From: Paracoccus sigandri
Lineage (GTDB): Bacteria > Pseudomonadota > Alphaproteobacteria > Rhodobacterales > Rhodobacteraceae
Assembly: GCF_003709565.1 (NCBI RefSeq)
Contig: NZ_QNRC01000021.1
Span: forward strand, 1-64,000
Length of the DNA stretch: 64,000 nucleotides
Direction: 5' to 3'
Part shown: positions 1 through 64,000 of the stretch, in pieces
Numbering within the stretch: position 1 is the first letter of the stretch
Layout of the letters: every line of letters starts with the position of its first letter
The notes under the pieces: model-generated
The model's database searches: none
Told to the model about the DNA's origin: nothing
The model's input: the letters and a program-made list of their open reading frames with translations, nothing else
Program-made: the position numbers and the translations under genes

Positions 1-2
1 CC

Positions 3-98
3 ACCTATGTCGAGATCTACACCGGCCAGGCACCCCAAAAACGCGAAATCGCAAGGTTCAACGCAGCCGTGAACAGAAAAGCAAATCCAAAAGCCTAA
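3..98 (+). CDS. 3' end of an unidentified CDS
   Basis: The window opens inside a reading frame that gives 31 residues before TAA at 96-98. The peptide is basic and polar (it contains YVEIYTGQ and NAAVNRKA) and reads like the C-terminus of a real protein; the other two frames do not. A recombinase or transposase tail is possible but cannot be shown from so little sequence. Confidence 0.35.
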   Translation, partial: TYVEIYTGQAPQKREIARFNAAVNRKANPKA

Positions 99-608
99 CA
101 GCACCAGAACCGAGAGCCAGAGAAGGCACGCCGGGTCCCATTTCGCGGGGGCCCGGATCGAATGGCCAGCCGCCGGAGGCCCGCGCCTTCATCACTGAAA
201 ATCGCGGCCTCGGGAATGCGCGGGACCAGGATCCGCGTCGTCTGCGCCGAACAGGCGGTGGTGCTGCCCGCTTCGGCGCTGCAATTCGTCGTGGTGCGTC
301 CGGCGGGGCCGTCCTTCTGCGCGGGCAAGCGGACCGTCCAGCAATTGCCGCAGAACCTGGCCTGAATGGAGCACCTAATCCCGCCCGGATCCCGGCAAGC
401 GCCGAGGGACAAGGACTTCTTGGTAGGATGTGCCCGTCCCGACCCAACGAGGCGCGAAGAATACCCTCAGCCACGTGCACCCTCATCGCGGCATGGCGGG
501 GCCAATTCAGGCTGGTGGCCTGGCCGAGAGGGAACGAAATGGCGGCGCGTCATGGATTTCCCCTGCCGAACCCGAGACTTATCGCGGTCGCCTGCACCCC
601 GCCCGGCC
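99..608. other. gap without a convincing gene
   Basis: About 510 bases. Open frames exist on both strands, but none has a ribosome binding site, family resemblance or natural amino-acid composition; they are rich in Arg, Pro and Gly as expected of non-coding high-GC DNA. It may hold decayed coding sequence. No tRNA fold was recognised. Confidence 0.5.
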
Positions 609-899
609 TCACCGGTTGCAGTCGATCCAGCGCGACAGCAGCTGCCGGTCGCGGAAACATTCGTCCGGGACCGTGCGCCGCTTGATGCGCGCCAGCCGTT
701 CCGCGAAGGCCACCTGCTTCGAGGTCGGCAGGCTGTTCGGCGCGGGCGTCATCTTCGCCTGGGCATCGATCCAGGCGCTGAGCGCCCGCCTGTCCTGCAG
801 CGCGTCCCATGGCAGGGGCGCGTGGTTCCTGACTGCCAGGGAGCGGGCATAGGCGATCTGGCGCGGCGTGGCGGGCAGCGCGATACTGGTGGATTCCAT
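609..899 (-). CDS. small protein with two tandem homologous repeats
   Basis: 96-residue hypothetical protein. The start is supported by a GGAGG about 9 bases upstream. The sequence is an internal duplication: residues about 9-45 (PTPRQIAYARSL ... ALSAWID) and about 56-92 (PTSKQVAFAERLA ... LLSRWID) align position by position, each giving a basic helix followed by an Arg/Asp-rich segment and a closing Trp-Ile-Asp. No enzyme motif, signal peptide or membrane segment is visible. The gene stands alone between an empty stretch and the GntR regulator. The function is unknown; a small nucleic-acid-binding or adaptor protein is only a guess from the charge pattern. Confidence 0.7.
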   Translation of the reverse strand: MESTSIALPATPRQIAYARSLAVRNHAPLPWDALQDRRALSAWIDAQAKMTPAPNSLPTSKQVAFAERLARIKRRTVPDECFRDRQLLSRWIDCNR

Positions 900-1091
900 C
901 TCGGACCTCCGTAGCTGACCATGCCCCGGATATAGAACAGATCGGGAACAAAATCAATCCCGGCCGTTTCGGACCAGAACAGGCTCGCGCCCGGCGGGAC
1001 TGCCGCGTCACGAATCGGCAGACCCCCGCGCAAGCCGAAGGATGCAGCGCGCCGCAGACCTGCGGGGGTCGCCGCGCAGGGGGTCACCGGG

Positions 1092-1850
1092 TCAGCGCAG
1101 ATCGACGCTGTAATGAAAACCCTCGCTGGTGCATGTGCTGATCCGCCATTCGACGGGCTGGTTTTCCAGCGAATAGGCAATGCGACTGATCTGCAGCACC
1201 GGGGCGCCGGGGGCGAGCGACAGGAGCTTCGCCTCCTGCGCGCTGGCCGCGACGGCCTTCAGCCGTTCGGTCGAGCGCATGATCACCACCCCGAAATTGA
1301 CCGCGAAAAGGCCGTAGAGGTTGTTCGGCAGCTCCATCCCCTGCAGCGCGCCGAAGATCCCCGCCGGAAGGATGACCGTCTCGACGATGGCGGGCAGCCC
1401 GCCGATCGAGCGGAGCCTTTCGATGCGGATCACCCGCGCGCCGGGATCGAGACCCAGAACCCGCCGCTCTTCCGCGCTGGCCGGGAAGGTGCCGGTCGAG
1501 AGGATGGTGCTGTCGGGAAACTTCCGCTCTCCCGCGTCGGGTTTCAGGCGGAAGAACTGGAACATGATGCGTTCGTCGTCGTGGCGGGCGACGAAGGTGC
1601 CGCGCCCCTGCTTGCGCACCACCAGGTTCTCGGCCGCCATCGCGTCCAGCGCCTTGCGCACCGTGCCCTGGCTGACGCCAAGCTCGGCGGCAAGCTGCAT
1701 CTCGCTTGGCAGGATGTCGCCGGGCGCCCAGACCCCGTCCACCAGCCGACGCAGCAGCTTCTCGCGCACCTGCACATAAAGCGGCCGCAGACCGAGGCCC
1801 GCCGTCTCGTCCGTCCTGGCTGTCGTCATGCCGTCCCGCCCGTTTTCCAT
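1092..1850 (-). CDS. GntR-family regulator, HutC/UTRA type
   Basis: 252-residue transcription factor. Residues about 22-90 form the GntR winged helix-turn-helix (LPSEMQLAAELGVSQGTVRK, then the wing GRGTF). Residues about 100-245 are a UTRA ligand-binding domain, as in HutC, FarR and PhnF. It diverges from tctC, the first gene of the sulfolactate locus, so it is the likely local regulator; the ligand would then be sulfolactate or a product (inference). A second in-frame ATG 18 bases downstream (MTTART) is also a plausible start, since it has GGGACGG just upstream. Candidate operators are the TATAAGACAT boxes at 1901-1910 and inside 7751-7770. Confidence 0.88.
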   Translation of the reverse strand: MENGRDGMTTARTDETAGLGLRPLYVQVREKLLRRLVDGVWAPGDILPSEMQLAAELGVSQGTVRKALDAMAAENLVVRKQGRGTFVARHDDERIMFQFFRLKPDAGERKFPDSTILSTGTFPASAEERRVLGLDPGARVIRIERLRSIGGLPAIVETVILPAGIFGALQGMELPNNLYGLFAVNFGVVIMRSTERLKAVAASAQEAKLLSLAPGAPVLQISRIAYSLENQPVEWRISTCTSEGFHYSVDLR

Positions 1851-1890
1851 CGCCCCAATCTACGCATATGCCGCAGCGGTGAGAAGAGGC

Positions 1891-1927
1891 TTGACTATTA
1901 TATAAGACATAAGATAGCTGTTATATG
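1891..1927. promoter_or_regulatory. AT-rich divergent promoter/operator region
   Basis: This is the only AT-rich stretch between the GntR gene and tctC. It holds TTGACT (1891-1896), TATAAGACAT (1901-1910) and a spaced inverted repeat ATATAA (1900-1905) / TTATAT (1921-1926). On the minus strand TATAAT is available as a -10 for the regulator. The TATAAGACAT core recurs in the palindrome upstream of suyA, which argues for one shared regulator. Confidence 0.55.
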
Positions 1928-2114
1928 ACCAAATCCCCGACCATCGCCGGGGCCATGCGTCTGACAAGCAGATCTTTCCCTTGAAAAACAGGGCGAAGGA
2001 CATGACCGGCATCGCGACCAGGGGAAGGCCGCGCGGCACGCATCGGGGGGATGCGCGGGGCCTGATCGGGAAGGGAATGCAGGGGTCGCAACCAAGGACA
2101 GAGGGGAGGAGAAC

Positions 2115-3095
2115 ATGAACCCACGGCTTCAATCCGCGACGCTGGCCCTGCTTGGTGCGGCCGCGCTGGCCGCGCCGGCCCTTGCCCAGGACTATCCTGC
2201 GCATCCGGTCACGATCGTCGTGCCCTTCTCGGCCGGCGGGCCGAGCGATACGGTGGCGCGGGTCATCGCCCATGCGATGGGGCGCGAGATGGGCCAGCAG
2301 GTCCTGGTGCAGAATGTCGGCGGCGCGGGCGGGACGCTGGGGGCGGCTCAGGTCGCGAATGCGGCGCCGGACGGATACAACCTCCTGGTCCATCATATCG
2401 CGATGGCGGTCTCGGACGCGCTCTACGCCAACCTGCTCTTTTCCCCGACCAAGGACTTCACGCCCATCGGCCTTGCCACCGACGCGCCGATGGTCATCAC
2501 CGGCCGGCCCGGACTGGCGGCCGACAGCATCGGCGAATTGCTGGAGCTGATCCGCGCGGAAGGCGCCGACATGACCATCGCCCATGGCGGCATCGGCGGC
2601 GCGGCGCATCTGTGCGGCATGTTGCTGCAAGAGGCCCTGGGGGTCGAGATGGTCACCATCCCCTATCAGGGCACCGGCCCGGCGATGACCGACCTGATGG
2701 GCGATCAGGTGGATGTCATGTGCGATCAGGCGACGACTACCGTCTCGCCGATCCGCAACGGCAGCATCAAGGCCTATGCGGTCACCTCGGATGAGCGCAT
2801 CGACAGCCTGCCCGACCTTCCCACCACGGCCGAGGCCGATCTTGCGGCGGTCCGGATCGGCGTGTGGCACGGCCTCTATGGCCCCGCGGGAATGGAGGAG
2901 GCGGTCGTCTCCAGGCTGGAGACCGCCTTGCAGGCGGCGATCCGGGATCCCGAGGTGATCGCGCGGCTGGCCGATATCGGCACGGTCCCGATGCCCGTCG
3001 ACGACGCCACCCCCGAGGCCCTGCGCGCGATGCTGGACAGGCAGATCGCCCTGTGGGAGCCGATCATCGAGCGCGCGGGCGTCTTCGCGCAATGA
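2115..3095 (+). CDS. TctC/Bug-family periplasmic solute receptor
   Basis: 326-residue extracytoplasmic binding protein of the tripartite tricarboxylate transporter (TTT) family. It has a cleavable signal peptide (about residues 1-24, ending ALAQ) followed by the family opening YPAHPVTIVVPFSAGGPSDT and the typical two-lobed body. SD: GGGGAGGAG before the ATG. It is the first gene of tctC-slcC-comC, so it probably delivers sulfolactate or a related sulfonate. The membrane partners TctA and TctB are not in this window; the receptor must use partners encoded elsewhere, or its transporter has been lost. Confidence 0.9.
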   Translation: MNPRLQSATLALLGAAALAAPALAQDYPAHPVTIVVPFSAGGPSDTVARVIAHAMGREMGQQVLVQNVGGAGGTLGAAQVANAAPDGYNLLVHHIAMAVSDALYANLLFSPTKDFTPIGLATDAPMVITGRPGLAADSIGELLELIRAEGADMTIAHGGIGGAAHLCGMLLQEALGVEMVTIPYQGTGPAMTDLMGDQVDVMCDQATTTVSPIRNGSIKAYAVTSDERIDSLPDLPTTAEADLAAVRIGVWHGLYGPAGMEEAVVSRLETALQAAIRDPEVIARLADIGTVPMPVDDATPEALRAMLDRQIALWEPIIERAGVFAQ

Positions 3096-3162
3096 CCGGC
3101 AGCCACCGGCCCGCAAGGGCGGTATCGTCGCAGCACCCGCGCCCCGGACGGAGGACACGAGC

Positions 3163-4107
3163 TTGAAGGCAGTCGTATCGGAATTCATGGAAGAGGATAT
3201 CCTGCGCGAGCAGCTGGCCGGGTGGGATATCCTCTATCGCCCGGATCTGGTCGAGGACCGGCAGGGGCTGCTGGCCGCGCTTGCCGATGCCGATGCGCTG
3301 ATCGTCCGCAACCGCACGCGGGTGGATGCGGAACTGCTGGCCCGCGCGCCCCGGCTTCGCGTGGTGGGCCGGCTGGGCGTGGGCCTGGACAATATCGACC
3401 TCGCCGCCTGCAAGGCCGCCGGGGTCGCGGTCTGCCCGGCGACCGGGGCGAATGACGTCTCGGTCGCGGAATATGTCATCGGCGCGGCGATGGTGCTGCT
3501 GCGGGGCACCTTCGCCATGCCCTCGCGGCTGGCCGGGGGCGACTGGGCGCGCAATGCGCTGATGAACGGGCGCGAGATGCAGGGCAAGCGGCTGGGGCTG
3601 GTCGGCTTCGGCTCGATCGCGCGGGAAACCGCGCTGCGCGGGCAGGCGATGGGGATGCGCGTCGCGGCGCACGATCCTTTCGTGGCGGCAGAGGATCCGG
3701 CATGGACGACGCCGCTCGGCCGCATCGAGCCGGCCGGCCTCGACCGGATCCTGCGGCAAAGCGACGTGATCTCGCTGCATGTTCCCCTGACGGACGCGAC
3801 CCGCCACCTGATCGGGCCCGAGGCCATCGCCGCCATGAAGGACGGCGCCATCCTGGTCAATGCCGCGCGCGGCGGGGTGGTGGACGAGGCGGCGCTGGCA
3901 CAGGCGCTGGCGGCGGGCCGGCTGGGCGGCGCGGCGCTGGACGTCTTCGAGACCGAGCCCCTGCCCGCCGATCAGGCCAGGGCCTTCGCGGACCTGCCCA
4001 ATGTCATCCTGACGCCGCATATCGCCGGGCTGAGCCGGGAATCGAACCGCCGCGTCTCGGAAGTGACCGTCGCCTCGGTGCGGGCGCATCTGGCAGGGGA
4101 GGCATGA
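3163..4107 (+). CDS. slcC: D-2-hydroxyacid dehydrogenase, probable (S)-sulfolactate dehydrogenase
   Basis: 314 residues, D-isomer-specific 2-hydroxyacid dehydrogenase fold. The Rossmann motif GLVGFGSIA is at about 145-153, and the catalytic triad is Arg236 (NAARGG), Glu265 (DVFETEP) and His286 (LTPHIAG). The start is TTG, fixed by a strong GGAGGA 9 bases upstream; no in-frame ATG fits. In Chromohalobacter, SlcC of this family oxidises (S)-sulfolactate to sulfopyruvate, and ComC then reduces it to the (R)-isomer that SuyAB cleaves. The assignment rests on the neighbouring comC and suyAB genes; without them the substrate could not be named. comC follows immediately. Confidence 0.8.
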   Translation: MKAVVSEFMEEDILREQLAGWDILYRPDLVEDRQGLLAALADADALIVRNRTRVDAELLARAPRLRVVGRLGVGLDNIDLAACKAAGVAVCPATGANDVSVAEYVIGAAMVLLRGTFAMPSRLAGGDWARNALMNGREMQGKRLGLVGFGSIARETALRGQAMGMRVAAHDPFVAAEDPAWTTPLGRIEPAGLDRILRQSDVISLHVPLTDATRHLIGPEAIAAMKDGAILVNAARGGVVDEAALAQALAAGRLGGAALDVFETEPLPADQARAFADLPNVILTPHIAGLSRESNRRVSEVTVASVRAHLAGEA

Positions 4108-5100
4108 ATGGCCAGGATCTCGCTTCATGACGCGCAGGACGTCGCCGGCGCCGCGCTGATCCGCAACGGCGCGGCGGGGCCGGTGGCGCAAAGCGTGGCG
4201 GGCGCGCTGGTGCGGGCCGATGCCGACGGCTTCAAGGGCCACGGGCTGGGGCGGCTGCCGTCCTATGTCGCGCAGCTGCGGGCCGGGAAGATCAACGCCT
4301 CGGCCAGGATCCGGCCGTCCCGGCCCCGGCCCGGCACCCTGCTGGTCGATGCCGATCACGGTTTCGCCTATCCGGCGCTGGACCTTGCCACTGGCGCACT
4401 GCCCGACATGGCGCGCAGCCAGGGCATCGCCTGCGCCGCCATCGCCCGTTCGCATCATTGCGGCGCGGCGGGCCTGTTCGCCGAGACCCTCGCCCGGCAG
4501 GGGCTGATCGCGCTGCTGTTCGCCAATACCCCCGCCGCGATGGCCCCCTGGGGCGGCAATCGCGCGGTCTTCGGCACCAACCCGATCGCCTTCGCCTGCC
4601 CCCGCGGCGCGCAGGATGATCCCATCGTCATCGACATGGCCCTGTCCAGGGTCGCGCGCGGCAACATCGCCGCGGCCGCCCGGCGGAACCAGGCGATCCC
4701 GCCGGACTGGGCCTTCGACAGCGACGGCCAGCCCACCACCGATGCGAAGCGCGCCCTGGAGGGCACCATGGCCCCGCTGGGGGACGCCAAGGGGATCGCG
4801 CTGGCGCTGATGGTCGAGCTGCTGGCGGCGGGCATGACCGGCTCGAACTATGCGGCCGAGGCGTCGTCCTTCCTGGATGCCGAGGGCCCGCCGCCCGGCA
4901 CCGGCCAGTTCCTCGTCGCCATCGACGCGACGGCATTCGCGCCCGATGCCACGGACCGCTTCGCCGCCCTGGCCCGGGCCATCGAGGGACAGGAGGGCGC
5001 AAGGCTGCCCGGCGCAAGGCGCTTCGCCATGCGCGCCGAGGCCGAAAGGCAGGGGATCGAACTGGGCGACGACCTGATGCGAGAGATCGCCGCGCTCTGA
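4108..5100 (+). CDS. comC: LDH2/MDH-family oxidoreductase, probable (R)-sulfolactate dehydrogenase
   Basis: 330 residues, NAD(P)-dependent malate/L-lactate/sulfolactate dehydrogenase family (not the classical Rossmann MDH). Family hallmarks are the N-terminal DGFKGHGLGRLPSY, the catalytic-His segment ARSHHCGAAG and the GTNPIAFACP loop. The ATG abuts the slcC stop codon, indicating translational coupling. ComC enzymes interconvert sulfopyruvate and (R)-sulfolactate; together with SlcC this would act as a sulfolactate racemising pair feeding SuyAB. It is slightly shorter than typical members, with a compact C-terminal third. A paralogue of the same fold at 56.1 kb serves the hydroxyproline locus. 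Confidence 0.8.
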   Translation: MARISLHDAQDVAGAALIRNGAAGPVAQSVAGALVRADADGFKGHGLGRLPSYVAQLRAGKINASARIRPSRPRPGTLLVDADHGFAYPALDLATGALPDMARSQGIACAAIARSHHCGAAGLFAETLARQGLIALLFANTPAAMAPWGGNRAVFGTNPIAFACPRGAQDDPIVIDMALSRVARGNIAAAARRNQAIPPDWAFDSDGQPTTDAKRALEGTMAPLGDAKGIALALMVELLAAGMTGSNYAAEASSFLDAEGPPPGTGQFLVAIDATAFAPDATDRFAALARAIEGQEGARLPGARRFAMRAEAERQGIELGDDLMREIAAL

Positions 5101-5132
5101 TCGCGGCACATGGGCGGCGGATCGGGACCTGC

Positions 5133-6125
5133 CTAGCCCATCAGGTGAACGCCGATCAGGACGAAGCCGGCCAGGAAGATGGTTTCCGCGACGATCAGGC
5201 CGACGGCGGTGCCGCCGACCGCCATCATCCGCACCAGCGAGGTCTTGATCCCGACCGCCGCGATGGCGGTCAGCAGCGCCCAACGGCTGAGTTCCTCGGC
5301 CGCATGGGCGACGAAGCCGGGAATGAGGCCGAACGAGTTCGCCGCCGCCAGCAGCAGGAAGCCGATGACGAAGCCGGGCAACAGGGGCGGGCGCCCGCCG
5401 CCCTCGGCGCCGGCCAGCCCGCGCGCGCGGATCGCCAGCGAAATGACCAGCACCACCGGGGCCAGCATCGCCACGCGGATCAGCTTGACGACGGTCGCGG
5501 CCTCGCCCGCCTCGGGACCGACCGAGAAGCCCGCCCCGACCACCTGCGCCACGTCATGGATCGTGCCGCCCAGGAAGACACCCGATTCCAGCGCCGAGAA
5601 GCCAAGCGTCGAGGACAGCGGCGGATAGGCGATCATCGCGACGGTGGACAGCACCGTGACGGCCATCACGGTGAAGGCCAGGTTGCGCTCGGACTTGTCG
5701 GTCCGGGGCAGGACGGCGGCGATCGCCATGGCCGCCGAGGCCCCGCAGATCGCGACCGCGCCCCCAGACAGCAGCGCCATCCACCAGCCGCGGCCGAAGA
5801 GGCGCGCGGCGAGCAGCGCGAACAGGATCGTCGCCACCACCCCGCCGATCACCAGCAGGACCATCGCGCCGCCCAGATCGGCCAGCATCCCGACCGAGAT
5901 CCGCGCGCCCAGAAGCGCGACCCCCAGCCGCAGCACCGCGCGCGCCGCATGGTCGACGCCGGCCTGGGTCCGGGTGCCATCCTCGGCCAGGAAGTTCAGC
6001 GCCAGCCCCAGAAGCAGCGCCATCAGCATCGCCGGCGCGCCGTAATGTTCCGACAGGAACTGCGCCGCGACCGCGACCAGGATCGAGACCGCAATGCCGG
6101 GGAAAAGTTCCGAGAGGCTTCGCAT
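5133..6125 (-). CDS. suyZ: YeiH/UPF0324-family membrane protein, putative sulfate or sulfite exporter
   Basis: 330 residues from the ATG with CGGAG 8 bases upstream; the open frame extends further 5' but that part is low-complexity and non-coding. About ten hydrophobic segments and the family motifs ALLSGGAVAICGASAAMA and GTIHDVAQVVGAG identify the YeiH (PF03601) family, often annotated as putative sulfate exporters because members sit beside sulfonate-lyase genes. The SuyZ name follows the exporter reported with suyAB in Paracoccus pantotrophus (from memory). It is the last gene of suyA-suyB-suyZ, where SuyAB releases sulfite that must be oxidised or exported. The transported ion is not shown by sequence. 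Confidence 0.85.
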   Translation of the reverse strand: MRSLSELFPGIAVSILVAVAAQFLSEHYGAPAMLMALLLGLALNFLAEDGTRTQAGVDHAARAVLRLGVALLGARISVGMLADLGGAMVLLVIGGVVATILFALLAARLFGRGWWMALLSGGAVAICGASAAMAIAAVLPRTDKSERNLAFTVMAVTVLSTVAMIAYPPLSSTLGFSALESGVFLGGTIHDVAQVVGAGFSVGPEAGEAATVVKLIRVAMLAPVVLVISLAIRARGLAGAEGGGRPPLLPGFVIGFLLLAAANSFGLIPGFVAHAAEELSRWALLTAIAAVGIKTSLVRMMAVGGTAVGLIVAETIFLAGFVLIGVHLMG

Positions 6126-6226
6126 CGCATTCTCCGGGGCCAGCACCGGCACCTTCAAGGCCCGGCGAACAGGGACGAACGGCCAGCCCCCGGATCGCGG
6201 GGCCGGCCGGCGGCGCAGTGCCGCGT

Positions 6227-7408
6227 TCAGGCGCTGCGATACAGCTTGGTCATCGAGAATTCGCGGTGTCCAAGCGCCTCGGCCGCCGTGGCGCGGCCAT
6301 TGGCGGTGCGCAGGATCATCTCGATCAGCGCGTCGCCGGCCTGGTCGATGGTCATCTCGCGCGTCAGCACCCCGGTCACGTCCACGTCGATATGTTCGGA
6401 CATGGTGCGCAGGGTGCGCGGATTGCCCGAGATCTTGATGACCGGCACGATCGGGTTGCCGACCACGTTGCCCTGCCCGGTCGGGAAGGTGTGGATGACA
6501 TAGCCGCCCGCCGCCATCAGCGTGACGCATTCCGCCGCCGCCGAGGAACTGTCCATGAAGTAAAGCCCCGGCCCCTTCGAGGGCGCCTCGGCCGGCCCCA
6601 TCGCGTCGATATAGGTCGAGCTTCGGCCGATCTTCTCCAGGTTCCCCAGCGCCTTTTCCTCGATCGTGGTCAGCCCGCCCAGGATGTTGCCCTTGGTGGG
6701 CTGGCTGTCGGACAGGTCGCTGGTCTTGAAGGCCTCGATCACCTCGTCCTGATAGGCCTGCCAGATCTTCCTGAACCTGGCCGCGGCCTCGGGATTGGCG
6801 GCGCGCTTCTCGCAGATATGCTCGGCCCCGGTGATTTCCGAGGTCTCGCCGAAGCAGCCATGGATCCCCAGCGGCAACAGCTTGTCATACATGTTGCCCA
6901 CCGTCGGGCAGGAGGACAGGCCGGTGGTCGTGTCGCTCTCGCCGCATTTGGTCGAGATCCACAGCTCCGAGACCGGGCAGTCCTCCTTCTGCAGCTCGGT
7001 CGCCCAGTGGACATATTCCTTGGCCTTCCAGCTGGCCTGGCGGATGGTCTCGAAATCGCCCTTCTGCTCGATCGAGAAGCCGGCGACGGGCTTGCCGGTC
7101 CTGGCGATGCCGTCGACGATGACCTGCGTCCATTCCGGCTCGATCCCGATCACCACCACGGCGGCGACATTGGGATTCGCGCCGGTGCCGATGATGGTGC
7201 GGAAATGCAGCTCCAGGTCCTCGCCGAACTGCAGGCGGCCATAGGCGTGCGGGATCGCCAGCGTGCCCTTGACGTTGTTCGCCACCGCCTCGCAGGCCGC
7301 GTTCGAGATGTCGTCGACCGGCAGGATCAGGACATGGTTGCGCACGCCGACGCGGCCGTTCTCGCGGCGCCACGCCCGGACGGTCGCATTGCTGAAATCA
7401 AGAGCCAT
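6227..7408 (-). CDS. suyB: UxaA-family lyase, (R)-3-sulfolactate sulfo-lyase large subunit
   Basis: 393 residues (about 42 kDa, the size reported for SuyB). It belongs to the altronate/galactarate dehydratase (UxaA C-terminal) family, with conserved cysteines in [20 protein letters not shown] and the glycine-rich [18 protein letters not shown]. SuyAB cleaves 3-sulfolactate to pyruvate and sulfite. The split into a large UxaA body and a separate small SAF protein (next gene upstream, 3-base spacing) is the SuyA/SuyB arrangement. An altronate or other sugar-acid dehydratase is the main alternative, but the YeiH exporter, slcC and comC in the same locus favour sulfolactate. Confidence 0.85.
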
Positions 7409-7411
7409 GGC

Positions 7412-7699
7412 TTACCACCGTTTGGTTTTGCAGTTGTGGGTATGGACGTGCTCGCCCACATCGGCGTCACCGACCATCCTGCCGATGTCCTCGCCGTATT
7501 TGACGACCGTGTCGCCGGCCTTCAGCGGCTTCAGCGCGACCTTGTGGCCGATCGGAATGTCGGCCTTCGCGGTCAGCCGGAAATCCGAATCGTCGGCGGT
7601 AACGACGCAAAGCATCTCGGTCCCCGCCGAAAGGTTCTCGACGACGACGACGCCGACATTGTCCTCGTGATCATGGACCAGAAGTTGTGGAATGCCCAA
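7412..7699 (-). CDS. suyA: SAF-domain small subunit of sulfolactate sulfo-lyase
   Basis: 95 residues. The start is TTG, chosen because a perfect AGGAGG lies 5 bases upstream; an ATG 45 bases further 5' lacks any such site. The protein opens GIPQLLVHDHEDNVGVVVV and has the SAF/UxaA N-terminal swivel composition (IPIGHKVALKPLKAGD, then KYGEDIGR). It is the partner of SuyB and the first gene of the suyA-suyB-suyZ unit. The short conserved His-rich tail (GEHVHTHNCK) is also seen in the N-terminal domain of altronate dehydratases. Confidence 0.85.
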   Translation of the reverse strand: MGIPQLLVHDHEDNVGVVVVENLSAGTEMLCVVTADDSDFRLTAKADIPIGHKVALKPLKAGDTVVKYGEDIGRMVGDADVGEHVHTHNCKTKRW

Positions 7700-7750
7700 G
7701 TGCTCCTCCTGTGCAAGGGTAGCATGAAACCCGTGGGCCGACATTTATCA

Positions 7751-7770
7751 TGTATAAGATGTCTTATACA
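7751..7770. promoter_or_regulatory. palindromic operator upstream of suyA
   Basis: TGTATAAGATGTCTTATACA: perfect 8-base arms TGTATAAG/CTTATACA around a 4-base centre, about 50 bases upstream of the suyA start. Size and symmetry suit a GntR/HutC-type dimer. The minus-strand reading contains TATAAGACAT, identical to 1901-1910 in front of tctC. Confidence 0.75.
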
Positions 7771-8006
7771 AGAATAATCTTGGAAGGCGCCGCGAGCGGT
7801 TCCGCCATGGGCCGTCCGGGGGTTTCTCGCACGGGGAAAAGATCGCGCGGGGGGCGGTCCCGCGCGCTAAGTTCCGGACAGCGACGGGCCGGACCTGTTC
7901 GTCGCTGTCCGGGACGCCGAGGGAAGCCAGGACCGCGCGTCGGGCCATGGCCGTGGCGGCCGCATGTCGGCCCGCAGCCGTCGCGCGGGCCTTTCGCAAG
8001 CAGCCT
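7771..8006. other. intergenic stretch, no gene seen
   Basis: Between the suyA operator and the left end of the IS remnant. It is high in GC, with short frames on both strands but no ribosome binding site or recognisable protein. Confidence 0.5.
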
Positions 8007-8583
8007 GGCATTGTTTCAAAACTCGGGGTTAAAGCGTGGTTTCCCGTTGCCCCGTTCACGTCACGCCACGCGCTGGATCTCGGCAGTGCCAACTGCGTTG
8101 AAGCGGTTCATGAACGCGATGCGGATGTGGACTTCGGCCGTCTGTCTGTCCGGGTCTCGCGAGGCGATCCGCTCGCCGAAGGCTTGAGGTCGAGCAGGTG
8201 AACGCCACAGGTTCGAGAGAACCTGCGAGGTCATCTTCGTCTCGATCCGACTTCGGATGTGATAGCCGGACCAGCGCTTCCAGTTGGCTCGCCCGCAGGA
8301 TGTCGTTGCGGGCACGGGCGGCGGGGCCGTCCTCCTTCCAGAAGCGTCCGTTCCTGCGGACGGGTATGACGGCCGCGCCGCCGCGATCCACGATTGCGGT
8401 GTGGCAACACCGGGTGTCGAAAGCGCCGTCGCCGGTCACGGTGCCGATCTGAAGCGCTTCGTTATAGCTCTTCCAGTTCGTCCTGCGGTAGCGGGCAGGC
8501 GCAGGTTTGCTCATGCAAGGGCCCTTAGCCTACCAAAGCGACCGCGTGAATCCCGCAGCAGACCCGAGTTCTGCAACAATGCC
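8007..8583 (-). mobile_element. IS5-type insertion sequence remnant with both terminal inverted repeats
   Basis: 577 bases bounded by imperfect inverted repeats: left GGCATTGTTTCAAAACTCGG (8007-8026), right (minus reading) GGCATTGTTGCAGAACTCGG, 18 of 20 matching. The interior encodes only the two ends of an IS5-family transposase. No target duplication is apparent at the flanks, so the ends may have been rearranged or have drifted. Confidence 0.75.
8061..8514 (-). pseudogene. internally deleted, frameshifted IS5-family transposase
   Basis: The N-terminus MSKPAPARYRRTNWKSYNEA is that of IS5/IS427-type transposases. It runs directly into the late catalytic-core region (GTVTGDGAFDTRCCHTAIVD, then VIPVRRNGRFWKE), so the central part with the first catalytic Asp is missing. 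The C-terminal part (GYHIRSRIETKM, then AFGERIASRDPDRQTAEVHI and MNRFNAVG) continues in a different frame, with a scrambled segment between. It cannot encode an active enzyme. Confidence 0.8.
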
Positions 8584-8727
8584 GCATTGCTCTGTTGACG
8601 GTTCTCATCGCGCCGTCTTGCCGAATCTGCAGATGCGCCGCGCGACGCCCCGGCAAGGACCCTTACCTTCCGCGACATCGGCGCCTATCCTGCGCCGGAA
8701 CTGCCGCCCTGATCCGAAAGGTTTCCG

Positions 8728-9384
8728 ATGAACTGGCTTGCCCCTGTCGACGCCTATTGCGAACGGACCGGCCCCGACTACTGGTCCGAGCCGATCAATG
8801 CGCTGACCAACCTCGCCTTCCTGATCGCCGCCCTGGTCCTGTGGCCGCGGCTGAGAGGGCCAGAGATGGCGATGGGCCGGGCGCTGGCGGCGGTGTTGTT
8901 CGTGATCGGCATCGGCTCCTGGCTGTTCCACACCCATGCCAACCAGCTGACCGGGCTGATGGACGTGCTGCCGATCCTCGCTTTCATCCTGCTCTATGTC
9001 TTCGCCGCCACCCGCGACTATTTCGGCGCGCGCCCCTGGATCGCCGCCCTGGTGACGGCGGGCTTCATCCCCTATGCCGCCGCGACGGTGCCGATCTTCG
9101 CGATGATCCCCGGCCTCGGCTCCTCGGCCAGCTATGCGCCGGTGCCGCTGCTGATCCTGATCTATGCGGCGCTGCTGCGCAGACGCCTGCCGGAAACGGC
9201 GCGCGGCCTTGCCATCGGCGCGGGGATCCTGATCGCATCGCTGACCTTCCGCACGCTGGACCAGCCGCTCTGCGGCGCCCTGCCCTTCGGCACGCATTTC
9301 CTGTGGCATGTGCTGAACGCGGTGATGCTGGGCTGGATGATCGAGGTCTGGCGCCGGCACCGGCTGGGATCGGCCAGCGCCTGA
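8728..9384 (+). CDS. ceramidase-family (CREST superfamily) membrane protein
   Basis: 218 residues with about seven hydrophobic segments. The opening MNWLAPVDAYCERTGPDYWS and the motifs EPINALTNLAFL, GIGSWLFHTHA and the late HFLWHVLNA place it in the alkaline ceramidase/PAQR-like CREST superfamily, which uses conserved His, Asp and Ser residues to bind zinc within the membrane. The bacterial substrate is unknown. It stands alone downstream of the IS remnant and is intact, unlike the genes on either side. Confidence 0.8.
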   Translation: MNWLAPVDAYCERTGPDYWSEPINALTNLAFLIAALVLWPRLRGPEMAMGRALAAVLFVIGIGSWLFHTHANQLTGLMDVLPILAFILLYVFAATRDYFGARPWIAALVTAGFIPYAAATVPIFAMIPGLGSSASYAPVPLLILIYAALLRRRLPETARGLAIGAGILIASLTFRTLDQPLCGALPFGTHFLWHVLNAVMLGWMIEVWRRHRLGSASA

Positions 9385-9393
9385 CCCGTGGCG

Positions 9394-9720
9394 TCACAGA
9401 CTATGGAGCCCCGTCTCCAGCCCGCCCTCGCCCGTGGCCAGGACCCTGGCGCCAGCCAGTCGGGTGTCACCTCGGCGAAACGGATCGTGCCGGTGCGGTC
9501 GATCGGCAGGATCGCCGGCATCGGCAATTCCCAGGTGCCGGCGCCGGTGGTCGTTGGCAGGTCCGAGCCGCAGGCGCTGGCAAGAGCCTCGGCATCCGGA
9601 AGGTCATGCCAAGCGCCAGCGCGTTGTCGGGATCGCTGGCGATGGTCAGGCCCGGATCATACCGCGTCCCGATGGCCTCCCGGCCGCTGCGCCATGCGGG
9701 TGATATGCGACAGGTTGAAA
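9394..9720 (-). pseudogene. frameshifted 3' part of a peroxiredoxin-like (AhpC/TSA) gene
   Basis: Reading the minus strand in three stretches reconstructs the C-terminal third of a redoxin. One frame gives LTIASDPDNALALGMTFRMP. A second gives SACGSDLPTTTGAGTWELPM and DRTGTIRFAEVTPDWLA. A third gives the natural end VLATGEGGLETGLHSL before TGA at 9394-9396. At least two frameshifts separate them, and the thioredoxin-fold N-terminus with the peroxidatic Cys is absent. Confidence 0.65.
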
Positions 9721-9785
9721 TTCGCATCCGGCCAGGCGCCCAGGTGCGGTTTTCCGTCCGCACCCATCCCGGCGCCTCGATCAGA

Positions 9786-10628
9786 TCAGGGTTTTCTGGA
9801 ATTCGGGGCATAGCCAAGCTGCGGGCCCTCGCGCGGGTCGCGCAGCTTGGCGACCCATCGCGGATCGCCCAGCAAGGCCCGGCCGATCGCGATCAGGTCG
9901 AACTCTCCCGCCGCCATCAGGGCGGGAACGGTGCCGATGCCGGTGCTTTCGGCCGGCGTCGCCGCGCCGCGAATATAGGGCGCCTGAAGCCCGACCGAGC
10001 CCACCGCGATCACCGGCAGGCCGAACAGCTGCCGCGTCCAGCCCGCCAGGGTCAGGGGCGAGCCGTCGAAACCCGGCTCGTGATAGCGCCGGGTCGAGAC
10101 GTGGAAGGCCGTCAGGCCCGCATCGACCACGGGCTGCAGCGCCGCGCGCAATTCGTCGGGCGTGGTCCAGGGCCGCGCGTCGTAATGCCCGCCCTTCCAT
10201 TGCGAGAAGCGCAGGATCACCGGATAGTCCGGCCCGACCGTCGGGTCGGACCAGTGGCTTTGATAGAGGTCGATGTAATCGGTCTGCAGCCGCGCCAGCG
10301 AACCCTCGACCGCCTGCTCGATCCATGTCGCCGACAGGTCGACCCTGCCCTGGCCGATATCCGAGCCGACCTTGGTGACGACATGCACCCTGTCGCGATT
10401 GCCCCGCGCCTTCAGCCAGCACCCGATGATCTTCTCGCTTTCGCCGTCATTGCCCGGCACCCAGCACGAATAGACATCCGCCGTGTCCGGCGCGGCGAAG
10501 CCCTGATCGACGAAGGCATCGAAAATCGCGAAGGAGGTGGCTTCGTCCGCCGTCCAGCCGGCGGTGTTCGTGCCCAGGACAAGCGGCGCGATGTGAAGAT
10601 CGGTCTGGCCCAGCTGGCGAAGCGTCAT
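9786..10628 (-). CDS. chimera of an aldo/keto reductase N-half and an Old Yellow Enzyme C-half
   Basis: 280 residues from the ATG at 10628. Residues 1 to about 131 are an aldo/keto reductase: opening MTLRQLGQTDLHIAPLVLGT, with the full catalytic tetrad Asp48, Tyr53, Lys86 and His125 (LYQSHW). From about residue 132 the protein becomes the C-terminal half of an NADH:flavin oxidoreductase: GPDYPVILRFSQW, then the FMN-phosphate segments IAVGSVGL and AIGRALLGDP. The joint lies near 10236 and keeps the frame. Both halves of the parent barrels are missing, so this is most likely a deletion fusion in a decaying region, although the frame has stayed open for 843 bases. A working enzyme is not expected. 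Confidence 0.75.
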   Translation of the reverse strand: MTLRQLGQTDLHIAPLVLGTNTAGWTADEATSFAIFDAFVDQGFAAPDTADVYSCWVPGNDGESEKIIGCWLKARGNRDRVHVVTKVGSDIGQGRVDLSATWIEQAVEGSLARLQTDYIDLYQSHWSDPTVGPDYPVILRFSQWKGGHYDARPWTTPDELRAALQPVVDAGLTAFHVSTRRYHEPGFDGSPLTLAGWTRQLFGLPVIAVGSVGLQAPYIRGAATPAESTGIGTVPALMAAGEFDLIAIGRALLGDPRWVAKLRDPREGPQLGYAPNSRKP

Positions 10629-10639
10629 GATCTCGCTCT

Positions 10640-11325
10640 CTCTTCCGAGGGGTCCGGCTGGGGTGGTCGTCGCCGGCCTTCCTGCCCTCGCCCGGCCGCA
10701 TCCGGGATGCGTTTCTGCGCGCCGCAAACCAGGGCCATGCCAATGCCACGCTCTGGAAACATGTCGCCGCCAGCCCGTGGCGGGTGTTCGCCGCGCTTCC
10801 GTGCACCATGGCGGTCGGGGTGCCCATCGGCCTGCTATCGCCAGGTCGCGGATCGGCCGGGGGATCCTCGATCCGCTGGTCGAGTTCATCCGGCCGCTGC
10901 CGCCCCTGGCCTATCTGCCGCTGATCCTCATCTGGTTCGGAATCGGCGAGACCTCGAAAGTGCCGGTCATCGGCATCGCCATGCTGGCGCCGATCGTGAT
11001 CTCGACCGCCTCGGGCATCCGCGCCGCCCGCGCCTTCGGCACCGGCCCCTGGCAGCTGATCCGCGAGGCGATGTTTCCGGCCGCCCCGCCCTCGATCCCG
11101 ACCGGCATCCGCATCGCGCTGGGGGCGGGCCGGACCACGCTGGTCGCCGCCGAACTGGTCGCCGCGACGCGCGGGCTGGGCTGCATGATCCAGTCCGCCG
11201 CGCAATTCCTGGTCACCGACATGGTCCTCGCGGGCATTCCGGTCATATCTGTGCTGGCGGCGGTTTCGGAACTGGTCCTGCGCCTGCCGGAGCGCCGCTT
11301 TCCGCCCCGGATCGGCAAGCACTGA
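10640..11325 (+). pseudogene. tauC: broken taurine/sulfonate-type ABC permease
   Basis: Resembles TauC/SsuC inner-membrane permeases. The 5' part is in one frame (DAFLRAANQGHANATLWKHV, then CTMAVGVPIGLL). The rest is in another (ILDPLVEFIRPLPPLAYLPL, IWFGIGETSK, ELVAATRGLGCMIQSAAQFL) up to TGA at 11325. A frameshift lies near 10830-10860, the start codon is lost at the junction with the chimera, and about 20 residues ahead of the EAA loop are missing. Taurine-type uptake would fit the nearby sulfonate locus, but this copy is dead. Confidence 0.75.
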
Positions 11326-11417
11326 ACAGGTCCCGATCCGCCGCCGGCCTGCTTGCACTTGCGTCCGGGCGTCTCTAGCCTGAGCCTCCACGCCCCAGCC
11401 TCAGGAGACGTCGCCCG

Positions 11418-11996
11418 GTGGAAGCCCTTATCGAACACTATCTGGGCAATCCGCTGATACTGGCCGCGCTGCTGTTCCTGGCGAATTTCGTCATGGAGGA
11501 AGGCGCGATCGTCGCCGGCGCGGCGCTGGCCGCGGCCGGAGAGATCGGCACCGGGCTGGCCCTGGTCGCGCTGGTCAGCGGGAACATCGTCAGCGACTGG
11601 GCGCTTTACGGGATCGGCGCATTGGCGGGCAGCAGCCCCCTTGTGCGCCGCTGGGTCGACGGGGCGATGCTGGCGCGGGGACGGCGGCTGCTGGATCGCG
11701 GGGTCCTGCCGGCGGCGCTGCTGGCGCGGCTGCTGCCGCCGGTCTTCATGGCCAGCGGTTTCGTGCGCGTCGATTTCCGCCGCTTCGCGATCGTGAACGG
11801 CGTGGTGGCGGCGGTCTATACGGTGGCGCTGTTCTTCGGGGCCTTCGGGCTGAACCTCGTCCTGTTCGACCTGCTGGGCAACTGGGCCTGGCTGGTCGTG
11901 GCGGGGCTGGTGGTCGCGGCCGTCTGGCTGAGCCACCGTTTCACGGTCTATTACTTCGCCTCGGACAAGGACGAGGAGGACGGGTCGGCCGGCTGA
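11418..11996 (+). CDS. DedA-family membrane protein
   Basis: 192 residues. GTG start with AGGAG about 11 bases upstream. The VTT/DedA pattern is clear: several hydrophobic helices, the re-entrant motif NFVMEEGAIVAGAALAAAG, GNIVSDWALYGIG, and the Arg-bearing ALLARLLPPVFMASGFVRVD segment. DedA proteins act in the inner membrane, and some translocate or recycle the undecaprenyl-phosphate carrier. The acidic C-terminal tail (SDKDEEDGSAG) overlaps, tail to tail, the 3' end of the opposing hydrolase gene by 46 bases. Confidence 0.85.
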   Translation: MEALIEHYLGNPLILAALLFLANFVMEEGAIVAGAALAAAGEIGTGLALVALVSGNIVSDWALYGIGALAGSSPLVRRWVDGAMLARGRRLLDRGVLPAALLARLLPPVFMASGFVRVDFRRFAIVNGVVAAVYTVALFFGAFGLNLVLFDLLGNWAWLVVAGLVVAAVWLSHRFTVYYFASDKDEEDGSAG

Positions 11997-12916
11997 GGCG
12001 GCGCCCCGCCATCGCCGATCACGCAATCCAGCGCCGCGCGCAAAAGCTCGGCATGGGTCCAGGGCAGGAAATGGTCGGCATCCTCGATCAGGATCACCCG
12101 TGGTCCGGGATCCCTGGGCAGATGCGCCTGCAGGAAGGGCACGTTATCCGGCGGCACCAGGGTATCGGCCAGGCCCTGAACGATGGTGACGGGCGCGGTG
12201 ACACGCCCCAGATCGGCGGCCAGATCCTCAAGCCCCGGCTGCAGGTTCATCAGCTCTGCATTGGCATTGGCCAGTTCGGCGGGCAGAAGCCGGGCGAAGA
12301 AATCCAGCGCGGCCAGCTGCTGCAGCGGGTGGGTTTCTTCCAGCTGCGGATCGGCGGCGGCGCCGATCAGCAGGACACCCGCCACCCGGTCGGGATGATC
12401 GGCGGCAAGCCGCAGCGCGACCGGGCCGCCATAGGAATAGCCGACCAGAACCGCCGGCCGGGTGCCGGCCGTCAGAAGCGGCGCCACGGCGGCGGCCTGG
12501 CCGGCCAGTTCGGTCTCGGGCTCTTCCCCGCTGGCGCCGAAGCCGGGGCGGTCCACGGCCATGTGATACTGCCCGGCCGGAACGTCCAGCAGGAACCTGT
12601 CCCATTCCTCGGCGGTGCCGGGACTGCCATGCAGGAAGATCACCCGCCGCCCGCCGGGCTGGCCGGCCGCCAGATATCCCAGATATGCCTGCCCGTCCTC
12701 GCGCGCCAGCCGCATCCGCCGCACCGTGCGGTCCTGTTCCTCGGGCCAGGCGTCGTCGGGCTCCAGCCCCAGGCCGGTGATGGCCGAGAACTGTTCGCGC
12801 AGCGGCTGGAACGGCTCCAGCACGAAGCCGAGCGCCTCTTCGGCCAGCGTCTGTTCCGGCGCGGGAATCACGATGGTTTCGCCGGGGGGCTGGCAGATGG
12901 GCAGGTCGGGGATCAT
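11951..12916 (-). CDS. alpha/beta hydrolase
   Basis: 321 residues from the ATG at 12916, which has AGGAGCC upstream. Alpha/beta-hydrolase features in order: the oxyanion strand VIFLHGSPGTAEEW, DRPGFGAS, the nucleophile elbow GYSYGG (Ser), the acid in GLADTLVPP (Asp) and the catalytic His in DADHFLPW. An N-terminal extension of about 75 residues precedes the barrel, and no signal peptide is visible. The substrate cannot be told from sequence. The 3' end overlaps the convergent DedA gene. Confidence 0.85.
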   Translation of the reverse strand: MIPDLPICQPPGETIVIPAPEQTLAEEALGFVLEPFQPLREQFSAITGLGLEPDDAWPEEQDRTVRRMRLAREDGQAYLGYLAAGQPGGRRVIFLHGSPGTAEEWDRFLLDVPAGQYHMAVDRPGFGASGEEPETELAGQAAAVAPLLTAGTRPAVLVGYSYGGPVALRLAADHPDRVAGVLLIGAAADPQLEETHPLQQLAALDFFARLLPAELANANAELMNLQPGLEDLAADLGRVTAPVTIVQGLADTLVPPDNVPFLQAHLPRDPGPRVILIEDADHFLPWTHAELLRAALDCVIGDGGAPPQPADPSSSSLSEAK

Positions 12917-12998
12917 GCCTGGCTCCTGTGCAGCGGGCCGGATTGGCCCGCCGATCGATGGCACTGTCCCGCCACGCGCAACATTGCGCAAGGACCGT

Positions 12999-14096
12999 TT
13001 ACGAGCTGGGGGGATAGATCCGCCGCAACGCCTCCTGCTGGCGCTGCAGCCGGATCATGCCGCGCAGGCCCACCGGCCGGGCCCCGCGCGCCCGCATCGT
13101 GGCGCCGATGGCGAAAAGCCAGCGATACTGCCGCCACAAGGCGCGATAGGCCTGCCGCAAGGTGCCGTCGCCGGCCCAGAAATGCAGCATCTCGGCACCG
13201 GCGCCATTCAGTTCCAGGATCCTGAAATCGCGGGCGGCGCCCAGGTCCTCGGGGCTGCGGAAGCGGATGTCGAAGCGGCCGAAATGGAAATCCGGTATCT
13301 CGCGCGAGATCTCGTCGATCAGCGCCTCCAGCTGCGGCGTCACCAGCGGCAGCGCGTCGCGATAGACCGCGCCCAGCCTGGCGCTGCGGGCATTGGTCAG
13401 GACGTGGAAGGCGCCGGGGCCGGGCACGGTCTCCCAGCTTTCGGGATGGCGGCCGCGATAGATGGCGCTGTTCGGACGCAGGACCTTGTCGGCCTGGACC
13501 AGCTGGGCCACGCTGCGCCGTCCGTCGCCGATCACATGGGGCGGATAGACGAAGGCCATCGAGACGATACGGCCCCGCGCCTGGTCCGGGTGGCGCAGAT
13601 AGAAGATCCCCGCCTCGCCGGGCAGGTCGACCAGTTCCTGCAACAGGACCGCGGCACCCGGCGGCTGCACCGCCAGATAGGCCGCCAGGTCCTCGGCACG
13701 CTGGATCAGCCGGACGCCCCAGCCCTGATAGCCGCGATCGGGCTTGGCGACGACCGGGAAGTCCAGCCCGGCCTCGGCCATCGCGGCCAGCGCGCAATCG
13801 AGAGGGGCGTCGGCATCGCATTGCAGGCAGGCGAAACGCGCCAGCTGCGCCCTGCCCAACGGCCCGAACAGATCCAGCCCCTGCGATTTGCTTTCGCCCC
13901 ACAGCCCGCCCGCCTCCATCGCCGGATTGGCGGCGCTGGGAAGCGTCAGGCTGCGATAGCGGATCGCCAGCGCCAGCCACATCAGCGCGGGCAGCAGGTA
14001 GAACAGCCGTTCCGGGATGTGACGCTTGAAGGCGGGATAACGCTCTCCCGCGGGTGGACGGAGCTGGGGAGAAGCGGCGTGAGGCGTAGAGGTCAA
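12999..14096 (-). CDS. ATP-grasp-type protein of unknown substrate
   Basis: About 365 residues if translation begins at the TTG at 14096; the start is uncertain and a downstream Met (in MWLALAIRYRS) is an alternative. The first 60 residues include a hydrophobic stretch (RLFYLLPALMWLALAI). The rest shows ATP-grasp signatures: VVAKPDRGYQGWGVRLI (nucleotide-binding Lys and glycine loop), AAVLLQELV, and a late acidic/Asn metal site (FGRFDIRFRS ... ILELNGAGAE). Ligases of this fold join a carboxylate to an amine or thiol. No partner gene reveals the substrate. It is followed, same strand, by the hydrolase about 80 bases downstream. Confidence 0.75.
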   Translation of the reverse strand: MTSTPHAASPQLRPPAGERYPAFKRHIPERLFYLLPALMWLALAIRYRSLTLPSAANPAMEAGGLWGESKSQGLDLFGPLGRAQLARFACLQCDADAPLDCALAAMAEAGLDFPVVAKPDRGYQGWGVRLIQRAEDLAAYLAVQPPGAAVLLQELVDLPGEAGIFYLRHPDQARGRIVSMAFVYPPHVIGDGRRSVAQLVQADKVLRPNSAIYRGRHPESWETVPGPGAFHVLTNARSARLGAVYRDALPLVTPQLEALIDEISREIPDFHFGRFDIRFRSPEDLGAARDFRILELNGAGAEMLHFWAGDGTLRQAYRALWRQYRWLFAIGATMRARGARPVGLRGMIRLQRQQEALRRIYPPSS

Positions 14097-14393
14097 TGGT
14101 CCGAATCGTCCTTCGCCGGGATCGCGGGCGGGGATCCGAACATGGCCGGGACACCCTTGCCGGAGATGCGCCCCGGCTTCCAACGCACCATCCGGAAGAA
14201 GGGGAACCATGGCGCAATTCGGCCGAAAGGTCCAGATTGGCGGGCCGGAGGCCCCATGGCATCGCGGCAGCGGCATGTCGCCCGGCCGCAGCCTCGCAGA
14301 ATTTCGGCCCATGTCGCGCGCGCCGCCGATGCAGCGGTTGATGTTCGGCGCCCTCCCCCACATCTTGAGGCCAGACAGCGATCAGGAGACGTC
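14097..14393. other. intergenic region between divergent genes
   Basis: 297 bases separating the ATP-grasp gene from yghU. No convincing small gene or palindrome was recognised. AGGAG just before 14394 is the yghU ribosome binding site. Confidence 0.5.
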
Positions 14394-15266
14394 ATGAACG
14401 ATTACACCCCGCCCCAGGTCTGGACATGGGACAAGGAAAACGGCGGCGAGTTCGCCAGCATCAACCGCCCCGTCGCCGGGCCGACGCATGACAAGGAACT
14501 GCCGGTCGGCACGCATCCCCTGCAGCTCTATTCGCTGGCCACGCCCAACGGGCAGAAGGTCACGATCCTGCTGGAGGAGCTGCTGGAAGCCGGGCATGAC
14601 GCCGAATACGACGCCTGGCTGATCCGCATCGGCGATGGCGACCAGTTCGGCAGCGGTTTCGTCGCGGTGAACCCGAATTCCAAGATCCCGGCGCTGATGG
14701 ACCGCTCGGCCACGCCGCCGCGGCGGGTGTTCGAATCCGGCGCGATCCTGCTCTACCTGGCCGAGAAGTTCGGCGCCTTCCTGCCCCGCGATCCGGCGGC
14801 GCGGACCGAGGCGCTGAACTGGCTGTTCTGGCAGATGGGCTCGGCCCCTTACCTTGGCGGCGGCTTCGGGCATTTCTATGCCTATGCGCCGGTCAAGATC
14901 GAATATGCCATCGACCGCTACACGATGGAGGTGAAGCGGCAGCTGGACGTGCTGGACCGGCATCTGGCCGATCACCGCTTCATGGCCGGCGAGGAATATT
15001 CCATCGCCGACATGGCGATCTGGCCCTGGTATGGGCGGCTGATCGCCGGCGAGGCCTATGGCGACGCGGCGACATTCCTGGATGCCGGGATCTACGGGAA
15101 TGTCCGGCGCTGGCATGACGAGATCGCCGCGCGTCCCGCCGTCCGGCGCGGGATCATGGTCAACAAGACCTCGGGCGATCCGGCCGAACAGCTGTGGGAA
15201 CGCCATGATGCGTCGGATTTCCTGACCAAGACCCAGGACAGGATCGGCGAAAAGGCCGACGGCTGA
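14394..15266 (+). CDS. yghU: YghU-type glutathione S-transferase / disulfide reductase
   Basis: 290 residues, ATG preceded by AGGAG. It matches the YghU/Nu-class GST pattern: the N-terminal signature YTPPQVWTWDKENGGEFASI, GPTHDKELPVG, a thioredoxin-like domain (LYSLATPNGQKVTILLEELL, NPNSKIPAL) and an all-helical C-terminal domain with EEYSIADMAIWPWYG. YghU binds two glutathiones per active site and reduces organic hydroperoxides and disulfides in the cytosol. The gene is monocistronic here. Confidence 0.9.
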   Translation: MNDYTPPQVWTWDKENGGEFASINRPVAGPTHDKELPVGTHPLQLYSLATPNGQKVTILLEELLEAGHDAEYDAWLIRIGDGDQFGSGFVAVNPNSKIPALMDRSATPPRRVFESGAILLYLAEKFGAFLPRDPAARTEALNWLFWQMGSAPYLGGGFGHFYAYAPVKIEYAIDRYTMEVKRQLDVLDRHLADHRFMAGEEYSIADMAIWPWYGRLIAGEAYGDAATFLDAGIYGNVRRWHDEIAARPAVRRGIMVNKTSGDPAEQLWERHDASDFLTKTQDRIGEKADG

Positions 15267-15348
15267 TCCGCACCGCGCTGGATCCCCGATGCGCCGGAAC
15301 GACCCCCGCCGGCGGCGGGGGGCGGGAAGCGGCGGGCTGACGCAGGGC

Positions 15349-16257
15349 TCACCCCCTCTGCGCCTGCCGCGCCATCTCTCGCGCCATCGCAAGGAATGCG
15401 GTGAGTCCCGCCGAGGGGTTCCTGCGGCCGGGGTAATACAGGCAGAAGCCGGGGCGCGGCGGGGTCCAGTCCTCCAGCAGGCGGATCAGGCGGCCGGCGG
15501 CGATGTCCTCGGCCACGTTCTGCTCGATGAAGAAGCCGATGCCCGCGCCCTCCAGCACGGCGGCGCGGGCGATGGCCGCCTCGTCCAGGATCAGGCGGCC
15601 GCGGACGTCGATCTGCACCACCTCGCCCTGCCGCTCGAAATACCAGCGGAACAGCTCTCGGTTCGGCAGCCGCACCCGGATGCAGTCATGCGCCAGCAGA
15701 TCGGCCGGAACCAGCGGCCGGGGCCGGCCCACCAGCCAGGCCGGCGTCGCGACGACCGCATGGCGCTGCGGCTTGCCAAGCGGCAGGGCGATCATGTCGC
15801 GGGGGACCAGGTCGGCGATGCGGATGCCCAGGTCGAAGCCTTCGGCCACGATGTCGACCAGCCGCTCCTCGGTCACCAGGTCGACCTGCATCCGGGGATG
15901 GCGGCGCAGGAAGTCCAGCACCAGGGGCGAGATGATCTCTCGCCCCGCCACCGCCGAGGCATTGATGCGCAGCATCCCCGAGGGCGTCTGGCCCTGCGCG
16001 CGCACGCTGTCCATCGCCCCGCGGATCTCGGCCAGCGCCGGCGAGACGCTTGCGACGAACTGCCGTCCGGCATCGCTCAGCGACACGCTGCGGGTGGTCC
16101 GGTTGAACAGCCGCACGCCGAGGCCCGCCTCCAGCCGGGCGATGGCATGGGACAGCGCGGTCGTCGACATGCCCAGCTCGATCGCCGCCGCCCGGAAGGA
16201 GCCCCGGCGCGCGATGGCCAGAACGGCCTCCAGATCCCTCAGCCCGGCATCCTTCAT
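15349..16257 (-). CDS. LysR-family transcriptional regulator
   Basis: 302 residues from the ATG at 16257 ([15 protein letters not shown]); an upstream in-frame ATG adds 22 residues without the usual LysR start. The HTH is at about 18-60 ([20 protein letters not shown]), followed by a type-2 periplasmic-binding effector domain. It diverges from the NTF2-like/SDR pair, which it probably controls. Closest in style to regulators of small oxidoreductase cassettes; a similar set lies at 43.0-45.3 kb. Confidence 0.9.
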
Positions 16258-16355
16258 TGTCCCGATCCTGTCATCACCAGATGCCATCTTATCCCGCTTA
16301 TCCCGATAATGGTCGAGGCCCATGTTCCGCCTGCAAGCAACAGAAGGAACGGAAC

Positions 16356-16676
16356 ATGCAGCTTCCCGCGCCGATCAGAACCTATTTCGAGGCCCAACCC
16401 CCGCAGGATGCCCAGGCCCTGGCCGCGGCCTTCGCGCCCGATGCCGTGGTGCATGACGAACACCGGGCCCATCGCGGTCCCGAGGAAATCCTGGCCTGGT
16501 GGCAGGCGGCCAAGGCGCAGTATCGCCACAGGGCCGAGCCGCTGGACCTGACCCAAGCGGCGGGCAAGACCGTGGTCCGCGCCCGCGTCAGCGGCGATTT
16601 TCCGGGCAGCCCGGCCACGCTGACCTTCACCTTCGGCCTGGCGGGCGGCCGCATCACCGATCTGGAGATCCGCTGA
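16356..16676 (+). CDS. NTF2-like (SnoaL-type) protein
   Basis: 106 residues. AAGGA upstream of the ATG. The cone-shaped alpha+beta fold of the nuclear-transport-factor-2 superfamily is indicated by [35 protein letters not shown] and the closing strand [10 protein letters not shown]. Such proteins are small-molecule isomerases, hydrolases or binders. Its stop codon overlaps the start of the SDR gene (TGATG), so the two are translated together. Confidence 0.8.
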
Positions 16677-17455
16677 TGACCGGCTTTCTGACCCTGCAGG
16701 GCAAGCGCGCCTTGATCACCGGCGGCACCCAGGGCACCGGCGCCGCCACCGTGGCGCTGTTCCGGGAACTTGGCGCGCAGGTGCTGACCACGGCCCGCTC
16801 TCGCCCCGAGAACCTGCCCGAACAGATCTTCGTCGCCGCCGACCTGACCACCGCGCAGGGCTGCCAGGCCGTGGCCGAGGCCGCGCGCAGCCGGCTGGGC
16901 GGCGTCGACATCCTGGTTCATGTGCTGGGTGGATCGAGCGCGCCGGGCGGTGGCTTCGCCGCGCTGACCGACGAGGAATGGCGGAAGGAGCTGGACTGGA
17001 ACCTGCTTTCCGCCGTCCGGCTGGACCGCGCGCTCGTGCCGGGGATGGTCGCGCAGGGCGCGGGCGTGGTGATCCATGTCACCTCGATCCAGCGCCTCAT
17101 GCCGCTGCCGGGCTCGACCACCGGCTATGCGAGCGCCAAGGCCGCGCTCTCGACCTATAGCAAGAGCCTTGCGAAAGAGGTGTCGCCCCAAGGCGTGCGC
17201 GTCCTGCGCGTCGCCCCCGGCTGGATCGAGACCGAGGCCGCCATCCGCCATGCCGAGCGGCTGGCGCAGGAGGCCGGCACCGACTACGAGGGCGGCAAGC
17301 GGATCATCATGGAGGCGCTTGGCGGCATCCCCTTGGGTCGCCCCGCGCAACCGGCCGAGATCGCCAGCCTGATCGCCTTTCTCGCCTCGGATCGCGCAAG
17401 CTCCATCACCGGCGCGGAATATGTGATCGACGGGGGAACCGTCCCGACGGCGTGA
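16676..17455 (+). CDS. short-chain dehydrogenase/reductase
   Basis: 259 residues, classical SDR: cofactor motif [10 protein letters not shown] at about 16-25, the Ser of HVTSIQ, the catalytic Tyr-Lys in TGYASAKAA, and the C-terminal [10 protein letters not shown]. In the NAG-equivalent position it has VLGGSS. It is coupled to the NTF2-like gene and probably under the divergent LysR gene. The substrate is unknown. Confidence 0.9.
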
Positions 17456-17686
17456 GGTGCGCCTGGCTACGGCGCGCATGGCCGGACTGCATTTTGCCGA
17501 TTGCGGGCGGCAGGCGTTCGGCATGTGGGCGGGCCAGATCCCGCGCCGCCCCGACCTCCGGGCCGCCGGCCGATATGCAAGCGGTCGGGGCGATGCGGGT
17601 TTCGGCGGCCCGGCCCGGCGGCGCGATCCCGACGGCATCGGCACGTCCCGGACGGTCGCCGAGGATTTTCGGGTCGGCGATTTCGC

Positions 17687-17890
17687 CTAGCTGTCCAGCA
17701 CGAAAGTCACCATCATGTTCACCTGATACCGGCTGATCTCTCCGTTCTCGCAATCCACCTTCTGCTCCTTGACCCAGGCGCTCTTCACGTTCCGGAGCGT
17801 TTCGTTTGCACGCTGAAGCCCCTGCTTCAGGGCGTCCTCGAAGCTCGTCTCCGACACCGCGGAAATTTCGGTCACCCGTGCAACTGTCAT
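17687..17890 (-). CDS. dodecin (flavin-storage protein)
   Basis: 67 residues, full dodecin length. Family residues are clear: ARVTEISAVSETSFEDAL, RANETLRNVKSAWVKEQKV with the flavin-stacking Trp, and the closing strand YQVNMMVTFVLDS. Dodecins form a hollow dodecamer that binds and protects free flavins. SD AGGAGG before the ATG. An EcfG-type promoter lies 30-54 bases upstream, making this the left edge of the stress island. Confidence 0.93.
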   Translation of the reverse strand: MTVARVTEISAVSETSFEDALKQGLQRANETLRNVKSAWVKEQKVDCENGEISRYQVNMMVTFVLDS

Positions 17891-17919
17891 GTCTTCCTCC
17901 TTTCAGAACGAAAGCAGGC

Positions 17920-17944
17920 AATCCTTTCGCGGCGCAATTGTTCC
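17920..17944 (-). promoter_or_regulatory. EcfG-type promoter for dodecin
   Basis: GGAAC, 16 bases, GATT on the minus strand, ending 30 bases before the dodecin start. Confidence 0.6.
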
Positions 17945-18006
17945 AGCGCGGACGCGAAAGGCATCGCGGTCTGGGTCCGGAATTGAGGGGGGTCGCGGCG
18001 CTGCCT

Positions 18007-18031
18007 GGAACATCCGCCCGCCGCAAAGGTT
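18007..18031 (+). promoter_or_regulatory. EcfG-type promoter
   Basis: GGAAC, 16 bases, GGTT; 22 bases before the start of the small gene at 18054. Confidence 0.7.
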
Positions 18032-18053
18032 AGGCGCGACTGGAGGACATATC

Positions 18054-18257
18054 ATGACCATGGACCAGTCGAAACGGCCCACCCCCGTCGCGGACCCGGA
18101 AGGCAAGGATGAAGGCGTATCACGCAAGCCGAAGGGGACCGAAGATAGCCGCCCGGAATCCGCCAAGCCCGTGAAGCCCGGCGGCCAGAAGCCGGATACG
18201 GCGATGTGCGAGAACCGCCGCCATCCCGGCATGATCGACAAGAACGAGGACTGCTGA
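18054..18257 (+). CDS. small hydrophilic stress protein (hypothetical)
   Basis: 67 residues, very rich in Lys, Pro, Glu and Asp, with no predicted globular core: probably intrinsically disordered. ATG with GGAGGA 7 bases upstream. The C-terminus carries a small conserved-looking Cys-containing segment (CENRRHPGMIDKNEDC). The EcfG-type promoter directly upstream is the only functional clue. No family recognised. Confidence 0.7.
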   Translation: MTMDQSKRPTPVADPEGKDEGVSRKPKGTEDSRPESAKPVKPGGQKPDTAMCENRRHPGMIDKNEDC

Positions 18258-18345
18258 GCGATCAGAGCCGGGTTTTGCCCGGCAACTCGTTTCCCGAACG
18301 CAATGGCGCCTTCGCTCCGCCACGGCGGCGTGCAGCGCGGCCCGG

Positions 18346-18957
18346 CTACAACGTGTCGGACAACTGGCGAATGATCGCTTTTCGCCCATGCCGGTTTCGG
18401 ATCTGCTCGGACCAGGGTTTATCGGACCGCAGAAACAGCAGGTTGTTCTCGTTGGTCACATGGAACACGCGGCGCGCTGCGGCGATGCCGGAAGATGCCG
18501 CGGTCACGGCCGCAACGGTTATCTCGATGCGCGTCAGGTCCAGATCCTTCCGCTTCCTTTCGCTGCGCAGCGACGCCCGTTCCAGCAGGTCGTCTATGGA
18601 GCCGATCTCGACATGATCTCCGCTTTTGAGCGGGCGCTGCAGCGTTGCCACGTCAAGCGAAGGCCGGTCGCTCGGATGCAATTCGGCCCTGTCCGTGACC
18701 GATACGACGGATTCCTCGCCCTCGGCGTCGATCTTCAGGACGACATCGAGGACATAGATCGGCTCCAGCCCCAGGTTGCTGATGATGATCCTGCCGGCCA
18801 GCCCCCGGTCGCCTCCCAGGGTGATCAGGATCTCGGTCCGGCGCTGGCGGCGCATCCCCGCCACGAACATGTGCAGATAGGTGATCCAGACCAGGGCCGT
18901 CACCATGCCGACCATCGCCTGGACCACCGTGCTGTGCTGAAGGATCCAGTCCCACAT
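18346..18957 (-). CDS. membrane-anchored hypothetical protein
   Basis: 203 residues. One N-terminal transmembrane helix (about 10-35, VVQAMVGMVTALVWITYLHM) followed by a soluble cytoplasmic domain of mixed beta strands (IIISNLGLEPIYVLDVVL) and a helical C-terminus. No catalytic motif. It follows the HWE kinase gene on the same strand with a gap of 96 bases, so it may be co-transcribed and could be an accessory of that sensor. The function is unknown. Confidence 0.75.
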   Translation of the reverse strand: MWDWILQHSTVVQAMVGMVTALVWITYLHMFVAGMRRQRRTEILITLGGDRGLAGRIIISNLGLEPIYVLDVVLKIDAEGEESVVSVTDRAELHPSDRPSLDVATLQRPLKSGDHVEIGSIDDLLERASLRSERKRKDLDLTRIEITVAAVTAASSGIAAARRVFHVTNENNLLFLRSDKPWSEQIRNRHGRKAIIRQLSDTL

Positions 18958-19053
18958 GACTGCCAGTTAAGAACGGTTGCCGCAGGCGCAAGGCGAGGCC
19001 GGGAAGATCGCGCCCCATGGGCCGTTTTCAGCCGGGTCCCTTCCGGTCTTGCG

Positions 19054-20502
19054 TCACTGCAGGGCGGACAGCTTTTCCCGCCGCTCCAGTTCCCCCAATG
19101 CCTGGACCAGGCTTTCGATCGTGAACGGCTTGGCGATGTAGGACGAGCCCGACCAGCCCGCAGGCAGGGATTCCGGGCCGTATCCGGTGGCGAGGATGAA
19201 CGGGATGCGCCGCTGCGCAAGCGCTTCGACGACGGGCTGGGCGCTGCGTCCCTTCAGATTGGCGTCGACGATGGCCAGATCGATATGCTGCGCCCCGATC
19301 TTTTGCAGCGCCTGATCGATGTTGTAGGCCGGGCCCACGATGCTGCTTCCGGCCGCTTCCAGCGCGGCCGCGATATCCATCGCCACCACGACCTCGTCAT
19401 CGACGACAAGCACCTGCCGATCACGCAGATCCGCCGCATCGCGCGCCGCGCCCCGATCCTTGCCGGCGGATTTTCCCGAGGATGCCTTGGGTTGCCGGGG
19501 ATTGTTCAGCAGAAGTTCCAGCCTGACCCGGCGCTCGGTTCCCGCCTGCTCGATCAGGCTCTGGCCGCCATTCGCATCGGCCACGCGCCGCAGCAACGAA
19601 GTGCCGAAACCTTCGCGCCCCGGTGTTTGCTGGATGCAGATCCCGGTCTCCGTCCAGGTCAGGGCAAGCCGCTGGCCGGCGTCGCAGGCCTCGGTCCGCC
19701 AGTCGACCCGCAGCCGGCCGTGCGTTTGCGACAGGCTGCCATATTTCCGGGCATTGGTCGCCAGTTCGTGGATGACAAGGCACATATGCGTCGCCAGGTC
19801 GCCCTCGATCAGCAGATCCGGTCCGTGAAACGCGCAGCGGTCCCGTTCGCCACCGCGCAGGGCAAGTTCCTCCTCCAGCAGGTCGCGCAGGTTCACCCCG
19901 GCCAGATCCTCGCGCACCAGAAGGTCATGGGCCTGGGCAAGGGCGCGCAGGCGTTCCCTGAACGCGCCGACGAAGGCCTCGGGATCGGGCGCCCCCGCCA
20001 GAGTCTGGGTGGCAATGGACTGCACCACGGCCAGGGTGTTCTTCACCCGGTGGTTCAGTTCGGCGATCAGCAGGGATTGCAGCTCTTCGGCACGTTTCCG
20101 CTCGGTGATGTCGCGGGCGATCTTGGAGGCGCCGACGATATTGCCCAGGCGATTGCGCAGCGGCGACACCGTCAGCGAGACATGCAGCCTTCTGCCGTCC
20201 CTGGTCAGGCGCTGGGTCTCGAAGTGATCGACCCGCTGCCCGTTGCGCAGCAGGCCCAGGATATGCTCCTCCTCCTGCTGCAATTCGGGGGGGATGATGC
20301 ACAGGATCGACTGGCCGACCATCTCCGCCTCGGAATATCCGAAGATCTTCTCGGCCCCCTTGTTCCAGCTGAGGATGATGCCCGACAGGTTCTTGCTGAT
20401 GATGGCATCGTCAGAGGACGAAACGATTGCGGCAAGTCGTTCAAGCTCGGCCTGCTCATCCAGATGCTCCGATGGCATTCCACCCTCCCGAGTATCGTTC
20501 AT
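19054..20502 (-). CDS. PAS-HWE histidine kinase with C-terminal receiver domain
   Basis: 482 residues, soluble. PAS domain at about 22-135 (AIISKNLSGIILSWNKGAEKI ends with the PAC segment DITERKRAEE). HWE kinase core: phospho-His151 in AELNHRVKNTLAVVQS, N-box HELATNARKYG at 245-255, and the family WxE in TWTETG at about 283-285. A receiver domain (about 363-475) follows, with acidic pocket DDE at 368-370, phospho-Asp413 (IVDANL), Thr in LATGYG and Lys in IAKPF. HWE kinases commonly phosphorylate PhyR in the alphaproteobacterial general stress response, so this is a candidate input kinase for the EcfG system at 34.2 kb. PhyR itself is not in the window. Confidence 0.9.
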   Translation of the reverse strand: MNDTREGGMPSEHLDEQAELERLAAIVSSSDDAIISKNLSGIILSWNKGAEKIFGYSEAEMVGQSILCIIPPELQQEEEHILGLLRNGQRVDHFETQRLTRDGRRLHVSLTVSPLRNRLGNIVGASKIARDITERKRAEELQSLLIAELNHRVKNTLAVVQSIATQTLAGAPDPEAFVGAFRERLRALAQAHDLLVREDLAGVNLRDLLEEELALRGGERDRCAFHGPDLLIEGDLATHMCLVIHELATNARKYGSLSQTHGRLRVDWRTEACDAGQRLALTWTETGICIQQTPGREGFGTSLLRRVADANGGQSLIEQAGTERRVRLELLLNNPRQPKASSGKSAGKDRGAARDAADLRDRQVLVVDDEVVVAMDIAAALEAAGSSIVGPAYNIDQALQKIGAQHIDLAIVDANLKGRSAQPVVEALAQRRIPFILATGYGPESLPAGWSGSSYIAKPFTIESLVQALGELERREKLSALQ

Positions 20503-20649
20503 CCCGCCATTTCACACCCTTGCCGGCAGGAACGCCAGCGAACATGCCGCAAGATTGGCTAATAAAGATCAGTCGATACCAGCGAAAAAGGCACGGCACG
20601 CGATGCGGGCCGGCGGCGCCGCGTGCTTTCTCGCATGGAACGCCGGCCT

Positions 20650-21306
20650 TCAGCCAGGACCGCGTTCCTGGCTTTCGCGAAGCGCGGCGATGACCTCTGC
20701 ATCCTCGACCTGGTCGAAATTCTCGTAATGCAGGCCCACCGCGCGGAAGGGCCAAGGTTCCAACAGGCAGATGATGCGGTCGGCCTCGGGCCGCAATCGC
20801 TCCAGCGCATCCGGCGCGGCGACCGGCACGGCCAGGACGATCTCGGCGGGCTTCAGCCGGGCCAGCGCCCGCAATGCGGCCAGGGCCGTCGCGCCGGTGG
20901 CGATGCCGTCATCGACCAGGATCGCGCAGCGCCCCGCCACCGGCACCGGCGCCCGGTCGCCCAGATAAAGCTGCCGCCGCCGCTCGATCTCGGCGGTCAG
21001 CCTGCGGATTTCCGCTTCCATATAATCATCGGGCGGCCGGAAAGCCTTGGGAATATGGTCGTTCATCACATGCTGCGGCTGCGCCCCATCGACCACGGCA
21101 CCGATGGCGAATTCGGGATGGCCCGGCGCGCCGATCTTGCGCACCATCAGCAAATCCAGCGGCGCCGACAGCCGCCTTGCGATCTCGGCAGCGACCGGCA
21201 CGCCGCCGCGCGGCAAGGCCAGGACCACGCAATCGCGGTCGCGGTAATCCGTCAGCCGCCCGGCCAGGCGGCAGCCGGCATCGCGTCGATCGGGAAAGCG
21301 TTCCAT
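20650..21306 (-). CDS. phosphoribosyltransferase-fold protein
   Basis: 218 residues. Type I PRTase fold with the PRPP loop ILVDDGIATGATALAAL and an early conserved VVLALPRGGVPVAAEIARRL. Proteins of this architecture (often annotated 'phosphoribosyltransferase family', sometimes linked to dienelactone-hydrolase domains) occur in stress clusters; the base substrate is unknown. The hood region is unusual (NDHIPKAFRPPDDYMEAEI). It is the last gene in a same-strand series beginning at 22126. Confidence 0.85.
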   Translation of the reverse strand: MERFPDRRDAGCRLAGRLTDYRDRDCVVLALPRGGVPVAAEIARRLSAPLDLLMVRKIGAPGHPEFAIGAVVDGAQPQHVMNDHIPKAFRPPDDYMEAEIRRLTAEIERRRQLYLGDRAPVPVAGRCAILVDDGIATGATALAALRALARLKPAEIVLAVPVAAPDALERLRPEADRIICLLEPWPFRAVGLHYENFDQVEDAEVIAALRESQERGPG

Positions 21307-21462
21307 GACGACCTCCTGTGCCAGAGTGCCATCCCTCGAGAGAGTCGACCAGCATCAGCAGCCCATGAGCGGCCCGCCTGCCGAACCGTCGCCCGGCCGC
21401 GGCATCGTCAGGGGGGCGGCATCCCTGCCGTCCGGGCGCTGGCCTGTGCCACGGCGGGATCG

Positions 21463-21651
21463 TCAGCCGGCGTCGTCAGGCGGCTTCCGTGGCTGGGCCC
21501 TGCCCTGCGGCGTGGCGTCCTCCTTGCCGGCCTCGCGCCGGTCCGAGGATTTCAGATCGGGGCGCGGATCGAAATCCGCGCCGGCATTGGTCGTGTCCAC
21601 GCGCTTCTCGATGATGCGCCTTTGCTGTTCGCGGGTCTTTTTCCCGATCAT
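21463..21651 (-). CDS. small basic hypothetical protein
   Basis: 62 residues, rich in Arg, Asp and Pro (opens MIGKKTREQQRRIIEKRVD), likely disordered. Third gene of the series 22126 to 20650; it starts 13 bases after the preceding stop. No family recognised. Confidence 0.6.
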   Translation of the reverse strand: MIGKKTREQQRRIIEKRVDTTNAGADFDPRPDLKSSDRREAGKEDATPQGRAQPRKPPDDAG

Positions 21652-21664
21652 GGCGAAAGCCCTT

Positions 21665-21862
21665 CTACTTGTTCGTGCGGCCCTTCTGCCTTGGATCCAC
21701 CGCCCCTTCGGGCGTCGTGTCGTTGAGCACGTCGCCCTCGAAGGTGCTTTCGCCACCGATCTGCGGATCCTTCCGGCTGGCGCCTTTCGAGCGGCCGATC
21801 CCCGGATCGCCCCGCAGGTCGGCATCCGAGGGGTTCTTCGATTTCATGTGCTTCGATGTCAT
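21665..21862 (-). CDS. small hydrophilic hypothetical protein
   Basis: 65 residues, Gly/Asp/Lys-rich with no hydrophobic core (KSKNPSDADLRGDPGIGRSK). AGGGAG precedes the ATG. It lies 21 bases after the 80-residue gene and is probably in the same EcfG-controlled operon. The function is unknown; the composition resembles desiccation- or stress-associated disordered proteins. Confidence 0.65.
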   Translation of the reverse strand: MTSKHMKSKNPSDADLRGDPGIGRSKGASRKDPQIGGESTFEGDVLNDTTPEGAVDPRQKGRTNK

Positions 21863-21883
21863 GGATTTTCTCCCTGGCGGGGG

Positions 21884-22126
21884 TCAGGACCCGCCGTCGT
21901 CCTCGACTTCGCCATCGCGATTGGCGACATGTTCCTGCCCCTGCTGGGTCTGCACATGCCGGGAATCGAGGCCACGTTGATCGGAATGGCGCGACTTGTC
22001 GCGGTTGGTCAGGATTTCGCTGCGCGCGGGCTGCCCGACATCTTCCGGGGCCAGCCCGCCCGAGCCGTCACCCTTGCCCTGATCCTGCTGGCCGGCGCCG
22101 AATTTCTTGCTGCTTGCCCGAGCCAT
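21884..22126 (-). CDS. small disordered stress protein (hypothetical)
   Basis: 80 residues, almost free of hydrophobic clusters, rich in Gly, Gln, Asp and Ser (MARASSKKFGAGQQDQGKGD). The start is fixed by AAGGAGGA 7 bases upstream. First gene of the operon that continues with the 65- and 62-residue proteins and perhaps the phosphoribosyltransferase; an EcfG-type promoter lies 35-59 bases upstream. Confidence 0.7.
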   Translation of the reverse strand: MARASSKKFGAGQQDQGKGDGSGGLAPEDVGQPARSEILTNRDKSRHSDQRGLDSRHVQTQQGQEHVANRDGEVEDDGGS

Positions 22127-22160
22127 GGCATTCCTCCTTCTGTCCGTTGCGAAGGCAGGG

Positions 22161-22185
22161 AACTGGCAGGTCGCGCGATTGTTCC
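22161..22185 (-). promoter_or_regulatory. EcfG-type promoter
   Basis: GGAAC, 16 bases, AGTT on the minus strand, 35 bases before the gene starting at 22126. Confidence 0.65.
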
Positions 22186-22227
22186 TGCACGCCGTCCGGC
22201 ATCTGCCCGTCCGGGCCGGGTCCGGCA

Positions 22228-22252
22228 GGAACATTTCGGCCCCTTGCCCGTT
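22228..22252 (+). promoter_or_regulatory. EcfG-type promoter
   Basis: GGAAC, 16 bases, CGTT (full consensus) 91 bases before 22344; back-to-back with the minus-strand promoter at 22161-22185. Confidence 0.75.
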
Positions 22253-22343
22253 CCCCAGCCCAACCGCCGCATGACGCGGCCCAGCCCGACGGGTCGGGCC
22301 CCGAACGCCGCCATCGCGGCACATCCCGGAACGGAGAAGACCG

Positions 22344-22844
22344 ATGGAAATCCATGACACCTATCTGAGCTGGCTGCGCGACGCCCATGCGATGGAGGAG
22401 CAGGCCCTGGCGATGCTGGCCAGCATGAGCGACCGCCTGGCGCATTACGACAGCCTCCGCGCCCGCATCGACCAGCATATCGCCGAAACCCAGCGCCAGA
22501 AGGAGGCCCTTCGCCAGCTTCTGGAACGCGATTCCGGCACCTCGCTGATGAAGGATGTCAGCGGCAAGATCCTGGCGACCGGCCAGGCGCTGGGGGGCGT
22601 CTTCGCCTCGGACGAGGTCATCAAGGGCACGATCGCGGGCTATACGTTCGAACATATGGAGATCGCATCCTACAACGTCCTGATCGCCACCGCGCGGATC
22701 ATCGGCGACAGCGAGGCGATCAAGATCTATGAGCAGAACCTGGCCGAAGAGCAGTCGATGGCGAACTGGCTGGCGCAGAACATCGAGGCGACCACGGATT
22801 TCTATCTCAGAAGCCTCGGCTCGGACGAGCCGGCGAAAGGCTAG
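22344..22844 (+). CDS. DUF892 (YciE/YciF-like) ferritin-like protein
   Basis: 166 residues, all-helical four-helix-bundle pattern of the ferritin-like DUF892 family: EIHDTYLSWLRDAHAMEEQA, a long second helix with HIAETQRQKEALRQLLER, then EHMEIASYNVLIATAR and EQNLAEEQSMANWLAQNIE, which supply Glu and His ligands. YciE/YciF relatives are stress-induced, and their di-iron role is inferred from structure. A second member of the family lies at 27712. Confidence 0.88.
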   Translation: MEIHDTYLSWLRDAHAMEEQALAMLASMSDRLAHYDSLRARIDQHIAETQRQKEALRQLLERDSGTSLMKDVSGKILATGQALGGVFASDEVIKGTIAGYTFEHMEIASYNVLIATARIIGDSEAIKIYEQNLAEEQSMANWLAQNIEATTDFYLRSLGSDEPAKG

Positions 22845-23087
22845 GGCATCGTCTTTTTCCCGCAGCCCCGCCTTTAATGGTATCGCCCTGCCCCGCGAAG
22901 GCAGGGCGTCCTCTCGCGCCGATGCGGCGAACCGGACAGCGACGCCTTACCCTGCGGCGTCAGAATGGTGTCGTCAAACCCGGCCGTCGCCGCTGATGAG
23001 ATGTTCGGGGCCGCCGCCCGCAAGCGCTGGCGGAAATCGCGCGGGCCGCCGGGGCCGGATGCCCGGCGGCCTGCATGTGCGAATGGC
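22845..23087. other. intergenic, possible decayed sequence
   Basis: About 240 bases between convergent stress genes. It contains an inverted repeat, CCTGCCCCGCGAAGGCAGGG (about 22889-22908), but no T-run and no convincing gene. Confidence 0.4.
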
Positions 23088-23294
23088 TCATTCCCCGCCA
23101 TTGGTGGCGCGGTCGTTCTGGCGCGCCTTGCGGTCGCCGGCTTCGCGGTTCTGCCCGCCGGCATTCGGCTCGTTCGAGCGGTTCTCGTGCTTGGGGTTCA
23201 CGAAGGGGTCGGCCTCGGCCATCTTCGCGTCCTGCGCGCCCTTGCGGATGTTGAACTTCTCGTTTTCGGCTTTGGGGTCGAATTTCTCGGCCAT
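23088..23294 (-). CDS. small hydrophilic stress protein (hypothetical)
   Basis: 68 residues, rich in Asn, Lys, Asp and Arg (MAEKFDPKAENEKFNIRKGA), no hydrophobic core. AGGAGGA 7 bases before the ATG and an EcfG-type promoter (CGTT) 26-50 bases upstream. It lies between the glucose dehydrogenase and the DUF892 gene. No known family, but the composition suits a desiccation/osmotic protectant. Confidence 0.7.
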   Translation of the reverse strand: MAEKFDPKAENEKFNIRKGAQDAKMAEADPFVNPKHENRSNEPNAGGQNREAGDRKARQNDRATNGGE

Positions 23295-23319
23295 GTTGAT
23301 CTTCCTCCTGTCGGGGCGG

Positions 23320-23344
23320 AACGGCCTGGCCGGGCAGATGTTCC
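23320..23344 (-). promoter_or_regulatory. EcfG-type promoter
   Basis: GGAAC, 16 bases, CGTT on the minus strand, 26 bases before 23294. Confidence 0.75.
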
Positions 23345-23370
23345 TGCCCTTCCGGCGAAAGTTGCGCGGC

Positions 23371-25776
23371 TCAGGTCCCGTCGGGCAGCGCCCAGGCGAT
23401 GAAATGGTCGCCGATCGGCGTTTCCATGAAGGTATGCCCGCCCGCGTTGATGACCAGGTACTGGCGGCCCTCGACCTCATAGACGGCGGGTCCGGCCTGG
23501 CCGCCCGCCGGCAGGGTGTCGCGCCACAATTCCTCGCCGGTCTCGATGTCGATGGCGCGGATCAGGTTGTCGGTGGTCGCGGCGATGAAGATCAGCCCCG
23601 ACGCAGTCACCACCGCGCCGCCGTTGTTCGGCGTGCCGATGGTGAAGGGCAGCCCCGACGGAATACCCCAGGGCCCGTCGCCGCGCGCCGTGCCGAAGGG
23701 CTTGTCCCACAGCACCTCGCGCGTTTGCAGGTCCACGGCCATGATCCCGCCATAGGGCGGCTGGGTGCACAGAAGCTGGGTAAAGGGCACGCGCCAGCCG
23801 GCATTCACCTCGATCCCATAGGGCGTGTCGGCCTGCGGAGAGACATCCTCGGGGCTGTTGTCGGCCCAGCCGGGTTCGTCGATGGGCACCACACCATATT
23901 CATCGACCTGCTCGCGCGGCACCAGCCGGGTGCGGTTGGCGGTGATGTTGTAATTGGCGACCATGATCCCGCGTCCGGGATCGACCGCCACCCCGCCCCA
24001 GTCCGAGCCGCCGTTATAGCCGGGAAACTGGATCCACCAATCGGTCGAGGGCGGCGTATAGATGCCCTCGTAGCGGCTCTGGCGATACTGGATGCGACAG
24101 AACAGCTGGTCCAGGGGCGTCATCCCCCACATGTGGCGCTCCTCCAGGTCGGGCTTCAGCAGGTTGGGAAAATCCACAACGAAGGGCTGGGTCGGCGACA
24201 GCCGATCGGGCTCGACCCCGCCCTGGGGAACGGGGCGGTCCTCGACCTCGACCAGCAATTCGCCGGTGCGGCGGTCGAAGATCCAGAACATGGACTGCTT
24301 GGTGGGCAGGACCAGCGCCGGGACCGGGCCGTCGGGCGTCGGAAAGTCGATCAGCGTCCCCTGCGAGCCCAGGTCGTAGTCCCAGATGTCATAGCGGACG
24401 GTCTGGTAATGCCAGGCGACCTCGCCGGTCTCGACATCCAGCGCCACCAGCGCGGTGGAATATTCGTTCTCGGCATCCGAGCGGTCGCCGCCCCAGTAAT
24501 CCACCGCCGAATTGCCATGCGGCAGATAGACCAGCCCCAATTCGTCGTCGCCCGAGGCGATGGTCCAGACATTGGGCGTGCCGCGCGTATAGGTCTCGCC
24601 CTCGGCCGGGGGGCCGATTTCGCCGGGGCGCCCCATGTCCCAGGCCCACAGCATTTCCCCGCTGGCGGCGTCATAGCCCCGCACCACGCCCGAGGGCGCG
24701 TCGCGGCGCTGGCCGTCGCGGACCTGCGAATGCACCACCGCGACGTCGCGCACGATGGTCGGCGGCGAGGTCGGCGCATACCAGCCCGGCACGGTGCGGC
24801 CGATGCCTTCCTCCAGATCGACGCTGCCGCCGTCGCCGAAGCCCTCGCACAGCTGGCCGGTCCGCACGTCCACCGCCAGAAGCCGCGCGTCCAGCGTGTT
24901 CATCAGCACGCGCTCGGCGCAGGGGTCATCCTGGGACAGGTCGGGCGCGGCGTAATAGGCCAGCCCGCGGCAGGTCGCGTTATAGGGGATCGCATCAGGC
25001 GAAACCCCCGGATCGTGGCGCCACAGTTCCAGCCCGGTCGCGGCATCCAGCGCGATCACCTGGTTCATCGCGGAACAGACCAGCAGCCGGTCGCCGATCT
25101 TCAGCGGCGTGTTCTGGTTGGAAAACCGTTCGTCCGCCTCGGGCATGTCGCCGGTGCGGAATTCCCAGACCTGCTCCAGATCGCCGACATTGGCGGGGGT
25201 GATCTGTTCCAGCGACGAAAAGCGGGTGGCGTGATGGGTGCCGCCATAGGCTGGCCAGTCCGCCCCGGCCTGCGGCTGCGCGCTGGCCGGCGGGTCGGGA
25301 TCGTCGCCGGTGGCCTGCTGGGCAAGGGCGACAATATCGCCGCGTGCAGCCAGCAGCGCGGTCGCGGCAAGCCCCGCAATGGCCGCGACCCCGGCAATGG
25401 TCCTGCGGTATCGCGGCCGCCCGCCGCGCAGCACCGGCAAGGTCAGCACGACCAGGACCAGCACAACGGATGGCGCGACCAGCCGGGGGACCTGCGCCCA
25501 GCCGTCCAGGCCGGCCTCCCACAAGGCCCAGGCCAGGGTTCCGGCGAAGGTCAGCAGATAGACCCACAGCGCGGCGATGGAGCGGCGGAACAGCAGCCAT
25601 GCCGTGACCAGCAGTCCCAGCCCGGCGAACAGGTAATACCACGATCCGCCCAGCACGATCAGCCAGACGCCGCCGCCGAGGATCGGCGCCCCGAAGATCA
25701 CCAGAACGACCCCCAGAAGCATGGTAAGGGCCACGCCCAGGCCGCGGGACGTGCCTGGCTTGCCGGAGGCTGCCAT
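23371..25776 (-). CDS. gcd: membrane-bound PQQ-dependent glucose dehydrogenase family
   Basis: 801 residues, the usual length. The N-terminal 130 residues hold about five transmembrane helices (PILGGGVWLIVLGGSWYYLF onward) that anchor the enzyme and bind ubiquinone. The periplasmic remainder is an eight-bladed quinoprotein propeller with motifs LPHGNSAVDYWGGDRSD, YDIWDYDLGSQGTLIDFP and ERHMWGMTPLDQLFCRIQYR that match glucose rather than methanol dehydrogenases. It oxidises aldoses to lactones and passes electrons to ubiquinone. A quinate or shikimate dehydrogenase of the same subfamily cannot be excluded. An EcfG-type promoter precedes it, an unusual placement. Confidence 0.88.
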   Translation of the reverse strand: MAASGKPGTSRGLGVALTMLLGVVLVIFGAPILGGGVWLIVLGGSWYYLFAGLGLLVTAWLLFRRSIAALWVYLLTFAGTLAWALWEAGLDGWAQVPRLVAPSVVLVLVVLTLPVLRGGRPRYRRTIAGVAAIAGLAATALLAARGDIVALAQQATGDDPDPPASAQPQAGADWPAYGGTHHATRFSSLEQITPANVGDLEQVWEFRTGDMPEADERFSNQNTPLKIGDRLLVCSAMNQVIALDAATGLELWRHDPGVSPDAIPYNATCRGLAYYAAPDLSQDDPCAERVLMNTLDARLLAVDVRTGQLCEGFGDGGSVDLEEGIGRTVPGWYAPTSPPTIVRDVAVVHSQVRDGQRRDAPSGVVRGYDAASGEMLWAWDMGRPGEIGPPAEGETYTRGTPNVWTIASGDDELGLVYLPHGNSAVDYWGGDRSDAENEYSTALVALDVETGEVAWHYQTVRYDIWDYDLGSQGTLIDFPTPDGPVPALVLPTKQSMFWIFDRRTGELLVEVEDRPVPQGGVEPDRLSPTQPFVVDFPNLLKPDLEERHMWGMTPLDQLFCRIQYRQSRYEGIYTPPSTDWWIQFPGYNGGSDWGGVAVDPGRGIMVANYNITANRTRLVPREQVDEYGVVPIDEPGWADNSPEDVSPQADTPYGIEVNAGWRVPFTQLLCTQPPYGGIMAVDLQTREVLWDKPFGTARGDGPWGIPSGLPFTIGTPNNGGAVVTASGLIFIAATTDNLIRAIDIETGEELWRDTLPAGGQAGPAVYEVEGRQYLVINAGGHTFMETPIGDHFIAWALPDGT

Positions 25777-25806
25777 ATCCTTTCCTCCCTGTTTTCCGGG
25801 TCATGC

Positions 25807-25831
25807 AACAGGAAAGCCGGGGAAATGTTCC
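25807..25831 (-). promoter_or_regulatory. EcfG-type promoter for the glucose dehydrogenase
   Basis: GGAAC, 16 bases, TGTT on the minus strand, 31 bases before 25776. Confidence 0.7.
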
Positions 25832-25860
25832 TGACTTGCCGCGAAAGATCGGCAGCGACG

Positions 25861-25885
25861 GGAACATCCGTGGACGGCCGGGGTT
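25861..25885 (+). promoter_or_regulatory. EcfG-type promoter
   Basis: GGAAC, 16 bases, GGTT, 32 bases before 25917; divergent from the gcd promoter 30 bases away. Confidence 0.7.
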
Positions 25886-25916
25886 CCAGGGCCCCATTGC
25901 AGGAAGGAGGCCGCCC

Positions 25917-26141
25917 ATGCCGGAAGACAGGAAAGACCAGTATGGCCCGTCGGATTTGGATCCTACCGGCACCGAAGCCGAGACCGATCGCTCGGCAGGA
26001 GAGGCCGGCGAGCTTGCCGACATGGACTATTACCGCAAGACCAGGCCGGTCGGCGCCCGGCTGGCGCTTGGTGCCTGGGCGCCCGCGCTTGTGCTGCTGG
26101 CCTTGATCGCCATCGCGGCCCTGTGGTTCTGGGCGGGCTGA
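25917..26141 (+). CDS. small tail-anchored membrane protein (hypothetical)
   Basis: 74 residues: an acidic soluble head (about 1-45) and one C-terminal transmembrane helix (APALVLLALIAIAALWFWAG) ending at the stop. AAGGAGG lies 9 bases before the ATG. The function is unknown; it has its own EcfG-type promoter. Confidence 0.75.
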   Translation: MPEDRKDQYGPSDLDPTGTEAETDRSAGEAGELADMDYYRKTRPVGARLALGAWAPALVLLALIAIAALWFWAG

Positions 26142-26166
26142 GGGACGCCCCCCCGCTTCGCCGGTT

Positions 26167-26784
26167 TCATGCCGGAAGCAGCCAGAAGACCAGGGCCGGC
26201 GCCGCCGCCAGAACCATGATCGCGACCAGCACGAAAAGCCCGTCATGGGCCAGCATCGCCAGCGACATGAGAAACACCACCGTCCCCAGGATCGACGAGG
26301 CGAAGGGAAGCAGCTCCAGGAATGGCATGCATAGCCCCGCGATCAGGCAGATCAGCTGCGCGATCCAGCGAAACGGCGGGTGCAGCAGCACGGTCAGCCG
26401 GCGCCGGCTCAATCCGTCGACCCATCCGGCGGGCGTCCGCAGCTGCGCGGCCACGCTGCGCAACCGCTTGCTGGAAATGCTGCGCCGCATCAGGAAATCG
26501 GGCAGCCAGATGTGATCGCGCTGCAGCATCATCTGCGCGGATACCAGCGCGATCCAGATGCCGCAGGTGCTGGAGAAAAGCGGGATGCCCGACAGCGGGG
26601 AAACGATCGCCAGCGCCGGCAGCATCAGGTTGGGGATGAAGGATGCCTTCCCCAGCGCGGCCACCACGTCGCGCATCCTGGTCTCGGGCCCCGCCGCGCA
26701 ATCGTGGATCCGGTCCAGCACCGATGTCACCCCGGCATCGGCCGGGACATCCGGCCGGGACCGGCCTGGGCCGGGGTCATTCAT
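26167..26784 (-). CDS. ExoD-family membrane protein
   Basis: 205 residues. It carries the exopolysaccharide-synthesis ExoD family pattern: a cytoplasmic N-terminus, then FIPNLMLPALAIVSPLSGIPLFSSTCG and further paired hydrophobic helices at the C-terminus (LFVLVAIMVLAAAPALVFWL). ExoD was first linked to exopolysaccharide production in Sinorhizobium; its biochemical role is unclear. It starts 32 bases after the upstream membrane-protein gene, so the two are probably one EcfG-controlled operon. Confidence 0.8.
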   Translation of the reverse strand: MNDPGPGRSRPDVPADAGVTSVLDRIHDCAAGPETRMRDVVAALGKASFIPNLMLPALAIVSPLSGIPLFSSTCGIWIALVSAQMMLQRDHIWLPDFLMRRSISSKRLRSVAAQLRTPAGWVDGLSRRRLTVLLHPPFRWIAQLICLIAGLCMPFLELLPFASSILGTVVFLMSLAMLAHDGLFVLVAIMVLAAAPALVFWLLPA

Positions 26785-26816
26785 GGCACGCGGCTTTCGC
26801 AACAGGCCCATCGTCG

Positions 26817-27506
26817 CTATCCGCCATCCCGCCGGCTGCCGCCCGGCTGCTTGCTGTTGTCGTCGCCGCGCCAGTTCGGGTCCTCGGTCAGTTCTCCGGC
26901 CGGATCGATCCGCTGCTGGCGCTGGTCCAGTTCGGCAGGCGCGGGACGGCGCAACCTGTCCAGGGCCGTCGGCGGCTCGTGTTCCGCAGCGGGTTCCTGC
27001 ACGGGTCGGGCAGGATGGATGGGCGCTTGGGGGTGGCGCCTTCGGACCATGTCCAGCCCCAGCGCGATGCCGATCCCCAGCGCCGCCAAACCGGCAACGA
27101 CGCCCCAGGGCGGCAGAACCAGCTCCCATCCGGGGCTGAGGCGAGCGGGGATCACCCCGTAATCGACCACCCCCGCCAGCAGGGCGGTGCCCAGACCGGC
27201 TGCCCAGGCCGCACCGGCGCGTGCGCCGCCCGCCGCCCGCAGCAGAAGGATCGCGACCGCGGCCCAGAAGAAGGCCGATCCGACATGGATGATCGCCCCC
27301 AGGGCCGTGTGGCCGAGATTCGCGTCGGTGACGGTCGCGGCCGCGGGACCATGCAGCACATGCGAGGTGGCATTGAGCGGCATCCAGGGCGGCAGGTCGC
27401 GAAGCATGGCCGACAGGCCAAGCGCCAGTGCGGACAGAACCGCCGCAAGCGTGCCGGCCAAGGGCAGGGCAAGCCGCAAGCGTGCCATCGGGTTGCGCAG
27501 GGTCAT
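26817..27506 (-). CDS. multi-pass membrane protein (hypothetical)
   Basis: 229 residues: four hydrophobic helices within the first 150 residues (LPLAGTLAAVLSALALGLSA and others), then a charged, disordered cytoplasmic tail rich in Arg, Pro and Asp. It resembles hypothetical membrane proteins with conserved MPLNATSHVLHGP and HVGSAFFWA segments, of unknown function. First gene of a unit with the ExoD-family gene. Confidence 0.75.
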   Translation of the reverse strand: MTLRNPMARLRLALPLAGTLAAVLSALALGLSAMLRDLPPWMPLNATSHVLHGPAAATVTDANLGHTALGAIIHVGSAFFWAAVAILLLRAAGGARAGAAWAAGLGTALLAGVVDYGVIPARLSPGWELVLPPWGVVAGLAALGIGIALGLDMVRRRHPQAPIHPARPVQEPAAEHEPPTALDRLRRPAPAELDQRQQRIDPAGELTEDPNWRGDDNSKQPGGSRRDGG

Positions 27507-27534
27507 GGGGTTCTCCCTTCATGCTGGCCTGGTT

Positions 27535-27559
27535 AACCGCGATGCCCGCGACATGTTCC
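27535..27559 (-). promoter_or_regulatory. EcfG-type promoter
   Basis: GGAAC, 16 bases, GGTT on the minus strand, 29 bases before 27506. Confidence 0.7.
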
Positions 27560-27638
27560 CGCAAGATCGCCGAAGGGGAAACTTGCCAGGGATTTTCGCG
27601 GGATGGGGCGCAGGGATCGATTTCCGCGCGGCGCGGCA

Positions 27639-27663
27639 GGAACATCCTGCCCGGCTTCTTGTT
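27639..27663 (+). promoter_or_regulatory. EcfG-type promoter
   Basis: GGAAC, 16 bases, TGTT, 48 bases before 27712. Confidence 0.7.
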
Positions 27664-27711
27664 GCTTTCGCCGTCCGCCGCTGGACGCGGCGCAACCCGA
27701 AGGAGATCCCG

Positions 27712-28212
27712 ATGAAGACCAAGGCACTCGACGATCTGTTCCACGATACGCTGAGGGATATCTATTACGCCGAACGCCAGATCCTGAAGGCGCTGCCCAA
27801 GATGGCGCGCGGCGCGCGGTCGGAAGAGCTGCGTTCCGCCTTCGAGGCCCATCGCGAGGAAACCGAGGCCCATGTCGAACGGCTGCAGCACGTCTTCGAG
27901 CTGATCGGCAAGCGGCCGCGCGGCAAGACCTGCCCCGCCATCGACGGCATCATCGAGGAAGGCGAGGAGATCCTAGACAGCTTCAAGGATTCCCCGGCGC
28001 TGGACGCGGGGCTGGTCTCGGCCGCGCAGGCGGTCGAGCATTACGAGATCACCCGCTATGGCACCCTGAAACGGTGGGCCGAGGTGCTGGGCATGGACGA
28101 GGCCGCCGCGCTGCTGTCCCGGACGCTGGACGAGGAATCGGCCGCGGATGAAAAGCTGACCGGCATCGCCGACAAGACCGCCAATCCCGAGGCCGCCGAA
28201 CCGGTCGGATAG
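27712..28212 (+). CDS. DUF892 (YciF-like) ferritin-like protein
   Basis: 166 residues, canonical YciF pattern: LDDLFHDTLRDIYYAERQIL, the second helix FEAHREETEAHVERLQHVF, CPAIDGIIEEGEEILD, then AAQAVEHYEITRYGTLKRWA and LDEESAADEKLT with the repeated Glu/His ligands of a di-metal site. Closer to the type protein than the copy at 22344. AGGAGA before the ATG. The PfpI gene follows and is probably co-transcribed. Confidence 0.93.
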   Translation: MKTKALDDLFHDTLRDIYYAERQILKALPKMARGARSEELRSAFEAHREETEAHVERLQHVFELIGKRPRGKTCPAIDGIIEEGEEILDSFKDSPALDAGLVSAAQAVEHYEITRYGTLKRWAEVLGMDEAAALLSRTLDEESAADEKLTGIADKTANPEAAEPVG

Positions 28213-28247
28213 GCCCTGCCGATCCCATGCTGAACAAAGGAGATGTC

Positions 28248-28796
28248 ATGCCAAGGATTTCCGACGCGAGGATCCTGATCCTTGCCACCGACGGGTTCGA
28301 GCAATCCGAACTGGAGGTGCCGCGCGACCGCCTGCGCGAGGCGGGCGCGACGGTCGATATCGCCTCGCCCGATGGCGAAAGCATCCGCGGCTGGCAGGAC
28401 GGCGACTGGGGGCAGACGGTCCAGGTGGATCTGCCCCTGGGTTCCGTCGATGCCTCGGCCTATGACGCCATCGTTCTGCCGGGCGGCCAGATCAACCCCG
28501 ACAAGCTGCGCACCGAGGCGACCGCGGTCGCGCTGGTGCGGCGTTTCCACGAGGACGGCAAGGTCGTCGCCGCCATCTGCCACGGCCCCTGGCTGCTGGT
28601 CGAGGCGGACCTGGTCCGGGACCGCAAGGTCACGTCCTACAAATCCATCCGCACCGACATGGAAAATGCCGGCGGCCAGTGGACGGACAGCGAGGTCGTG
28701 ACGGACCAGCGCATCATCACCTCGCGCAGCCCCGAGGATCTGGACGCCTTCTGCACCCGGATCGCGGCAGAGGTCGAGGAGGTCGACAACGGATAG
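28248..28796 (+). CDS. PfpI/DJ-1-family protein (type 1 glutamine-amidotransferase fold)
   Basis: 182 residues from the ATG with AAGGAG upstream. Class-I glutamine-amidotransferase-like fold with the nucleophile elbow AAICHGPWLL (Cys) and Glu at ATDGFEQSEL, as in PfpI and YhbO. Such proteins act as stress-induced deglycases/chaperones or hydrolyse methylglyoxal; the exact activity is debated. It lies downstream of the DUF892 gene within the EcfG island. Confidence 0.9.
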   Translation: MPRISDARILILATDGFEQSELEVPRDRLREAGATVDIASPDGESIRGWQDGDWGQTVQVDLPLGSVDASAYDAIVLPGGQINPDKLRTEATAVALVRRFHEDGKVVAAICHGPWLLVEADLVRDRKVTSYKSIRTDMENAGGQWTDSEVVTDQRIITSRSPEDLDAFCTRIAAEVEEVDNG

Positions 28797-29038
28797 CAGA
28801 GCGGCCGCCGGTCAATCTCGCCGGAATGCCCCCTGCACGCGGCTTTCTTCCGTGCTGGCCCGGAACTTCCTGCCGGAAGCGACGTCGCGGCCATCGACGC
28901 GCCCGAGCGGGACCATGCGCCTCGCCCTATCACCCCGCCCCCCGTGCCATTCCTGGTGCGGGGGGTTTCCACCGACGCCGCGCAACCATCGGGCAAGGAC
29001 GGTGTTGACCCCGAAGCCCCCTGCCCGCGGATCACGAC

Positions 29039-30100
29039 ATGCCCAAGGACGCGCCTGCCATTCCCGATGCCTGCGACGCCGCGAAACAGGCGGGGCTGGT
29101 CTATGTCAATGACGACATACCGGGCATCACCCGCATCCGCGCGGGCAAGGGCTTTTCCTATCGCGACGCGAAGGGCCGCAGGATCGCCGACCGGGCCGAG
29201 CGCGACCGCCTGGCCGCGCTGGCGATACCGCCCGCCTACAGCGATGTCTGGATCTGCCCCGATCCGCGCGGCCACATCCAGGCCACCGGCCGGGACGCGC
29301 GCGGGCGCAAGCAATACCGCTATCACCCCGATTTCCGCGCGTTTCGCGACAGCGCGAAATACGACCACATGCTGGAATTCGCGGCGCTTCTGCCGAAGAT
29401 CCGCGCCCGCGTCGACAAGGACATGTCTCGCCGCGGGCTGCCTGCCCGGAAGGTGCTGGCCACCGTGGTCCATCTGCTGGAAAACACCATGATCCGGGTG
29501 GGCAACAGCGATTATGCCCGCCAGAACAGGTCCCACGGGCTGACCACGCTGCGCGACCGGCATGTCCGGTTCAACGGCAGCGAGGTGCGGTTTCGCTTCA
29601 CCGGCAAGGGCGGCAAGGAATGGGACCTGGGCATCCGCGACCGCCGCGTGGCCCGGATCGTGCGCGCCGCGCAGGACATCCCCGGCCAGCATCTGTTCCA
29701 GTATCTGGACGAGGACGGCCGGCGGCAGAAGATCACCTCGACCGATGTGAACGACTATCTGCGCGAGATCTCGGGCAGCGAGGTGACGGCCAAGGATTTC
29801 CGCACCTGGACCGGCACGGTGCTGGCCGCCCTGGCCCTGTCGGAATACGAGAGCTTCGACAGCGAGGCGGCGGCGAAACGCAACGTCCGCGAGGCCATCG
29901 AAAGCGTCGCCAGCCGCCTGGGCAACACGCCGGCGATCTGCCGCAAATGCTATGTCCACCCCGAGGTCATAGACGCCTATCTGGCCGGCGAGCTGAAGCT
30001 GCAGCTGCGCGACCGGATCGACGGCGCCCTGAAGGAACCGGGGCTGCGGCACGAGGAACGGCAGGTGCTGAAATTCCTCGGCAAGCGGCTGAAGGCCTGA
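29039..30100 (+). CDS. type IB DNA topoisomerase
   Basis: 353 residues, poxvirus-like bacterial topoisomerase IB. Opening GLVYVNDDIPGITRIRAGKGF; core motifs include IRVGNSDYARQNRSHGLTTL, VRFRFTGKGGKEW, DFRTWTGTVLAAL and the nucleophilic tyrosine Tyr305 in CRKCYVHP. It relaxes supercoils by a 3'-phosphotyrosyl intermediate without ATP. An imperfect EcfG-type site (GGAAC-N16-CGTC) starts at 28862; otherwise the upstream 240 bases show nothing. Bacterial homologues are common in stress clusters with LigD-type genes, as here. Confidence 0.93.
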   Translation: MPKDAPAIPDACDAAKQAGLVYVNDDIPGITRIRAGKGFSYRDAKGRRIADRAERDRLAALAIPPAYSDVWICPDPRGHIQATGRDARGRKQYRYHPDFRAFRDSAKYDHMLEFAALLPKIRARVDKDMSRRGLPARKVLATVVHLLENTMIRVGNSDYARQNRSHGLTTLRDRHVRFNGSEVRFRFTGKGGKEWDLGIRDRRVARIVRAAQDIPGQHLFQYLDEDGRRQKITSTDVNDYLREISGSEVTAKDFRTWTGTVLAALALSEYESFDSEAAAKRNVREAIESVASRLGNTPAICRKCYVHPEVIDAYLAGELKLQLRDRIDGALKEPGLRHEERQVLKFLGKRLKA

Positions 30101-30144
30101 ACGGCCGGGCCCGCCGGGGCCGCCGCCTTGACCAGCACGGGTCG

Positions 30145-30169
30145 GGAACATTTCGGCCGCCATCTTGTT
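30145..30169 (+). promoter_or_regulatory. EcfG-type promoter
   Basis: GGAAC, 16 bases, TGTT, 76 bases before 30246. Confidence 0.7.
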
Positions 30170-30245
30170 TCCGGCCGGTTCCGACATGGGACCGGGCGCG
30201 GATGCCGGCGGTTCCTTTCCCAGCTTTCGCACAGGAGGACATCTG

Positions 30246-30554
30246 ATGCCACGCGGCGACAAGTCGAAATATACCGACAAGCAGGAGCGCAAGGCCGATC
30301 ACATCGCCGAAGGCTATGAGAAGCGCGGGGTGCCCGAGAAGGAAGCCGAACGCCGGGCCTGGGCGACCGTCAACAAGGATGACGGCGGCGGCAACAAGTC
30401 CGGCTCGGGGCGCGGGAAGCGGACGGGCAACCCCGCGGCGAAGAAGGGCGGCGAGAAAGGCGGCAAGGCTTCCGCCGCGCGCCCTGCTGCGGAACGGTCC
30501 AGATCGGCCAGGAAGGCGGCAGAGACCCGCAAGCGCAACCAGGCCGAGGGCTAG
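30246..30554 (+). CDS. small basic protein, plasmid-stabilisation-like family
   Basis: 102 residues. The N-terminal half is conserved in many rhizobial and related proteins (MPRGDKSKYTDKQERKADHI, then GVPEKEAERRAWATVN). The C-terminal half is a Lys/Gly/Ala-rich disordered tail that could bind DNA. Database names such as 'plasmid stabilization protein' have no firm basis. AGGAGG precedes the ATG. The LigD-like gene starts 13 bases downstream. Confidence 0.75.
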   Translation: MPRGDKSKYTDKQERKADHIAEGYEKRGVPEKEAERRAWATVNKDDGGGNKSGSGRGKRTGNPAAKKGGEKGGKASAARPAAERSRSARKAAETRKRNQAEG

Positions 30555-30567
30555 GGGTCCGGGTGGC

Positions 30568-31464
30568 ATGGTCGCCCGCGAAACCACGACCGCGACATCC
30601 CGCCCGCAGCGGCGGCGGGTCACGCTGACCCATCCCGACCGTCTCTATTGGCCCGAGGAAGGGATCACCAAGGAGGGCCTGGCCGATTACCACGCCGCGG
30701 TCTGGCCGCGGATCGCGCCGTTCATCGTGGGCCGTCCGCTGGCCCTGCTGCGCTGTCCCACCGGCATCACCGGCCCGGCCTTCTTCCAGAAGCACGCCTG
30801 GAAGGGCATGAGCAGGCATATCGTCCCGGTCCACGACCCCAGGGACAAGCAGGGCGCGCCGCTGATCGCCATCGAGGATCTGGACGGGCTGATCGGGCTG
30901 GTGCAATCCGCCGCGCTGGAGATCCACCCCTGGGGCGCGACAGCGGCCGACTGGGACCATCCCGACATGATCACCATGGATCTCGATCCCGGCGAGGGCG
31001 TCGACTGGGCCGCGGTGATCGAAGCCGCGCAAGAGGTGCGGCGGCGGCTGGAGGATGCCGGGCTGGCGGCTTTCGTCAAGACCTCGGGCGGCAAGGGGCT
31101 GCATGTCGTCGCGCCGCTGAAGCCCCGGGCGGGCTGGGCGGCAGTCAGGCGGTTTGCGCGGGCCGTCGCGGAGGGCATGGCGGCGGACAGCCCGGATCGC
31201 TACGTCTCGACCATCGCCAAGGCGAAGCGGCGGGGCAGGATCCTGATCGACTGGCTGCGCAACCAGCGCGGCGCGACGGCGGTTGCCGCCTACTCGCCCC
31301 GCGCCCGGCCCGGCGCGGCGGTGTCCATGCCGCTGGCATGGGAGGAACTGGGTCCGGAGATCGGCCCGGCCCATTTCACGGTGGCGAATGCGCCCACTCG
31401 GCTGGCAGCGACGGGCGATCCGTGGCAGGATTTCCGCTCGGCCGAGGTGCCGCTGAGGGCGTGA
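30568..31464 (+). CDS. stand-alone LigD-type primase-polymerase
   Basis: 298 residues comprising only the archaeo-eukaryotic primase-like polymerase domain of LigD. Key features: THPDRLYWPEEGITKEGLAD, the metal Asp pair in MDLDPGEGVDW, KTSGGKGLHVV, and the third metal Asp in ILIDWLRNQRG. In LigD this domain adds or fills nucleotides at double-strand breaks during Ku-dependent end joining. The ATP-ligase and phosphoesterase domains are absent, and no Ku gene is in the window. Placement after the small basic protein and near topoisomerase IB, under an EcfG-type promoter, suggests stress-phase repair. Confidence 0.88.
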   Translation: MVARETTTATSRPQRRRVTLTHPDRLYWPEEGITKEGLADYHAAVWPRIAPFIVGRPLALLRCPTGITGPAFFQKHAWKGMSRHIVPVHDPRDKQGAPLIAIEDLDGLIGLVQSAALEIHPWGATAADWDHPDMITMDLDPGEGVDWAAVIEAAQEVRRRLEDAGLAAFVKTSGGKGLHVVAPLKPRAGWAAVRRFARAVAEGMAADSPDRYVSTIAKAKRRGRILIDWLRNQRGATAVAAYSPRARPGAAVSMPLAWEELGPEIGPAHFTVANAPTRLAATGDPWQDFRSAEVPLRA

Positions 31465-31532
31465 TCATTTCCGTGTCGAACGGATTTGCCGCGTGGCGCC
31501 GGCAGGAACCCTTTGCGGCCTCGCGGGTGGCG

Positions 31533-31557
31533 GGAACATTCCGGCGCGATGAAGGTT
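31533..31557 (+). promoter_or_regulatory. EcfG-type promoter for the Mn catalase
   Basis: GGAAC, 16 bases, GGTT, 47 bases before 31605. Confidence 0.7.
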
Positions 31558-31604
31558 GCTCGCCCTCCACGGGTTTGCAGAACCCCCTGAAAGGGAGAAA
31601 GCAC

Positions 31605-32531
31605 ATGTTCCTGCGCATCGACAGATTGCAGATCGACCTGCCCGCCCCCAAGCGGCAGGACGCGAACGCGGCGGCGGCGCTGCAAGAGCTTCTGGGCGGC
31701 AAATACGGCGAGATGTCCACCCTGGGCAACTACATGTTCCAGAGCTTCAACTTCCGCAGCAAGAGCAAGCTGCGGCCGTTCTATGGCCTCGTCGCGGCGA
31801 TCACGGCCGAGGAACTGGGCCATGTCGAGCTGGTCAGCAACGGGGTGGCGATGCTGGCCAACGGGCCGGATGCGGATCGGGACGACCAGGGGCCGGGCGG
31901 CGACATCTCGGACGCCCCGTTCGAGGCGATGAAGGATGCGCGGCTGGCCGCGGCCTTCTACTCGAACGGCGGCGGGGCGGTTCCGGTCAACAGCAACGGG
32001 CAGTCCTGGAACAGCGACATGGTGACCACGACGGGCAATGTCGTCGTGGACCTGCTGCACAACTTCCACCTGGAATGCGGCGCCCGGCTGCACAAGCTGC
32101 GCGTCTATGAAAGCCTGACCGACCCGACCGGCCGCGAGGTCTGCGGCTATCTGCTGGTGCGTGGCTCGGTCCATGCGCATGCCTACGCGCTGGCGCTGAA
32201 GAAGATCACCGGGGTGGACCTGGACAAGTTCCTGCCGACGCCGAACATCCCCTTGGGCAATATCCCCGAATGCCAGAAATACCTGGAAGAGGGCGCGCAT
32301 CGCCGGCTCTATACCTTCAGCCCGGACGACTATCAGGAGATGCGGGGGATCTGGGGCAATGGCGAGGTGGCGCTGCCCGACGACCCGCCCGGAGAACTGG
32401 AGGTGGTGGACGGCGCGCCGGAGGGCGGCAAGATCCACGACCTGACCGGCACGCCCTCGGCCTTCACCCCCGATTACGCACCCGAGGAAATGTTCGAGAT
32501 CGCCAGCAAGCTGTATCAGAAATCGCGATAA
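31605..32531 (+). CDS. manganese catalase
   Basis: 308 residues, the usual length. The dimanganese site is visible: Glu36 in KYGEMSTLGNYM, the Glu-His pair in ITAEELGHVE (about 67-75), and Glu/His in NFHLECGARLHKLRVYE; the Mn-catalase-specific NSNGQSWNSD lies between. It disproportionates hydrogen peroxide without haem, in the cytosol. AGGGAGA precedes the ATG and an EcfG-type promoter lies 47 bases upstream. Confidence 0.95.
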   Translation: MFLRIDRLQIDLPAPKRQDANAAAALQELLGGKYGEMSTLGNYMFQSFNFRSKSKLRPFYGLVAAITAEELGHVELVSNGVAMLANGPDADRDDQGPGGDISDAPFEAMKDARLAAAFYSNGGGAVPVNSNGQSWNSDMVTTTGNVVVDLLHNFHLECGARLHKLRVYESLTDPTGREVCGYLLVRGSVHAHAYALALKKITGVDLDKFLPTPNIPLGNIPECQKYLEEGAHRRLYTFSPDDYQEMRGIWGNGEVALPDDPPGELEVVDGAPEGGKIHDLTGTPSAFTPDYAPEEMFEIASKLYQKSR

Positions 32532-32677
32532 GCGGGGTCGCGGGCGGCGCATCATCGCCGGGGCCGACGGTCGTCCGGCTCCTCTCGGGGCCGGTTGCGA
32601 CGCGGCCGGGGATGGGCCTTCCCCCGACCATCTGCAGCGAAGCCCTGGGCTTTCGGGCAGATGGTCGGGGCGCGGGG

Positions 32678-32896
32678 TCAGAAGATCCGGCCCGTGCCTG
32701 CCGGCAGCGGATCGGCGACGGGCAGCGGGCACAGGCGGCGCTGCGCCTCCCTGACCAGGATCCGGCCCAGTTCGGCCCCCAGTCTGTCGGGATCGTCGTC
32801 CTCCAGGTCCAGGCCGACGATGTCATCCGATCTGACATGGACGGCGCCGCCGTCATAGAGGTTGAAATGCAGGGTGACCGAGGTCAGCCGGGTCAT
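32678..32896 (-). CDS. small hypothetical protein
   Basis: 72 residues with an alternating beta pattern (VTLHFNLYDGGAVHVRSDDI) followed by an acidic turn and a helix. AAGGA precedes the ATG. It lies 109 bases after the PRC-barrel protein gene on the same strand and may share its EcfG-type promoter. No family recognised. Confidence 0.65.
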   Translation of the reverse strand: MTRLTSVTLHFNLYDGGAVHVRSDDIVGLDLEDDDPDRLGAELGRILVREAQRRLCPLPVADPLPAGTGRIF

Positions 32897-33005
32897 GTTC
32901 TTGTCCTTTCGGGGATGAGGATGGTCAATCGTGGTCGGTCGGGGGATCCGCCGCGACCTGCGCAGCGGATCCCGGAGCCTTCGCCGGAACGCGGGAAGGC
33001 GGCTC

Positions 33006-33647
33006 TCAGCCCCCGGTCGTGTCGGGGTCGTCCTCGTCGAATTCGGGCAGCGCCTCCAGCTGTTCCTGGGTCCAGGGCAGGTAGATGCGCAGCTCGTCCT
33101 CATTCGTGAACACCACCAGGTCGGCGACGGGAATCGCCACCCGATGTTCGCCCAGGCCAAGGAAACCGCCGACATCGATGATCGCATGGGTGATCTCGGC
33201 GCTTTCCAGCGGCATCTGATCCACGGGTCCCGGATCCCCCACGGTGCCCTGCGCCGCGCCGGCCTGCGTCGTGGTCTCGTCGATCTGGCCTGCGGAACCG
33301 GCGGCATCGTCGGCGGCGCCCTCGGTTTCCGCTGCGGCATCATCGGGGGGCGTCGCGGCCGCCCCATCGCCATTCGCGCCGCCGATGGAGGAGCTGCCGT
33401 TGGAGAAGACCAGGCCGTGAACCTCGCCGATCTCGTCGCCATCCGCGTCATGGACGGTCGCGCCTTCAAGATTGTCGGTGGACAGGACCACGTTCTCCTC
33501 GGCAAAGCCTTCGGGCGGGGTGATGGTCAGCCGGGCGTCGGTCTGCGTCGCGGTGGCGTCGGGCGCCTCTTCGCTTTCCGTCTGGGCATGGGCGGGCAGG
33601 CAAAGAAGGCTTGCCGCAAGGGCGGATGTCGCCAGCAGTTTTCGCAT
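33006..33647 (-). CDS. secreted PRC-barrel domain protein
   Basis: 213 residues from the ATG 7 bases after AGGAGG; a GTG six bases upstream is an alternative. Signal peptide about 1-23 (ends PAHAQ). Two PRC-barrel-like beta segments (GATVHDADGDEIGEVHGLVF and HAIIDVGGFLGLGEHRVAIP) are split by an Ala/Gly/Asp-rich linker of about 60 residues. Proteins of this type are periplasmic and stress-associated in alphaproteobacteria, with unknown function. EcfG-type promoter 44 bases upstream. Confidence 0.85.
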   Translation of the reverse strand: MRKLLATSALAASLLCLPAHAQTESEEAPDATATQTDARLTITPPEGFAEENVVLSTDNLEGATVHDADGDEIGEVHGLVFSNGSSSIGGANGDGAAATPPDDAAAETEGAADDAAGSAGQIDETTTQAGAAQGTVGDPGPVDQMPLESAEITHAIIDVGGFLGLGEHRVAIPVADLVVFTNEDELRIYLPWTQEQLEALPEFDEDDPDTTGG

Positions 33648-33690
33648 GTTCACTCCTCCTGAAAATCGATGTTGCTTGCATCGGCGCCAT

Positions 33691-33715
33691 AATCTTTCCA
33701 GGCGGCAAATGTTCC
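33691..33715 (-). promoter_or_regulatory. EcfG-type promoter
   Basis: GGAAC, 16 bases, GATT on the minus strand, 44 bases before 33647. Confidence 0.6.
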
Positions 33716-33735
33716 CGCGCGGCGTGACCGGATGG

Positions 33736-33760
33736 GGAACAAGACCGCGCGGCAGCCGTT
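33736..33760 (+). promoter_or_regulatory. EcfG-type promoter
   Basis: GGAAC, 16 bases, CGTT (full consensus), 31 bases before 33792. Confidence 0.75.
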
Positions 33761-33791
33761 CCCCTTCCCAACGACGTCACAGGGGGACGAC

Positions 33792-33980
33792 ATGGCCAAT
33801 GGAACCACCCGGCTTCGGGGAATTACCGTCGAGAGAACCGGGGACGGTTTCCTCATTCACCTTGCCGACGACGCGGATGAGGTGTTCGAGATCCGCGCGA
33901 GTGCGGAAACCGTCGAACTGATGGTGAGCGAGCTTCAGATGGCGCTGGCCGCGGGCGCAGAGGGATCGCCTTCGGAATGA
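33792..33980 (+). CDS. small hypothetical protein
   Basis: 62 residues: a short beta-rich part (ITVERTGDGFLIHLADDADE) and one amphipathic helix (ETVELMVSELQMALAAG). GGGGA precedes the ATG. Own EcfG-type promoter; the next gene on this strand is the ECF sigma factor. No family recognised. Confidence 0.7.
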   Translation: MANGTTRLRGITVERTGDGFLIHLADDADEVFEIRASAETVELMVSELQMALAAGAEGSPSE

Positions 33981-34020
33981 CGGCAAAGGCACCGGCGCCG
34001 GGGACAGGGTCGCATGGCGG

Positions 34021-34037
34021 TTTGCGGCAGCCGCAAA
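34021..34037 (+). terminator. stem-loop after the small gene, terminator-like
   Basis: TTTGCGGC-A-GCCGCAAA, a perfect 8-base inverted repeat 40 bases after the stop at 33980, followed by AA rather than a T-run. It separates the small gene from ecfG. Confidence 0.4.
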
Positions 34038-34072
34038 AAGCCGTGCCACAATCGGAGACTGCACGTCCTGTG

Positions 34073-34118
34073 CCTGCAATCTGCGGATTGCAGGGAACCG
34101 AAGCCTGCGGGTTGCATT
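34073..34118 (+). promoter_or_regulatory. dyad overlapping a variant EcfG-type promoter of ecfG
   Basis: CCTGCAATC-tgcg-GATTGCAGG (34073-34094) is a perfect 9-base inverted repeat. Its last two bases form the start of GGAAC (34094-34098), which is followed 16 bases later by CATT, a departure from the NGTT/GATT used elsewhere. CTGCGG(A/G)TTGCA is also directly repeated at 34081 and 34106. The arrangement suggests autoregulation modulated by another DNA-binding protein. Confidence 0.5.
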
Positions 34119-34159
34119 GGGTTGGTTGGAGAGGAAAGGCAGACGCCTGATGGCTGACC

Positions 34160-34639
34160 ATGTCGGATGATATCCTGACGCATGTAAGGGCGCTGCGCGC
34201 CTATGCCCGTTCGCTGTGCGGGACCGCCGCCGATGCCGAGGACCTGGTGCAGGAAACGCTGCTGCGCGCCATCGAGAAGGCGGACAGCTATCAGCCGGGA
34301 ACGCATATGCGCGCCTGGCTGTTCACCATCATGCGCAACAAGTTCTTCACCGACGTGAAGAAGGCGGCGCGCGAGCGGACCGGCAGCGGCGACTGCGCCT
34401 CGACCCAGCCCTCGGTGCCCGCCGGCCAGGAATGGCATCTGCGTCACCAGGAACTGCGCGTCGCGCTGAACGAGATGCCGCTGCACTATCGCGAGGCGAT
34501 CGTCCTGGTGGCGGTGATCGGCGAAAGCTATCTGGACGCCGCCCGGATCCTCGATTGCGACATCGGCACCATCAAGAGCCGGGTCAACCGCGCCAGGAAC
34601 ATCCTTCGGCGCGCGCTGGAGCCCGAGCATAACGATTGA
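34160..34639 (+). CDS. ecfG: ECF sigma factor, EcfG (general stress response) type
   Basis: 159 residues. Sigma-70 region 2 (about 8-75): RAYARSLCGTAADAEDLVQETLLRAI and AWLFTIMRNKFFTDV. Region 4 (about 100-155): LNEMPLHYREAIVLVAVIGESYLDAARIL, then the recognition helix region GTIKSRVNRARNIL. Region 3 is absent, as in all ECF factors. The EcfG assignment rests on the short length, the convergent NepR-like gene and the many GGAAC-N16-GTT promoters nearby. EcfG is normally held by NepR and released when phospho-PhyR binds NepR. Confidence 0.85.
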   Translation: MSDDILTHVRALRAYARSLCGTAADAEDLVQETLLRAIEKADSYQPGTHMRAWLFTIMRNKFFTDVKKAARERTGSGDCASTQPSVPAGQEWHLRHQELRVALNEMPLHYREAIVLVAVIGESYLDAARILDCDIGTIKSRVNRARNILRRALEPEHND

Positions 34640-34672
34640 CCGCGCCGCCGGGGCGCGGCAGGTCCGGGCCGG

Positions 34673-34840
34673 TCATTTCATCCGCGACTTGCGGCTTCTC
34701 TCCAGCGCGGCCTCCAGCTGCCGGGCCAGTTCGCGCAGCCGCGGCGAGATCGGTTCGGCATCCACCTGCGCCAGAAGCTCGGACAAGGCGGCGTCCAGTT
34801 TTGGATCCAGCGCCGGATCTTCATTCGTGTCGCGGTTCAT
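34673..34840 (-). CDS. nepR: NepR-like anti-sigma factor
   Basis: 55 residues, convergent with ecfG (33 bases between stops). ATG with GGAG 8 bases upstream. The two-helix NepR pattern is recognisable: ALSELLAQVDAEPI followed by PRLRELARQLEAALERS fits LxxLLxxVxxEPI-xxLxxLxxxL. NepR sequesters EcfG until phosphorylated PhyR takes it away. The protein is shorter than average and the identification depends partly on context. Confidence 0.65.
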   Translation of the reverse strand: MNRDTNEDPALDPKLDAALSELLAQVDAEPISPRLRELARQLEAALERSRKSRMK

Positions 34841-35174
34841 TCAAAGCTCCAGATGCGCCTCTTCAGTTGCCTTATGTTAAGCCATCCCCGCTGTGCAAGG
34901 GGGCACGATCATCCAAATTTGTCCCGTGGTGTTGCAGGTTTTCCCAGTTTTTCGCACCGTTCACGGCAGTTCCCGGCGGCATCCGCTTCCCGACAGATGC
35001 CTTCTGCTCAACGGGTTAGGCAAGACATCTGCCCCCGGAACGGCGCAAGGTTTCGCCCGTCGCGCAGGCCTGACAACAGGATGTTCCCGGATTTGTTCCT
35101 GAAGATTCCCGCTTACCCGGTCCCGCGCCGTCAGGGTTCCGCGAGGCCGTCGCGATGGCTGCGCGCCAGGCCGA
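34841..35174. other. long leader region upstream of nepR
   Basis: 334 bases with no gene on either strand. It contains a minus-strand EcfG-type promoter (35075-35099) whose transcript would have a leader of about 230 bases before nepR, or could be a separate small RNA. AT content rises locally (34870-34960) on the nepR side. Confidence 0.45.
35075..35099 (-). promoter_or_regulatory. EcfG-type promoter pointing at nepR
   Basis: GGAAC, 16 bases, TGTT on the minus strand; a second GGAAC lies 7 bases inside the spacer. The nearest minus-strand gene is nepR, about 235 bases away. Confidence 0.5.
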
Positions 35175-37457
35175 TCAGTCCGCCGCAATCCTGACGGGCA
35201 CGGATTTGGCGGCCGGCGTCTTGCTTTTCTCATCGTGATGCCACAGCGGGATCAGCGCGTTGCATTCGGGATAATAGGCGGCGATCGTGCCCGCCGGCAG
35301 GTCGCGGTCGATCGCGCGGAAACCGCCCATGCTGCGAGTCACGCCGTCCTGTGCCGCACAGGTCAGGCGCACCATGCCGCCGCTTGCGATACCGTGCCGG
35401 ATGCGGTCGTCGGGATTGAGCATGACGATCATCCGCGATCCGTAGATCCCGCGCAGCCGGTCGTCATGGCCATAGATGGTGGTGTTGAACTGATCGTTCG
35501 AGCGCAGGGTAATGAGGCGCAGGATATCGCCATCCTCCCCCGCGCCGGCATCCGCCGACAGCGCGCGGGGGCGCAGGAAATTCGCCTTGCCGCTGTCGGT
35601 TTCCCACTGGCGCCGCCGCGCCGGGACGGGCCGGGCAAAGCCGCCGGGCAGGTCCAGCCTGCCGTTGAAGTCGCGGAAATCATCGGGGAAGCTGGCCTCG
35701 ATCGCATCGCGGATCAGCGCGTAATCCGCCACCCATTCCTGCCACGGCACCGCCGGATTGTCGGGCAGCGTGGCCTGGGCGATCCCCGCCACGATGCGCG
35801 GCTCGGACAGCAGCTCCGGGCTGGCCGGGCGGAACTTGCCGCGCGAGGCATGGATGCAGGTGGTCGAATCCTCCATCGTGACGATCTGCGGGCCGGTCGC
35901 CTGCTGGTCGATCTCGGAGCGCACCAGGGTCGGCAGCAGGAAGCTGCTGCGTGCCGGCACCAGATGGGTGCGGTTCAGCTTGGTCGCGATCTGCACGGAC
36001 AGGTCCATCCCGGCCCATGCCCGCTCCATCAGCTCGCGTTCGGGGACCGCGCGCAGGAAATTGCCGCCCAGGCCCAGGAAGGCCCGCACCCGGCCCGCGA
36101 TCACGGCCTCGCAGACCTCGACGGTGTTCATCCCGTCCTTGCGCGGCGGCTGGAACCCGTATTGCGCGGCCAGCCGGTCCAGCGGCACCAGATCCGTCTT
36201 TTCCGCGATGCCGACGGTGCGCTGGCCCTGCACGTTGGAATGGCCGCGCACCGGGCAGATGCCCGCGCCCGGCCGTCCGATATTGCCGCACATCAGCAGC
36301 AGGTTGATCAGCATCTGCACATTGTCGCAGCCCAGCCGGTGCTGGGTCAGGCCCATGCCATAGACCGCGATGACCGAGCGCGCCCCGGCATAGGTGCGGG
36401 CGGCAGCCTCCAGCGCGGCGCGCGGCAACCCGCTGACGGCGGTGATCCGCGACCAGTCGGCGGCCCTGACCTGCCGCTGGAACGCCTCGAACCCCTGCGT
36501 ATGCTCGGCGATGAAATCCGCATCGAGGATAGGCTCCGACCCGCTTGCCTTCGCCGCGTCGTCCCATTCCAGCAGTGCCTTGGCCATGCCGGTCATGGCC
36601 GCGATGTCGCCCGCCGCCGAGACCTGGTAATATTGCGTGGCGATCCGGGTGGGCCGGTTCGCCAGCATCTGGCCGGGACGCTGGGGATTGACGAATTCTT
36701 CCCAACCGCGTTCGCGCAGGGGGTTGAAGACCACCACCGGCACGCCGCGGTCCCGCAGCTTCTGCAACTCGTGCAGCAGGCGGGGAGAGTTGGTGCCGAC
36801 ATTCTGGCCGAAGGACAGCACGCAGTCGGTCCTTTCGAAATCCTCCAGCAGAATCGTGCCGACCGGCGTGCCGATGCTTTCGGGCAGCGCGACCGAGGTG
36901 GTCTCGTGGCACATGTTCGAACTGTCGGGCAGGTTGTTGGTGCCGTAAAGCCGGGCCAGCAGCTGATACATGTAGGAGGTCTCCAGCGAGGCCCGCCCCG
37001 AGGCGTAGAACACCACGCTGTCGGGATCGCGCCCCTTCAGCCCGGCGCCAATCTCCGCGAAGGCGTCCTGCCAGGATACCGGAAGATACCTGTCGCTGGC
37101 CGCGTCATAGCGCATCGGATGGGTCAGCCTGCCCTGGTTTTCCAGGTCGTGGTCGGACCATGCGCGCAGGTCCGAGACCCTGTGCGTGGCAAAGAACTCG
37201 GGCGGGACGCGCCTGGAGGTCAGGTCCCAGAAGGTGGCCTTGGCGCCGTTCTCGCAGAACTCTCCGACATGCGGTCGGGCCGGCTTCGCCCATGCGCAGC
37301 TGGTGCACATGTAGCCGCCGGTCTTGTTGTGATCGCGAAACAGCCCCGGCCCGGCGCGGAGGGCGCGCTGGCGCAGGACGTGCCGGGCCAGTGACTTGAT
37401 CGACCCCCAGCCGCCGGTCGGCTGACGATAGGGTTTGTCGCGCGTGCTGTCTGTCAT
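35175..37457 (-). CDS. FdhF/YdeP-family molybdopterin oxidoreductase
   Basis: 760 residues, the size of E. coli YdeP. ATG preceded by AAGGAGG. It has an N-terminal Cys cluster likely binding 4Fe-4S (GGYMCTSCAWAKPARPH, then FCENGAKA), the bis-MGD body (SSNMCHETTSVALPESIGTP, YGMGLTQHRLGCDNVQM, MCGNIGRPGAGICPVRGHSN) and the C-terminal molydopterin dinucleotide-binding domain (ITLRSNDQFNTTIYGHDDR). No Tat or Sec signal, so cytoplasmic. Related proteins resemble formate dehydrogenase H but their substrate is unsettled; YdeP is linked to acid stress. EcfG-type promoter 22 bases upstream. Confidence 0.88.
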   Translation of the reverse strand: MTDSTRDKPYRQPTGGWGSIKSLARHVLRQRALRAGPGLFRDHNKTGGYMCTSCAWAKPARPHVGEFCENGAKATFWDLTSRRVPPEFFATHRVSDLRAWSDHDLENQGRLTHPMRYDAASDRYLPVSWQDAFAEIGAGLKGRDPDSVVFYASGRASLETSYMYQLLARLYGTNNLPDSSNMCHETTSVALPESIGTPVGTILLEDFERTDCVLSFGQNVGTNSPRLLHELQKLRDRGVPVVVFNPLRERGWEEFVNPQRPGQMLANRPTRIATQYYQVSAAGDIAAMTGMAKALLEWDDAAKASGSEPILDADFIAEHTQGFEAFQRQVRAADWSRITAVSGLPRAALEAAARTYAGARSVIAVYGMGLTQHRLGCDNVQMLINLLLMCGNIGRPGAGICPVRGHSNVQGQRTVGIAEKTDLVPLDRLAAQYGFQPPRKDGMNTVEVCEAVIAGRVRAFLGLGGNFLRAVPERELMERAWAGMDLSVQIATKLNRTHLVPARSSFLLPTLVRSEIDQQATGPQIVTMEDSTTCIHASRGKFRPASPELLSEPRIVAGIAQATLPDNPAVPWQEWVADYALIRDAIEASFPDDFRDFNGRLDLPGGFARPVPARRRQWETDSGKANFLRPRALSADAGAGEDGDILRLITLRSNDQFNTTIYGHDDRLRGIYGSRMIVMLNPDDRIRHGIASGGMVRLTCAAQDGVTRSMGGFRAIDRDLPAGTIAAYYPECNALIPLWHHDEKSKTPAAKSVPVRIAAD

Positions 37458-37478
37458 AACATCCTCCTTGGGGATGCG

Positions 37479-37503
37479 AACCGGCAGGCGGGGGATATGT
37501 TCC
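37479..37503 (-). promoter_or_regulatory. EcfG-type promoter for the YdeP-like gene
   Basis: GGAAC, 16 bases, GGTT on the minus strand, 22 bases before 37457. The rightmost such site in the window. Confidence 0.7.
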
Positions 37504-37541
37504 CGCGAGAGGCCAGATGGGGCGGGCAGGAGCAAGCGGAT

Positions 37542-37802
37542 ATGGACGATTTCGACAAGCATTTGCAGGCGCTGGAGGGCCGCATCCTGGCGCAGCGGCG
37601 GGTGCTGGCCCGGCTGCTGGCGCATTGCCCCGACCAGGAATGGCGGCAGCTGGCCGACTGGCTGGCGGATCGCCAGATCCTGCATGACGGACAGGAAGAT
37701 CCCGGCGCCGTGCCGGCCGAGGGGATGGCGCAGGAACTGGCCATGGCCACCGAATTCCGCGAACTGGCGGACCTGGCCAGCCGCTACCGGCGGGAAGAAT
37801 AG
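37542..37802 (+). CDS. small helical hypothetical protein
   Basis: 86 residues, predicted mostly helical (HLQALEGRILAQRRVLARLL, WRQLADWLADRQILHDGQED). AGGAG about 8 bases before the ATG. It diverges from the YdeP-like gene; no EcfG-type site of its own is seen on this strand. Function unknown. Confidence 0.65.
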   Translation: MDDFDKHLQALEGRILAQRRVLARLLAHCPDQEWRQLADWLADRQILHDGQEDPGAVPAEGMAQELAMATEFRELADLASRYRREE

Positions 37803-37806
37803 GCGC

Positions 37807-38063
37807 TCAGACCCGCCACTGGTCCAGCAGCTCGGCCAGCGGCGCGGTCTCGACCTGCTGCCCGAAGCGCGCCTCGTAGATCCGCAGCGCCGCATCATGG
37901 GTGGGGTCGCTCGAAGAGCAGACCGCGTCCGACACCAGGATCACCCGATAGCCGCGATCGATCGCGCCCAGGACCGTGGCCAGGACGCAGACCTCGGTCT
38001 CGCCCCCGGTGACAATCAGGGTCGAGATCCCTGCTCCGCGCAGGAACCGGTTCAGCCTGCCGG
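37807..38063 (-). pseudogene. 3' half of an isochorismatase-family hydrolase
   Basis: The C-terminal part of a cysteine hydrolase is intact: LRGAGISTLIVTGGETEVCV (with the nucleophile Cys), DRGYRVILVSDAVCSSSDPT, then LLDQWRV and stop. Upstream of about 38060-38100 the similarity ends abruptly; the N-terminal half with the catalytic Asp and Lys is missing. It marks the left breakpoint of the foreign patch. Confidence 0.75.
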
Positions 38064-38205
38064 AACTGCTCCCGCGCGCAACCTGGGCACATCGACCGAG
38101 TTTCGATTGTTCATGCAGGGCGCGTTTGCAGGCGTGTTCACCGCGATCGGCATCTGCGATCATGTTCCGGATGTAGACGCACGAGGGGCGGCGCGGGCAT
38201 GGGCC

Positions 38206-38239
38206 ACGGCCCTCATCCCCAATGCCGGATGAGGGCCGT
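38206..38239. repeat. 13-base inverted repeat (hairpin 1)
   Basis: ACGGCCCTCATCC and GGATGAGGGCCGT are perfectly complementary around an 8-base loop. No T-run follows. Confidence 0.7.
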
Positions 38240-38267
38240 CGGGTTGCCCATCAACGAGGTGGTTAAA

Positions 38268-38285
38268 GGGGGCCGAAAGGCCCCC
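38268..38285. repeat. GAAA-tetraloop hairpin (hairpin 2)
   Basis: GGGGGCC-GAAA-GGCCCCC, 28 bases after hairpin 1. A very stable stem, possibly a terminator for transcription arriving from the minus-strand toxin module; TTTAA follows it on that strand. Confidence 0.6.
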
Positions 38286-38329
38286 TCTGCCTGTCAGGAT
38301 CGAGCCGCCTATCCAGCATCCTGACGGAA

Positions 38330-38549
38330 AAATTTTCGTGCCAAAGCTAGTGCCACGTTCTGCCAAAGCTGGCGCGCCGCTACACAGGAAAGCCTCCTGC
38401 CCCGCCGCGCGGCCCAGATGCAGCGCATCGGCAAAATCCACCCCCCGCTCGGCAAGATCGAAGGCAGCGGCCATCGTCGCCACGTCCTCGATGGTGACCT
38501 GCGGCAGACCGCCGAAGGCCCGCAAGGCCCGCGCGACATCACCCAACTG
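38330..38549 (-). pseudogene. PIN-domain (VapC-like) toxin remnant
   Basis: One minus frame gives the C-terminal half of a PIN toxin: VARALRAFGGLPQVTIEDVA, AFDLAERGVDFADALHLGRA, GQEAFLCSG. The conserved Asp of DFADALHL is kept, but the N-terminal catalytic half is gone and the end is degenerate. It is joined out of frame to the truncated immunity copy upstream. Confidence 0.7.
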
Positions 38550-39047
38550 GCCCAGCCAGAGGAGATCTTTGTCGAGAAAACGCCCTGTTCAGCCATCGGC
38601 TTGGGCGGGCCACCATGAATAAAGCTGGGCCTGCGCCACCTGATGATCGCGGAATATATTTTACGAACCAGATCGACGTCAAATGATGTGTCTTGAAGGG
38701 GGCGGCGGATTGTAAACTCCAGGTGGTCATTCATCCACACCCAGTCTTTTTCCCATTGGCATCTGCACGACGATACTGCGGGGTCATTGCCGTCTTTGGA
38801 AACGAGTGCGGAGAAGACATCTTCCTCATCCGGCAGTTGATGCATCTCCCATATTTTGACATATTCCTCAAATTGAACGAGTGGCGATGTCTTCAATCCG
38901 GTCTCCTCATCCAGCATCATAATTTTGGTGAAATATTCAGAAACGGATTCGGCACGCCTGAGTAATCGGCTCCATAACTCGATACCATCCCGCAATCCAA
39001 GCCCATCTTTTGGGATGAACGCGCAAATTGAGAGGCCGGAAACATCT
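38541..39047 (-). pseudogene. decayed second copy of the Imm52-like immunity gene
   Basis: About 500 bases nearly identical to 39312-39823. Relative to the intact copy, the start codon is ATA instead of ATG, one base is deleted near the N-terminus, and similarity stops after SGWASWV, where the PIN remnant begins. The conserved central part (FEEYVKIWEMHQLPDEED, IIRWRRPSFIHGGPPKPMAE) is still open. Silent and missense differences from the intact copy show divergence after duplication. Confidence 0.8.
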
Positions 39048-39079
39048 TTATTTGCAACTCAGAAGCAATGGCATTCCGT

Positions 39080-39823
39080 CTATCTGAAAACCGCGCGATG
39101 CGGGGCGGTCCAGTCGGGCGGCATGTCATAGGGCGGCAACAGCAGGAGATCGTTCAGTCCGACCTCGACGTCCTGCATCCTCGCGATCTCCTGGCTGTAC
39201 TCCTCCATTCGCCAGCCGAAGGGCTCCGGGGTCGCGAAGATCAGCGAGCCTCCCTCCAGCGGATCGACGGAATGGGCCATCGGCAGGTCGGCATGGGTGA
39301 TGGCTTCGGGCACCCAGCTGGCCCAGCCGGAAGAGATCTTTGTCGAGAAAACGCCCTGTTCAGCCATCGGTTTGGGCGGGCCACCATGAATAAAGCTGGG
39401 CCTGCGCCACCTGATGATCGCGGAATACATTTTACGAACCAGATCGACGTCAAATGATGTGTCTTGAAGAGGGCGGCGGATTGTAAACTCCAGGTGGTCA
39501 TTCATCCACGCCCAGTCTTTTCCCCACTGGTATCTGCACGACGATACTGCGGGGTCATTGCCATCTTTGGAAACGAGTGCGGAGAAAGCATCTTCCTCAT
39601 CCGGCAGTTGATGCATCTCCCATATTTTGACATATTCCTCAAATTGAACGAGAGGCGATGTCTTCAACCCGGTTTCTTCATCCAGTATCATCATGTTTGT
39701 GAAATATTCAGAAACGGATTCGGCACGCCGGAGGAATCCGCTCCACAACTCGATACCGTCCCGCAATCCAAGCCCATCTTTTGGGATGAACGCGCGAAAA
39801 TCCGAGGCTGGAAATATCTTCAT
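39080..39823 (-). CDS. immunity protein, probable Imm52 family
   Basis: 247 residues. Its ATG overlaps the toxin stop codon (ATGA). Soluble alpha/beta protein with FRAFIPKDGLGLRDGIELWS, HQLPDEEDAFSALVSKDGND, FTIRRPLQDTSFDVDLVRKM and the C-terminal SLIFATPEPFGWRMEEY. Imm52 proteins are the usual partners of REase-5-type polymorphic toxins; the family name here is recalled from pattern and context. It should neutralise the toxin encoded upstream. Codon usage is less GC-biased than in the surrounding genes, consistent with acquisition by transfer. Confidence 0.75.
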   Translation of the reverse strand: MKIFPASDFRAFIPKDGLGLRDGIELWSGFLRRAESVSEYFTNMMILDEETGLKTSPLVQFEEYVKIWEMHQLPDEEDAFSALVSKDGNDPAVSSCRYQWGKDWAWMNDHLEFTIRRPLQDTSFDVDLVRKMYSAIIRWRRPSFIHGGPPKPMAEQGVFSTKISSGWASWVPEAITHADLPMAHSVDPLEGGSLIFATPEPFGWRMEEYSQEIARMQDVEVGLNDLLLLPPYDMPPDWTAPHRAVFR

Positions 39824-40860
39824 TGGCTTTCCTCGTCTATTTCATTTTCCCCGATTTCAGGTTCGCGACTGAACAGAGAAGCCGGTGCCTTTATGAGATA
39901 GACCCAGATTCGAGTTGATATCCGTGCTTGAAGAGCGTGTTCCCGCAGGCACAACTCCATCAGGCTGTTACTGACAACCCAGATGACATTGTGGTCGTGC
40001 TCAGAAAAATACTTTCTCTGATATTTTGCTGCAATCGAGTGATGAGATGAAATTTGTGTCGTTACACGCTTCATCGCGCGTTCTGCAGACGGTGTATCAC
40101 GCCAAACGACTTTGCCCCTCTCCCAGTCCTGCCTGAGATACTTCGAATATCCCAGCTTCGCCTCGACCAGAAAGCAGGGATGGATCGCCAGACCGTCCAT
40201 CGCCCGCTTGCCGCCGCGCGCGGATGCGTCGGCGATGTCGAATTCCTGGATCTGCCTCGCGCTCGGAACATGCGGCTGCCAATGGATGACGTGATGCTGG
40301 TACTTCATCGCCCACACCATGAGCTGGTTGCCGCCATAGTTCTTCATGGCGAACTCGCCATCGCGCAGGAAATCACAACGCTCGCATTCCTGGCACTCGT
40401 CATCCTCACGGGATTTTCGCGCCAGTTCCTGTTCCATGCGGGCATCGACCTGGGTCGTCGGAGACGCCGGTGCCCCGCCCATCGGTGGTTGAGGTTGCGG
40501 ATCTCCGACATGCTCTCCCGGGGAAGGTGCCGGCGGCGCCGACGTTCCCGAGCCGGGCATCGCCGGCGGAGATCCCGGCGGGGTCAGGATGATCCCCGGC
40601 CGCTCGGCGCCGTCATCATCCGGTGCGGGCATCTCGCCGGGGGGCGCCCCCCATTCCTCGGGCCATTCTTCCGGGGCGACGAACGGCACGCCCGACCCGT
40701 AATCGCGTCGCAATGGCGCCGGAGGAACATCGGTTGCCGGAGGAGCAGACCTTCGATTGCCGAGCCACTCCATGGTGCCCTGAATGCCCTGGTTCAGCGC
40801 CTCTCCCATGAGACCAAGCAAACTGGGCCGGCCTCCTCGTTGACCTGCTAGTCCAGCCAT
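39820..40860 (-). CDS. restriction-endonuclease-fold toxin (Tox-REase-5-like), probable T6SS effector
   Basis: 346 residues. The N-terminal 150 residues are Pro/Gly-rich and disordered (a delivery segment). A CxxCxxC cluster (DECQECERCDFL) follows, then the toxin domain: WAMKYQHHVIHW, the acidic RAMDGLAIHP and the nuclease hallmark CFLVEAKLGYSKYL (Glu-x-Lys), ending in strand/helix pairs. This matches the REase-fold toxin 5 family, predicted DNases of polymorphic toxin and type VI systems. It follows the DUF4123 adaptor by 25 bases and overlaps the immunity gene. Confidence 0.8.
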   Translation of the reverse strand: MAGLAGQRGGRPSLLGLMGEALNQGIQGTMEWLGNRRSAPPATDVPPAPLRRDYGSGVPFVAPEEWPEEWGAPPGEMPAPDDDGAERPGIILTPPGSPPAMPGSGTSAPPAPSPGEHVGDPQPQPPMGGAPASPTTQVDARMEQELARKSREDDECQECERCDFLRDGEFAMKNYGGNQLMVWAMKYQHHVIHWQPHVPSARQIQEFDIADASARGGKRAMDGLAIHPCFLVEAKLGYSKYLRQDWERGKVVWRDTPSAERAMKRVTTQISSHHSIAAKYQRKYFSEHDHNVIWVVSNSLMELCLREHALQARISTRIWVYLIKAPASLFSREPEIGENEIDEESQ

Positions 40861-40885
40861 CCGGTACCCCCTTTAAGCAGGACGG

Positions 40886-41947
40886 TCACCACCATGCCCT
40901 GAATCCCCCGTCCATTCTTGAAAGTTGCAGCTTCAGGACGTCAAGGGAATCCCTGAGATTTTCTTCCGCGGTTGCGCCTGGCCGTGTCACGGCTGCCCGG
41001 AACGCCGGGCTTTCCTGCAGTTTCGGCAGGTAGACCGTCGAAAGCAGGATGTAACGTCCGATCAGCAAGCCGTCCGACACCCCGATCGACCGCATGAACG
41101 ATTGTGCGAGGTCCACCCGCCGATAGACCTCCCGCAACGCGACAGCCGCCAGCTGCGGATAGGTCCCTTTCAGGTCGCGTGCCATCTCATAGGTATTCTG
41201 CTGCCTTCTCAGTGCCTTGAGGGCCGCCCGTTCCTGCTCGTCAAGGATCGGCGGTGCCGCATCCACATGTTCCAGCAGATCGACGCGCGGCGACGCCTGC
41301 TGGAACACCTCCTTGCCAAAGGAGCAGTTGATGAAGGTGATCGGCATGCCATCACGGGTCAGGCACAGCCGCCGGATCAGGTCGGGCCGGTTGGTCGCGA
41401 AATGACGCAGGTATGAATAGAGATAGCCCGTCTCCCAAAAACGGAAAAGCAGCCAGTTTTCCTGACTGTCCCTCATCCGGATGAACTTGCGGAAGTGCTG
41501 CCAGAGCTCTTCAAGCGATGCGGTAGAACGCAAATAGATGCCGGGATCGCTCTGCCAAAGATGCCATGATGCGTCGCCCCTGGTGAACAGGTTGCGGGTG
41601 AAGCCGTTGTTCTCCTCCAGGCGGACAAGCCATGGGGCAACGTCCCCCAGGTCGTCATAGGCCTTGCCCTTGAAGAGACAGCGATGCTCCAGCCCGCTGT
41701 GCTCGAGCATTTCGCTGAGGCCGGTGACCTTGGCTGCGTCGAGAATTGCAAAGGTCTGGCTGTCCGTCTCTGCGAACAGGGCATCGCGCAGGAATGCGGG
41801 CACGTTGCTCTTTGGAAACCACCCTATCTGCAGGTCCAGAGGTGTCGGAGGAGAAAGTTCCGAAATGACCAGGGCGCCCTGCCCGATGGCAACCTGGTCC
41901 TCCGGCCGGTCAGGCGACGGAATGCTCCAGGGGTCGTCTATAGGCAT
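40886..41947 (-). CDS. DUF4123 type VI effector adaptor (chaperone)
   Basis: 353 residues if translation starts at the ATG at 41947 (MPIDDPWSIPSP); no good Shine-Dalgarno is visible. The DUF4123 domain is recognisable: FAILDAAKVTGLSEMLEHSG, the LFKGKAYDDLGDVAPWLVRL segment, and LLFRFWETGYLYSYL. A helical C-terminal region follows. DUF4123 proteins load effectors onto VgrG tips and are normally encoded between vgrG and the effector. Here the upstream side is non-coding debris and no vgrG is present. Confidence 0.85.
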   Translation of the reverse strand: MPIDDPWSIPSPDRPEDQVAIGQGALVISELSPPTPLDLQIGWFPKSNVPAFLRDALFAETDSQTFAILDAAKVTGLSEMLEHSGLEHRCLFKGKAYDDLGDVAPWLVRLEENNGFTRNLFTRGDASWHLWQSDPGIYLRSTASLEELWQHFRKFIRMRDSQENWLLFRFWETGYLYSYLRHFATNRPDLIRRLCLTRDGMPITFINCSFGKEVFQQASPRVDLLEHVDAAPPILDEQERAALKALRRQQNTYEMARDLKGTYPQLAAVALREVYRRVDLAQSFMRSIGVSDGLLIGRYILLSTVYLPKLQESPAFRAAVTRPGATAEENLRDSLDVLKLQLSRMDGGFRAWW

Positions 41948-42650
41948 GCGATGACCAGCAGCTTCATTCAATAATCCAGATGACCCGCACCTGCTGGCGC
42001 AGCAGAGCAAAATATCGGCGGCATCAATAATACAAGGATTCCATACCCCAGAAGGCCAGTTTCAGCAAGTCGCGGGCAGGCTAATCGACCATATCCGTGC
42101 CATCATCTGCCCTGCACTTCCATGCGGGGCTCCTCCCTCCCCTGTTTCCCGAGATGCGGGATACTTCTCCTATCGCAGGGACTGCCTGCCCATGCGACCG
42201 ATCTCCAAGCCACTCCACGCCTGTGACTTTTGAGCGAACTGAGCGGGTGGGGTTTCCCTGGCGGACACGCTGTGCATACCGTCGCGGTCGGTCCATTTCG
42301 TGCCATAGCGGTGGCCACGGCCAGCTTCTGCGCCCGTCCCGCCATATTACCGGACCGGGCCAACCGTAACCTGGATCGGCATGGCAATAACATCCCTCTC
42401 CTCGCCCCGACAGACTGATCGTTCTCGCCTCGAACCACGCGACCTTCCGGCGGAGGTCGGGAGGGTGGCCGGAAAGGCAGGGTGGCAGGTGCCTGGCCCG
42501 AAAGCCCTGGTTTCGATGAGCCGATGATGCCGGCAAGGACGATGAAGCTGCGACCTGTCTCCGATCCGCTCCCGGACGCACCAATCCCTCCGCCTGACTG
42601 ATCCCCTAAGTCCGTTCGGTTTCCACCAGCAACCCCCAAGGCTCCGGACC
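41948..42650. other. intergenic debris where vgrG would be expected
   Basis: About 700 bases without a convincing gene on either strand. Frames are short and Arg/Pro-rich. It lies between the DUF4123 gene and an IS3 fragment, and probably consists of several rearranged pieces. Confidence 0.5.
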
Positions 42651-42744
42651 GTGTTGCCGCGCGAGCGCGGCTGAGCCGCGATCAGCTCCGCCAGCTGAAG
42701 GAGCTTCAAAAGGAGAACGAGCGGCTGCACAAGGCGGTTGGCAA
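42651..42744 (+). mobile_element. IS3-family OrfA fragment
   Basis: The plus frame reads ARARLSRDQLRQLKELQKEN followed by ERLHKAV, the leucine-zipper region near the end of IS3-type OrfA proteins. Only about 30 codons remain; it abuts the truncated secreted-protein gene. Confidence 0.65.
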
Positions 42745-42860
42745 TCCTCGTTGGCCCAGAGCCCGACATAGGGGTGATCGACCTTCAATTGCGTTTCCCC
42801 CGCCCGCACGGGTTGGGCCGGAAGCATTGCGACGATGAGAACTGCGAAGGCGCGCTGCAT
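42745..42860 (-). pseudogene. 5' fragment of a secreted protein gene
   Basis: It starts MQRAFAVLIVAMLPAQPVRA, a good signal peptide, and continues GETQLKVDHPYVGLWANEDC before the coding pattern is lost at the IS3 fragment near 42745. The mature protein cannot be identified. It lies downstream of the NTF2-like gene on the same strand. Confidence 0.6.
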
Positions 42861-42973
42861 GGTCTGATTCCTCGTTTCGTCTGGCGTGTCCAATTGGAAC
42901 GAACGGGCGCGGAAGCGGCGGTTCCAGATCGATGACGGAAAGCGCCCCCCCGGCGAGGTCGGTTCAGGGCGGG

Positions 42974-43507
42974 CTACTGCTCGCGCGGCTCGTTGTTGTC
43001 GACGACTTCCTGATAGGCCACGAGATCGAGAAAGGCCTCGGCTTCGACCACCAGACCTTCCTCCATCCGGAAGATCCAGACGAACTGATTGTCGTAAGGC
43101 GCCCCGGACGTCGTGACGGCCGAGGCGTCGAACCGGATGACGACCCGGTCCCCAACGGACCATATGTGGCGCACATCCGGCATCAGCGGAGACGCGAGAC
43201 GGCTGACGAGAGGGGTCGATCCACGCTGCACGAAATCCTCGATGCCGTTGTAGGTATCGGCAACCGGACCGGAGCCGCGGATCGTCCAGCGGATATCGGG
43301 CGAGAGAAGGTCGAAGACATTGCCCTCCTGGCTGGCCCATCCCTCGAAGGCCTCGCGGACGATGGCTTCGTTCCGGGCCTCGGTTTCCGCGACTGCCGCT
43401 GCGGCAGCCCTGGCCTGGGCCGGTGTGGCGGCGGCAACGAAGGCCAGGGCGATCAGCAGATTGCGGACGACAGCCGCCGCGGTTCCGGTCGGTGAGGCAA
43501 TAGTCAT
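42974..43507 (-). CDS. secreted NTF2-like (SnoaL-type) protein
   Basis: 177 residues. N-terminal signal peptide (LLIALAFVAAATPAQA, cleavage near residue 32), then a SnoaL-like domain: ETEARNEAIVREAFEGW, LLSPDIRWTIRGSGPVADTY, VQRGSTPLVSRL and a long final strand pair ending FLDLVAYQEVVDNN. Periplasmic, possibly a binding or isomerase fold. It lies about 100 bases after the SDR gene, same strand. Confidence 0.82.
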   Translation of the reverse strand: MTIASPTGTAAAVVRNLLIALAFVAAATPAQARAAAAAVAETEARNEAIVREAFEGWASQEGNVFDLLSPDIRWTIRGSGPVADTYNGIEDFVQRGSTPLVSRLASPLMPDVRHIWSVGDRVVIRFDASAVTTSGAPYDNQFVWIFRMEEGLVVEAEAFLDLVAYQEVVDNNEPREQ

Positions 43508-43605
43508 CGGGTCACTCCATTTTCCAAGGATGCTGGCGAGGCCACTGCCGCGGCCCCGGCTTGCGGCGGCCCTGCGAAGGGCCGCTGCGGATCGACGCGC
43601 CGGCG

Positions 43606-44328
43606 TCAATTGCTTGATCCGGTCGGCCTGACGGTGATTTCGCTGGTATCGACGCCCGCAGGCGCCTCGATCACATGCCGGATCGCGCGGGCAATATCGG
43701 CGGGCTGGAGGGCGACCGCGCGATAGGCGTCCATCGCCGCCATGGTCTCGGCATGGGTGATAGTCGAGGCGAGCTCGCTTTCCACGACGCCGGGATTGAC
43801 GCAGGTAACGCGGATCTTGCTGCTTTCCTGGCGCAGCCCGTCCGAGATCGCCCGCACCGCAAACTTGGTGGCGCAGTAGACGGCAGCCGTCGGCACCACC
43901 GACAGCGCACCGATCGAGCCGATATTGATGATCTGGCCGCTGCCCTGCCTCTCCATGACCGGCAGCACGGCGCCGATGCCCCACAGCACGCCCTTGATGT
44001 TGACGTCCACCATGCGTTCCCATTCGTCCTGCTTGCCGGCGGCAAGCGGCGAAAGCGGCATCACGCCGGCATTGTTGACCAGGACGTCGATGCGTCCCCA
44101 TTTCTCTATCGCATCCCCGGCAAAAGCGGCCATGGACCGGCGGTCGGTGACGTCCAGCGCCTTCGCCTCGGCGGTCCCACCCGCCTCGCGGATCCCTGCC
44201 GCGACGGCTTCGATGCGGTCCAGCCGGCGTGCGCCCAGCAGCACCTTCGCGCCAGCGCCCCCCAGTTCTCGGGCCATGCCCTCGCCGATTCCGCTGGAGG
44301 CTCCGGTGATCAGGATGATCTTGTCCAT
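43606..44328 (-). CDS. short-chain dehydrogenase/reductase
   Basis: 240 residues. Classical SDR features: TGASSGIGEGMARELG at about 8-23, NNAGVM, Ser in NIGSIG, Tyr-Lys in AVYCATKFA, and NPGVVES. Typical of YdfG/serine-dehydrogenase-like clades that act on small hydroxyacids or aldehydes; the real substrate is unknown. Divergent from the LysR gene at 44426, which probably controls it. Confidence 0.9.
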   Translation of the reverse strand: MDKIILITGASSGIGEGMARELGGAGAKVLLGARRLDRIEAVAAGIREAGGTAEAKALDVTDRRSMAAFAGDAIEKWGRIDVLVNNAGVMPLSPLAAGKQDEWERMVDVNIKGVLWGIGAVLPVMERQGSGQIINIGSIGALSVVPTAAVYCATKFAVRAISDGLRQESSKIRVTCVNPGVVESELASTITHAETMAAMDAYRAVALQPADIARAIRHVIEAPAGVDTSEITVRPTGSSN

Positions 44329-44425
44329 GCTGTGCTCCCTGCATGAGTTCAGGAAGAAGATGGACGCTTGCCACTGGTGCCGGTATCCATCAATTGCTTG
44401 ACTGGATGGTTAGGAAGGCTGGACA

Positions 44426-45313
44426 ATGAAGATCGACCTGAACCTCCTGCCGTTGTTCCTCGCCGTCGCGGAAGAACATAATTTCCGCGCCGCGGCCGAT
44501 CGCCTGGGCGTGACCCGCTCGGCGGTCAGCCAGGGGGTTCGTCGTCTAGAGGATACCTTCGGCGCCACATTGGTGATGCGCACGACGCGCTCGGTGCGCC
44601 TGACGGAAGCGGGCGAGCGCCTGCGCGACGCGCTGTCGGGGCCGCTCTCGGAAATCGGAACGGCGCTTGAAGGCGTGGCGGCCGAGAATGCGCCGCGCGG
44701 GCTTCTGCGGATCGCCGCCAGTTCGATCGCCGAGCAGTTCCTGGCGGGCCCGCTGATCGCCTCCTTCGCGGCGGCCCATCCCGGCGTGACGATGGATGTC
44801 ACCGTCACCGACGAAGAATTCGACATCGTCGCTGCCGGCTTCGACGCGGGCGTCCGGCTGGGCGAGGTCATCGAACAGGACATGATCGCGATCCCGCTGA
44901 CCGGCAATCAGCGCGAGACGGTGGTCGCAGCGCCCGCCTATCTGGCCGCCCACGGCACACCGGCGCATCCGCGCGAACTTGTCCGTCATCGCTGCATCGG
45001 CTGGCGGCCGGCGCCGAACGTCGCCCCATACCGCTGGGAGTTCGAGGAGAACGGCATTCCCTTCGACGTGGCGGTCGAACCGCAGATCACCACCAACGAC
45101 CTGCGCCTGATGCTGCGCACCGCGCTCGCCGGAGGCGGCATCACCTTCGCGTTGGAGGAGACTTTCAGGCCGTTCGTGGAAACGGGCGAACTCGTGCCCC
45201 TGCTGGACGATTTCCTGCCGCCATTTCCGGGATTCTTCCTGTATTTCCCACAGCGACGCAACATGGCGCCCAAGATGCAGGCGTTGATCGAGCATGTCAG
45301 GCAATGGCGATAG
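44426..45313 (+). CDS. LysR-family transcriptional regulator
   Basis: 295 residues. HTH at about 5-60 (FLAVAEEHNFRAAADRLGVT, then RSAVSQGVRRLE), then the effector domain with RGLLRIAASSIAEQFLAGPL and EEFDIVAAGFDAGVRLGEVI. The CrgA-like subgroup typical of regulators beside SDR genes. Together with the SDR and NTF2-like genes it repeats the set at 15.3-17.5 kb with a different order. Confidence 0.9.
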   Translation: MKIDLNLLPLFLAVAEEHNFRAAADRLGVTRSAVSQGVRRLEDTFGATLVMRTTRSVRLTEAGERLRDALSGPLSEIGTALEGVAAENAPRGLLRIAASSIAEQFLAGPLIASFAAAHPGVTMDVTVTDEEFDIVAAGFDAGVRLGEVIEQDMIAIPLTGNQRETVVAAPAYLAAHGTPAHPRELVRHRCIGWRPAPNVAPYRWEFEENGIPFDVAVEPQITTNDLRLMLRTALAGGGITFALEETFRPFVETGELVPLLDDFLPPFPGFFLYFPQRRNMAPKMQALIEHVRQWR

Positions 45314-45408
45314 CACTCCTCGGCGTCGTGTCCTGAAACCGGCAACGATGCCGATCGGCCTCTTCGCCCTGCGGCGCCTTCAGGGTCCCCATCGCCGGAT
45401 GATCGCGG

Positions 45409-45699
45409 TCATGGGCCGGCAACCTCGCTTTCCGCCTTCCGCCTCAGGATGCGAATGCGCCGCTGCAAGGTCCGCGCCGATGCGCTGATCCTGCTCGCAC
45501 CCGATCCCGTGCAGGAGCCGCGTGTCGAGGGCATCATCAGGACGCGCCCGGCGATCACGCGCCCCTGCAACGGGTGATGCACGTCGATGATCCTGCCGGT
45601 GGCGGGGTCCACCCCGCCCCAGAAGCTGAGCGGCTCGTCCGAAAACAGGACGGGCCCGTCTGCGATGCCCGGCAGGATGCTGGATGCGGTCATGGTCAT
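45409..45699 (-). pseudogene. truncated AcnX small domain (DUF126)
   Basis: From [20 protein letters not shown] through [20 protein letters not shown] to [13 protein letters not shown] (45699 to about 45499) it is a clear aconitase-X swivel domain, including the conserved Ser of the GSCTGSG loop. After that the sequence is unrelated and ends at a chance stop. AcnX type I enzymes are cis-3-hydroxy-L-proline dehydratases, which fits the hydroxyproline locus to the right; this copy is not functional. Confidence 0.75.
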
Positions 45700-45701
45700 C
45701 T

Positions 45702-46129
45702 GTTTGGTCTCCGGCCGGTCCTGGCCCTGTTGCTTCGGTATCCGCGTATTGCCCCAGGCGTCGTCGAAATCGACGGAATAGCCGTGCTGCCCGGTGATCC
45801 GGACGCCGACGACACCACGAGAAAGGCGCGAGCACATCGGGGTTGTCCTTTCTTCAGGCGGCGGAGCCGGGCATCAGCGCATCGATGCGGGGCAGATGGC
45901 CGGCCAGCATATCGACGCCGGACGCGTGACTGCGCACGCGGGCATTGGCCCATGACGAAACTCCGCGCCACCAGCGCCGAGAGGACGAGGCTGGAAATCT
46001 TGCCGGGCGTCATCGTCACCGTGTTTTCCATCGCTCAGCTGCAGATCGAAGGAGTCGCGGACGATGCGCGCCGGGATGGCGCGCATCGTTGCAGACCAGC
46101 CCGCCCGGTTCAGGCGGAAAAAGCGCCGG
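45702..46129. other. remnant region between AcnX fragment and TRAP genes
   Basis: About 430 bases. One minus frame has a natural-looking C-terminus (ARVRSHASGVDMLAGHLPRI, then DALMPGSAA and stop) just before 45850, apparently the tail of a lost gene. It may be from the AcnX large domain, but I cannot confirm that. Confidence 0.35.
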
Positions 46130-47116
46130 TCACAGCGTCGCACCGATTTCGCGCAGTTGCTCGATCACCGGCGCTTTCGGCATCCAGATCTTGTCGAAGG
46201 CGGCGATGATCTCGGTCGTGTCCTCCTTGGGGACCTCGTGCATCGGCACCCCGGTCTGGCGGAGGTTCTCGATCAGCGCCGGCTCCTCGCCCGCCAGGCT
46301 GTCGATCTGCTCGTCCAGCACGGTCCTGACCGCGGCCGCGATCAGCTCGCGATCAGCCTCCGGCATGGCCGTCCAGACCCGGCCCGAGGCGACCGCGGCC
46401 GCCGGCATGAACACGGCGTTCATGCGCAGGATGGACTTTGCCACCTTGTCGAAGCGCTGGTTCCACGAGAACTCGATATCGGCCTCCAGCCCGTCGACCT
46501 GGCCGTTCGACATGGCGTCGAAAACCTGCGGCGTCGGAATCGGCGTCGGCGCCGAGCCCAGCAGCTGGTAGAAGTCGCGATAGACCGGCGTCGGGTTGAT
46601 GCGCAGCTTCATGCCGTTCAGCCCGGCGATGCTGTCGATGGGCTTGACCGAAAACACGGTGCGCATGCCGGTGATGGCCCAGCCAAGGCCGATGGTGCCG
46701 GTCTGCTGGGGCAGAACGTCGAACAGCTTCAGCACTTCGGGGTGGCGAACCAGCCTGGCCACGGCATCGGTCGAGCGCACCAGATAGGGCGCATTGATCG
46801 CCGCGATATGCTCGACCCGAGAGCCCAGTTCGGCGGCCTGGATGATGCCCATGTCCAGCGCCCCCGATTGGAGCTGCTGCATCATCGCGGGCTCGTTGCC
46901 CAGCTGGCCGGAATGAAAGACGGTCATCGTCAGGCGGCCGTCGCTTTGCTGGGCAAGGCCCTCGGCCAGGCGCAGCGCCGCATCGTTCCACGAATGGCCG
47001 ACCGGGGTGATGAGGCCAAGTCGCAGCTCGGTCGATTGCGCACGGGCTACCAGCGGAGCCGCGAAAGGCAGGGCGGCGGCGCCTGCGATCAGATGGCGGC
47101 GGGACAGTTTCATCAT
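46130..47116 (-). CDS. TRAP transporter solute-binding protein (DctP family)
   Basis: 328 residues. Starts MMKLSRR followed by a twin-arginine-like signal peptide (SRRHLIAGAAALPFAAPLVA) ending ARAQ. Body of the DctP/TAXI fold: ELRLGLITPVGHSWNDAALR, GTIGLGWAITGMRTVFS, MKLRINPTPVYRDFYQLLGS, PTPIPTPQVFDAMSNGQVDG. AGGAGA upstream. It delivers a carboxylate or amino-acid derivative to the DctQM membrane proteins encoded just upstream; given the neighbours, hydroxyproline or a related acid is a reasonable guess. Confidence 0.9.
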   Translation of the reverse strand: MMKLSRRHLIAGAAALPFAAPLVARAQSTELRLGLITPVGHSWNDAALRLAEGLAQQSDGRLTMTVFHSGQLGNEPAMMQQLQSGALDMGIIQAAELGSRVEHIAAINAPYLVRSTDAVARLVRHPEVLKLFDVLPQQTGTIGLGWAITGMRTVFSVKPIDSIAGLNGMKLRINPTPVYRDFYQLLGSAPTPIPTPQVFDAMSNGQVDGLEADIEFSWNQRFDKVAKSILRMNAVFMPAAAVASGRVWTAMPEADRELIAAAVRTVLDEQIDSLAGEEPALIENLRQTGVPMHEVPKEDTTEIIAAFDKIWMPKAPVIEQLREIGATL

Positions 47117-47139
47117 GTTGGGTCTCCTGTTGGGTTGGC

Positions 47140-48408
47140 TTACGGTCCGATGAAGATCAGCGAGATGCCGGGAAAGACGGACAGGATCACCAGAAGGACG
47201 CAGGTGATCAGGAAGAACGGCATGGTGACCATGAACATCCTCCCGGGATTGGCCCCCGTCGCGGCGGCGGCGACGAAGAAGCACAGGCCGACCGGGGGCG
47301 ACAGCAATCCCAGCACCAGGTTGATGACCACGACGACGCCGAAATGATGCGGGTCGATGCCATAGACCTCGGTGGCGATCGGCAGCAGGATCGGAACCGT
47401 CATGATCAGGCCGGGAATGCCGTCGATCACCGTGCCGATCACCAGCAGGATCACATTGGCCAGCAGCATGAAGGTGACCGGGTCCCTGGCCACCGTCTGG
47501 ATCCAGCCGGCGACCTCTTGCGGGACGCGCCCGAACACGAGGATCCAGGACAGCACGCCCGCCGCCACGACCAGGAACAGCACGATGGCCGAGTAAAGCC
47601 CCGCGCGGGTCATGATCGCCGGCAGGTCCGAAAAGCGCAGCCGCTTCGTCCAGAAGCGGCCGATTAGCAGCGACATCACCGCGCCGACGGCGCCGGCCTC
47701 GGTCGCGCTTGCAAGGCCCGAGAAGATCGAGCCGACGATGACGATGGGGATCGACAGCGACGGCACCGCCGCCCAGACCGTGGCGGCGCGCTGCCTGAAT
47801 GTCTGCGGCTCGCTGCGCGGGAACTTCCGGCAATGGCCGATGACGGCGATCACCACGCAGAACAGCGCGGTCAGGATCAGCCCCGGCACCAGCCCCGCCA
47901 TCAGCATGTCCGACACCGAGACCTGCGCCATGACGCTGTAGACCACGAACATGACCGAGGGCGGCATGATTGATCCCAGCATCCCGCCATAGGCGGTCAG
48001 CCCTGCGGAGAAGTCCTTGTCGTAGCCCTTCTTCTCCATCTCGGGGACCATGATCTGCGACATGATCGCCACCTGCGCCGTGGCGGAGCCGAGGATCGAG
48101 GCCACGAACATGTTCGCGATGGCGTTCACATAGGCCAGCCCGCCGCGCAGCGAACCGACGAAGGCCATGGCCATGTCGACGATCTTCTTGGTGATGCCGC
48201 CCGCATTCATGATCTCTCCGATCAGGACGAACAGGGGGATGGCGATCAGGCCATAGCTGTCCACCGCGTTGAACATCTGCAGCGGATAGCTTTGGAACAG
48301 CACCATGTTGCCGCTGGCCAGCACATAGACGATGGCCGCGACGCAGAGGCACAGGCCGATGGGCACGCCCACCAGCATCACGATCAGGAAGGCGGTTGAG
48401 GTCAGCAT
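47140..48408 (-). CDS. TRAP transporter large permease (DctM)
   Basis: 422 residues with twelve or so transmembrane helices. Family motifs include IPLFVLIGEIMNAGGITKKI, GSATAQVAIMSQIMVPEMEK, GLTAYGGMLGSIMPPSVMFV and NLVLGLLSPPVGLCFFVAAA. The start codon overlaps the dctQ stop by one base. It forms the Na+/solute channel partner of DctQ. Confidence 0.92.
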   Translation of the reverse strand: MLTSTAFLIVMLVGVPIGLCLCVAAIVYVLASGNMVLFQSYPLQMFNAVDSYGLIAIPLFVLIGEIMNAGGITKKIVDMAMAFVGSLRGGLAYVNAIANMFVASILGSATAQVAIMSQIMVPEMEKKGYDKDFSAGLTAYGGMLGSIMPPSVMFVVYSVMAQVSVSDMLMAGLVPGLILTALFCVVIAVIGHCRKFPRSEPQTFRQRAATVWAAVPSLSIPIVIVGSIFSGLASATEAGAVGAVMSLLIGRFWTKRLRFSDLPAIMTRAGLYSAIVLFLVVAAGVLSWILVFGRVPQEVAGWIQTVARDPVTFMLLANVILLVIGTVIDGIPGLIMTVPILLPIATEVYGIDPHHFGVVVVINLVLGLLSPPVGLCFFVAAAATGANPGRMFMVTMPFFLITCVLLVILSVFPGISLIFIGP

Positions 48409-49046
48409 CAGCTCACCGCCTCCTCGGCGTTGATCATCGTCGCACGCTGGATCCTGGGGACCGCGCCCACGTCTTCCAGCAGGTTCGCGATCCCGTGGAC
48501 GGTCATCGACAGGGCAAAGATCGGCAGGATCAGATAGAGGATCCAGGTCGACCAGTTCAGGGTCTGCGTGCGCTCGGTATAGATGAAGTTGAAGGTCTGC
48601 CCGGCGAATTCGCGGGCATCGAAACCCGCGCGCGCAATGCCCAAGGGTTCGAACCAGAGCCAGCACATCAGGGCAAGGCCGATGCCGAACAGGACGACGA
48701 CAATGGTCGCCGCGATCCTGGCCAAGCGCGCCGCGCCGGGCGACAGCCGCTCGGTCAGCATCGTCACGGCGAAGTCCAGCCGCAGCCGCGTCATCGTCGA
48801 GGCGCCGATGAAAGTCAGCCAGACCATGCAATAGACCGCAAGCTCATCGATCCAGTAAAGCGGCATTCCCAGATAGCGGGTGACCACGTTCAGCAGGATC
48901 GCGCAGCTGAGCAGCGCCATCAGCATTGCGACGGCGTGGCGCTCGACGACCAGAAGGCCCTCGGACGCGCGGATCAGCGGGGACCATCTGCTTGGCGGGG
49001 CGGAAGGGCTTGGATGTCGTGGCATGGAGGGCACCTGGTTGGGCAT
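48408..49046 (-). CDS. TRAP transporter small permease (DctQ)
   Basis: About 212 residues if begun at the ATG at 49046; ATGs at 49085 and 49025 are alternatives, the latter having AGGTG upstream. Four transmembrane helices (LMALLSCAILLNVVTRYLG, the VYCMVWLTFIGASTMTR helix, and two more) with the DctQ signature around DELAVYCMVWLTFIG and RLDFAVTMLTERLS. Longer than average because of a loop of about 40 residues between helices 3 and 4. Confidence 0.88.
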   Translation of the reverse strand: MPNQVPSMPRHPSPSAPPSRWSPLIRASEGLLVVERHAVAMLMALLSCAILLNVVTRYLGMPLYWIDELAVYCMVWLTFIGASTMTRLRLDFAVTMLTERLSPGAARLARIAATIVVVLFGIGLALMCWLWFEPLGIARAGFDAREFAGQTFNFIYTERTQTLNWSTWILYLILPIFALSMTVHGIANLLEDVGAVPRIQRATMINAEEAVS

Positions 49047-49152
49047 AAGTGATCTTCGGAAGCGGCCTGCGACGGCCGATCCCATGCTTTCTCATGCGCC
49101 CCGGCCAGCGGTCAGGGCGTCGGCCTTTCGTTTGCATCGCGCCGTCGCGCGC

Positions 49153-50157
49153 TCACTTCACCACGAAGCCATGGGCGAAAGGATCACGCTCGGCATCGAT
49201 GAAGATGGTGTTCAACCCGGTCTGGCGCGCCCATCCGGCGATCGAGGGGATGATCGCGTCGCGACCCGCCACGGTCGCGGCGGCCTCGATGCGGCCCTTG
49301 AAGATCGAACCGATGATCGACTCGTGCCAGAACTCGTCGCCGACCCGCAGCTTGCCCTTGGCCGCAAGCTGCGCCATCCGGGCCGAGGTGCCGGTGCCGC
49401 AGGGGCTGCGGTCGATGGCCTTGTCGCCATAGAAGACGGCGTTGCGGGCATGGGCGCCGGGCACGGTCGGCGCGCCGGTCCACTGGATATGGCTCAGCCC
49501 ATTGATCTCGGGGTGCTCGGGATGGGTGAATTCGTATTTCTCGTTCAGCGCCGCGCGCAGCGTCAGCGACCAGCCGATCAACTCGCTTGCGGTATGGTCG
49601 GCCATGTCGCGGAAGTTCTTCTGCGGCTCGACGATGGCATAGAAATTGCCGCCATAGGCCACGTCCACGACGATCTCGCCCAGGCCCTCGACCTTGGCCG
49701 TCAGGCCCTCGGCATGAAGGAAGCCGGGCACGTTGGTCAGCCGGACCTCCTCGACATGGCGGCCCTCCTGCCGGTATTCGATGTCCACCTTGCCCGCCGG
49801 GGTCTCGATGGACAGGCGGCCGGGCGTGCGGGGGACGATCAGCCCGTTCTCGATCCCCATGGTGATCGTGCCGATGGTGCCGTGGCCGCACATGGGCAGG
49901 CAGCCCGAGGTCTCGATATACAGCACCGCCACCTCGCAATCCCCGCGCGTCGGCGGATAGAGGATCGCGCCCGACATCATGTCGTGGCCGCGCGGCTCGA
50001 ACATCAGGCCGGTGCGGATCCAGTCGAATTCGCGCAGGAAATGCGCGCGCTTTTCCAGCATGGTCGCGCCCTCCAGCCGCGGCGCTCCGCCCGCGACCAG
50101 GCGCACCGGATTGCCGCAGGTATGGCCGTCGATGCAGGGAAAGATGTATTGGGTCAT
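49153..50157 (-). CDS. 4-hydroxyproline 2-epimerase (proline racemase family)
   Basis: 334 residues. The two catalytic cysteines are both present, Cys90 (PMCGHGTIGT) and Cys253 (DRSPCGTGTSA), so this is an epimerase/racemase and not a trans-3-hydroxyproline dehydratase, which has Thr at the second site. It converts trans-4-hydroxy-L-proline to cis-4-hydroxy-D-proline. The next gene in the operon direction encodes the D-amino-acid oxidoreductase that would use the product. Confidence 0.92.
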   Translation of the reverse strand: MTQYIFPCIDGHTCGNPVRLVAGGAPRLEGATMLEKRAHFLREFDWIRTGLMFEPRGHDMMSGAILYPPTRGDCEVAVLYIETSGCLPMCGHGTIGTITMGIENGLIVPRTPGRLSIETPAGKVDIEYRQEGRHVEEVRLTNVPGFLHAEGLTAKVEGLGEIVVDVAYGGNFYAIVEPQKNFRDMADHTASELIGWSLTLRAALNEKYEFTHPEHPEINGLSHIQWTGAPTVPGAHARNAVFYGDKAIDRSPCGTGTSARMAQLAAKGKLRVGDEFWHESIIGSIFKGRIEAAATVAGRDAIIPSIAGWARQTGLNTIFIDAERDPFAHGFVVK

Positions 50158-50164
50158 GATCGCC

Positions 50165-51385
50165 TCAGAAACGCGCGGGAGAGAACGGGGCCAGATCGAT
50201 GCCGGGATCCGTGCCGGCCAGCAGGTCGGCCACGATACGCGCCGTGCCCGCCGATTGCGTCAGGCCCAGATGGCCGTGCCCGAAGGCGCAGATGACGTTC
50301 GGATGGCCGGGCAAGGGGCCGATGGCAGGCAGGCTGTCGGGCAATGACGGGCGAAAGCCCATCCATTGCTGCCCGCCCGTGGTCCTGAGCCCCGGCAGGA
50401 AGGCCTTGGCCTTCTTCAGCATCGCCTCGGACCGCTTGTAGTTCGGGGGCAGATCCAGCCCGCCCAGCTCGACCGCGCCGCCGACGCGGATGCCCGAGGA
50501 GAGTTTCGAGATGACGAAGCCATGCCCCCCGAAGGTGACCTGGCAGCGCAGGTCGAAGGCATCCGCCGGCAGCGTGGTGTTATAACCGCGCTCGGTCTCC
50601 AGCGGGATGCGGACACCCAGCGTCCGGGCCAGCAGGTGCGAGAACGCCCCCGCCGCCAGAACGACCCGGCCGGTCAGCTTGCCCGAGGCGGTCAGCACCC
50701 CGTCATCGGCCAGCCCGGTCACCTCGGCGATGGCGATCTCGCCACCGCCGGCGCGGAAACGCTCGGCCAGCGCCAGCGTGTAGTCGCGCGGATCGGCGAT
50801 GGAATACCAGCCGGGCGTGAAGGTGCCATGGGTGAAGCGCGGCGCGAGGCCGGGCTGGAGCGCGGCCATCTCGTCAGGGGTCATGTGCCAGAACGCGATG
50901 CCGTGATCCTCGCGCGCCTGCCAGCCGGGCAGCGAGGCGTCGAACTCGGCCTGCGATTCATAGACCTGGAGGTTTCCCTCCTTGCGCAACATCCACGACG
51001 TGCCGGTCGCGGCAAGAAAGGGCTCCAGCTCGGCCTTGGACAGGTCCATCAGCGCCGTCTGCGCGGCGGTCGAGGCACGCACCCGCGCAGGCGAGCAGGC
51101 CCGCCAGAAGCGCCACATCCAGGGCGCGATCCGCAGCGCATAGGAAGGCGGCACGGTCAGCGGCCCCAGCGGGCCCAGCAGCCATTTCGGCGCCTGCCGC
51201 ATGATGCGGGGCGAAGCCAGCGGCAGGATATCCGTAAAGGCAAAGGCCCCTGCATTGCCGGCCGAGGCGCCCGCCGCCGGCCCCTCGCGGTCGATCACCT
51301 GCACCGCGAAGCCCCGCGCCTGCGCCGCCAGCGCGACGGACAGGCCGACGACGCCCGCGCCGATGACGACGACCTTGCCGGTCAT
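50165..51385 (-). CDS. FAD-dependent D-hydroxyproline/D-amino-acid dehydrogenase (DadA-like)
   Basis: 406 residues, DAO superfamily. FAD-binding VVVIGAGVVGLSVALAAQARG at the N-terminus, ASAGNAGAFAFTD, a mid-protein substrate domain, and the C-terminal flavin contact NVICAFGHGHLGLTQSAG. Single-chain DadA-type rather than the heteromeric LhpBEF type. It probably oxidises cis-4-hydroxy-D-proline to pyrroline-4-hydroxy-2-carboxylate. The start overlaps the preceding ATPase stop codon (ATGA). Confidence 0.9.
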   Translation of the reverse strand: MTGKVVVIGAGVVGLSVALAAQARGFAVQVIDREGPAAGASAGNAGAFAFTDILPLASPRIMRQAPKWLLGPLGPLTVPPSYALRIAPWMWRFWRACSPARVRASTAAQTALMDLSKAELEPFLAATGTSWMLRKEGNLQVYESQAEFDASLPGWQAREDHGIAFWHMTPDEMAALQPGLAPRFTHGTFTPGWYSIADPRDYTLALAERFRAGGGEIAIAEVTGLADDGVLTASGKLTGRVVLAAGAFSHLLARTLGVRIPLETERGYNTTLPADAFDLRCQVTFGGHGFVISKLSSGIRVGGAVELGGLDLPPNYKRSEAMLKKAKAFLPGLRTTGGQQWMGFRPSLPDSLPAIGPLPGHPNVICAFGHGHLGLTQSAGTARIVADLLAGTDPGIDLAPFSPARF

Positions 51386-52107
51386 TGCCGGGTGCTCGAC
51401 AGGAACTTGCGCGTCTCGGGGTGCTGCGGATCGCCGAAGATCTGCTGCGGCGGACCGATCTCGGCCATGACGCCCTGATGGAAGAAGGCCACCCGATCCG
51501 ACACGTCGCGCGCAAAGGCCATCTCATGGGTAACCAGGATCATGGTCATGCCCTCCTGGGCCAGCATCTTCAGCGTGTCCAGGACCTCGCCCACCAGTTG
51601 CGGGTCCAGCGCCGAGGTCACCTCGTCGAACAGCATGTATTCGGGCGACATGGCCAGCGCGCGGGCGATCGCCATGCGCTGCTGCTGGCCACCCGACAGC
51701 CGGCCCGGATAGGTCTTCAGCTTGTCGCCCAGCCCGACATGGGTCAGTTGCCGGACGGCGATCTCCTCGGCCTCGGCCCTTGCCATGCCCAGCACCTTGC
51801 GCGGCGCCAGGGTGACGTTCTCCAGCACGGTCAGGTGCGGAAAGGCGTTCCACTGCTGGAACACGATGCCGACCTTGCGGCGCAGCTTGTTGAGGTCGGT
51901 GGATTTCGCGTGGACCTCGGTCCCGTCGATCAGGATGCGGCCGGAATCGATCGGCTCCAGCCCGTTGATGCAGGTCAGAAGCGTCGACTTGCCCGAACCC
52001 GAGCCGCCGATGATCGTGACCACCTCGCCCTTGCTGACCGTCAGGTCGATGCCCTTCAGAACCTCCAGCTGGCCGAAGGATTTGCGGACATGTTCGATCT
52101 CAATCAT
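51382..52107 (-). CDS. amino-acid ABC transporter ATPase (HisP/GlnQ type)
   Basis: 241 residues. Walker A GGSGSGKST, signature LSGGQQQR, Walker B YMLFDEVTSALDP and the H-loop VTHEMAFA. Family of polar amino-acid importers. It works with the two permeases (52.1-53.4 kb) and the binding protein (53.5 kb). Its start overlaps the preceding permease gene by 8 bases. Confidence 0.95.
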   Translation of the reverse strand: MIEIEHVRKSFGQLEVLKGIDLTVSKGEVVTIIGGSGSGKSTLLTCINGLEPIDSGRILIDGTEVHAKSTDLNKLRRKVGIVFQQWNAFPHLTVLENVTLAPRKVLGMARAEAEEIAVRQLTHVGLGDKLKTYPGRLSGGQQQRMAIARALAMSPEYMLFDEVTSALDPQLVGEVLDTLKMLAQEGMTMILVTHEMAFARDVSDRVAFFHQGVMAEIGPPQQIFGDPQHPETRKFLSSTRQ

Positions 52108-52753
52108 TGGACCACCGTTTTTCCAGATAGCCGCCGAACCGGGCCAGCGGGAACGAGATGACGAAATAGAAGGCGCCGCAGATCATCAACAGCAGCAGCG
52201 GCTCCTGAAGCCGCGTGATCAGGATCTGGGTCGAGCGCAGAAGCTCGGTCACCTGAACGACATAGACCAGCGCCGAGTCCTTCATCACGCCAAGCGCCAG
52301 CCCGATCCAGGACGGCAGCGCGACCCGGGTGGCCAGGGGCAGAACGATTTCCCGCATGTCCTGGCCCCATGTCATGCCGAGCGAGCGCGCCGCGCGCCGC
52401 GTCGTCGCCGGCACCGCCTCGATGCCGCCGCGCACGATCTCGGCGCAATAGGCGGCGGTATACATCGACAGCACGATGCAGGCGACGGTGAAGCCCGACA
52501 TGTTCAGCCGCAGGATCGTGCCCATGAAGGCATTGGCCAGCACAAGCTGGATCAGCAGCGGGATGGACCGGAAGATGTCCAGGACGAAGATCAGCGGCGC
52601 GGCCCAGATCGCGCCAAGCTGATAGCGGATGACGCCGAAGACGATGCCCAGGACGGTGCCGGCGATCACCGAGATGATCGTGACCACGATGGTCATGCCG
52701 GCGCCCTTGGCCAGAAAGATGAAATCGGCGGCCGTCAGTGCGGTATCGAACAT
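52100..52753 (-). CDS. amino-acid ABC transporter permease
   Basis: 217 residues, HisMQ type with about five transmembrane helices and the EAA loop (EAVPATTRRAARSLGMTWGQ). Segment YTAAYCAEIVRGGIEAVP is typical. Forms a heterodimer with the next permease. Confidence 0.93.
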   Translation of the reverse strand: MFDTALTAADFIFLAKGAGMTIVVTIISVIAGTVLGIVFGVIRYQLGAIWAAPLIFVLDIFRSIPLLIQLVLANAFMGTILRLNMSGFTVACIVLSMYTAAYCAEIVRGGIEAVPATTRRAARSLGMTWGQDMREIVLPLATRVALPSWIGLALGVMKDSALVYVVQVTELLRSTQILITRLQEPLLLLMICGAFYFVISFPLARFGGYLEKRWSND

Positions 52754-52763
52754 CGGATGGCCC

Positions 52764-53429
52764 TCAATACCGGAACAGCCGGGCGGCGATCAGCCGCGCG
52801 CCAAGAGTGACGATCTTGGTGATGACGTAGAAGATCACCGCGGCCAGGGCGAACAGTTCGAACGTGCGGAAGGTCAGCGCGTTCAGATCCTGGGTGACGC
52901 CGTAAAGGTCGGTATTCATCCCCACCGTGACGCCCAACGAGGTCATCAGGATCGCCCAGACCATCTGGTTCGTCATCGGCAGGAACGAGATGCGCAGCAT
53001 CTGCGGCAGCACGACATGACGGAACGCCCCTGCCGCCCCCATGCCCAACGACCGGGCGGCGCGGGTCTGCGTGTCGGGGATGGCCTTCAGCGCGCCGCGG
53101 AAATTCTCGGTCAGGTAGCCGGCATTGTTGAAGGTGATGCCGATCAGGATCGACAGGAACGGGCTCAGATGCAGGCCGAAGCTGCCCAGTCCGAAATGCG
53201 CCATGTAGATCTGGAACAGCGCCGGGGTGTTGCGCGCGATCTCGACCCAGGCCTTCGCGACGGCGGACAGGATGCGGATGCCCGACAGGCGGAACATGGT
53301 CAGGACGATCGCCAGCAGGATGCCGATGACCATCGACAGGATCGCCACCTGCATGGTGACGATGGCGCCATCCAGCATCTGCGGAAGCCGCGCCATCGCC
53401 TGCTTCCATTGGAAGGTATAGTTGAACAT
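52764..53429 (-). CDS. amino-acid ABC transporter permease
   Basis: 221 residues from the ATG at 53429 (MFNYTFQWKQAMARLPQ). HisMQ family with the EAA loop ALKAIPDTQTRAARSLGMGA and NNAGYLTENFRG. Ten bases separate it from the second permease. Confidence 0.93.
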   Translation of the reverse strand: MFNYTFQWKQAMARLPQMLDGAIVTMQVAILSMVIGILLAIVLTMFRLSGIRILSAVAKAWVEIARNTPALFQIYMAHFGLGSFGLHLSPFLSILIGITFNNAGYLTENFRGALKAIPDTQTRAARSLGMGAAGAFRHVVLPQMLRISFLPMTNQMVWAILMTSLGVTVGMNTDLYGVTQDLNALTFRTFELFALAAVIFYVITKIVTLGARLIAARLFRY

Positions 53430-53491
53430 GGCCGTCTCGCAGCTGCCAGGAAGCATCGGGGCGGCGCGACGACCGCGCCGCCCCGGCGATA

Positions 53492-54298
53492 TCAGCGATG
53501 GACGCCGTCGACGGTCAGGGAAGGCAGGTCGCCTCCGACCCATTTCTCGTAAAGCTCGGCATAGCGGCCGGTGCGGACCTGCTGGTTCACGAACAGGTTC
53601 AGGTAGTTGATGAGGCCGTATTCCTCGCGATTGGTGAACAGGGCCACATAGTCGATGTCGAACGGCGCCTTGCCCACCACCGAGATGCCGGGGAAATTCC
53701 CGGTCTTGACGTTCGACTGCGCCACGGTCGAGGTCGAGACGGTCGCGTCAAGCTGGCCCTGGCTCAGCGCCAGGAACACGTCCGCCTGGGTCTGGTAGGG
53801 GCGGAAAGTGCCCTCGCCCCATTCCTTGACCTGTTTTTCAAGCGCAATTGCCTCGAAAGTGCCGGCGGTCGCGCCGACCGTCTTGCCCTTCATGTCCTGG
53901 AAGCTCGCGATGCCCGACTTGTCATTGGCCGTCACCGCCATCTCGAAGGCGAAATAGGGGATCGACATGCCGACCGTCTTGGCGCGTTCCAGCGTGTCCG
54001 AGGTCGAGGCGACGCCGACATCGACCCGGCCCGACATCAGTGCCGGAATCCGCTCGGGGAAGGGCGTTTCGACGATCTCGGCCTTCACGCCAAGCGCGGC
54101 TGCCAGGTCGTTGCAATAATCGACGTCGAAGCCGACCGGGGTGTTGCTTTCGTCGCGCATCCCCATGGGCGGGAAATCCAGGACGACCGCGCAGCGCAGG
54201 GTGCCCGAGGCGATGATGTCATCCAGCTTGTCGGCATGGGACGGCGCGGCAAATGCCGCAGCGGCGGCCAGCAGGCTGATCGCGAACGTGGATTTCAT
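53492..54298 (-). CDS. amino-acid ABC transporter substrate-binding protein
   Basis: 268 residues. Signal peptide about 1-22 (ends PSHA). Type-2 periplasmic fold: GTLRCAVVLDFPPMGMRDES, GFDVDYCNDLAAALG, the ligand-Arg/Asp region VGVASTSDTLERAKTVGMSI and GKTVGATAGTFEA. First gene of the operon running left. From its neighbours, the ligand is likely hydroxyproline or another proline derivative. Confidence 0.92.
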   Translation of the reverse strand: MKSTFAISLLAAAAAFAAPSHADKLDDIIASGTLRCAVVLDFPPMGMRDESNTPVGFDVDYCNDLAAALGVKAEIVETPFPERIPALMSGRVDVGVASTSDTLERAKTVGMSIPYFAFEMAVTANDKSGIASFQDMKGKTVGATAGTFEAIALEKQVKEWGEGTFRPYQTQADVFLALSQGQLDATVSTSTVAQSNVKTGNFPGISVVGKAPFDIDYVALFTNREEYGLINYLNLFVNQQVRTGRYAELYEKWVGGDLPSLTVDGVHR

Positions 54299-54398
54299 GA
54301 ACCTTCTCCTGTCAGTTCCCTGTCGGCCTTTTCGCGGCCGATTCCATGGCTGCCACTATCCGCAGGATTTCCCTGCAACGCAAATTAAAAATACAACT

Positions 54399-54410
54399 AA
54401 TATACAAAAA
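54399..54410 (-). promoter_or_regulatory. shared box upstream of the ABC transporter operon
   Basis: TTTTTGTATATT on the minus strand, 101 bases before 54298, in a short AT-rich stretch. The identical 12-mer occurs at 56032-56043 on the plus strand before the pyrroline-carboxylate reductase gene. Confidence 0.55.
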
Positions 54411-54448
54411 GTGGACGAAGCCTGCAGGGCAGCCGGCTTCGCTGACGC

Positions 54449-55963
54449 TCAGCCCAGATCCTGCGGCAACAGACCCGCGGGGAAGTTCTGGTAGCTGACC
54501 GGCCTCAGGAAGCGGCGGATCGACATGGTCCCGACCGAGGTGGCGCCGAAATTGGTGCTGGCCGGATAGGGGCCGCCATGGACCATCGCGTCGCAGACCT
54601 CGACTCCGGTGGGAAAGCCGTTGACCAGCACCCGCCCCGCCTTGCGCTCCAGCACCGGAAGCAGGCCTTGCGCATCGTTCAGGTCGGCATCATCCATGTG
54701 GATGGTTACCGTCAGCTGTCCCTCGAAAGCGCGCGCCAGCCGCAGCATCTCGTCCATGTCGCGCACCCGCACGATCAGGCCAAGCGGGCCGAACACCTCC
54801 TCGCCGAGCGCGTGATCCTGCAGCCAGACCGCGGCCGTGGTCTCGTAGAGGTTCGGGCTCGCCGTTCGACCGTCGCTTTCGGAGGTCAGCACCGGCTTCA
54901 CCGCATTGCGCGCCTCGAAGCGCGCCTTGCCGTCACGATAGGCGCGGGCGATGCCCTCGGTCAGCATCGCCTGCGGGCCGACCTGTTCCAACGCAGTTTT
55001 GGCGGCCGCGACGAAGCGGTCGGCATCCGCGCCGTCCAGGACCACCGCGATGCCGGGATTGGTGCAGAACTGCCCGGCCCCCATGGTCAGCGACCCCGCC
55101 CAACCCGTGCCAATCTCTGCGCCGCGAATGCGCACGGCCTCGGACAGCAGGAACATCGGGTTGACCGAGCCCAGCTCGCCGAAGAACGGGATCGGTTCGG
55201 GCCGCTGCGCGCAAAGGTCGAACAGCGCCCGGCCCCCGGCCAGGCTGCCGGTGAAGCCCACCGCGCGGATCAGCGGATGCTGGACGAGGGCGCTGCCGAC
55301 GTCGCGGTTGCCGCCCTGGATCAGGCTGAAGACGCCCGGATGCGTGCCGGTCCTTGCGATGGCGGCATGGATCGCCTCGGCGACGATCTCGCCGGTGCCG
55401 GGATGGGCGCTGTGGCCCTTGACCACAACCGGGCAGCCGGCGGCCAGCGCGGCGGCGGTATCGCCACCGGCGGTCGAGAAGGCCAACGGGAAGTTCGAGG
55501 CGCCGAACACGGCCACCGGCCCGATGGGCCGCTGCACCATGCGGATGTCAGGGCGCGGCAGCGGCTGGCGGTCCGGCAGCGCGGGATCCTGACGGCGGTC
55601 GAGATAATCACCCTTGCGGATATGCACGGCGAAGAGCCGAAGCTGGCCCACGGTGCGGCCGCGCTCGCCCTGCAGGCGGGTCTCGGGCAGGCCGGTTTCC
55701 TGCGTGCCGATCTCGGTGATCGCCTCGGCGCGGGCCTCCATCTCGTCGGCGATGGCCTCCAGCAGCGCCGCCCGCTCCTCGCGCGAGGCATGGCCGTAGC
55801 TCCAGAAGGCATCCTCGGCCGCCTCGCAGGCCCGGTTCACCAGCGCGACTGTGCCGGCCGAGAACGCATGCCAGGGGCCATGCGCCGGCTCTGATCTGAA
55901 CCAGGCGTCGCCCGCAACCCATTCGCCGGAAATCAGGTGCTTGCCATGGGGGATAAAGGTCAT
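54449..55963 (-). CDS. aldehyde dehydrogenase, probable alpha-ketoglutaric semialdehyde dehydrogenase
   Basis: 504 residues, NADP-dependent ALDH family with the KGSADH-type opening HGKHLISGEWVAGDAWF. Catalytic Glu in FFGELGSVNP and Cys in MGAGQFCTNPG; the nucleotide loop is GFTGSLAGG. It would oxidise 2,5-dioxopentanoate to 2-oxoglutarate, the last step of hydroxyproline catabolism. It diverges from the reductase gene at 56097 across an operator-like region. Confidence 0.9.
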   Translation of the reverse strand: MTFIPHGKHLISGEWVAGDAWFRSEPAHGPWHAFSAGTVALVNRACEAAEDAFWSYGHASREERAALLEAIADEMEARAEAITEIGTQETGLPETRLQGERGRTVGQLRLFAVHIRKGDYLDRRQDPALPDRQPLPRPDIRMVQRPIGPVAVFGASNFPLAFSTAGGDTAAALAAGCPVVVKGHSAHPGTGEIVAEAIHAAIARTGTHPGVFSLIQGGNRDVGSALVQHPLIRAVGFTGSLAGGRALFDLCAQRPEPIPFFGELGSVNPMFLLSEAVRIRGAEIGTGWAGSLTMGAGQFCTNPGIAVVLDGADADRFVAAAKTALEQVGPQAMLTEGIARAYRDGKARFEARNAVKPVLTSESDGRTASPNLYETTAAVWLQDHALGEEVFGPLGLIVRVRDMDEMLRLARAFEGQLTVTIHMDDADLNDAQGLLPVLERKAGRVLVNGFPTGVEVCDAMVHGGPYPASTNFGATSVGTMSIRRFLRPVSYQNFPAGLLPQDLG

Positions 55964-56031
55964 CGCCGATCCTTCCTTTCAAAATCACCGGCAGGGGCCC
56001 GGTCCCGAAATGGGCCTCATCCGCCTTTGAA

Positions 56032-56055
56032 TTTTTGTATATTTCATGTATACAA
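56032..56055. promoter_or_regulatory. GntR-type operator between ALDH and reductase genes
   Basis: TTGTATA (56035-56041) and TATACAA (56049-56055) form a 7-base inverted repeat; the inner TGTATACA is itself a palindrome. The region starts with the same TTTTTGTATATT as at 54399-54410. It fits the TGT-NN-ACA consensus of GntR/FCD regulators. Confidence 0.65.
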
Positions 56056-56096
56056 TAAGTCAATCACGGATGAACCGCCGTGCCAGAGAGGAAATC

Positions 56097-57128
56097 ATGG
56101 AACAGACACTGACCTTCGAAGCCCTGCGACAGCGCATCGAAACGATCTTCCGGCAGGCCGGGATGAACGCGGTCCAGGCCGCCTCGCTTTCGCGCGTGAT
56201 CGCGGCCGGAGAGCGGGACGGCTGCAAGTCGCACGGCATCTATCGGATCGAAGGCGTCCTGCGCACGCTGAAGGCCGGCAAGGTCGAGGGCACGGCCAAG
56301 CCGGAACTCGATTCCGGCAGCGACGGGGCCATCGTGCGGGTTAATGCGCGGGGCGGTTTTTCCAACCCCGCCTTCGAACTTGGCCTGCCCGTCCTGGCGG
56401 ATCGCGCGAAGGAATTGGGACTGGCGGCGCTGGTGATCAATGACTGCACCCATTTCGCCGCCCTGTGGCCCGAGGTCGAGGCGGTGGCGGATCACGGCCT
56501 TGCCGCGATGGTGATGTGCCCCAGCTATGCGACGGTGGCGCCAGCCGGCGGCACGCGGCCCCTGCTGGGCACCAATCCCTTCGCCTTCGGCTGGCCGCGG
56601 CAGGAGCGCGAGCCCTATGTCTTCGATTTCGCGACCTCGGTTGCAGCCCGGGGCGAGATCGAACTGCACCGGCGTGCCGGCAAGCCCTTGCCCGAGGGCT
56701 GGGCGATGGACGCCTCGGGCCGGCCGACGACCGATCCCGAGGCGGCGCTGGCGGGTGCCATGCTGCCCTTTGGCGGGCATAAGGGATCGGCCATCGGCAC
56801 GATGATCGAGCTGCTTGCAGGCGTCATGATCGGCGACCTGACCAGCCCCGAAGTCCTGGATTTCCTGGGCACCACGACGCTTGCGCCCTTTCACGGAGAG
56901 CTGATCCTGGCCCTGTCGCCCGAGAAATTCGCGGCCGGCCGCGAAGGCGATCCGTTCGCGCGGGCCGAGATGCTGTTCGCGGCGATCCAGGACCAGGGCG
57001 CCCGCCTGCCCTCGCAGCGCCGCTTCGCCGCGCGGCAAAAGGCGCTGACAGAGGGGATCGCCCTGACCGGGGCAGAGGTCGCGCAGCTTGACCGCTTGCT
57101 CGAACTGGGCCTCGACGCGATCGCATGA
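56097..57128 (+). CDS. LDH2/MDH-family dehydrogenase, probable delta-1-pyrroline-2-carboxylate reductase
   Basis: 343 residues from the ATG with AGAGAGGA upstream. LDH2 fold: AGERDGCKSHGIYRIEG, the catalytic-His region INDCTHFAALWPEVE, GTNPFAFGWP, and FGGHKGSAIGTMIELL. Members near hydroxyproline genes reduce pyrroline-2-carboxylate to L-proline (DpkA/LhpD type), the step needed after 3-hydroxyproline dehydration. A paralogue of comC at 4.1 kb. Confidence 0.85.
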   Translation: MEQTLTFEALRQRIETIFRQAGMNAVQAASLSRVIAAGERDGCKSHGIYRIEGVLRTLKAGKVEGTAKPELDSGSDGAIVRVNARGGFSNPAFELGLPVLADRAKELGLAALVINDCTHFAALWPEVEAVADHGLAAMVMCPSYATVAPAGGTRPLLGTNPFAFGWPRQEREPYVFDFATSVAARGEIELHRRAGKPLPEGWAMDASGRPTTDPEAALAGAMLPFGGHKGSAIGTMIELLAGVMIGDLTSPEVLDFLGTTTLAPFHGELILALSPEKFAAGREGDPFARAEMLFAAIQDQGARLPSQRRFAARQKALTEGIALTGAEVAQLDRLLELGLDAIA

Positions 57129-57139
57129 GGCGAAAACAA

Positions 57140-57167
57140 AAGGCCCTTCCGCTGTCGGAAGGGCCTT
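57140..57167. terminator. bidirectional terminator hairpin
   Basis: AAGGCCCTTCCG-ctgt-CGGAAGGGCCTT, a perfect 12-base stem between the convergent reductase and DapA-family genes, with AAAACAAA before it (so a T-run on the minus strand). Confidence 0.85.
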
Positions 57168-57175
57168 CGTGGCGG

Positions 57176-58138
57176 TCAGGCGGCGTATTTCTGCACCGCT
57201 CCCGGCTGCTGGCTCCATTCCGCATACCAGGTCTTGAACTGGTCGAACTGCCTTTCGGCCCAGGCCCGCTGGCTGGGGGTCAGTTCGTCGGTTTCATTGA
57301 AGTGCAGGCTGTATTCCGCCTCGCCCTGCAAGACCAGCATGTGCTTGTAATACAGCACCAGGTCGGTCCCCTCGTCCCAGGAGGACAGCACCTCCAGCGC
57401 CTCGCCCAGTTCCTGCGCGCGCTGCCGCGCGTCCGCATCACCGGCGGCCGCGGCCTTCGACAGCGCGACGAAATGCAGGATCTCCCTGGGGAGGACGTTG
57501 CCGATGCCGGTGATCGTACCGGTGGCGCCGCATTTGACATAGCCGTGATAGACGCCGGTATCGACCCCGGCCATCAGGATCACGCTCTCATCGGCGCTAG
57601 TGATATGCTCGGCGGCATAGCTCATCGCCCTGGCGCCGCCGAATTCCTTGAAGCCGACAAGGTTCGGATGCTCGGCCCGCAGCGCGAAGAACAGGTCCGC
57701 CTTGGTCTCGAACCCGTAATGGGGGCTGTTGTAGATCACCGCGGGCAGGTCCGGCGCAGCCGCCAGGATCGCCTTGAAATGATGGCGCTGTGCCATGGCC
57801 GAGGCACCGCGCGACAGCACACGGGGAATGACCATCAGCCCCGCCGCGCCGACCTTCTGCGCATGGGCGGCATGGGCCACGGCCAGGGCAGAGTTCACCG
57901 CCCCCGTCCCCACGATCACCGGCAACCCGGCCTTGACCAGCCGTTCCACCCCTTCCATCCGCTGCGCGTCCGTCAGAAGCGGCCAGTCACCCATCGAGCC
58001 GCAATAGACCACCGCCGACATTCCCGCCGCGATCAGTTCCTGCCCCTTACGCACCAAGGCGTCGTAATCGGGCCGGCGGTCGGCGGTGCAGGGGGTCATC
58101 AGGGCGGGAATGACGCCGGTAAAGATCTGGGTGTTCAT
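57176..58138 (-). CDS. DapA-family lyase, probable pyrroline-4-hydroxy-2-carboxylate deaminase
   Basis: 320 residues from the ATG at 58138. DHDPS/NAL barrel: GVIPALMTPCTADRRPDYDA, YCGSMGDWPLLT, the catalytic Tyr136 (AVIYNSPHYG) and Schiff-base Lys164 (LVGFKEFGG). In hydroxyproline degradation this family deaminates and dehydrates pyrroline-4-hydroxy-2-carboxylate to alpha-ketoglutaric semialdehyde, feeding the ALDH at 54.4 kb. A perfect palindrome lies 76 bases upstream. Confidence 0.9.
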   Translation of the reverse strand: MNTQIFTGVIPALMTPCTADRRPDYDALVRKGQELIAAGMSAVVYCGSMGDWPLLTDAQRMEGVERLVKAGLPVIVGTGAVNSALAVAHAAHAQKVGAAGLMVIPRVLSRGASAMAQRHHFKAILAAAPDLPAVIYNSPHYGFETKADLFFALRAEHPNLVGFKEFGGARAMSYAAEHITSADESVILMAGVDTGVYHGYVKCGATGTITGIGNVLPREILHFVALSKAAAAGDADARQRAQELGEALEVLSSWDEGTDLVLYYKHMLVLQGEAEYSLHFNETDELTPSQRAWAERQFDQFKTWYAEWSQQPGAVQKYAA

Positions 58139-58213
58139 CGGTGATGGCTCCTTCTGTCGCGCAGGGGCGGGATGGCTGATTCTCTCAGCCGCCATCTTAG
58201 ACTTTGCATTTTA

Positions 58214-58225
58214 TTTGTCGACAAA
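58214..58225. promoter_or_regulatory. 12-base palindromic operator TTTGTCGACAAA
   Basis: Perfect palindrome between the DapA-family and GntR genes, matching the GntR/FCD pattern TTGT-NN-ACAA. A partial match, GTCGACAA, recurs at 58971-58978 before the regulator. Confidence 0.75.
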
Positions 58226-58240
58226 GAATCGACGTGATCT

Positions 58241-58939
58241 CTACAGCGGCAAGGACTGTCGCTGGTCGCGGGCCAGGAACTGCTGGATCTGGCGGACGAT
58301 CTGGTCCGCATGCGCCTTTGCCAGCCGGTCGCACAGCTCGACATCCCGCGCCTCGATCGCCGCGATCATCGCTTCGTGCTCATCGACATATTCACGCGGC
58401 AGGCGGTCGTTGAACGACTGGTAATACAGCCGCAAAAGGCGGCGCCCTTCGTCCAGAAGGCGCAGAAACAGGCTGATGTAATAGGGATTGCGGCCGGCCT
58501 CGGCGATGGCCGCATGCAGGTCGCGATTGGAGGCGATCATCGCCAGCGCATCCTGCGCCTCGACCGCGGCGGTGAACCTCGCCTGATGCTCGCGAATGAT
58601 CTCCAGATCGGCGGGCTGGTGATAGCTCGCCGCCAGCCTGGTGGTCACGCGATACATCAGCGTCAGCGCGTCGAAGAAGGTATGCATGTTGAGAAAATCG
58701 ATATTGGCGACCATGGTCGAGCGGTTCGGCAACGTCTCGACCAGCCCCTCGCCGGCCAAGCGCACCAGGGCCTCCCGGATCGGCGTCCGGGACATGCCGA
58801 AGCGTTCGGCCAGCTGCACCTCGTCGATGGGGCTGCCCGGCGGCAACACCAGGTCCAGGATCTCGTCGCGCAGCAGGTCATAGACCAGCTTTACGCCCGA
58901 TCCGCGCCGGCGCTCGGGGAAGGTTTCTGTCTCGGCCAT
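58241..58939 (-). CDS. GntR-family regulator, FCD subfamily
   Basis: 232 residues from the ATG at 58939 with AGGAG upstream; an ATG 39 bases earlier is a weaker alternative. wHTH at about 15-80 (LPPGSPIDEVQLAERFGMSR, then TPIREALVRL). The FCD domain has the metal/ligand residues Asp-His in ASNRDLHAAIAEAG and DEHEAMIAAIE. The likely regulator of the hydroxyproline genes, acting at the TGT-NN-ACA sites. Confidence 0.9.
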   Translation of the reverse strand: MAETETFPERRRGSGVKLVYDLLRDEILDLVLPPGSPIDEVQLAERFGMSRTPIREALVRLAGEGLVETLPNRSTMVANIDFLNMHTFFDALTLMYRVTTRLAASYHQPADLEIIREHQARFTAAVEAQDALAMIASNRDLHAAIAEAGRNPYYISLFLRLLDEGRRLLRLYYQSFNDRLPREYVDEHEAMIAAIEARDVELCDRLAKAHADQIVRQIQQFLARDQRQSLPL

Positions 58940-58970
58940 GGGCGCAACTCCTGCAATGCGGTCAGATAAC

Positions 58971-58978
58971 GTCGACAA
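58971..58978. promoter_or_regulatory. operator half-match before the GntR gene
   Basis: GTCGACAA, 9 of 12 positions of TTTGTCGACAAA when extended; suggests autoregulation. Confidence 0.4.
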
Positions 58979-59101
58979 TTTGAATACTTATTGTTTGCCA
59001 ACCGTTCAATCCTTCTGCTTCGCAAGCGCCGCGGGACGTGCACCGAGCAATATGTCTCGCCTCGCCTCGAGATCGGCGATTGCCTCTCGACAGGGTCTTC
59101 C

Positions 59102-59446
59102 GACCTCGCGGTATTCCAACTCGTGATCGGCGTCGATGCAATCACGGACACGGCAGCAATCGCCGCGCTCAAGACCGCGAAAGCCGCGCTTCCGAACGCG
59201 TCCATCTCGCTGTTCTACAATCCAAAAGGCGGCGTCCTTTACCATTCCAAGACGATGTTTTTCAAAAGCCCGACGGGCGGACAGTGCCTGACGGGTTCAG
59301 GCAACCTAACGCTCGGCGGACTCCGCAATGACTGGGAGGCCTTCTGGACGGCCGATATGTCCCCCGCAGAAGCGGTCACGCTTGGGGATCAGTGGGCCAA
59401 GTGGGTTACTGACAATGCGGACGGCCTCCTTCCGCTGGACGAGGCC
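59102..59446 (+). pseudogene. fragment of a phospholipase D-like (HKD) protein
   Basis: About 115 codons of protein-like sequence: LVIGVDAITDTAAIAALKTA, then LYHSKTMFF (the His-x-Lys of an HKD motif), TGSGNLTLGGLRNDWEAFW and WAKWVTDNADGLLPLDEA. The true N-terminus and the region after 59446 are not related to it. Such domains occur in PLD-type nucleases of defence systems; this copy is a remnant. Confidence 0.6.
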
Positions 59447-59804
59447 CGCCCATGCCGACCACAGGAACCGCCCCAACCGCATCGGCCGGTCGAGGCAGGC
59501 GGCCCGGCCTCGGCAGGATCGGCCCCGCATCGGGCAGCCGGGCCATCGGCAGGGTGATCCCAAAACGGCGCGGGAAAGCCCTTGGAGATCACCGCGACAG
59601 CCAAGACAGCTTGCCCATAAGACGGTCTCCTGGCCGAGGCGGCAAAACCAATGGATCTCTTCCCCTTGACCTGCTGTCGCGCATCGTGACCGAACACTTC
59701 TTTGGCGGACGCCCGGTCGAGGAGGCAATCGTGCATCGCCAGTCCGCTGTCGTGGAGAACGGGCCGCCAACAGAGTTGACGCGCTAGGGTCCCGTCACTA
59801 CACG
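59447..59804. other. mosaic remnant region
   Basis: About 360 bases without an identifiable gene. A minus frame (GQAVLAVAVISKGFPAPFW) looks faintly transposase-like but has no diagnostic motif. Confidence 0.4.
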
Positions 59805-59990
59805 GTCTCGTGACGGTTTCCGATTTCGGAATGAAAAGGGAACGCAGTGCGGACCGTCGGTCCCATGCTGCGGCTGCCCCCGCAACTGTAGGCGGATAGC
59901 CTTTGCCAACAGCCACTGGACGCGACTCCGGGAAGGCGGCGACAGGCGACGACCCGCGAGCCAGGAGACCTGCCGTCTGCCGTTGTCACG
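59805..59990 (+). ncRNA. cobalamin riboswitch
   Basis: The conserved core of the AdoCbl aptamer is readable in order: AAGGGAACGCAGTGCGGA (59838 on), GCTGCCCCCGCAACTGTA (59872-59889), AGCCACTGGACG (59911-59922), CCGGGAAGGC (59929-59938), and the B12 box GCCAGGAGACCTGCC (59960-59974). It stands about 110 bases upstream of the TonB-dependent receptor, so that operon is expected to be repressed by cobalamin. A GC-rich segment at 60000-60025 may form the expression platform. Confidence 0.92.
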
Positions 59991-60100
59991 CGTGAACACG
60001 CCGGGCGGGGTGCCCCGGTGGGACAGTCATCCGCCTGCGGTCGTCAGGCAAGAGATGTCGCGTTTGCAGTGACGGTGAAATTGTCGCTGGAGCCACATTC

Positions 60101-62272
60101 GTGCGCAATCATGTTCATTTCCGGTCCACGCGTCTCGACGCGCAGGACCGCCTGCCCCGTCACGCCATCACCCGCAGGGGCGTGGCCCTTCTGATGACCT
60201 GGCTGACCATGGCGGCCTTGCCCGTCTTTGCGCAACAGGCCCAGGACAGCGGTGCCGACCCATTGATGCTGGACCCGATCACCATCGAAGGCCTGTCCTT
60301 CGGCTCGGGCCTGGATCTGCAGGCGCGATCGAATGCCGGCAGCCGGCTGGGGCTGAGCGTCTTCGAGACCCCGGCCAGCGTGCAGGTGATCGAGGCCGAC
60401 ACGATCCGCCAGCGCGGCCAGCGCGACGTCAACCAGGCCATCGTCCAGAACGGCACCGGAATCAGCTTTCACGGCTCGCCCGGCAATGGCGGCACCTCGT
60501 TCAGCATGCGCGGCTTCAGCGGCCACGCTTCGGTGACACGGCTCTATGACGGCACGCGGCTCTATCCCGCCTCGGGCACGATCTCGTTCCCCTTCGACAG
60601 CTGGAACGTCGAGCGCATCGAGGTGCTGAACGGTCCCGCCTCGGTGCTTTATGGCGAAGGCGCGATCGGCGGCGCGATCAATATCGTTCCGAAACGGCCC
60701 CTGACCGACCGCACGCGCAACGAGATGCGCGCGACCGTGGGCACGGACGGCCAGCGCGGCCTGGCCTTCGGCAGCGCCGGGCCGATCAGCGAGGTCCTGG
60801 CCTACAGTTTCGGCGTCAGCGGCACCGCGTCGGATGGCTGGCTGGATCGCGACGACACCTCCAGCCTGTCGCTCTCGGCGGCGTTGCGCTGGCAGGCGAC
60901 CGAGGATCTGGCGCTGACCCTGTCGCATGACCATGGCGACAACCGGCCAAGCACCTATTTCGGAACGCCGCTGGTCGATGGCCGGATCGACGAGCGTGTG
61001 CGCCATCGGAACTTCAACGTCGAGGATGCGGTGGTCCGCTACAAGGACCGCTATACCCAGTTGCGGGCCGAATGGACGCCTGCCGGTAACGTGACGATCC
61101 GCAGCAACAGCTATTACCTGACCAGCGACCGCAACTGGCGCAATGTCGAGGACTATCTCTACCGCCCGGATACGGACGATGTGCTGCGCCAGTTCTACAT
61201 CGCGATCAACCACGATCTGGAACAGGTCGGCAACCGCACCGAGGCGACCATCGTGACCACGCCCGGCGGGATGGAGAACACCACGACGATCGGCTTCGAC
61301 GTGAACCGGATCAAGTTCAGGAATACCAACAATTCGCCTTATCCAGGTCAATCGGTGGTGGATTTCCTGAATCCGCAACCGGGCTTCTTCGGCCCGCACG
61401 AGATGGCCACGACGGCAGATCTGACCACCGATCAATATGCGCTGTTTCTCGACAACCGGCTGAAGATCAGCAACCAGTGGTCGGTCGTCGGCGGGCTGCG
61501 CTATGACAACCTGCGCGTCACCCGCATCGATCCGGCCTTCACCCGCAGCTTCGATTCCACCAGCTGGCGCCTGGGCGCGGTCTATAATCCCGTGCCGGAT
61601 GTGGCGGTCTATGCCCAGTATTCCCGCGCGGCCGAGCCGATCGGCAATGTCCTGTCGCTGGCCCAGAGCCAGGCGGATCTGAAGCTGACCACGGCCCGCC
61701 AACAGGAAATCGGGGTGAAGTTCGGCTTCCTGGGCGGTCGCGGCGACGCCACGCTGTCGGCCTACCGGATCGTCAAGAATGACCTGCTGGCCCGCGACCC
61801 GGACGACCCGGCGATCACCCGCCAAATCGGCCAGCAAAGTTCGAAAGGGATCGAGGCGGCACTCGGCTTCGATGTGACGTCAAGCCTGCGGGTCGATGTG
61901 AACGGCGCGTTGCTGTCGCCGCGCTATGACGACTATGTCCAGTCGGGCGGCGACTATTCCGGCAATCGCCCGCCCAATGCACCGCGCCGCGTCGCCAATA
62001 TCTGGGGCTCCTGGGCCTTCGCCGAGGGCTGGACGGCGCGGACCGGCGCGCATCATGTGGGCGAAGCCTTCACCAGCGACGCCAACACCACCTCGCGCCC
62101 GTCCTACACGGTGATCAATGCCGGGCTGCAATGGAAGCCGCGCGACAACATGAGCCTGGACCTGAACATCTACAATCTGACCGACCGGCTTTACGCGACC
62201 TCGGGCGGGGCGAACCAATGGCTGCTGGCGCCGCCGCGCAGCGCCTCGCTTGATTTCCACGTCACCTTCTAG
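60101..62272 (+). CDS. TonB-dependent receptor under B12 riboswitch
   Basis: 723 residues. GTG start assumed at 60101; the signal peptide core is LLMTWLTMAALPVFAQ, so an internal start is possible. Plug domain about 70-200 (ETPASVQVIEADTIRQRGQR, SFSMRGFSG, VERIEVLNGPASVLYGEGAI, GGAINIVPKRP), then a 22-strand barrel ending LDFHVTF with a C-terminal aromatic. By sequence it looks like siderophore (FhuE/FecA-type) receptors, but the riboswitch indicates a role in corrinoid uptake or a B12-dependent alternative. The ABC genes follow. Confidence 0.88.
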   Translation: MRNHVHFRSTRLDAQDRLPRHAITRRGVALLMTWLTMAALPVFAQQAQDSGADPLMLDPITIEGLSFGSGLDLQARSNAGSRLGLSVFETPASVQVIEADTIRQRGQRDVNQAIVQNGTGISFHGSPGNGGTSFSMRGFSGHASVTRLYDGTRLYPASGTISFPFDSWNVERIEVLNGPASVLYGEGAIGGAINIVPKRPLTDRTRNEMRATVGTDGQRGLAFGSAGPISEVLAYSFGVSGTASDGWLDRDDTSSLSLSAALRWQATEDLALTLSHDHGDNRPSTYFGTPLVDGRIDERVRHRNFNVEDAVVRYKDRYTQLRAEWTPAGNVTIRSNSYYLTSDRNWRNVEDYLYRPDTDDVLRQFYIAINHDLEQVGNRTEATIVTTPGGMENTTTIGFDVNRIKFRNTNNSPYPGQSVVDFLNPQPGFFGPHEMATTADLTTDQYALFLDNRLKISNQWSVVGGLRYDNLRVTRIDPAFTRSFDSTSWRLGAVYNPVPDVAVYAQYSRAAEPIGNVLSLAQSQADLKLTTARQQEIGVKFGFLGGRGDATLSAYRIVKNDLLARDPDDPAITRQIGQQSSKGIEAALGFDVTSSLRVDVNGALLSPRYDDYVQSGGDYSGNRPPNAPRRVANIWGSWAFAEGWTARTGAHHVGEAFTSDANTTSRPSYTVINAGLQWKPRDNMSLDLNIYNLTDRLYATSGGANQWLLAPPRSASLDFHVTF

Positions 62273-62273
62273 G

Positions 62274-63050
62274 ATGGCGGTGGATGTGACGGTGCGGGAC
62301 CTGTGCTGGGGTCCGCATCCGCGCCGGCGGATCATCGAGGCGATCAGCTTCGACGTTCCCGCCGGCTCGACCACGGTGATCGTCGGCGCGAACGGGGCGG
62401 GGAAATCCACGCTGCTGCGCAGCATCTATCGGCAGAACCGCCCCGTCGCGGGGCAGGTTCTGGTCGGCGGGCGCGACATCTGGCAGATGCCCGCGCGCGA
62501 CGTCTCTCGCCTGATCGCCGTGGTGCTGCAGGAGATCGCGCCCGATTTCGCCTTTACCGTGCGCGAAGTCGTGGCAATGGGACGCATCCCCTATCGCGAC
62601 AGCCTGTTTTCGCGCAGCACGACGGACGAGGCGATCACCCGGCAGGCGCTGGCCGATTTCGAACTGGCGGATTTCGCCCACCGGCCCTTCAGCGGCTTGT
62701 CGGGGGGCGAAAAGCAACGCGCGCTGCTGGCTCGTGCCATCGTCCAGCAGCCGCGGCTGATCGTCCTGGACGAACCGACCAACCATCTGGACATCCGCCA
62801 CCAGCTTGAGGTGATCGACATGCTGCGGCGGCTGGACCTGACCGTCCTGGTCACGCTGCATGACCTGAACCTTGCCGCCGCGCTGGCCGATCAGGTGCTG
62901 GTCATGCGCGACGGCCGCATCTGCGCGCTTGGCCCGCCACAGGCGACGCTGACCCCGGAGACCATTCGCGCGGCCTTCGATGTCCAGGCCGACATGGACC
63001 GTCATCCCCGCACGGGCCGGCCGCGCTTTTCCTTCGACCTGCTGCCTTGA
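62274..63050 (+). CDS. ABC transporter ATPase (FecE/BtuD type)
   Basis: 258 residues. One base after the receptor stop codon. Walker A GANGAGKST, Q-loop VVLQEIAPDF, signature LSGGEKQRALLARA, Walker B LIVLDEPTNHLD, and the H-loop VTLHDLN. The iron-chelate/B12 importer class. The cognate FecCD-type permease is not between this gene and the binding protein and probably lies beyond the window. Confidence 0.93.
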   Translation: MAVDVTVRDLCWGPHPRRRIIEAISFDVPAGSTTVIVGANGAGKSTLLRSIYRQNRPVAGQVLVGGRDIWQMPARDVSRLIAVVLQEIAPDFAFTVREVVAMGRIPYRDSLFSRSTTDEAITRQALADFELADFAHRPFSGLSGGEKQRALLARAIVQQPRLIVLDEPTNHLDIRHQLEVIDMLRRLDLTVLVTLHDLNLAAALADQVLVMRDGRICALGPPQATLTPETIRAAFDVQADMDRHPRTGRPRFSFDLLP

Positions 63051-63060
63051 AAGGTCCCTC

Positions 63061-64000
63061 ATGCACCGCCTGATCTATTCCTTCGCCGCCCTGCTGCTGA
63101 CCGTGCAACCCTCGGCCGGCGGCGATTTCCCGGTCACCGTGACCAGTTGCGGCCGCGAGGTCACTTTCGAGGCCCCGCCGGCCCGCGCCGTCGCCCACGG
63201 CTCGAACCTGGTCGAGATCATGCTGGCACTGGGGCTGGAGGACCGGATGCTGGGCTATAGCGGACGGATCGAGCGGGTCGAGGCCGCGACCGACCTGTTC
63301 CCCGCCGCCGCAACGCTGCGCCCGCTTCAGCGCGGCTATCCGACGCTGGAAATGCTGCTGGAGGAAGGCACCGATTTCTATTTCTCGGGCTGGAGCTACG
63401 GCATGCGCGTCGGCGGAGAGGTCACCCCCGACAGCCTGGGCCGCTATGGCATCGCGGTCTACGAGCTGTCGGAATCCTGCATCCGGCTGGGACAGCGCAA
63501 CCGGCCCGGTTTCGACTATCTGTTCCGGGACCTGGAAAATCTGGCGGCGACATTCGGCGTTCCCGAACGCGCCAGGGCGCTGATCGCGGATTATCGCGCG
63601 CGCCTGGACCGCGTGGGAACGAGGATCGCCGCCACGACGAACCGTCCGCGCATCTTCATCTATGATTCGGGCGACAAGGTGCCCATCACGGCCGGCGGCT
63701 ATTCCATGCCGCAGGCCATCATCGACGCCGCCGGTGGCCGCAACATCGCCGCGGATATCGAGAGCAGCTGGGTGCGCATCGACTGGGAAACCGTGGCCGA
63801 ACGCGATCCGCAGGCCGTGGTGATCGTCGATTACGGAGAGGTCACGGCCGAAGAGAAGATCGCCTTCATGAAGGAACATCCCGCCTTTGCCCATATCGCC
63901 GCGATCCGCGACGTCCGTTTCCTGGTGCTGGGCTATGACGACCTGACCCCCGGCCCGCGCAATATCCTTGCGGTCGAGCGTCTGGCCGATTTCCTCCACG
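63061..64000 (+). CDS. periplasmic binding protein of an iron-chelate/B12 ABC transporter (runs off the window)
   Basis: First 313 residues present. Signal peptide about 1-19, then VTSCGREVTFEAPPARAVAH, GSNLVEIMLALGLEDRMLGY, TLEMLLEEGTDFYFSG: the FecB/BtuF type-III binding fold. It belongs to the riboswitch operon with the receptor and ATPase. The window ends before the stop codon. Confidence 0.9.
   Translation, partial: MHRLIYSFAALLLTVQPSAGGDFPVTVTSCGREVTFEAPPARAVAHGSNLVEIMLALGLEDRMLGYSGRIERVEAATDLFPAAATLRPLQRGYPTLEMLLEEGTDFYFSGWSYGMRVGGEVTPDSLGRYGIAVYELSESCIRLGQRNRPGFDYLFRDLENLAATFGVPERARALIADYRARLDRVGTRIAATTNRPRIFIYDSGDKVPITAGGYSMPQAIIDAAGGRNIAADIESSWVRIDWETVAERDPQAVVIVDYGEVTAEEKIAFMKEHPAFAHIAAIRDVRFLVLGYDDLTPGPRNILAVERLADFLH

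Follow-up and report, generated by a model that had tools for sequence, protein, structure and literature searches.

Half of the completed alphaproteobacterial genomes are reported to carry at least two genes for EcfG-like sigma factors, and the available part of that report states that the extra copies are not satisfactorily explained (PMC3892343). The closest described counterpart of the locus analyzed here is the ECF15 sigma factor gene rpoE5 on pSymB of S. meliloti, which is activated by the canonical RpoE2 from a promoter listed as GGAACC...GGCATT and has an RsiA1-like ORF reported downstream on the opposite strand; overexpression of RpoE5 changed the expression of one gene, compared with 320, direct and indirect, for RpoE2 (PMC6180224, from the portion available to us). 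Two EcfG paralogs arranged in a hierarchy are known from Sphingopyxis granuli, with a GGAAC-N16-CGTT site before nepR2 and with CATT as a frequent −10 box that, placed in Pgsp, proved weaker than CGTT; there, the sigma genes are divergent neighbors together with nepR2, and the accessible text mentions no clustered regulon (PMC7083833). In Rhizobium etli (EcfG1/EcfG2), a canonical chromosomal EcfG coexists with a non-canonical paralog whose subgroup is entirely plasmid-borne, but the two are reported to act in parallel rather than in series, EcfG2 being largely independent, and a clustered regulon is likewise not mentioned in the part of the paper that was accessible (PMC3892343). Methylobacterium extorquens has several EcfG (EcfG1 to EcfG6) and NepR paralogs; as far as the accessible text goes, no paralog lies at the phyR locus and none was found to have an EcfG-type promoter upstream (PMC4814048). 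The 153-kb replicon pDSHI02 of Dinoroseobacter shibae carries a sigma factor, a kinase, and a small gene, presumably those reported as stress-induced in the excerpt available (PMC4373377), but in a canonical response regulator/NepR/sigma/kinase arrangement. Our searches of one open-access library listed no account of an EcfG paralog in Paracoccus or of a clustered EcfG regulon, which does not prove their absence in print.

The window, a 64-kb stretch of Paracoccus sigandri DNA, contains a block at 17.9 to 37.5 kb that we lean toward regarding, from its sequence, as a regulon clustered around its own sigma factor, a second EcfG that would be switched on by the canonical one in a cascade. The sequence-only reading had counted fifteen EcfG-type sites in this block, 13 ending in NGTT and 2 in GATT, and pattern searches reproduced these counts. 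GGAAC-N17-GTT, which is the same pattern as N16-NGTT, matched 13 distinct places, with 18 matches when both strands are counted, all within 18007-37503, compared with a mean of 0.76 and a maximum of 4 in 100 dinucleotide shuffles. GGAAC-N16-GATT had two matches, at 17920 and 33691, which are unremarkable by themselves since the shuffles reached 2 (mean, 0.33). Neither pattern was found elsewhere in the 64 kb, in agreement with the earlier statement that the remaining ~44 kb holds no such site with a gene behind it. The claimed invariance of the spacing also held, with 18 matches at N17 and 0 to 3 at each other spacing from 12 to 24 in the 17.6- to 38.3-kb interval. The claim that every site points at a nearby gene start was borne out for 14 of the 15 sites, which end 21 to 91 nt before a start, but not for the site at 35075, which lies 234 nt from its gene. 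A sixteenth site overlooked by that reading, GGAAC-N16-CATT, was added at 34094-34118.

From left to right, the GATT-form site at 17920-17944 (minus strand) precedes a dodecin gene (17687-17890, minus; Pfam, 7.8e-23), and the site at 18007-18031 (plus) precedes a small ORF starting at 18054. Then follows a gene for a PAS-HWE histidine kinase with a C-terminal receiver (19054-20478, minus; HWE_HK, 1.8e-27; PAS; Response_reg), which has no site immediately upstream. A palindromic site at 22161-22185 (minus; second strand match at 22159, plus) lies before an ORF at 22126, and another at 22228-22252 (plus) lies before a DUF892 gene (22344-22844, plus; 1.8e-41). Further palindromic sites are located at 23320-23344 (minus), before an ORF at 23294, and at 25861-25885 (plus), before an ORF at 25917, while the site at 25807-25831 (minus) precedes a membrane PQQ-dependent dehydrogenase gene (23371-25776, minus; TIGR03074, above cut-off). 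An ExoD-family gene (26167-26721, minus; Pfam, 5.8e-41) is followed by the site at 27535-27559 (minus), before an ORF at 27506, and by that at 27639-27663 (plus), before a second DUF892 gene (27712-28212, plus; 6.6e-63) and a DJ-1/PfpI-family gene (28248-28796, plus; 3.2e-53). Downstream of a DNA topoisomerase IB gene (29039-30100, plus; 4.1e-40), the site at 30145-30169 (plus) precedes an ORF at 30246 and then a gene for a LigD primase-polymerase domain protein (30568-31464, plus; 1.1e-93), and the site at 31533-31557 (plus) precedes a manganese catalase gene (31605-32531, plus; 1.8e-61). The other GATT-form site, at 33691-33715 (minus), precedes a PRC-barrel gene (33006-33647, minus; 1.4e-5), and a palindromic site at 33736-33760 (plus) precedes a small ORF that we read as starting at 33792 (33793 in the distance table). 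The last site, at 37479-37503 (minus), lies 21 nt before an FdhF/YdeP-family molybdopterin oxidoreductase gene (35175-37457, minus; TIGR01701, above cut-off when scored on a longer ORF), its start at 37457 again being our own reading; a simple gene caller with its own start choice placed both this site and that at 33736 inside coding sequence. The family scan behind these assignments covered all 27 called genes of the block and 36 of the 67 in the window. The only Rfam match was to the cobalamin riboswitch.

The sigma factor gene itself (34160-34639, plus strand, 159 aa) starts 41 nt after the added site, GGAACC-N15-CATT at 34094-34118 (plus). Its product matched Sigma70_r2 (5e-18), PhyR_sigma2 (7e-14), and Sigma70_r4_2 (2e-11) in Pfam, and its best solved structure was 5uxx_A (E = 3e-33), an entry in which chain B is NepR. 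It thus has the sigma2 and sigma4 domains of an ECF15 (EcfG) factor, is closest to the EcfG/PhyR type, and is surrounded by promoters of the GGAAC-N16/17-GTT type. However, it is not encoded beside phyR and nepR, as a canonical EcfG would be, and the block holds no PhyR paralog, with PhyR_sigma2 matching the sigma factor only. The canonical PhyR-NepR-EcfG locus sits on another contig (C83, 96362-98011), which rules out the block as the canonical stress locus. In a tree, the canonical EcfG rows fell on one side of a branch (97/99) with the block sigma outside; the tree was rooted for drawing only, its long branches were flagged, and it left out 22 of 83 sigma rows, 7 of them by name (duplicates, fragments, and second hits in tandem or in the same species) and 15 by thinning of the canonical rows. 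Judged by its sequence, the block sigma is a divergent paralog of EcfG that stands apart from the clade of canonical Paracoccus EcfG proteins. The description of the block as an EcfG general-stress regulon therefore stands as to the concentrated EcfG-type promoters, but what they surround is the neighborhood of a paralog and not "the" general-stress locus.

Convergent with the sigma gene is a small ORF of 55 aa (34673-34840, minus) encoding a divergent, putative anti-sigma factor; the exceptional site at 35075-35099 (minus) lies 234 nt upstream of it. A homolog of this ORF was present in 15 of 22 sigma loci of relatives, and a site lay within 500 nt of 6 of the 28 such ORFs examined. The profile of this family aligned weakly with canonical NepR (hhalign; E = 1.4e-4, probability 52), and its best two matches in a PDB search were both NepR (E = 0.04 and 0.06). 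The block protein had no match to Pfam NepR (PF18557), which was matched by 2 of 27 family members (best, 7.9e-4), and a PF18557 search of the whole genome returned the C83 copy only. Thus, the sigma factor, a NepR-like gene, and an HWE kinase are all present in the block as had been claimed, but the resemblance of the small protein to NepR is weak and shows at the level of its family.

Across the 4.90-Mb genome, GGAACAW-N15-GTT (AW sites) had 29 matches and the reversed pattern 4. The block, 0.4% of the genome, contained 13 of the 29, a density approximately 200-fold that of the remaining genome, and 10 of the other 16 fell within coding sequence as defined by the same simple caller. The position-weight matrix (PWM) scan that had been proposed, trained on the block's own 15 sites and run on the window and on a 400-kb sample of the remaining genome, showed the same concentration: at a score of 16, there were 16 matches in the block, 0 in the window's other 43.3 kb, and 3 in the sample (2 in the reversed sample), and at a score of 10, there were 56 in the sample and 24 in its reverse. 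Both counts exclude an equal site density genome-wide.

This clustering recurs in relatives. In 22 of their paralog loci, 106 sites had the N17 spacing, compared with 5 to 16 at other spacings from 13 to 22, while 20 canonical ecfG loci had 15 at N17 and 2 to 22 at other spacings; AW sites numbered 74 in the former and 1 in the latter. Paralog neighborhoods are rich in exactly spaced sites, and canonical neighborhoods are not. Four of the 22 paralog loci held only 0 to 2 N17 sites. Plasmid p429813 of P. alcaliphilus, the closest relative among plasmids, had one AW site in 430 kb. Six loci from other genera were hand-picked from 1,141 plasmid records. Among the relatives' loci is L182, which we identify as rpoE5 because the exact published promoter sequence lies upstream of its paralog gene. 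It resembles our locus in having 7 N17 strand matches in the surrounding 20 kb, whereas its annotated downstream ORF had no Pfam match and was not found with a NepR-like query; it also differs in that RpoE5 had a single target upon overexpression, while here 13 of the 29 genomic AW sites surround the sigma gene.

The cascade that we favor would run as follows. A stress signal acting through the canonical PhyR-NepR-EcfG switch on C83 would free canonical EcfG, which would use the GGAACC-N15-CATT site at 34094 to transcribe the paralog gene. In turn, the paralog would transcribe its neighbors, i.e., the genes for the catalase, DUF892 and DJ-1 proteins, LigD polymerase, PQQ dehydrogenase, YdeP-like oxidoreductase, and small proteins, from GGAACAW-N15-GTT promoters, and it may be restrained by the NepR-like protein, itself encoded behind a GGAACAW-type site here. 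The HWE kinase may also have a role. If this is correct, a regulon around the extra sigma factor would be a concrete candidate function for extra EcfG copies, the base after the −35 box would be a directly testable promoter code, and the block would be a natural setting in which to study what keeps a stress regulon clustered, be it easier co-transfer or a scarce sigma factor being used locally. We also put forward, as a tentative possibility, that the general stress response of Paracoccus is split between a canonical sigma reading GGAACC and a paralog reading GGAACA with different recognition helices, the paralog regulon staying linked in cis to the sigma and anti-sigma genes and forming with them a module subject to reshuffling and to movement between chromosome and plasmids.

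That canonical EcfG alone reads all of the promoters, with the paralog a minor or vestigial regulon member lying among the targets by chance, seems unlikely to us, although the single gene affected by RpoE5 in S. meliloti fits it, as does the EcfG consensus published for M. extorquens, GAAC-N16,17-C/GGTT, which includes the spacing seen here (PMC4814048, available part). Against it, the clustering of sites is seen at the paralog and is absent at canonical ecfG, and sites are more numerous where the paralog is present: among 121 genomes, there were 28.7 AW sites per genome (6.86 per Mb) in the 42 with the paralog and 13.3 (3.63 per Mb) in the 79 without it, the reversed controls being 5.7 and 4.7 per genome, respectively. 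This difference, tested on counts, had an uncorrected P value of 1e-10, but the excess was marginal after phylogenetic correction in a subset of 29 genomes, 9 with the paralog (P = 0.065 on log counts and 0.042 on raw counts). Genomes without the paralog also exceeded their control (13.3 versus 4.7), with some recurrent matches resembling conserved coding sequence, and reached up to 35 sites, so the paralog is not the sole user of such sites. The GGAACC-N16-GTT class showed no excess over control in either paralog-presence group (34.0 versus 40.9 in one and 29.5 versus 31.5 in the other; P = 0.25 for the ratio and 0.007 for raw counts). The segment that we take to be the −35 recognition helix differs as well, reading KSRANRGR in all 28 canonical rows tallied (own sequence counted twice) and KSR[VIM][NSHG]R[AG]R in the tallied rows of the paralog. 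The tallies exclude 15 of 83 rows that did not fit the helix pattern: L104, L124, two second hits in tandem, and 11 rows of paralogs or other genera. Spacing was rejected as a divider of the two sigmas: canonical nepR promoters had N18 in 13 and N17 in 9 of 22 sites (21 of 30 loci with nepR found by regular expression), and the excess of N18-AW sites was weak in 19 relatives (132 versus 78 in the control, compared with 456 versus 130 for N17). In our genome, 6 of 8 N18-AW sites were intergenic by the simple caller and 5 had a start at most 106 nt away, so N18 promoters probably exist there too.

Parallel action of two sigmas with overlapping promoter use and no cascade, as reported for R. etli, where EcfG2 is largely independent and its subgroup plasmid-borne, is in our view quite improbable given the site before the sigma gene. 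A GGAACC...CATT site precedes the window's sigma gene, and of the 47 other rows, 15 have a site of this kind within 110 nt before the gene (CATT in 12); the rpoE5 promoter activated by RpoE2 has the same form (PMC6180224, portion available). Overall, such a site was found within 110 nt in 16 of 48 rows and within 500 nt in 26 of 48, compared with 1 of 48 for control patterns. The base after GGAAC in the 16 nearer sites was C in 13, T in 2, G in 1, and A in none, whereas it was A in 78 of the 106 N17 sites of paralog neighborhoods; this tally covers 110 nt, 10 further rows have their site farther upstream, and in the window, a site located 400 nt upstream of the sigma gene reads GGAACA. The sigma-gene sites and the recognition helices are common by descent and so are not independent evidence.

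As to origin, 18464-38061 is homologous by blastn to one chromosomal region of P. alcaliphilus, on a 3.56-Mb contig, in rearranged pieces with gaps; the part at 18958-22224, kinase included, had no match in that region. Restriction of the paralog to plasmids was rejected, as P. alcaliphilus has two copies on this contig. The suggestion of a mobile or horizontally inherited island is supported in part. In its favor are plasmid-borne relatives of the sigma factor (in a collection of plasmids only), a right flank at 45.5 to 59 kb whose matched pieces are 94% identical to plasmid 1 of P. denitrificans, and a truncated isochorismatase gene within which the homology ends, at 38061. Horizontal arrival of the entire block as a mobile stress island is very unlikely, as the block's 27 called genes include no integrase or transposase family, the 64-kb window has no tRNA, the G+C content of the block (0.656 to 0.695) is that of its surroundings, and its pieces stand in a shuffled order relative to the P. 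alcaliphilus chromosome, so that the block is not one intact unit. The LigD-domain gene shares 95% DNA identity with the end of a gene for an 814-aa LigD on contig C71.

The sequence-only reading had placed fifteen EcfG-type sites (13 NGTT and 2 GATT) in the stress-gene block at about 17.9 to 37.5 kb, and all were recovered: GGAAC-N17-GTT has 18 matches in the window, both strands counted, and these fall at 13 places, none outside 18007-37503 (shuffled window sequence, mean 0.76), and GGAAC-N16-GATT adds two further sites, at 17920 and 33691. Five of the 13 GGAAC-N17-GTT places match on both strands because CC follows GTT. For 14 of the 15 sites, 21 to 91 nt separate the site end from the downstream gene start, two of these starts being our own revisions of the gene caller's choice. 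A sixteenth EcfG-type site, GGAACCGAAGCCTGCGGGTTGCATT (34094-34118), lies 41 nt upstream of the sigma gene. Pfam and NCBIfam identified the block genes as encoding a dodecin, a PAS-HWE-receiver kinase, two DUF892 proteins, a membrane PQQ dehydrogenase, ExoD, DJ-1/PfpI, topoisomerase IB, a LigD polymerase-domain protein, a manganese catalase, a PRC-barrel protein, and a YdeP/FdhF-like oxidoreductase.

Across the genome (4.90 Mb, 115 contigs, the window belonging to contig C30), GGAACAW-N15-GTT (the AW site) was found 29 times (reversed pattern, 4 times). The block accounts for 13 of those 29 sites; with the spacing wrong by +1, the genome-wide forward and reversed counts were 8 and 3. A matrix built from the block's own 15 sites gave, at score 16, 16 hits in the block, 0 in the other 43.3 kb of the window, and 3 in a sampled 400 kb of the genome. 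Together, these counts exclude an equal site density everywhere, which would have contradicted the proposed concentration. By our gene caller, 10 of the 16 AW sites outside the block are in coding sequence and 6 are not. Outside the block, an intergenic AW site lies 31 nt upstream of a Cu/Zn superoxide dismutase gene, and another lies 25 nt upstream of a Ku gene on contig C71, this second site counting as coding since it reaches into the end of the ORF before it. Contig C71 carries, at 6237-10342, a full-length LigD gene and two Ku genes with N17 sites nearby, and its LigD gene end is 95% identical to the LigD polymerase gene of the block. At three other loci of this genome, N18-spaced GGAACAW sites lie 34 to 71 nt upstream of genes that include those for a transglycosylase-associated (GlsB-like) protein and a weakly DUF1269-like protein.

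The block sigma is an EcfG-type ECF sigma, and PhyR-NepR-EcfG is encoded as well, on contig C83 of the same genome. When 61 sigma sequences were placed in a tree, those of the canonical Paracoccus sigma fell on one side of a branch (97/99) that excluded the block sigma, a paralog whose closer relatives were found on Paracoccus, Pleomorphomonas, Roseinatronobacter, and Pararhodobacter contigs, in one unclassified MAG, and on plasmids. Of 22 relatives' loci, 15 carry a homolog of the small NepR-like ORF beside the block sigma (34673..34840, minus strand), and in 13 of these the homolog lies upstream of the sigma gene and on its strand; in the window and in P. alcaliphilus, the ORF is convergent with the sigma gene. 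Three comparisons point weakly to a resemblance of its family to NepR.

Site clustering goes with the paralog. The 22 paralog loci (422 kb), with 0 to 9 N17 sites each, showed a single spacing spike, N17 = 106 versus 5 to 16 at other spacings. The counts for 20 canonical ecfG neighborhoods (400 kb), nepR promoters included, were N17 = 15, N18 = 22, and 2 to 15 at other spacings, and 400 kb of the own genome had N17 = 6. Paralog loci on six plasmids of other genera, which we selected, had N17 = 44 and N18 = 18 versus 0 to 6. Of ten Paracoccus plasmids, nine carry the sigma and one only the catalase; each has 1 to 15 AW sites (control, 0 to 2). The arrangement is real and recurrent and is built on a known kind of regulator; we found no description of it in the literature searched.

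The paralog was present (E <= 1e-40) in 42 of 121 sampled genomes of the genus, and AW sites averaged 28.7 per genome with it and 13.3 without it, with similar controls. In neither group did the GGAACC class exceed its control. After a tree-based correction in the 29 genomes with an available canonical locus, the effect of the paralog on AW sites was marginal (p = 0.065 or 0.042), and AW sites were also numerous in some genomes without it; reading of these sites by the paralog sigma is therefore graded as likely only. The recognition helices of canonical and paralog sigmas were consistently different in the rows tallied. At sites up to 110 nt upstream of the sigma gene (16 of 48 rows with a site), the base after GGAAC was C, T, or G, never A, and canonical nepR promoters had GGAACC in 18 of 22 sites; each set is one promoter across many species and so conserved by descent.

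The mechanism that we propose is a reasoned inference and has one experimental parallel. According to PMC6180224, rpoE5 of Sinorhizobium meliloti is activated by RpoE2, and its listed promoter has the same form as the window's site before the sigma gene; the listed sequence was found identical upstream of the paralog in the pSymB locus. In the same paper, only one target was found for RpoE5, an argument against a large regulon in S. meliloti.

About 14 alignment pieces, with gaps, match window positions 18464-38061 to a single region of the P. alcaliphilus main contig; they are spread over about 64 kb of the 80 kb compared, and that region has two sigma copies and 21 AW sites. Gene order is often kept between neighboring pieces, but sets of pieces appear in a shuffled order. 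At its right edge, 38061, the homology cuts an isochorismatase-like gene (37807-38163) whose first half is absent. Farther to the right, at 45.5 to 59 kb, the matched pieces are 94% identical to P. denitrificans plasmid 1. Together, these alignments suggest that DNA has moved and been rearranged between replicons, and they show no machinery for it. The stretch at 8007-8585, probably a remnant, shows 67 to 76% similarity to P. alcaliphilus DNA that overlaps genes for IS5-family transposases. Just right of the block, a direct repeat (38540-39055 and 39311-39827, 93%) sits close to a DUF4123 gene, where G+C is low (0.56). A cobalamin riboswitch at 59797-59991 (E = 1e-32) lies upstream of a TonB-dependent receptor gene (60101-62272).
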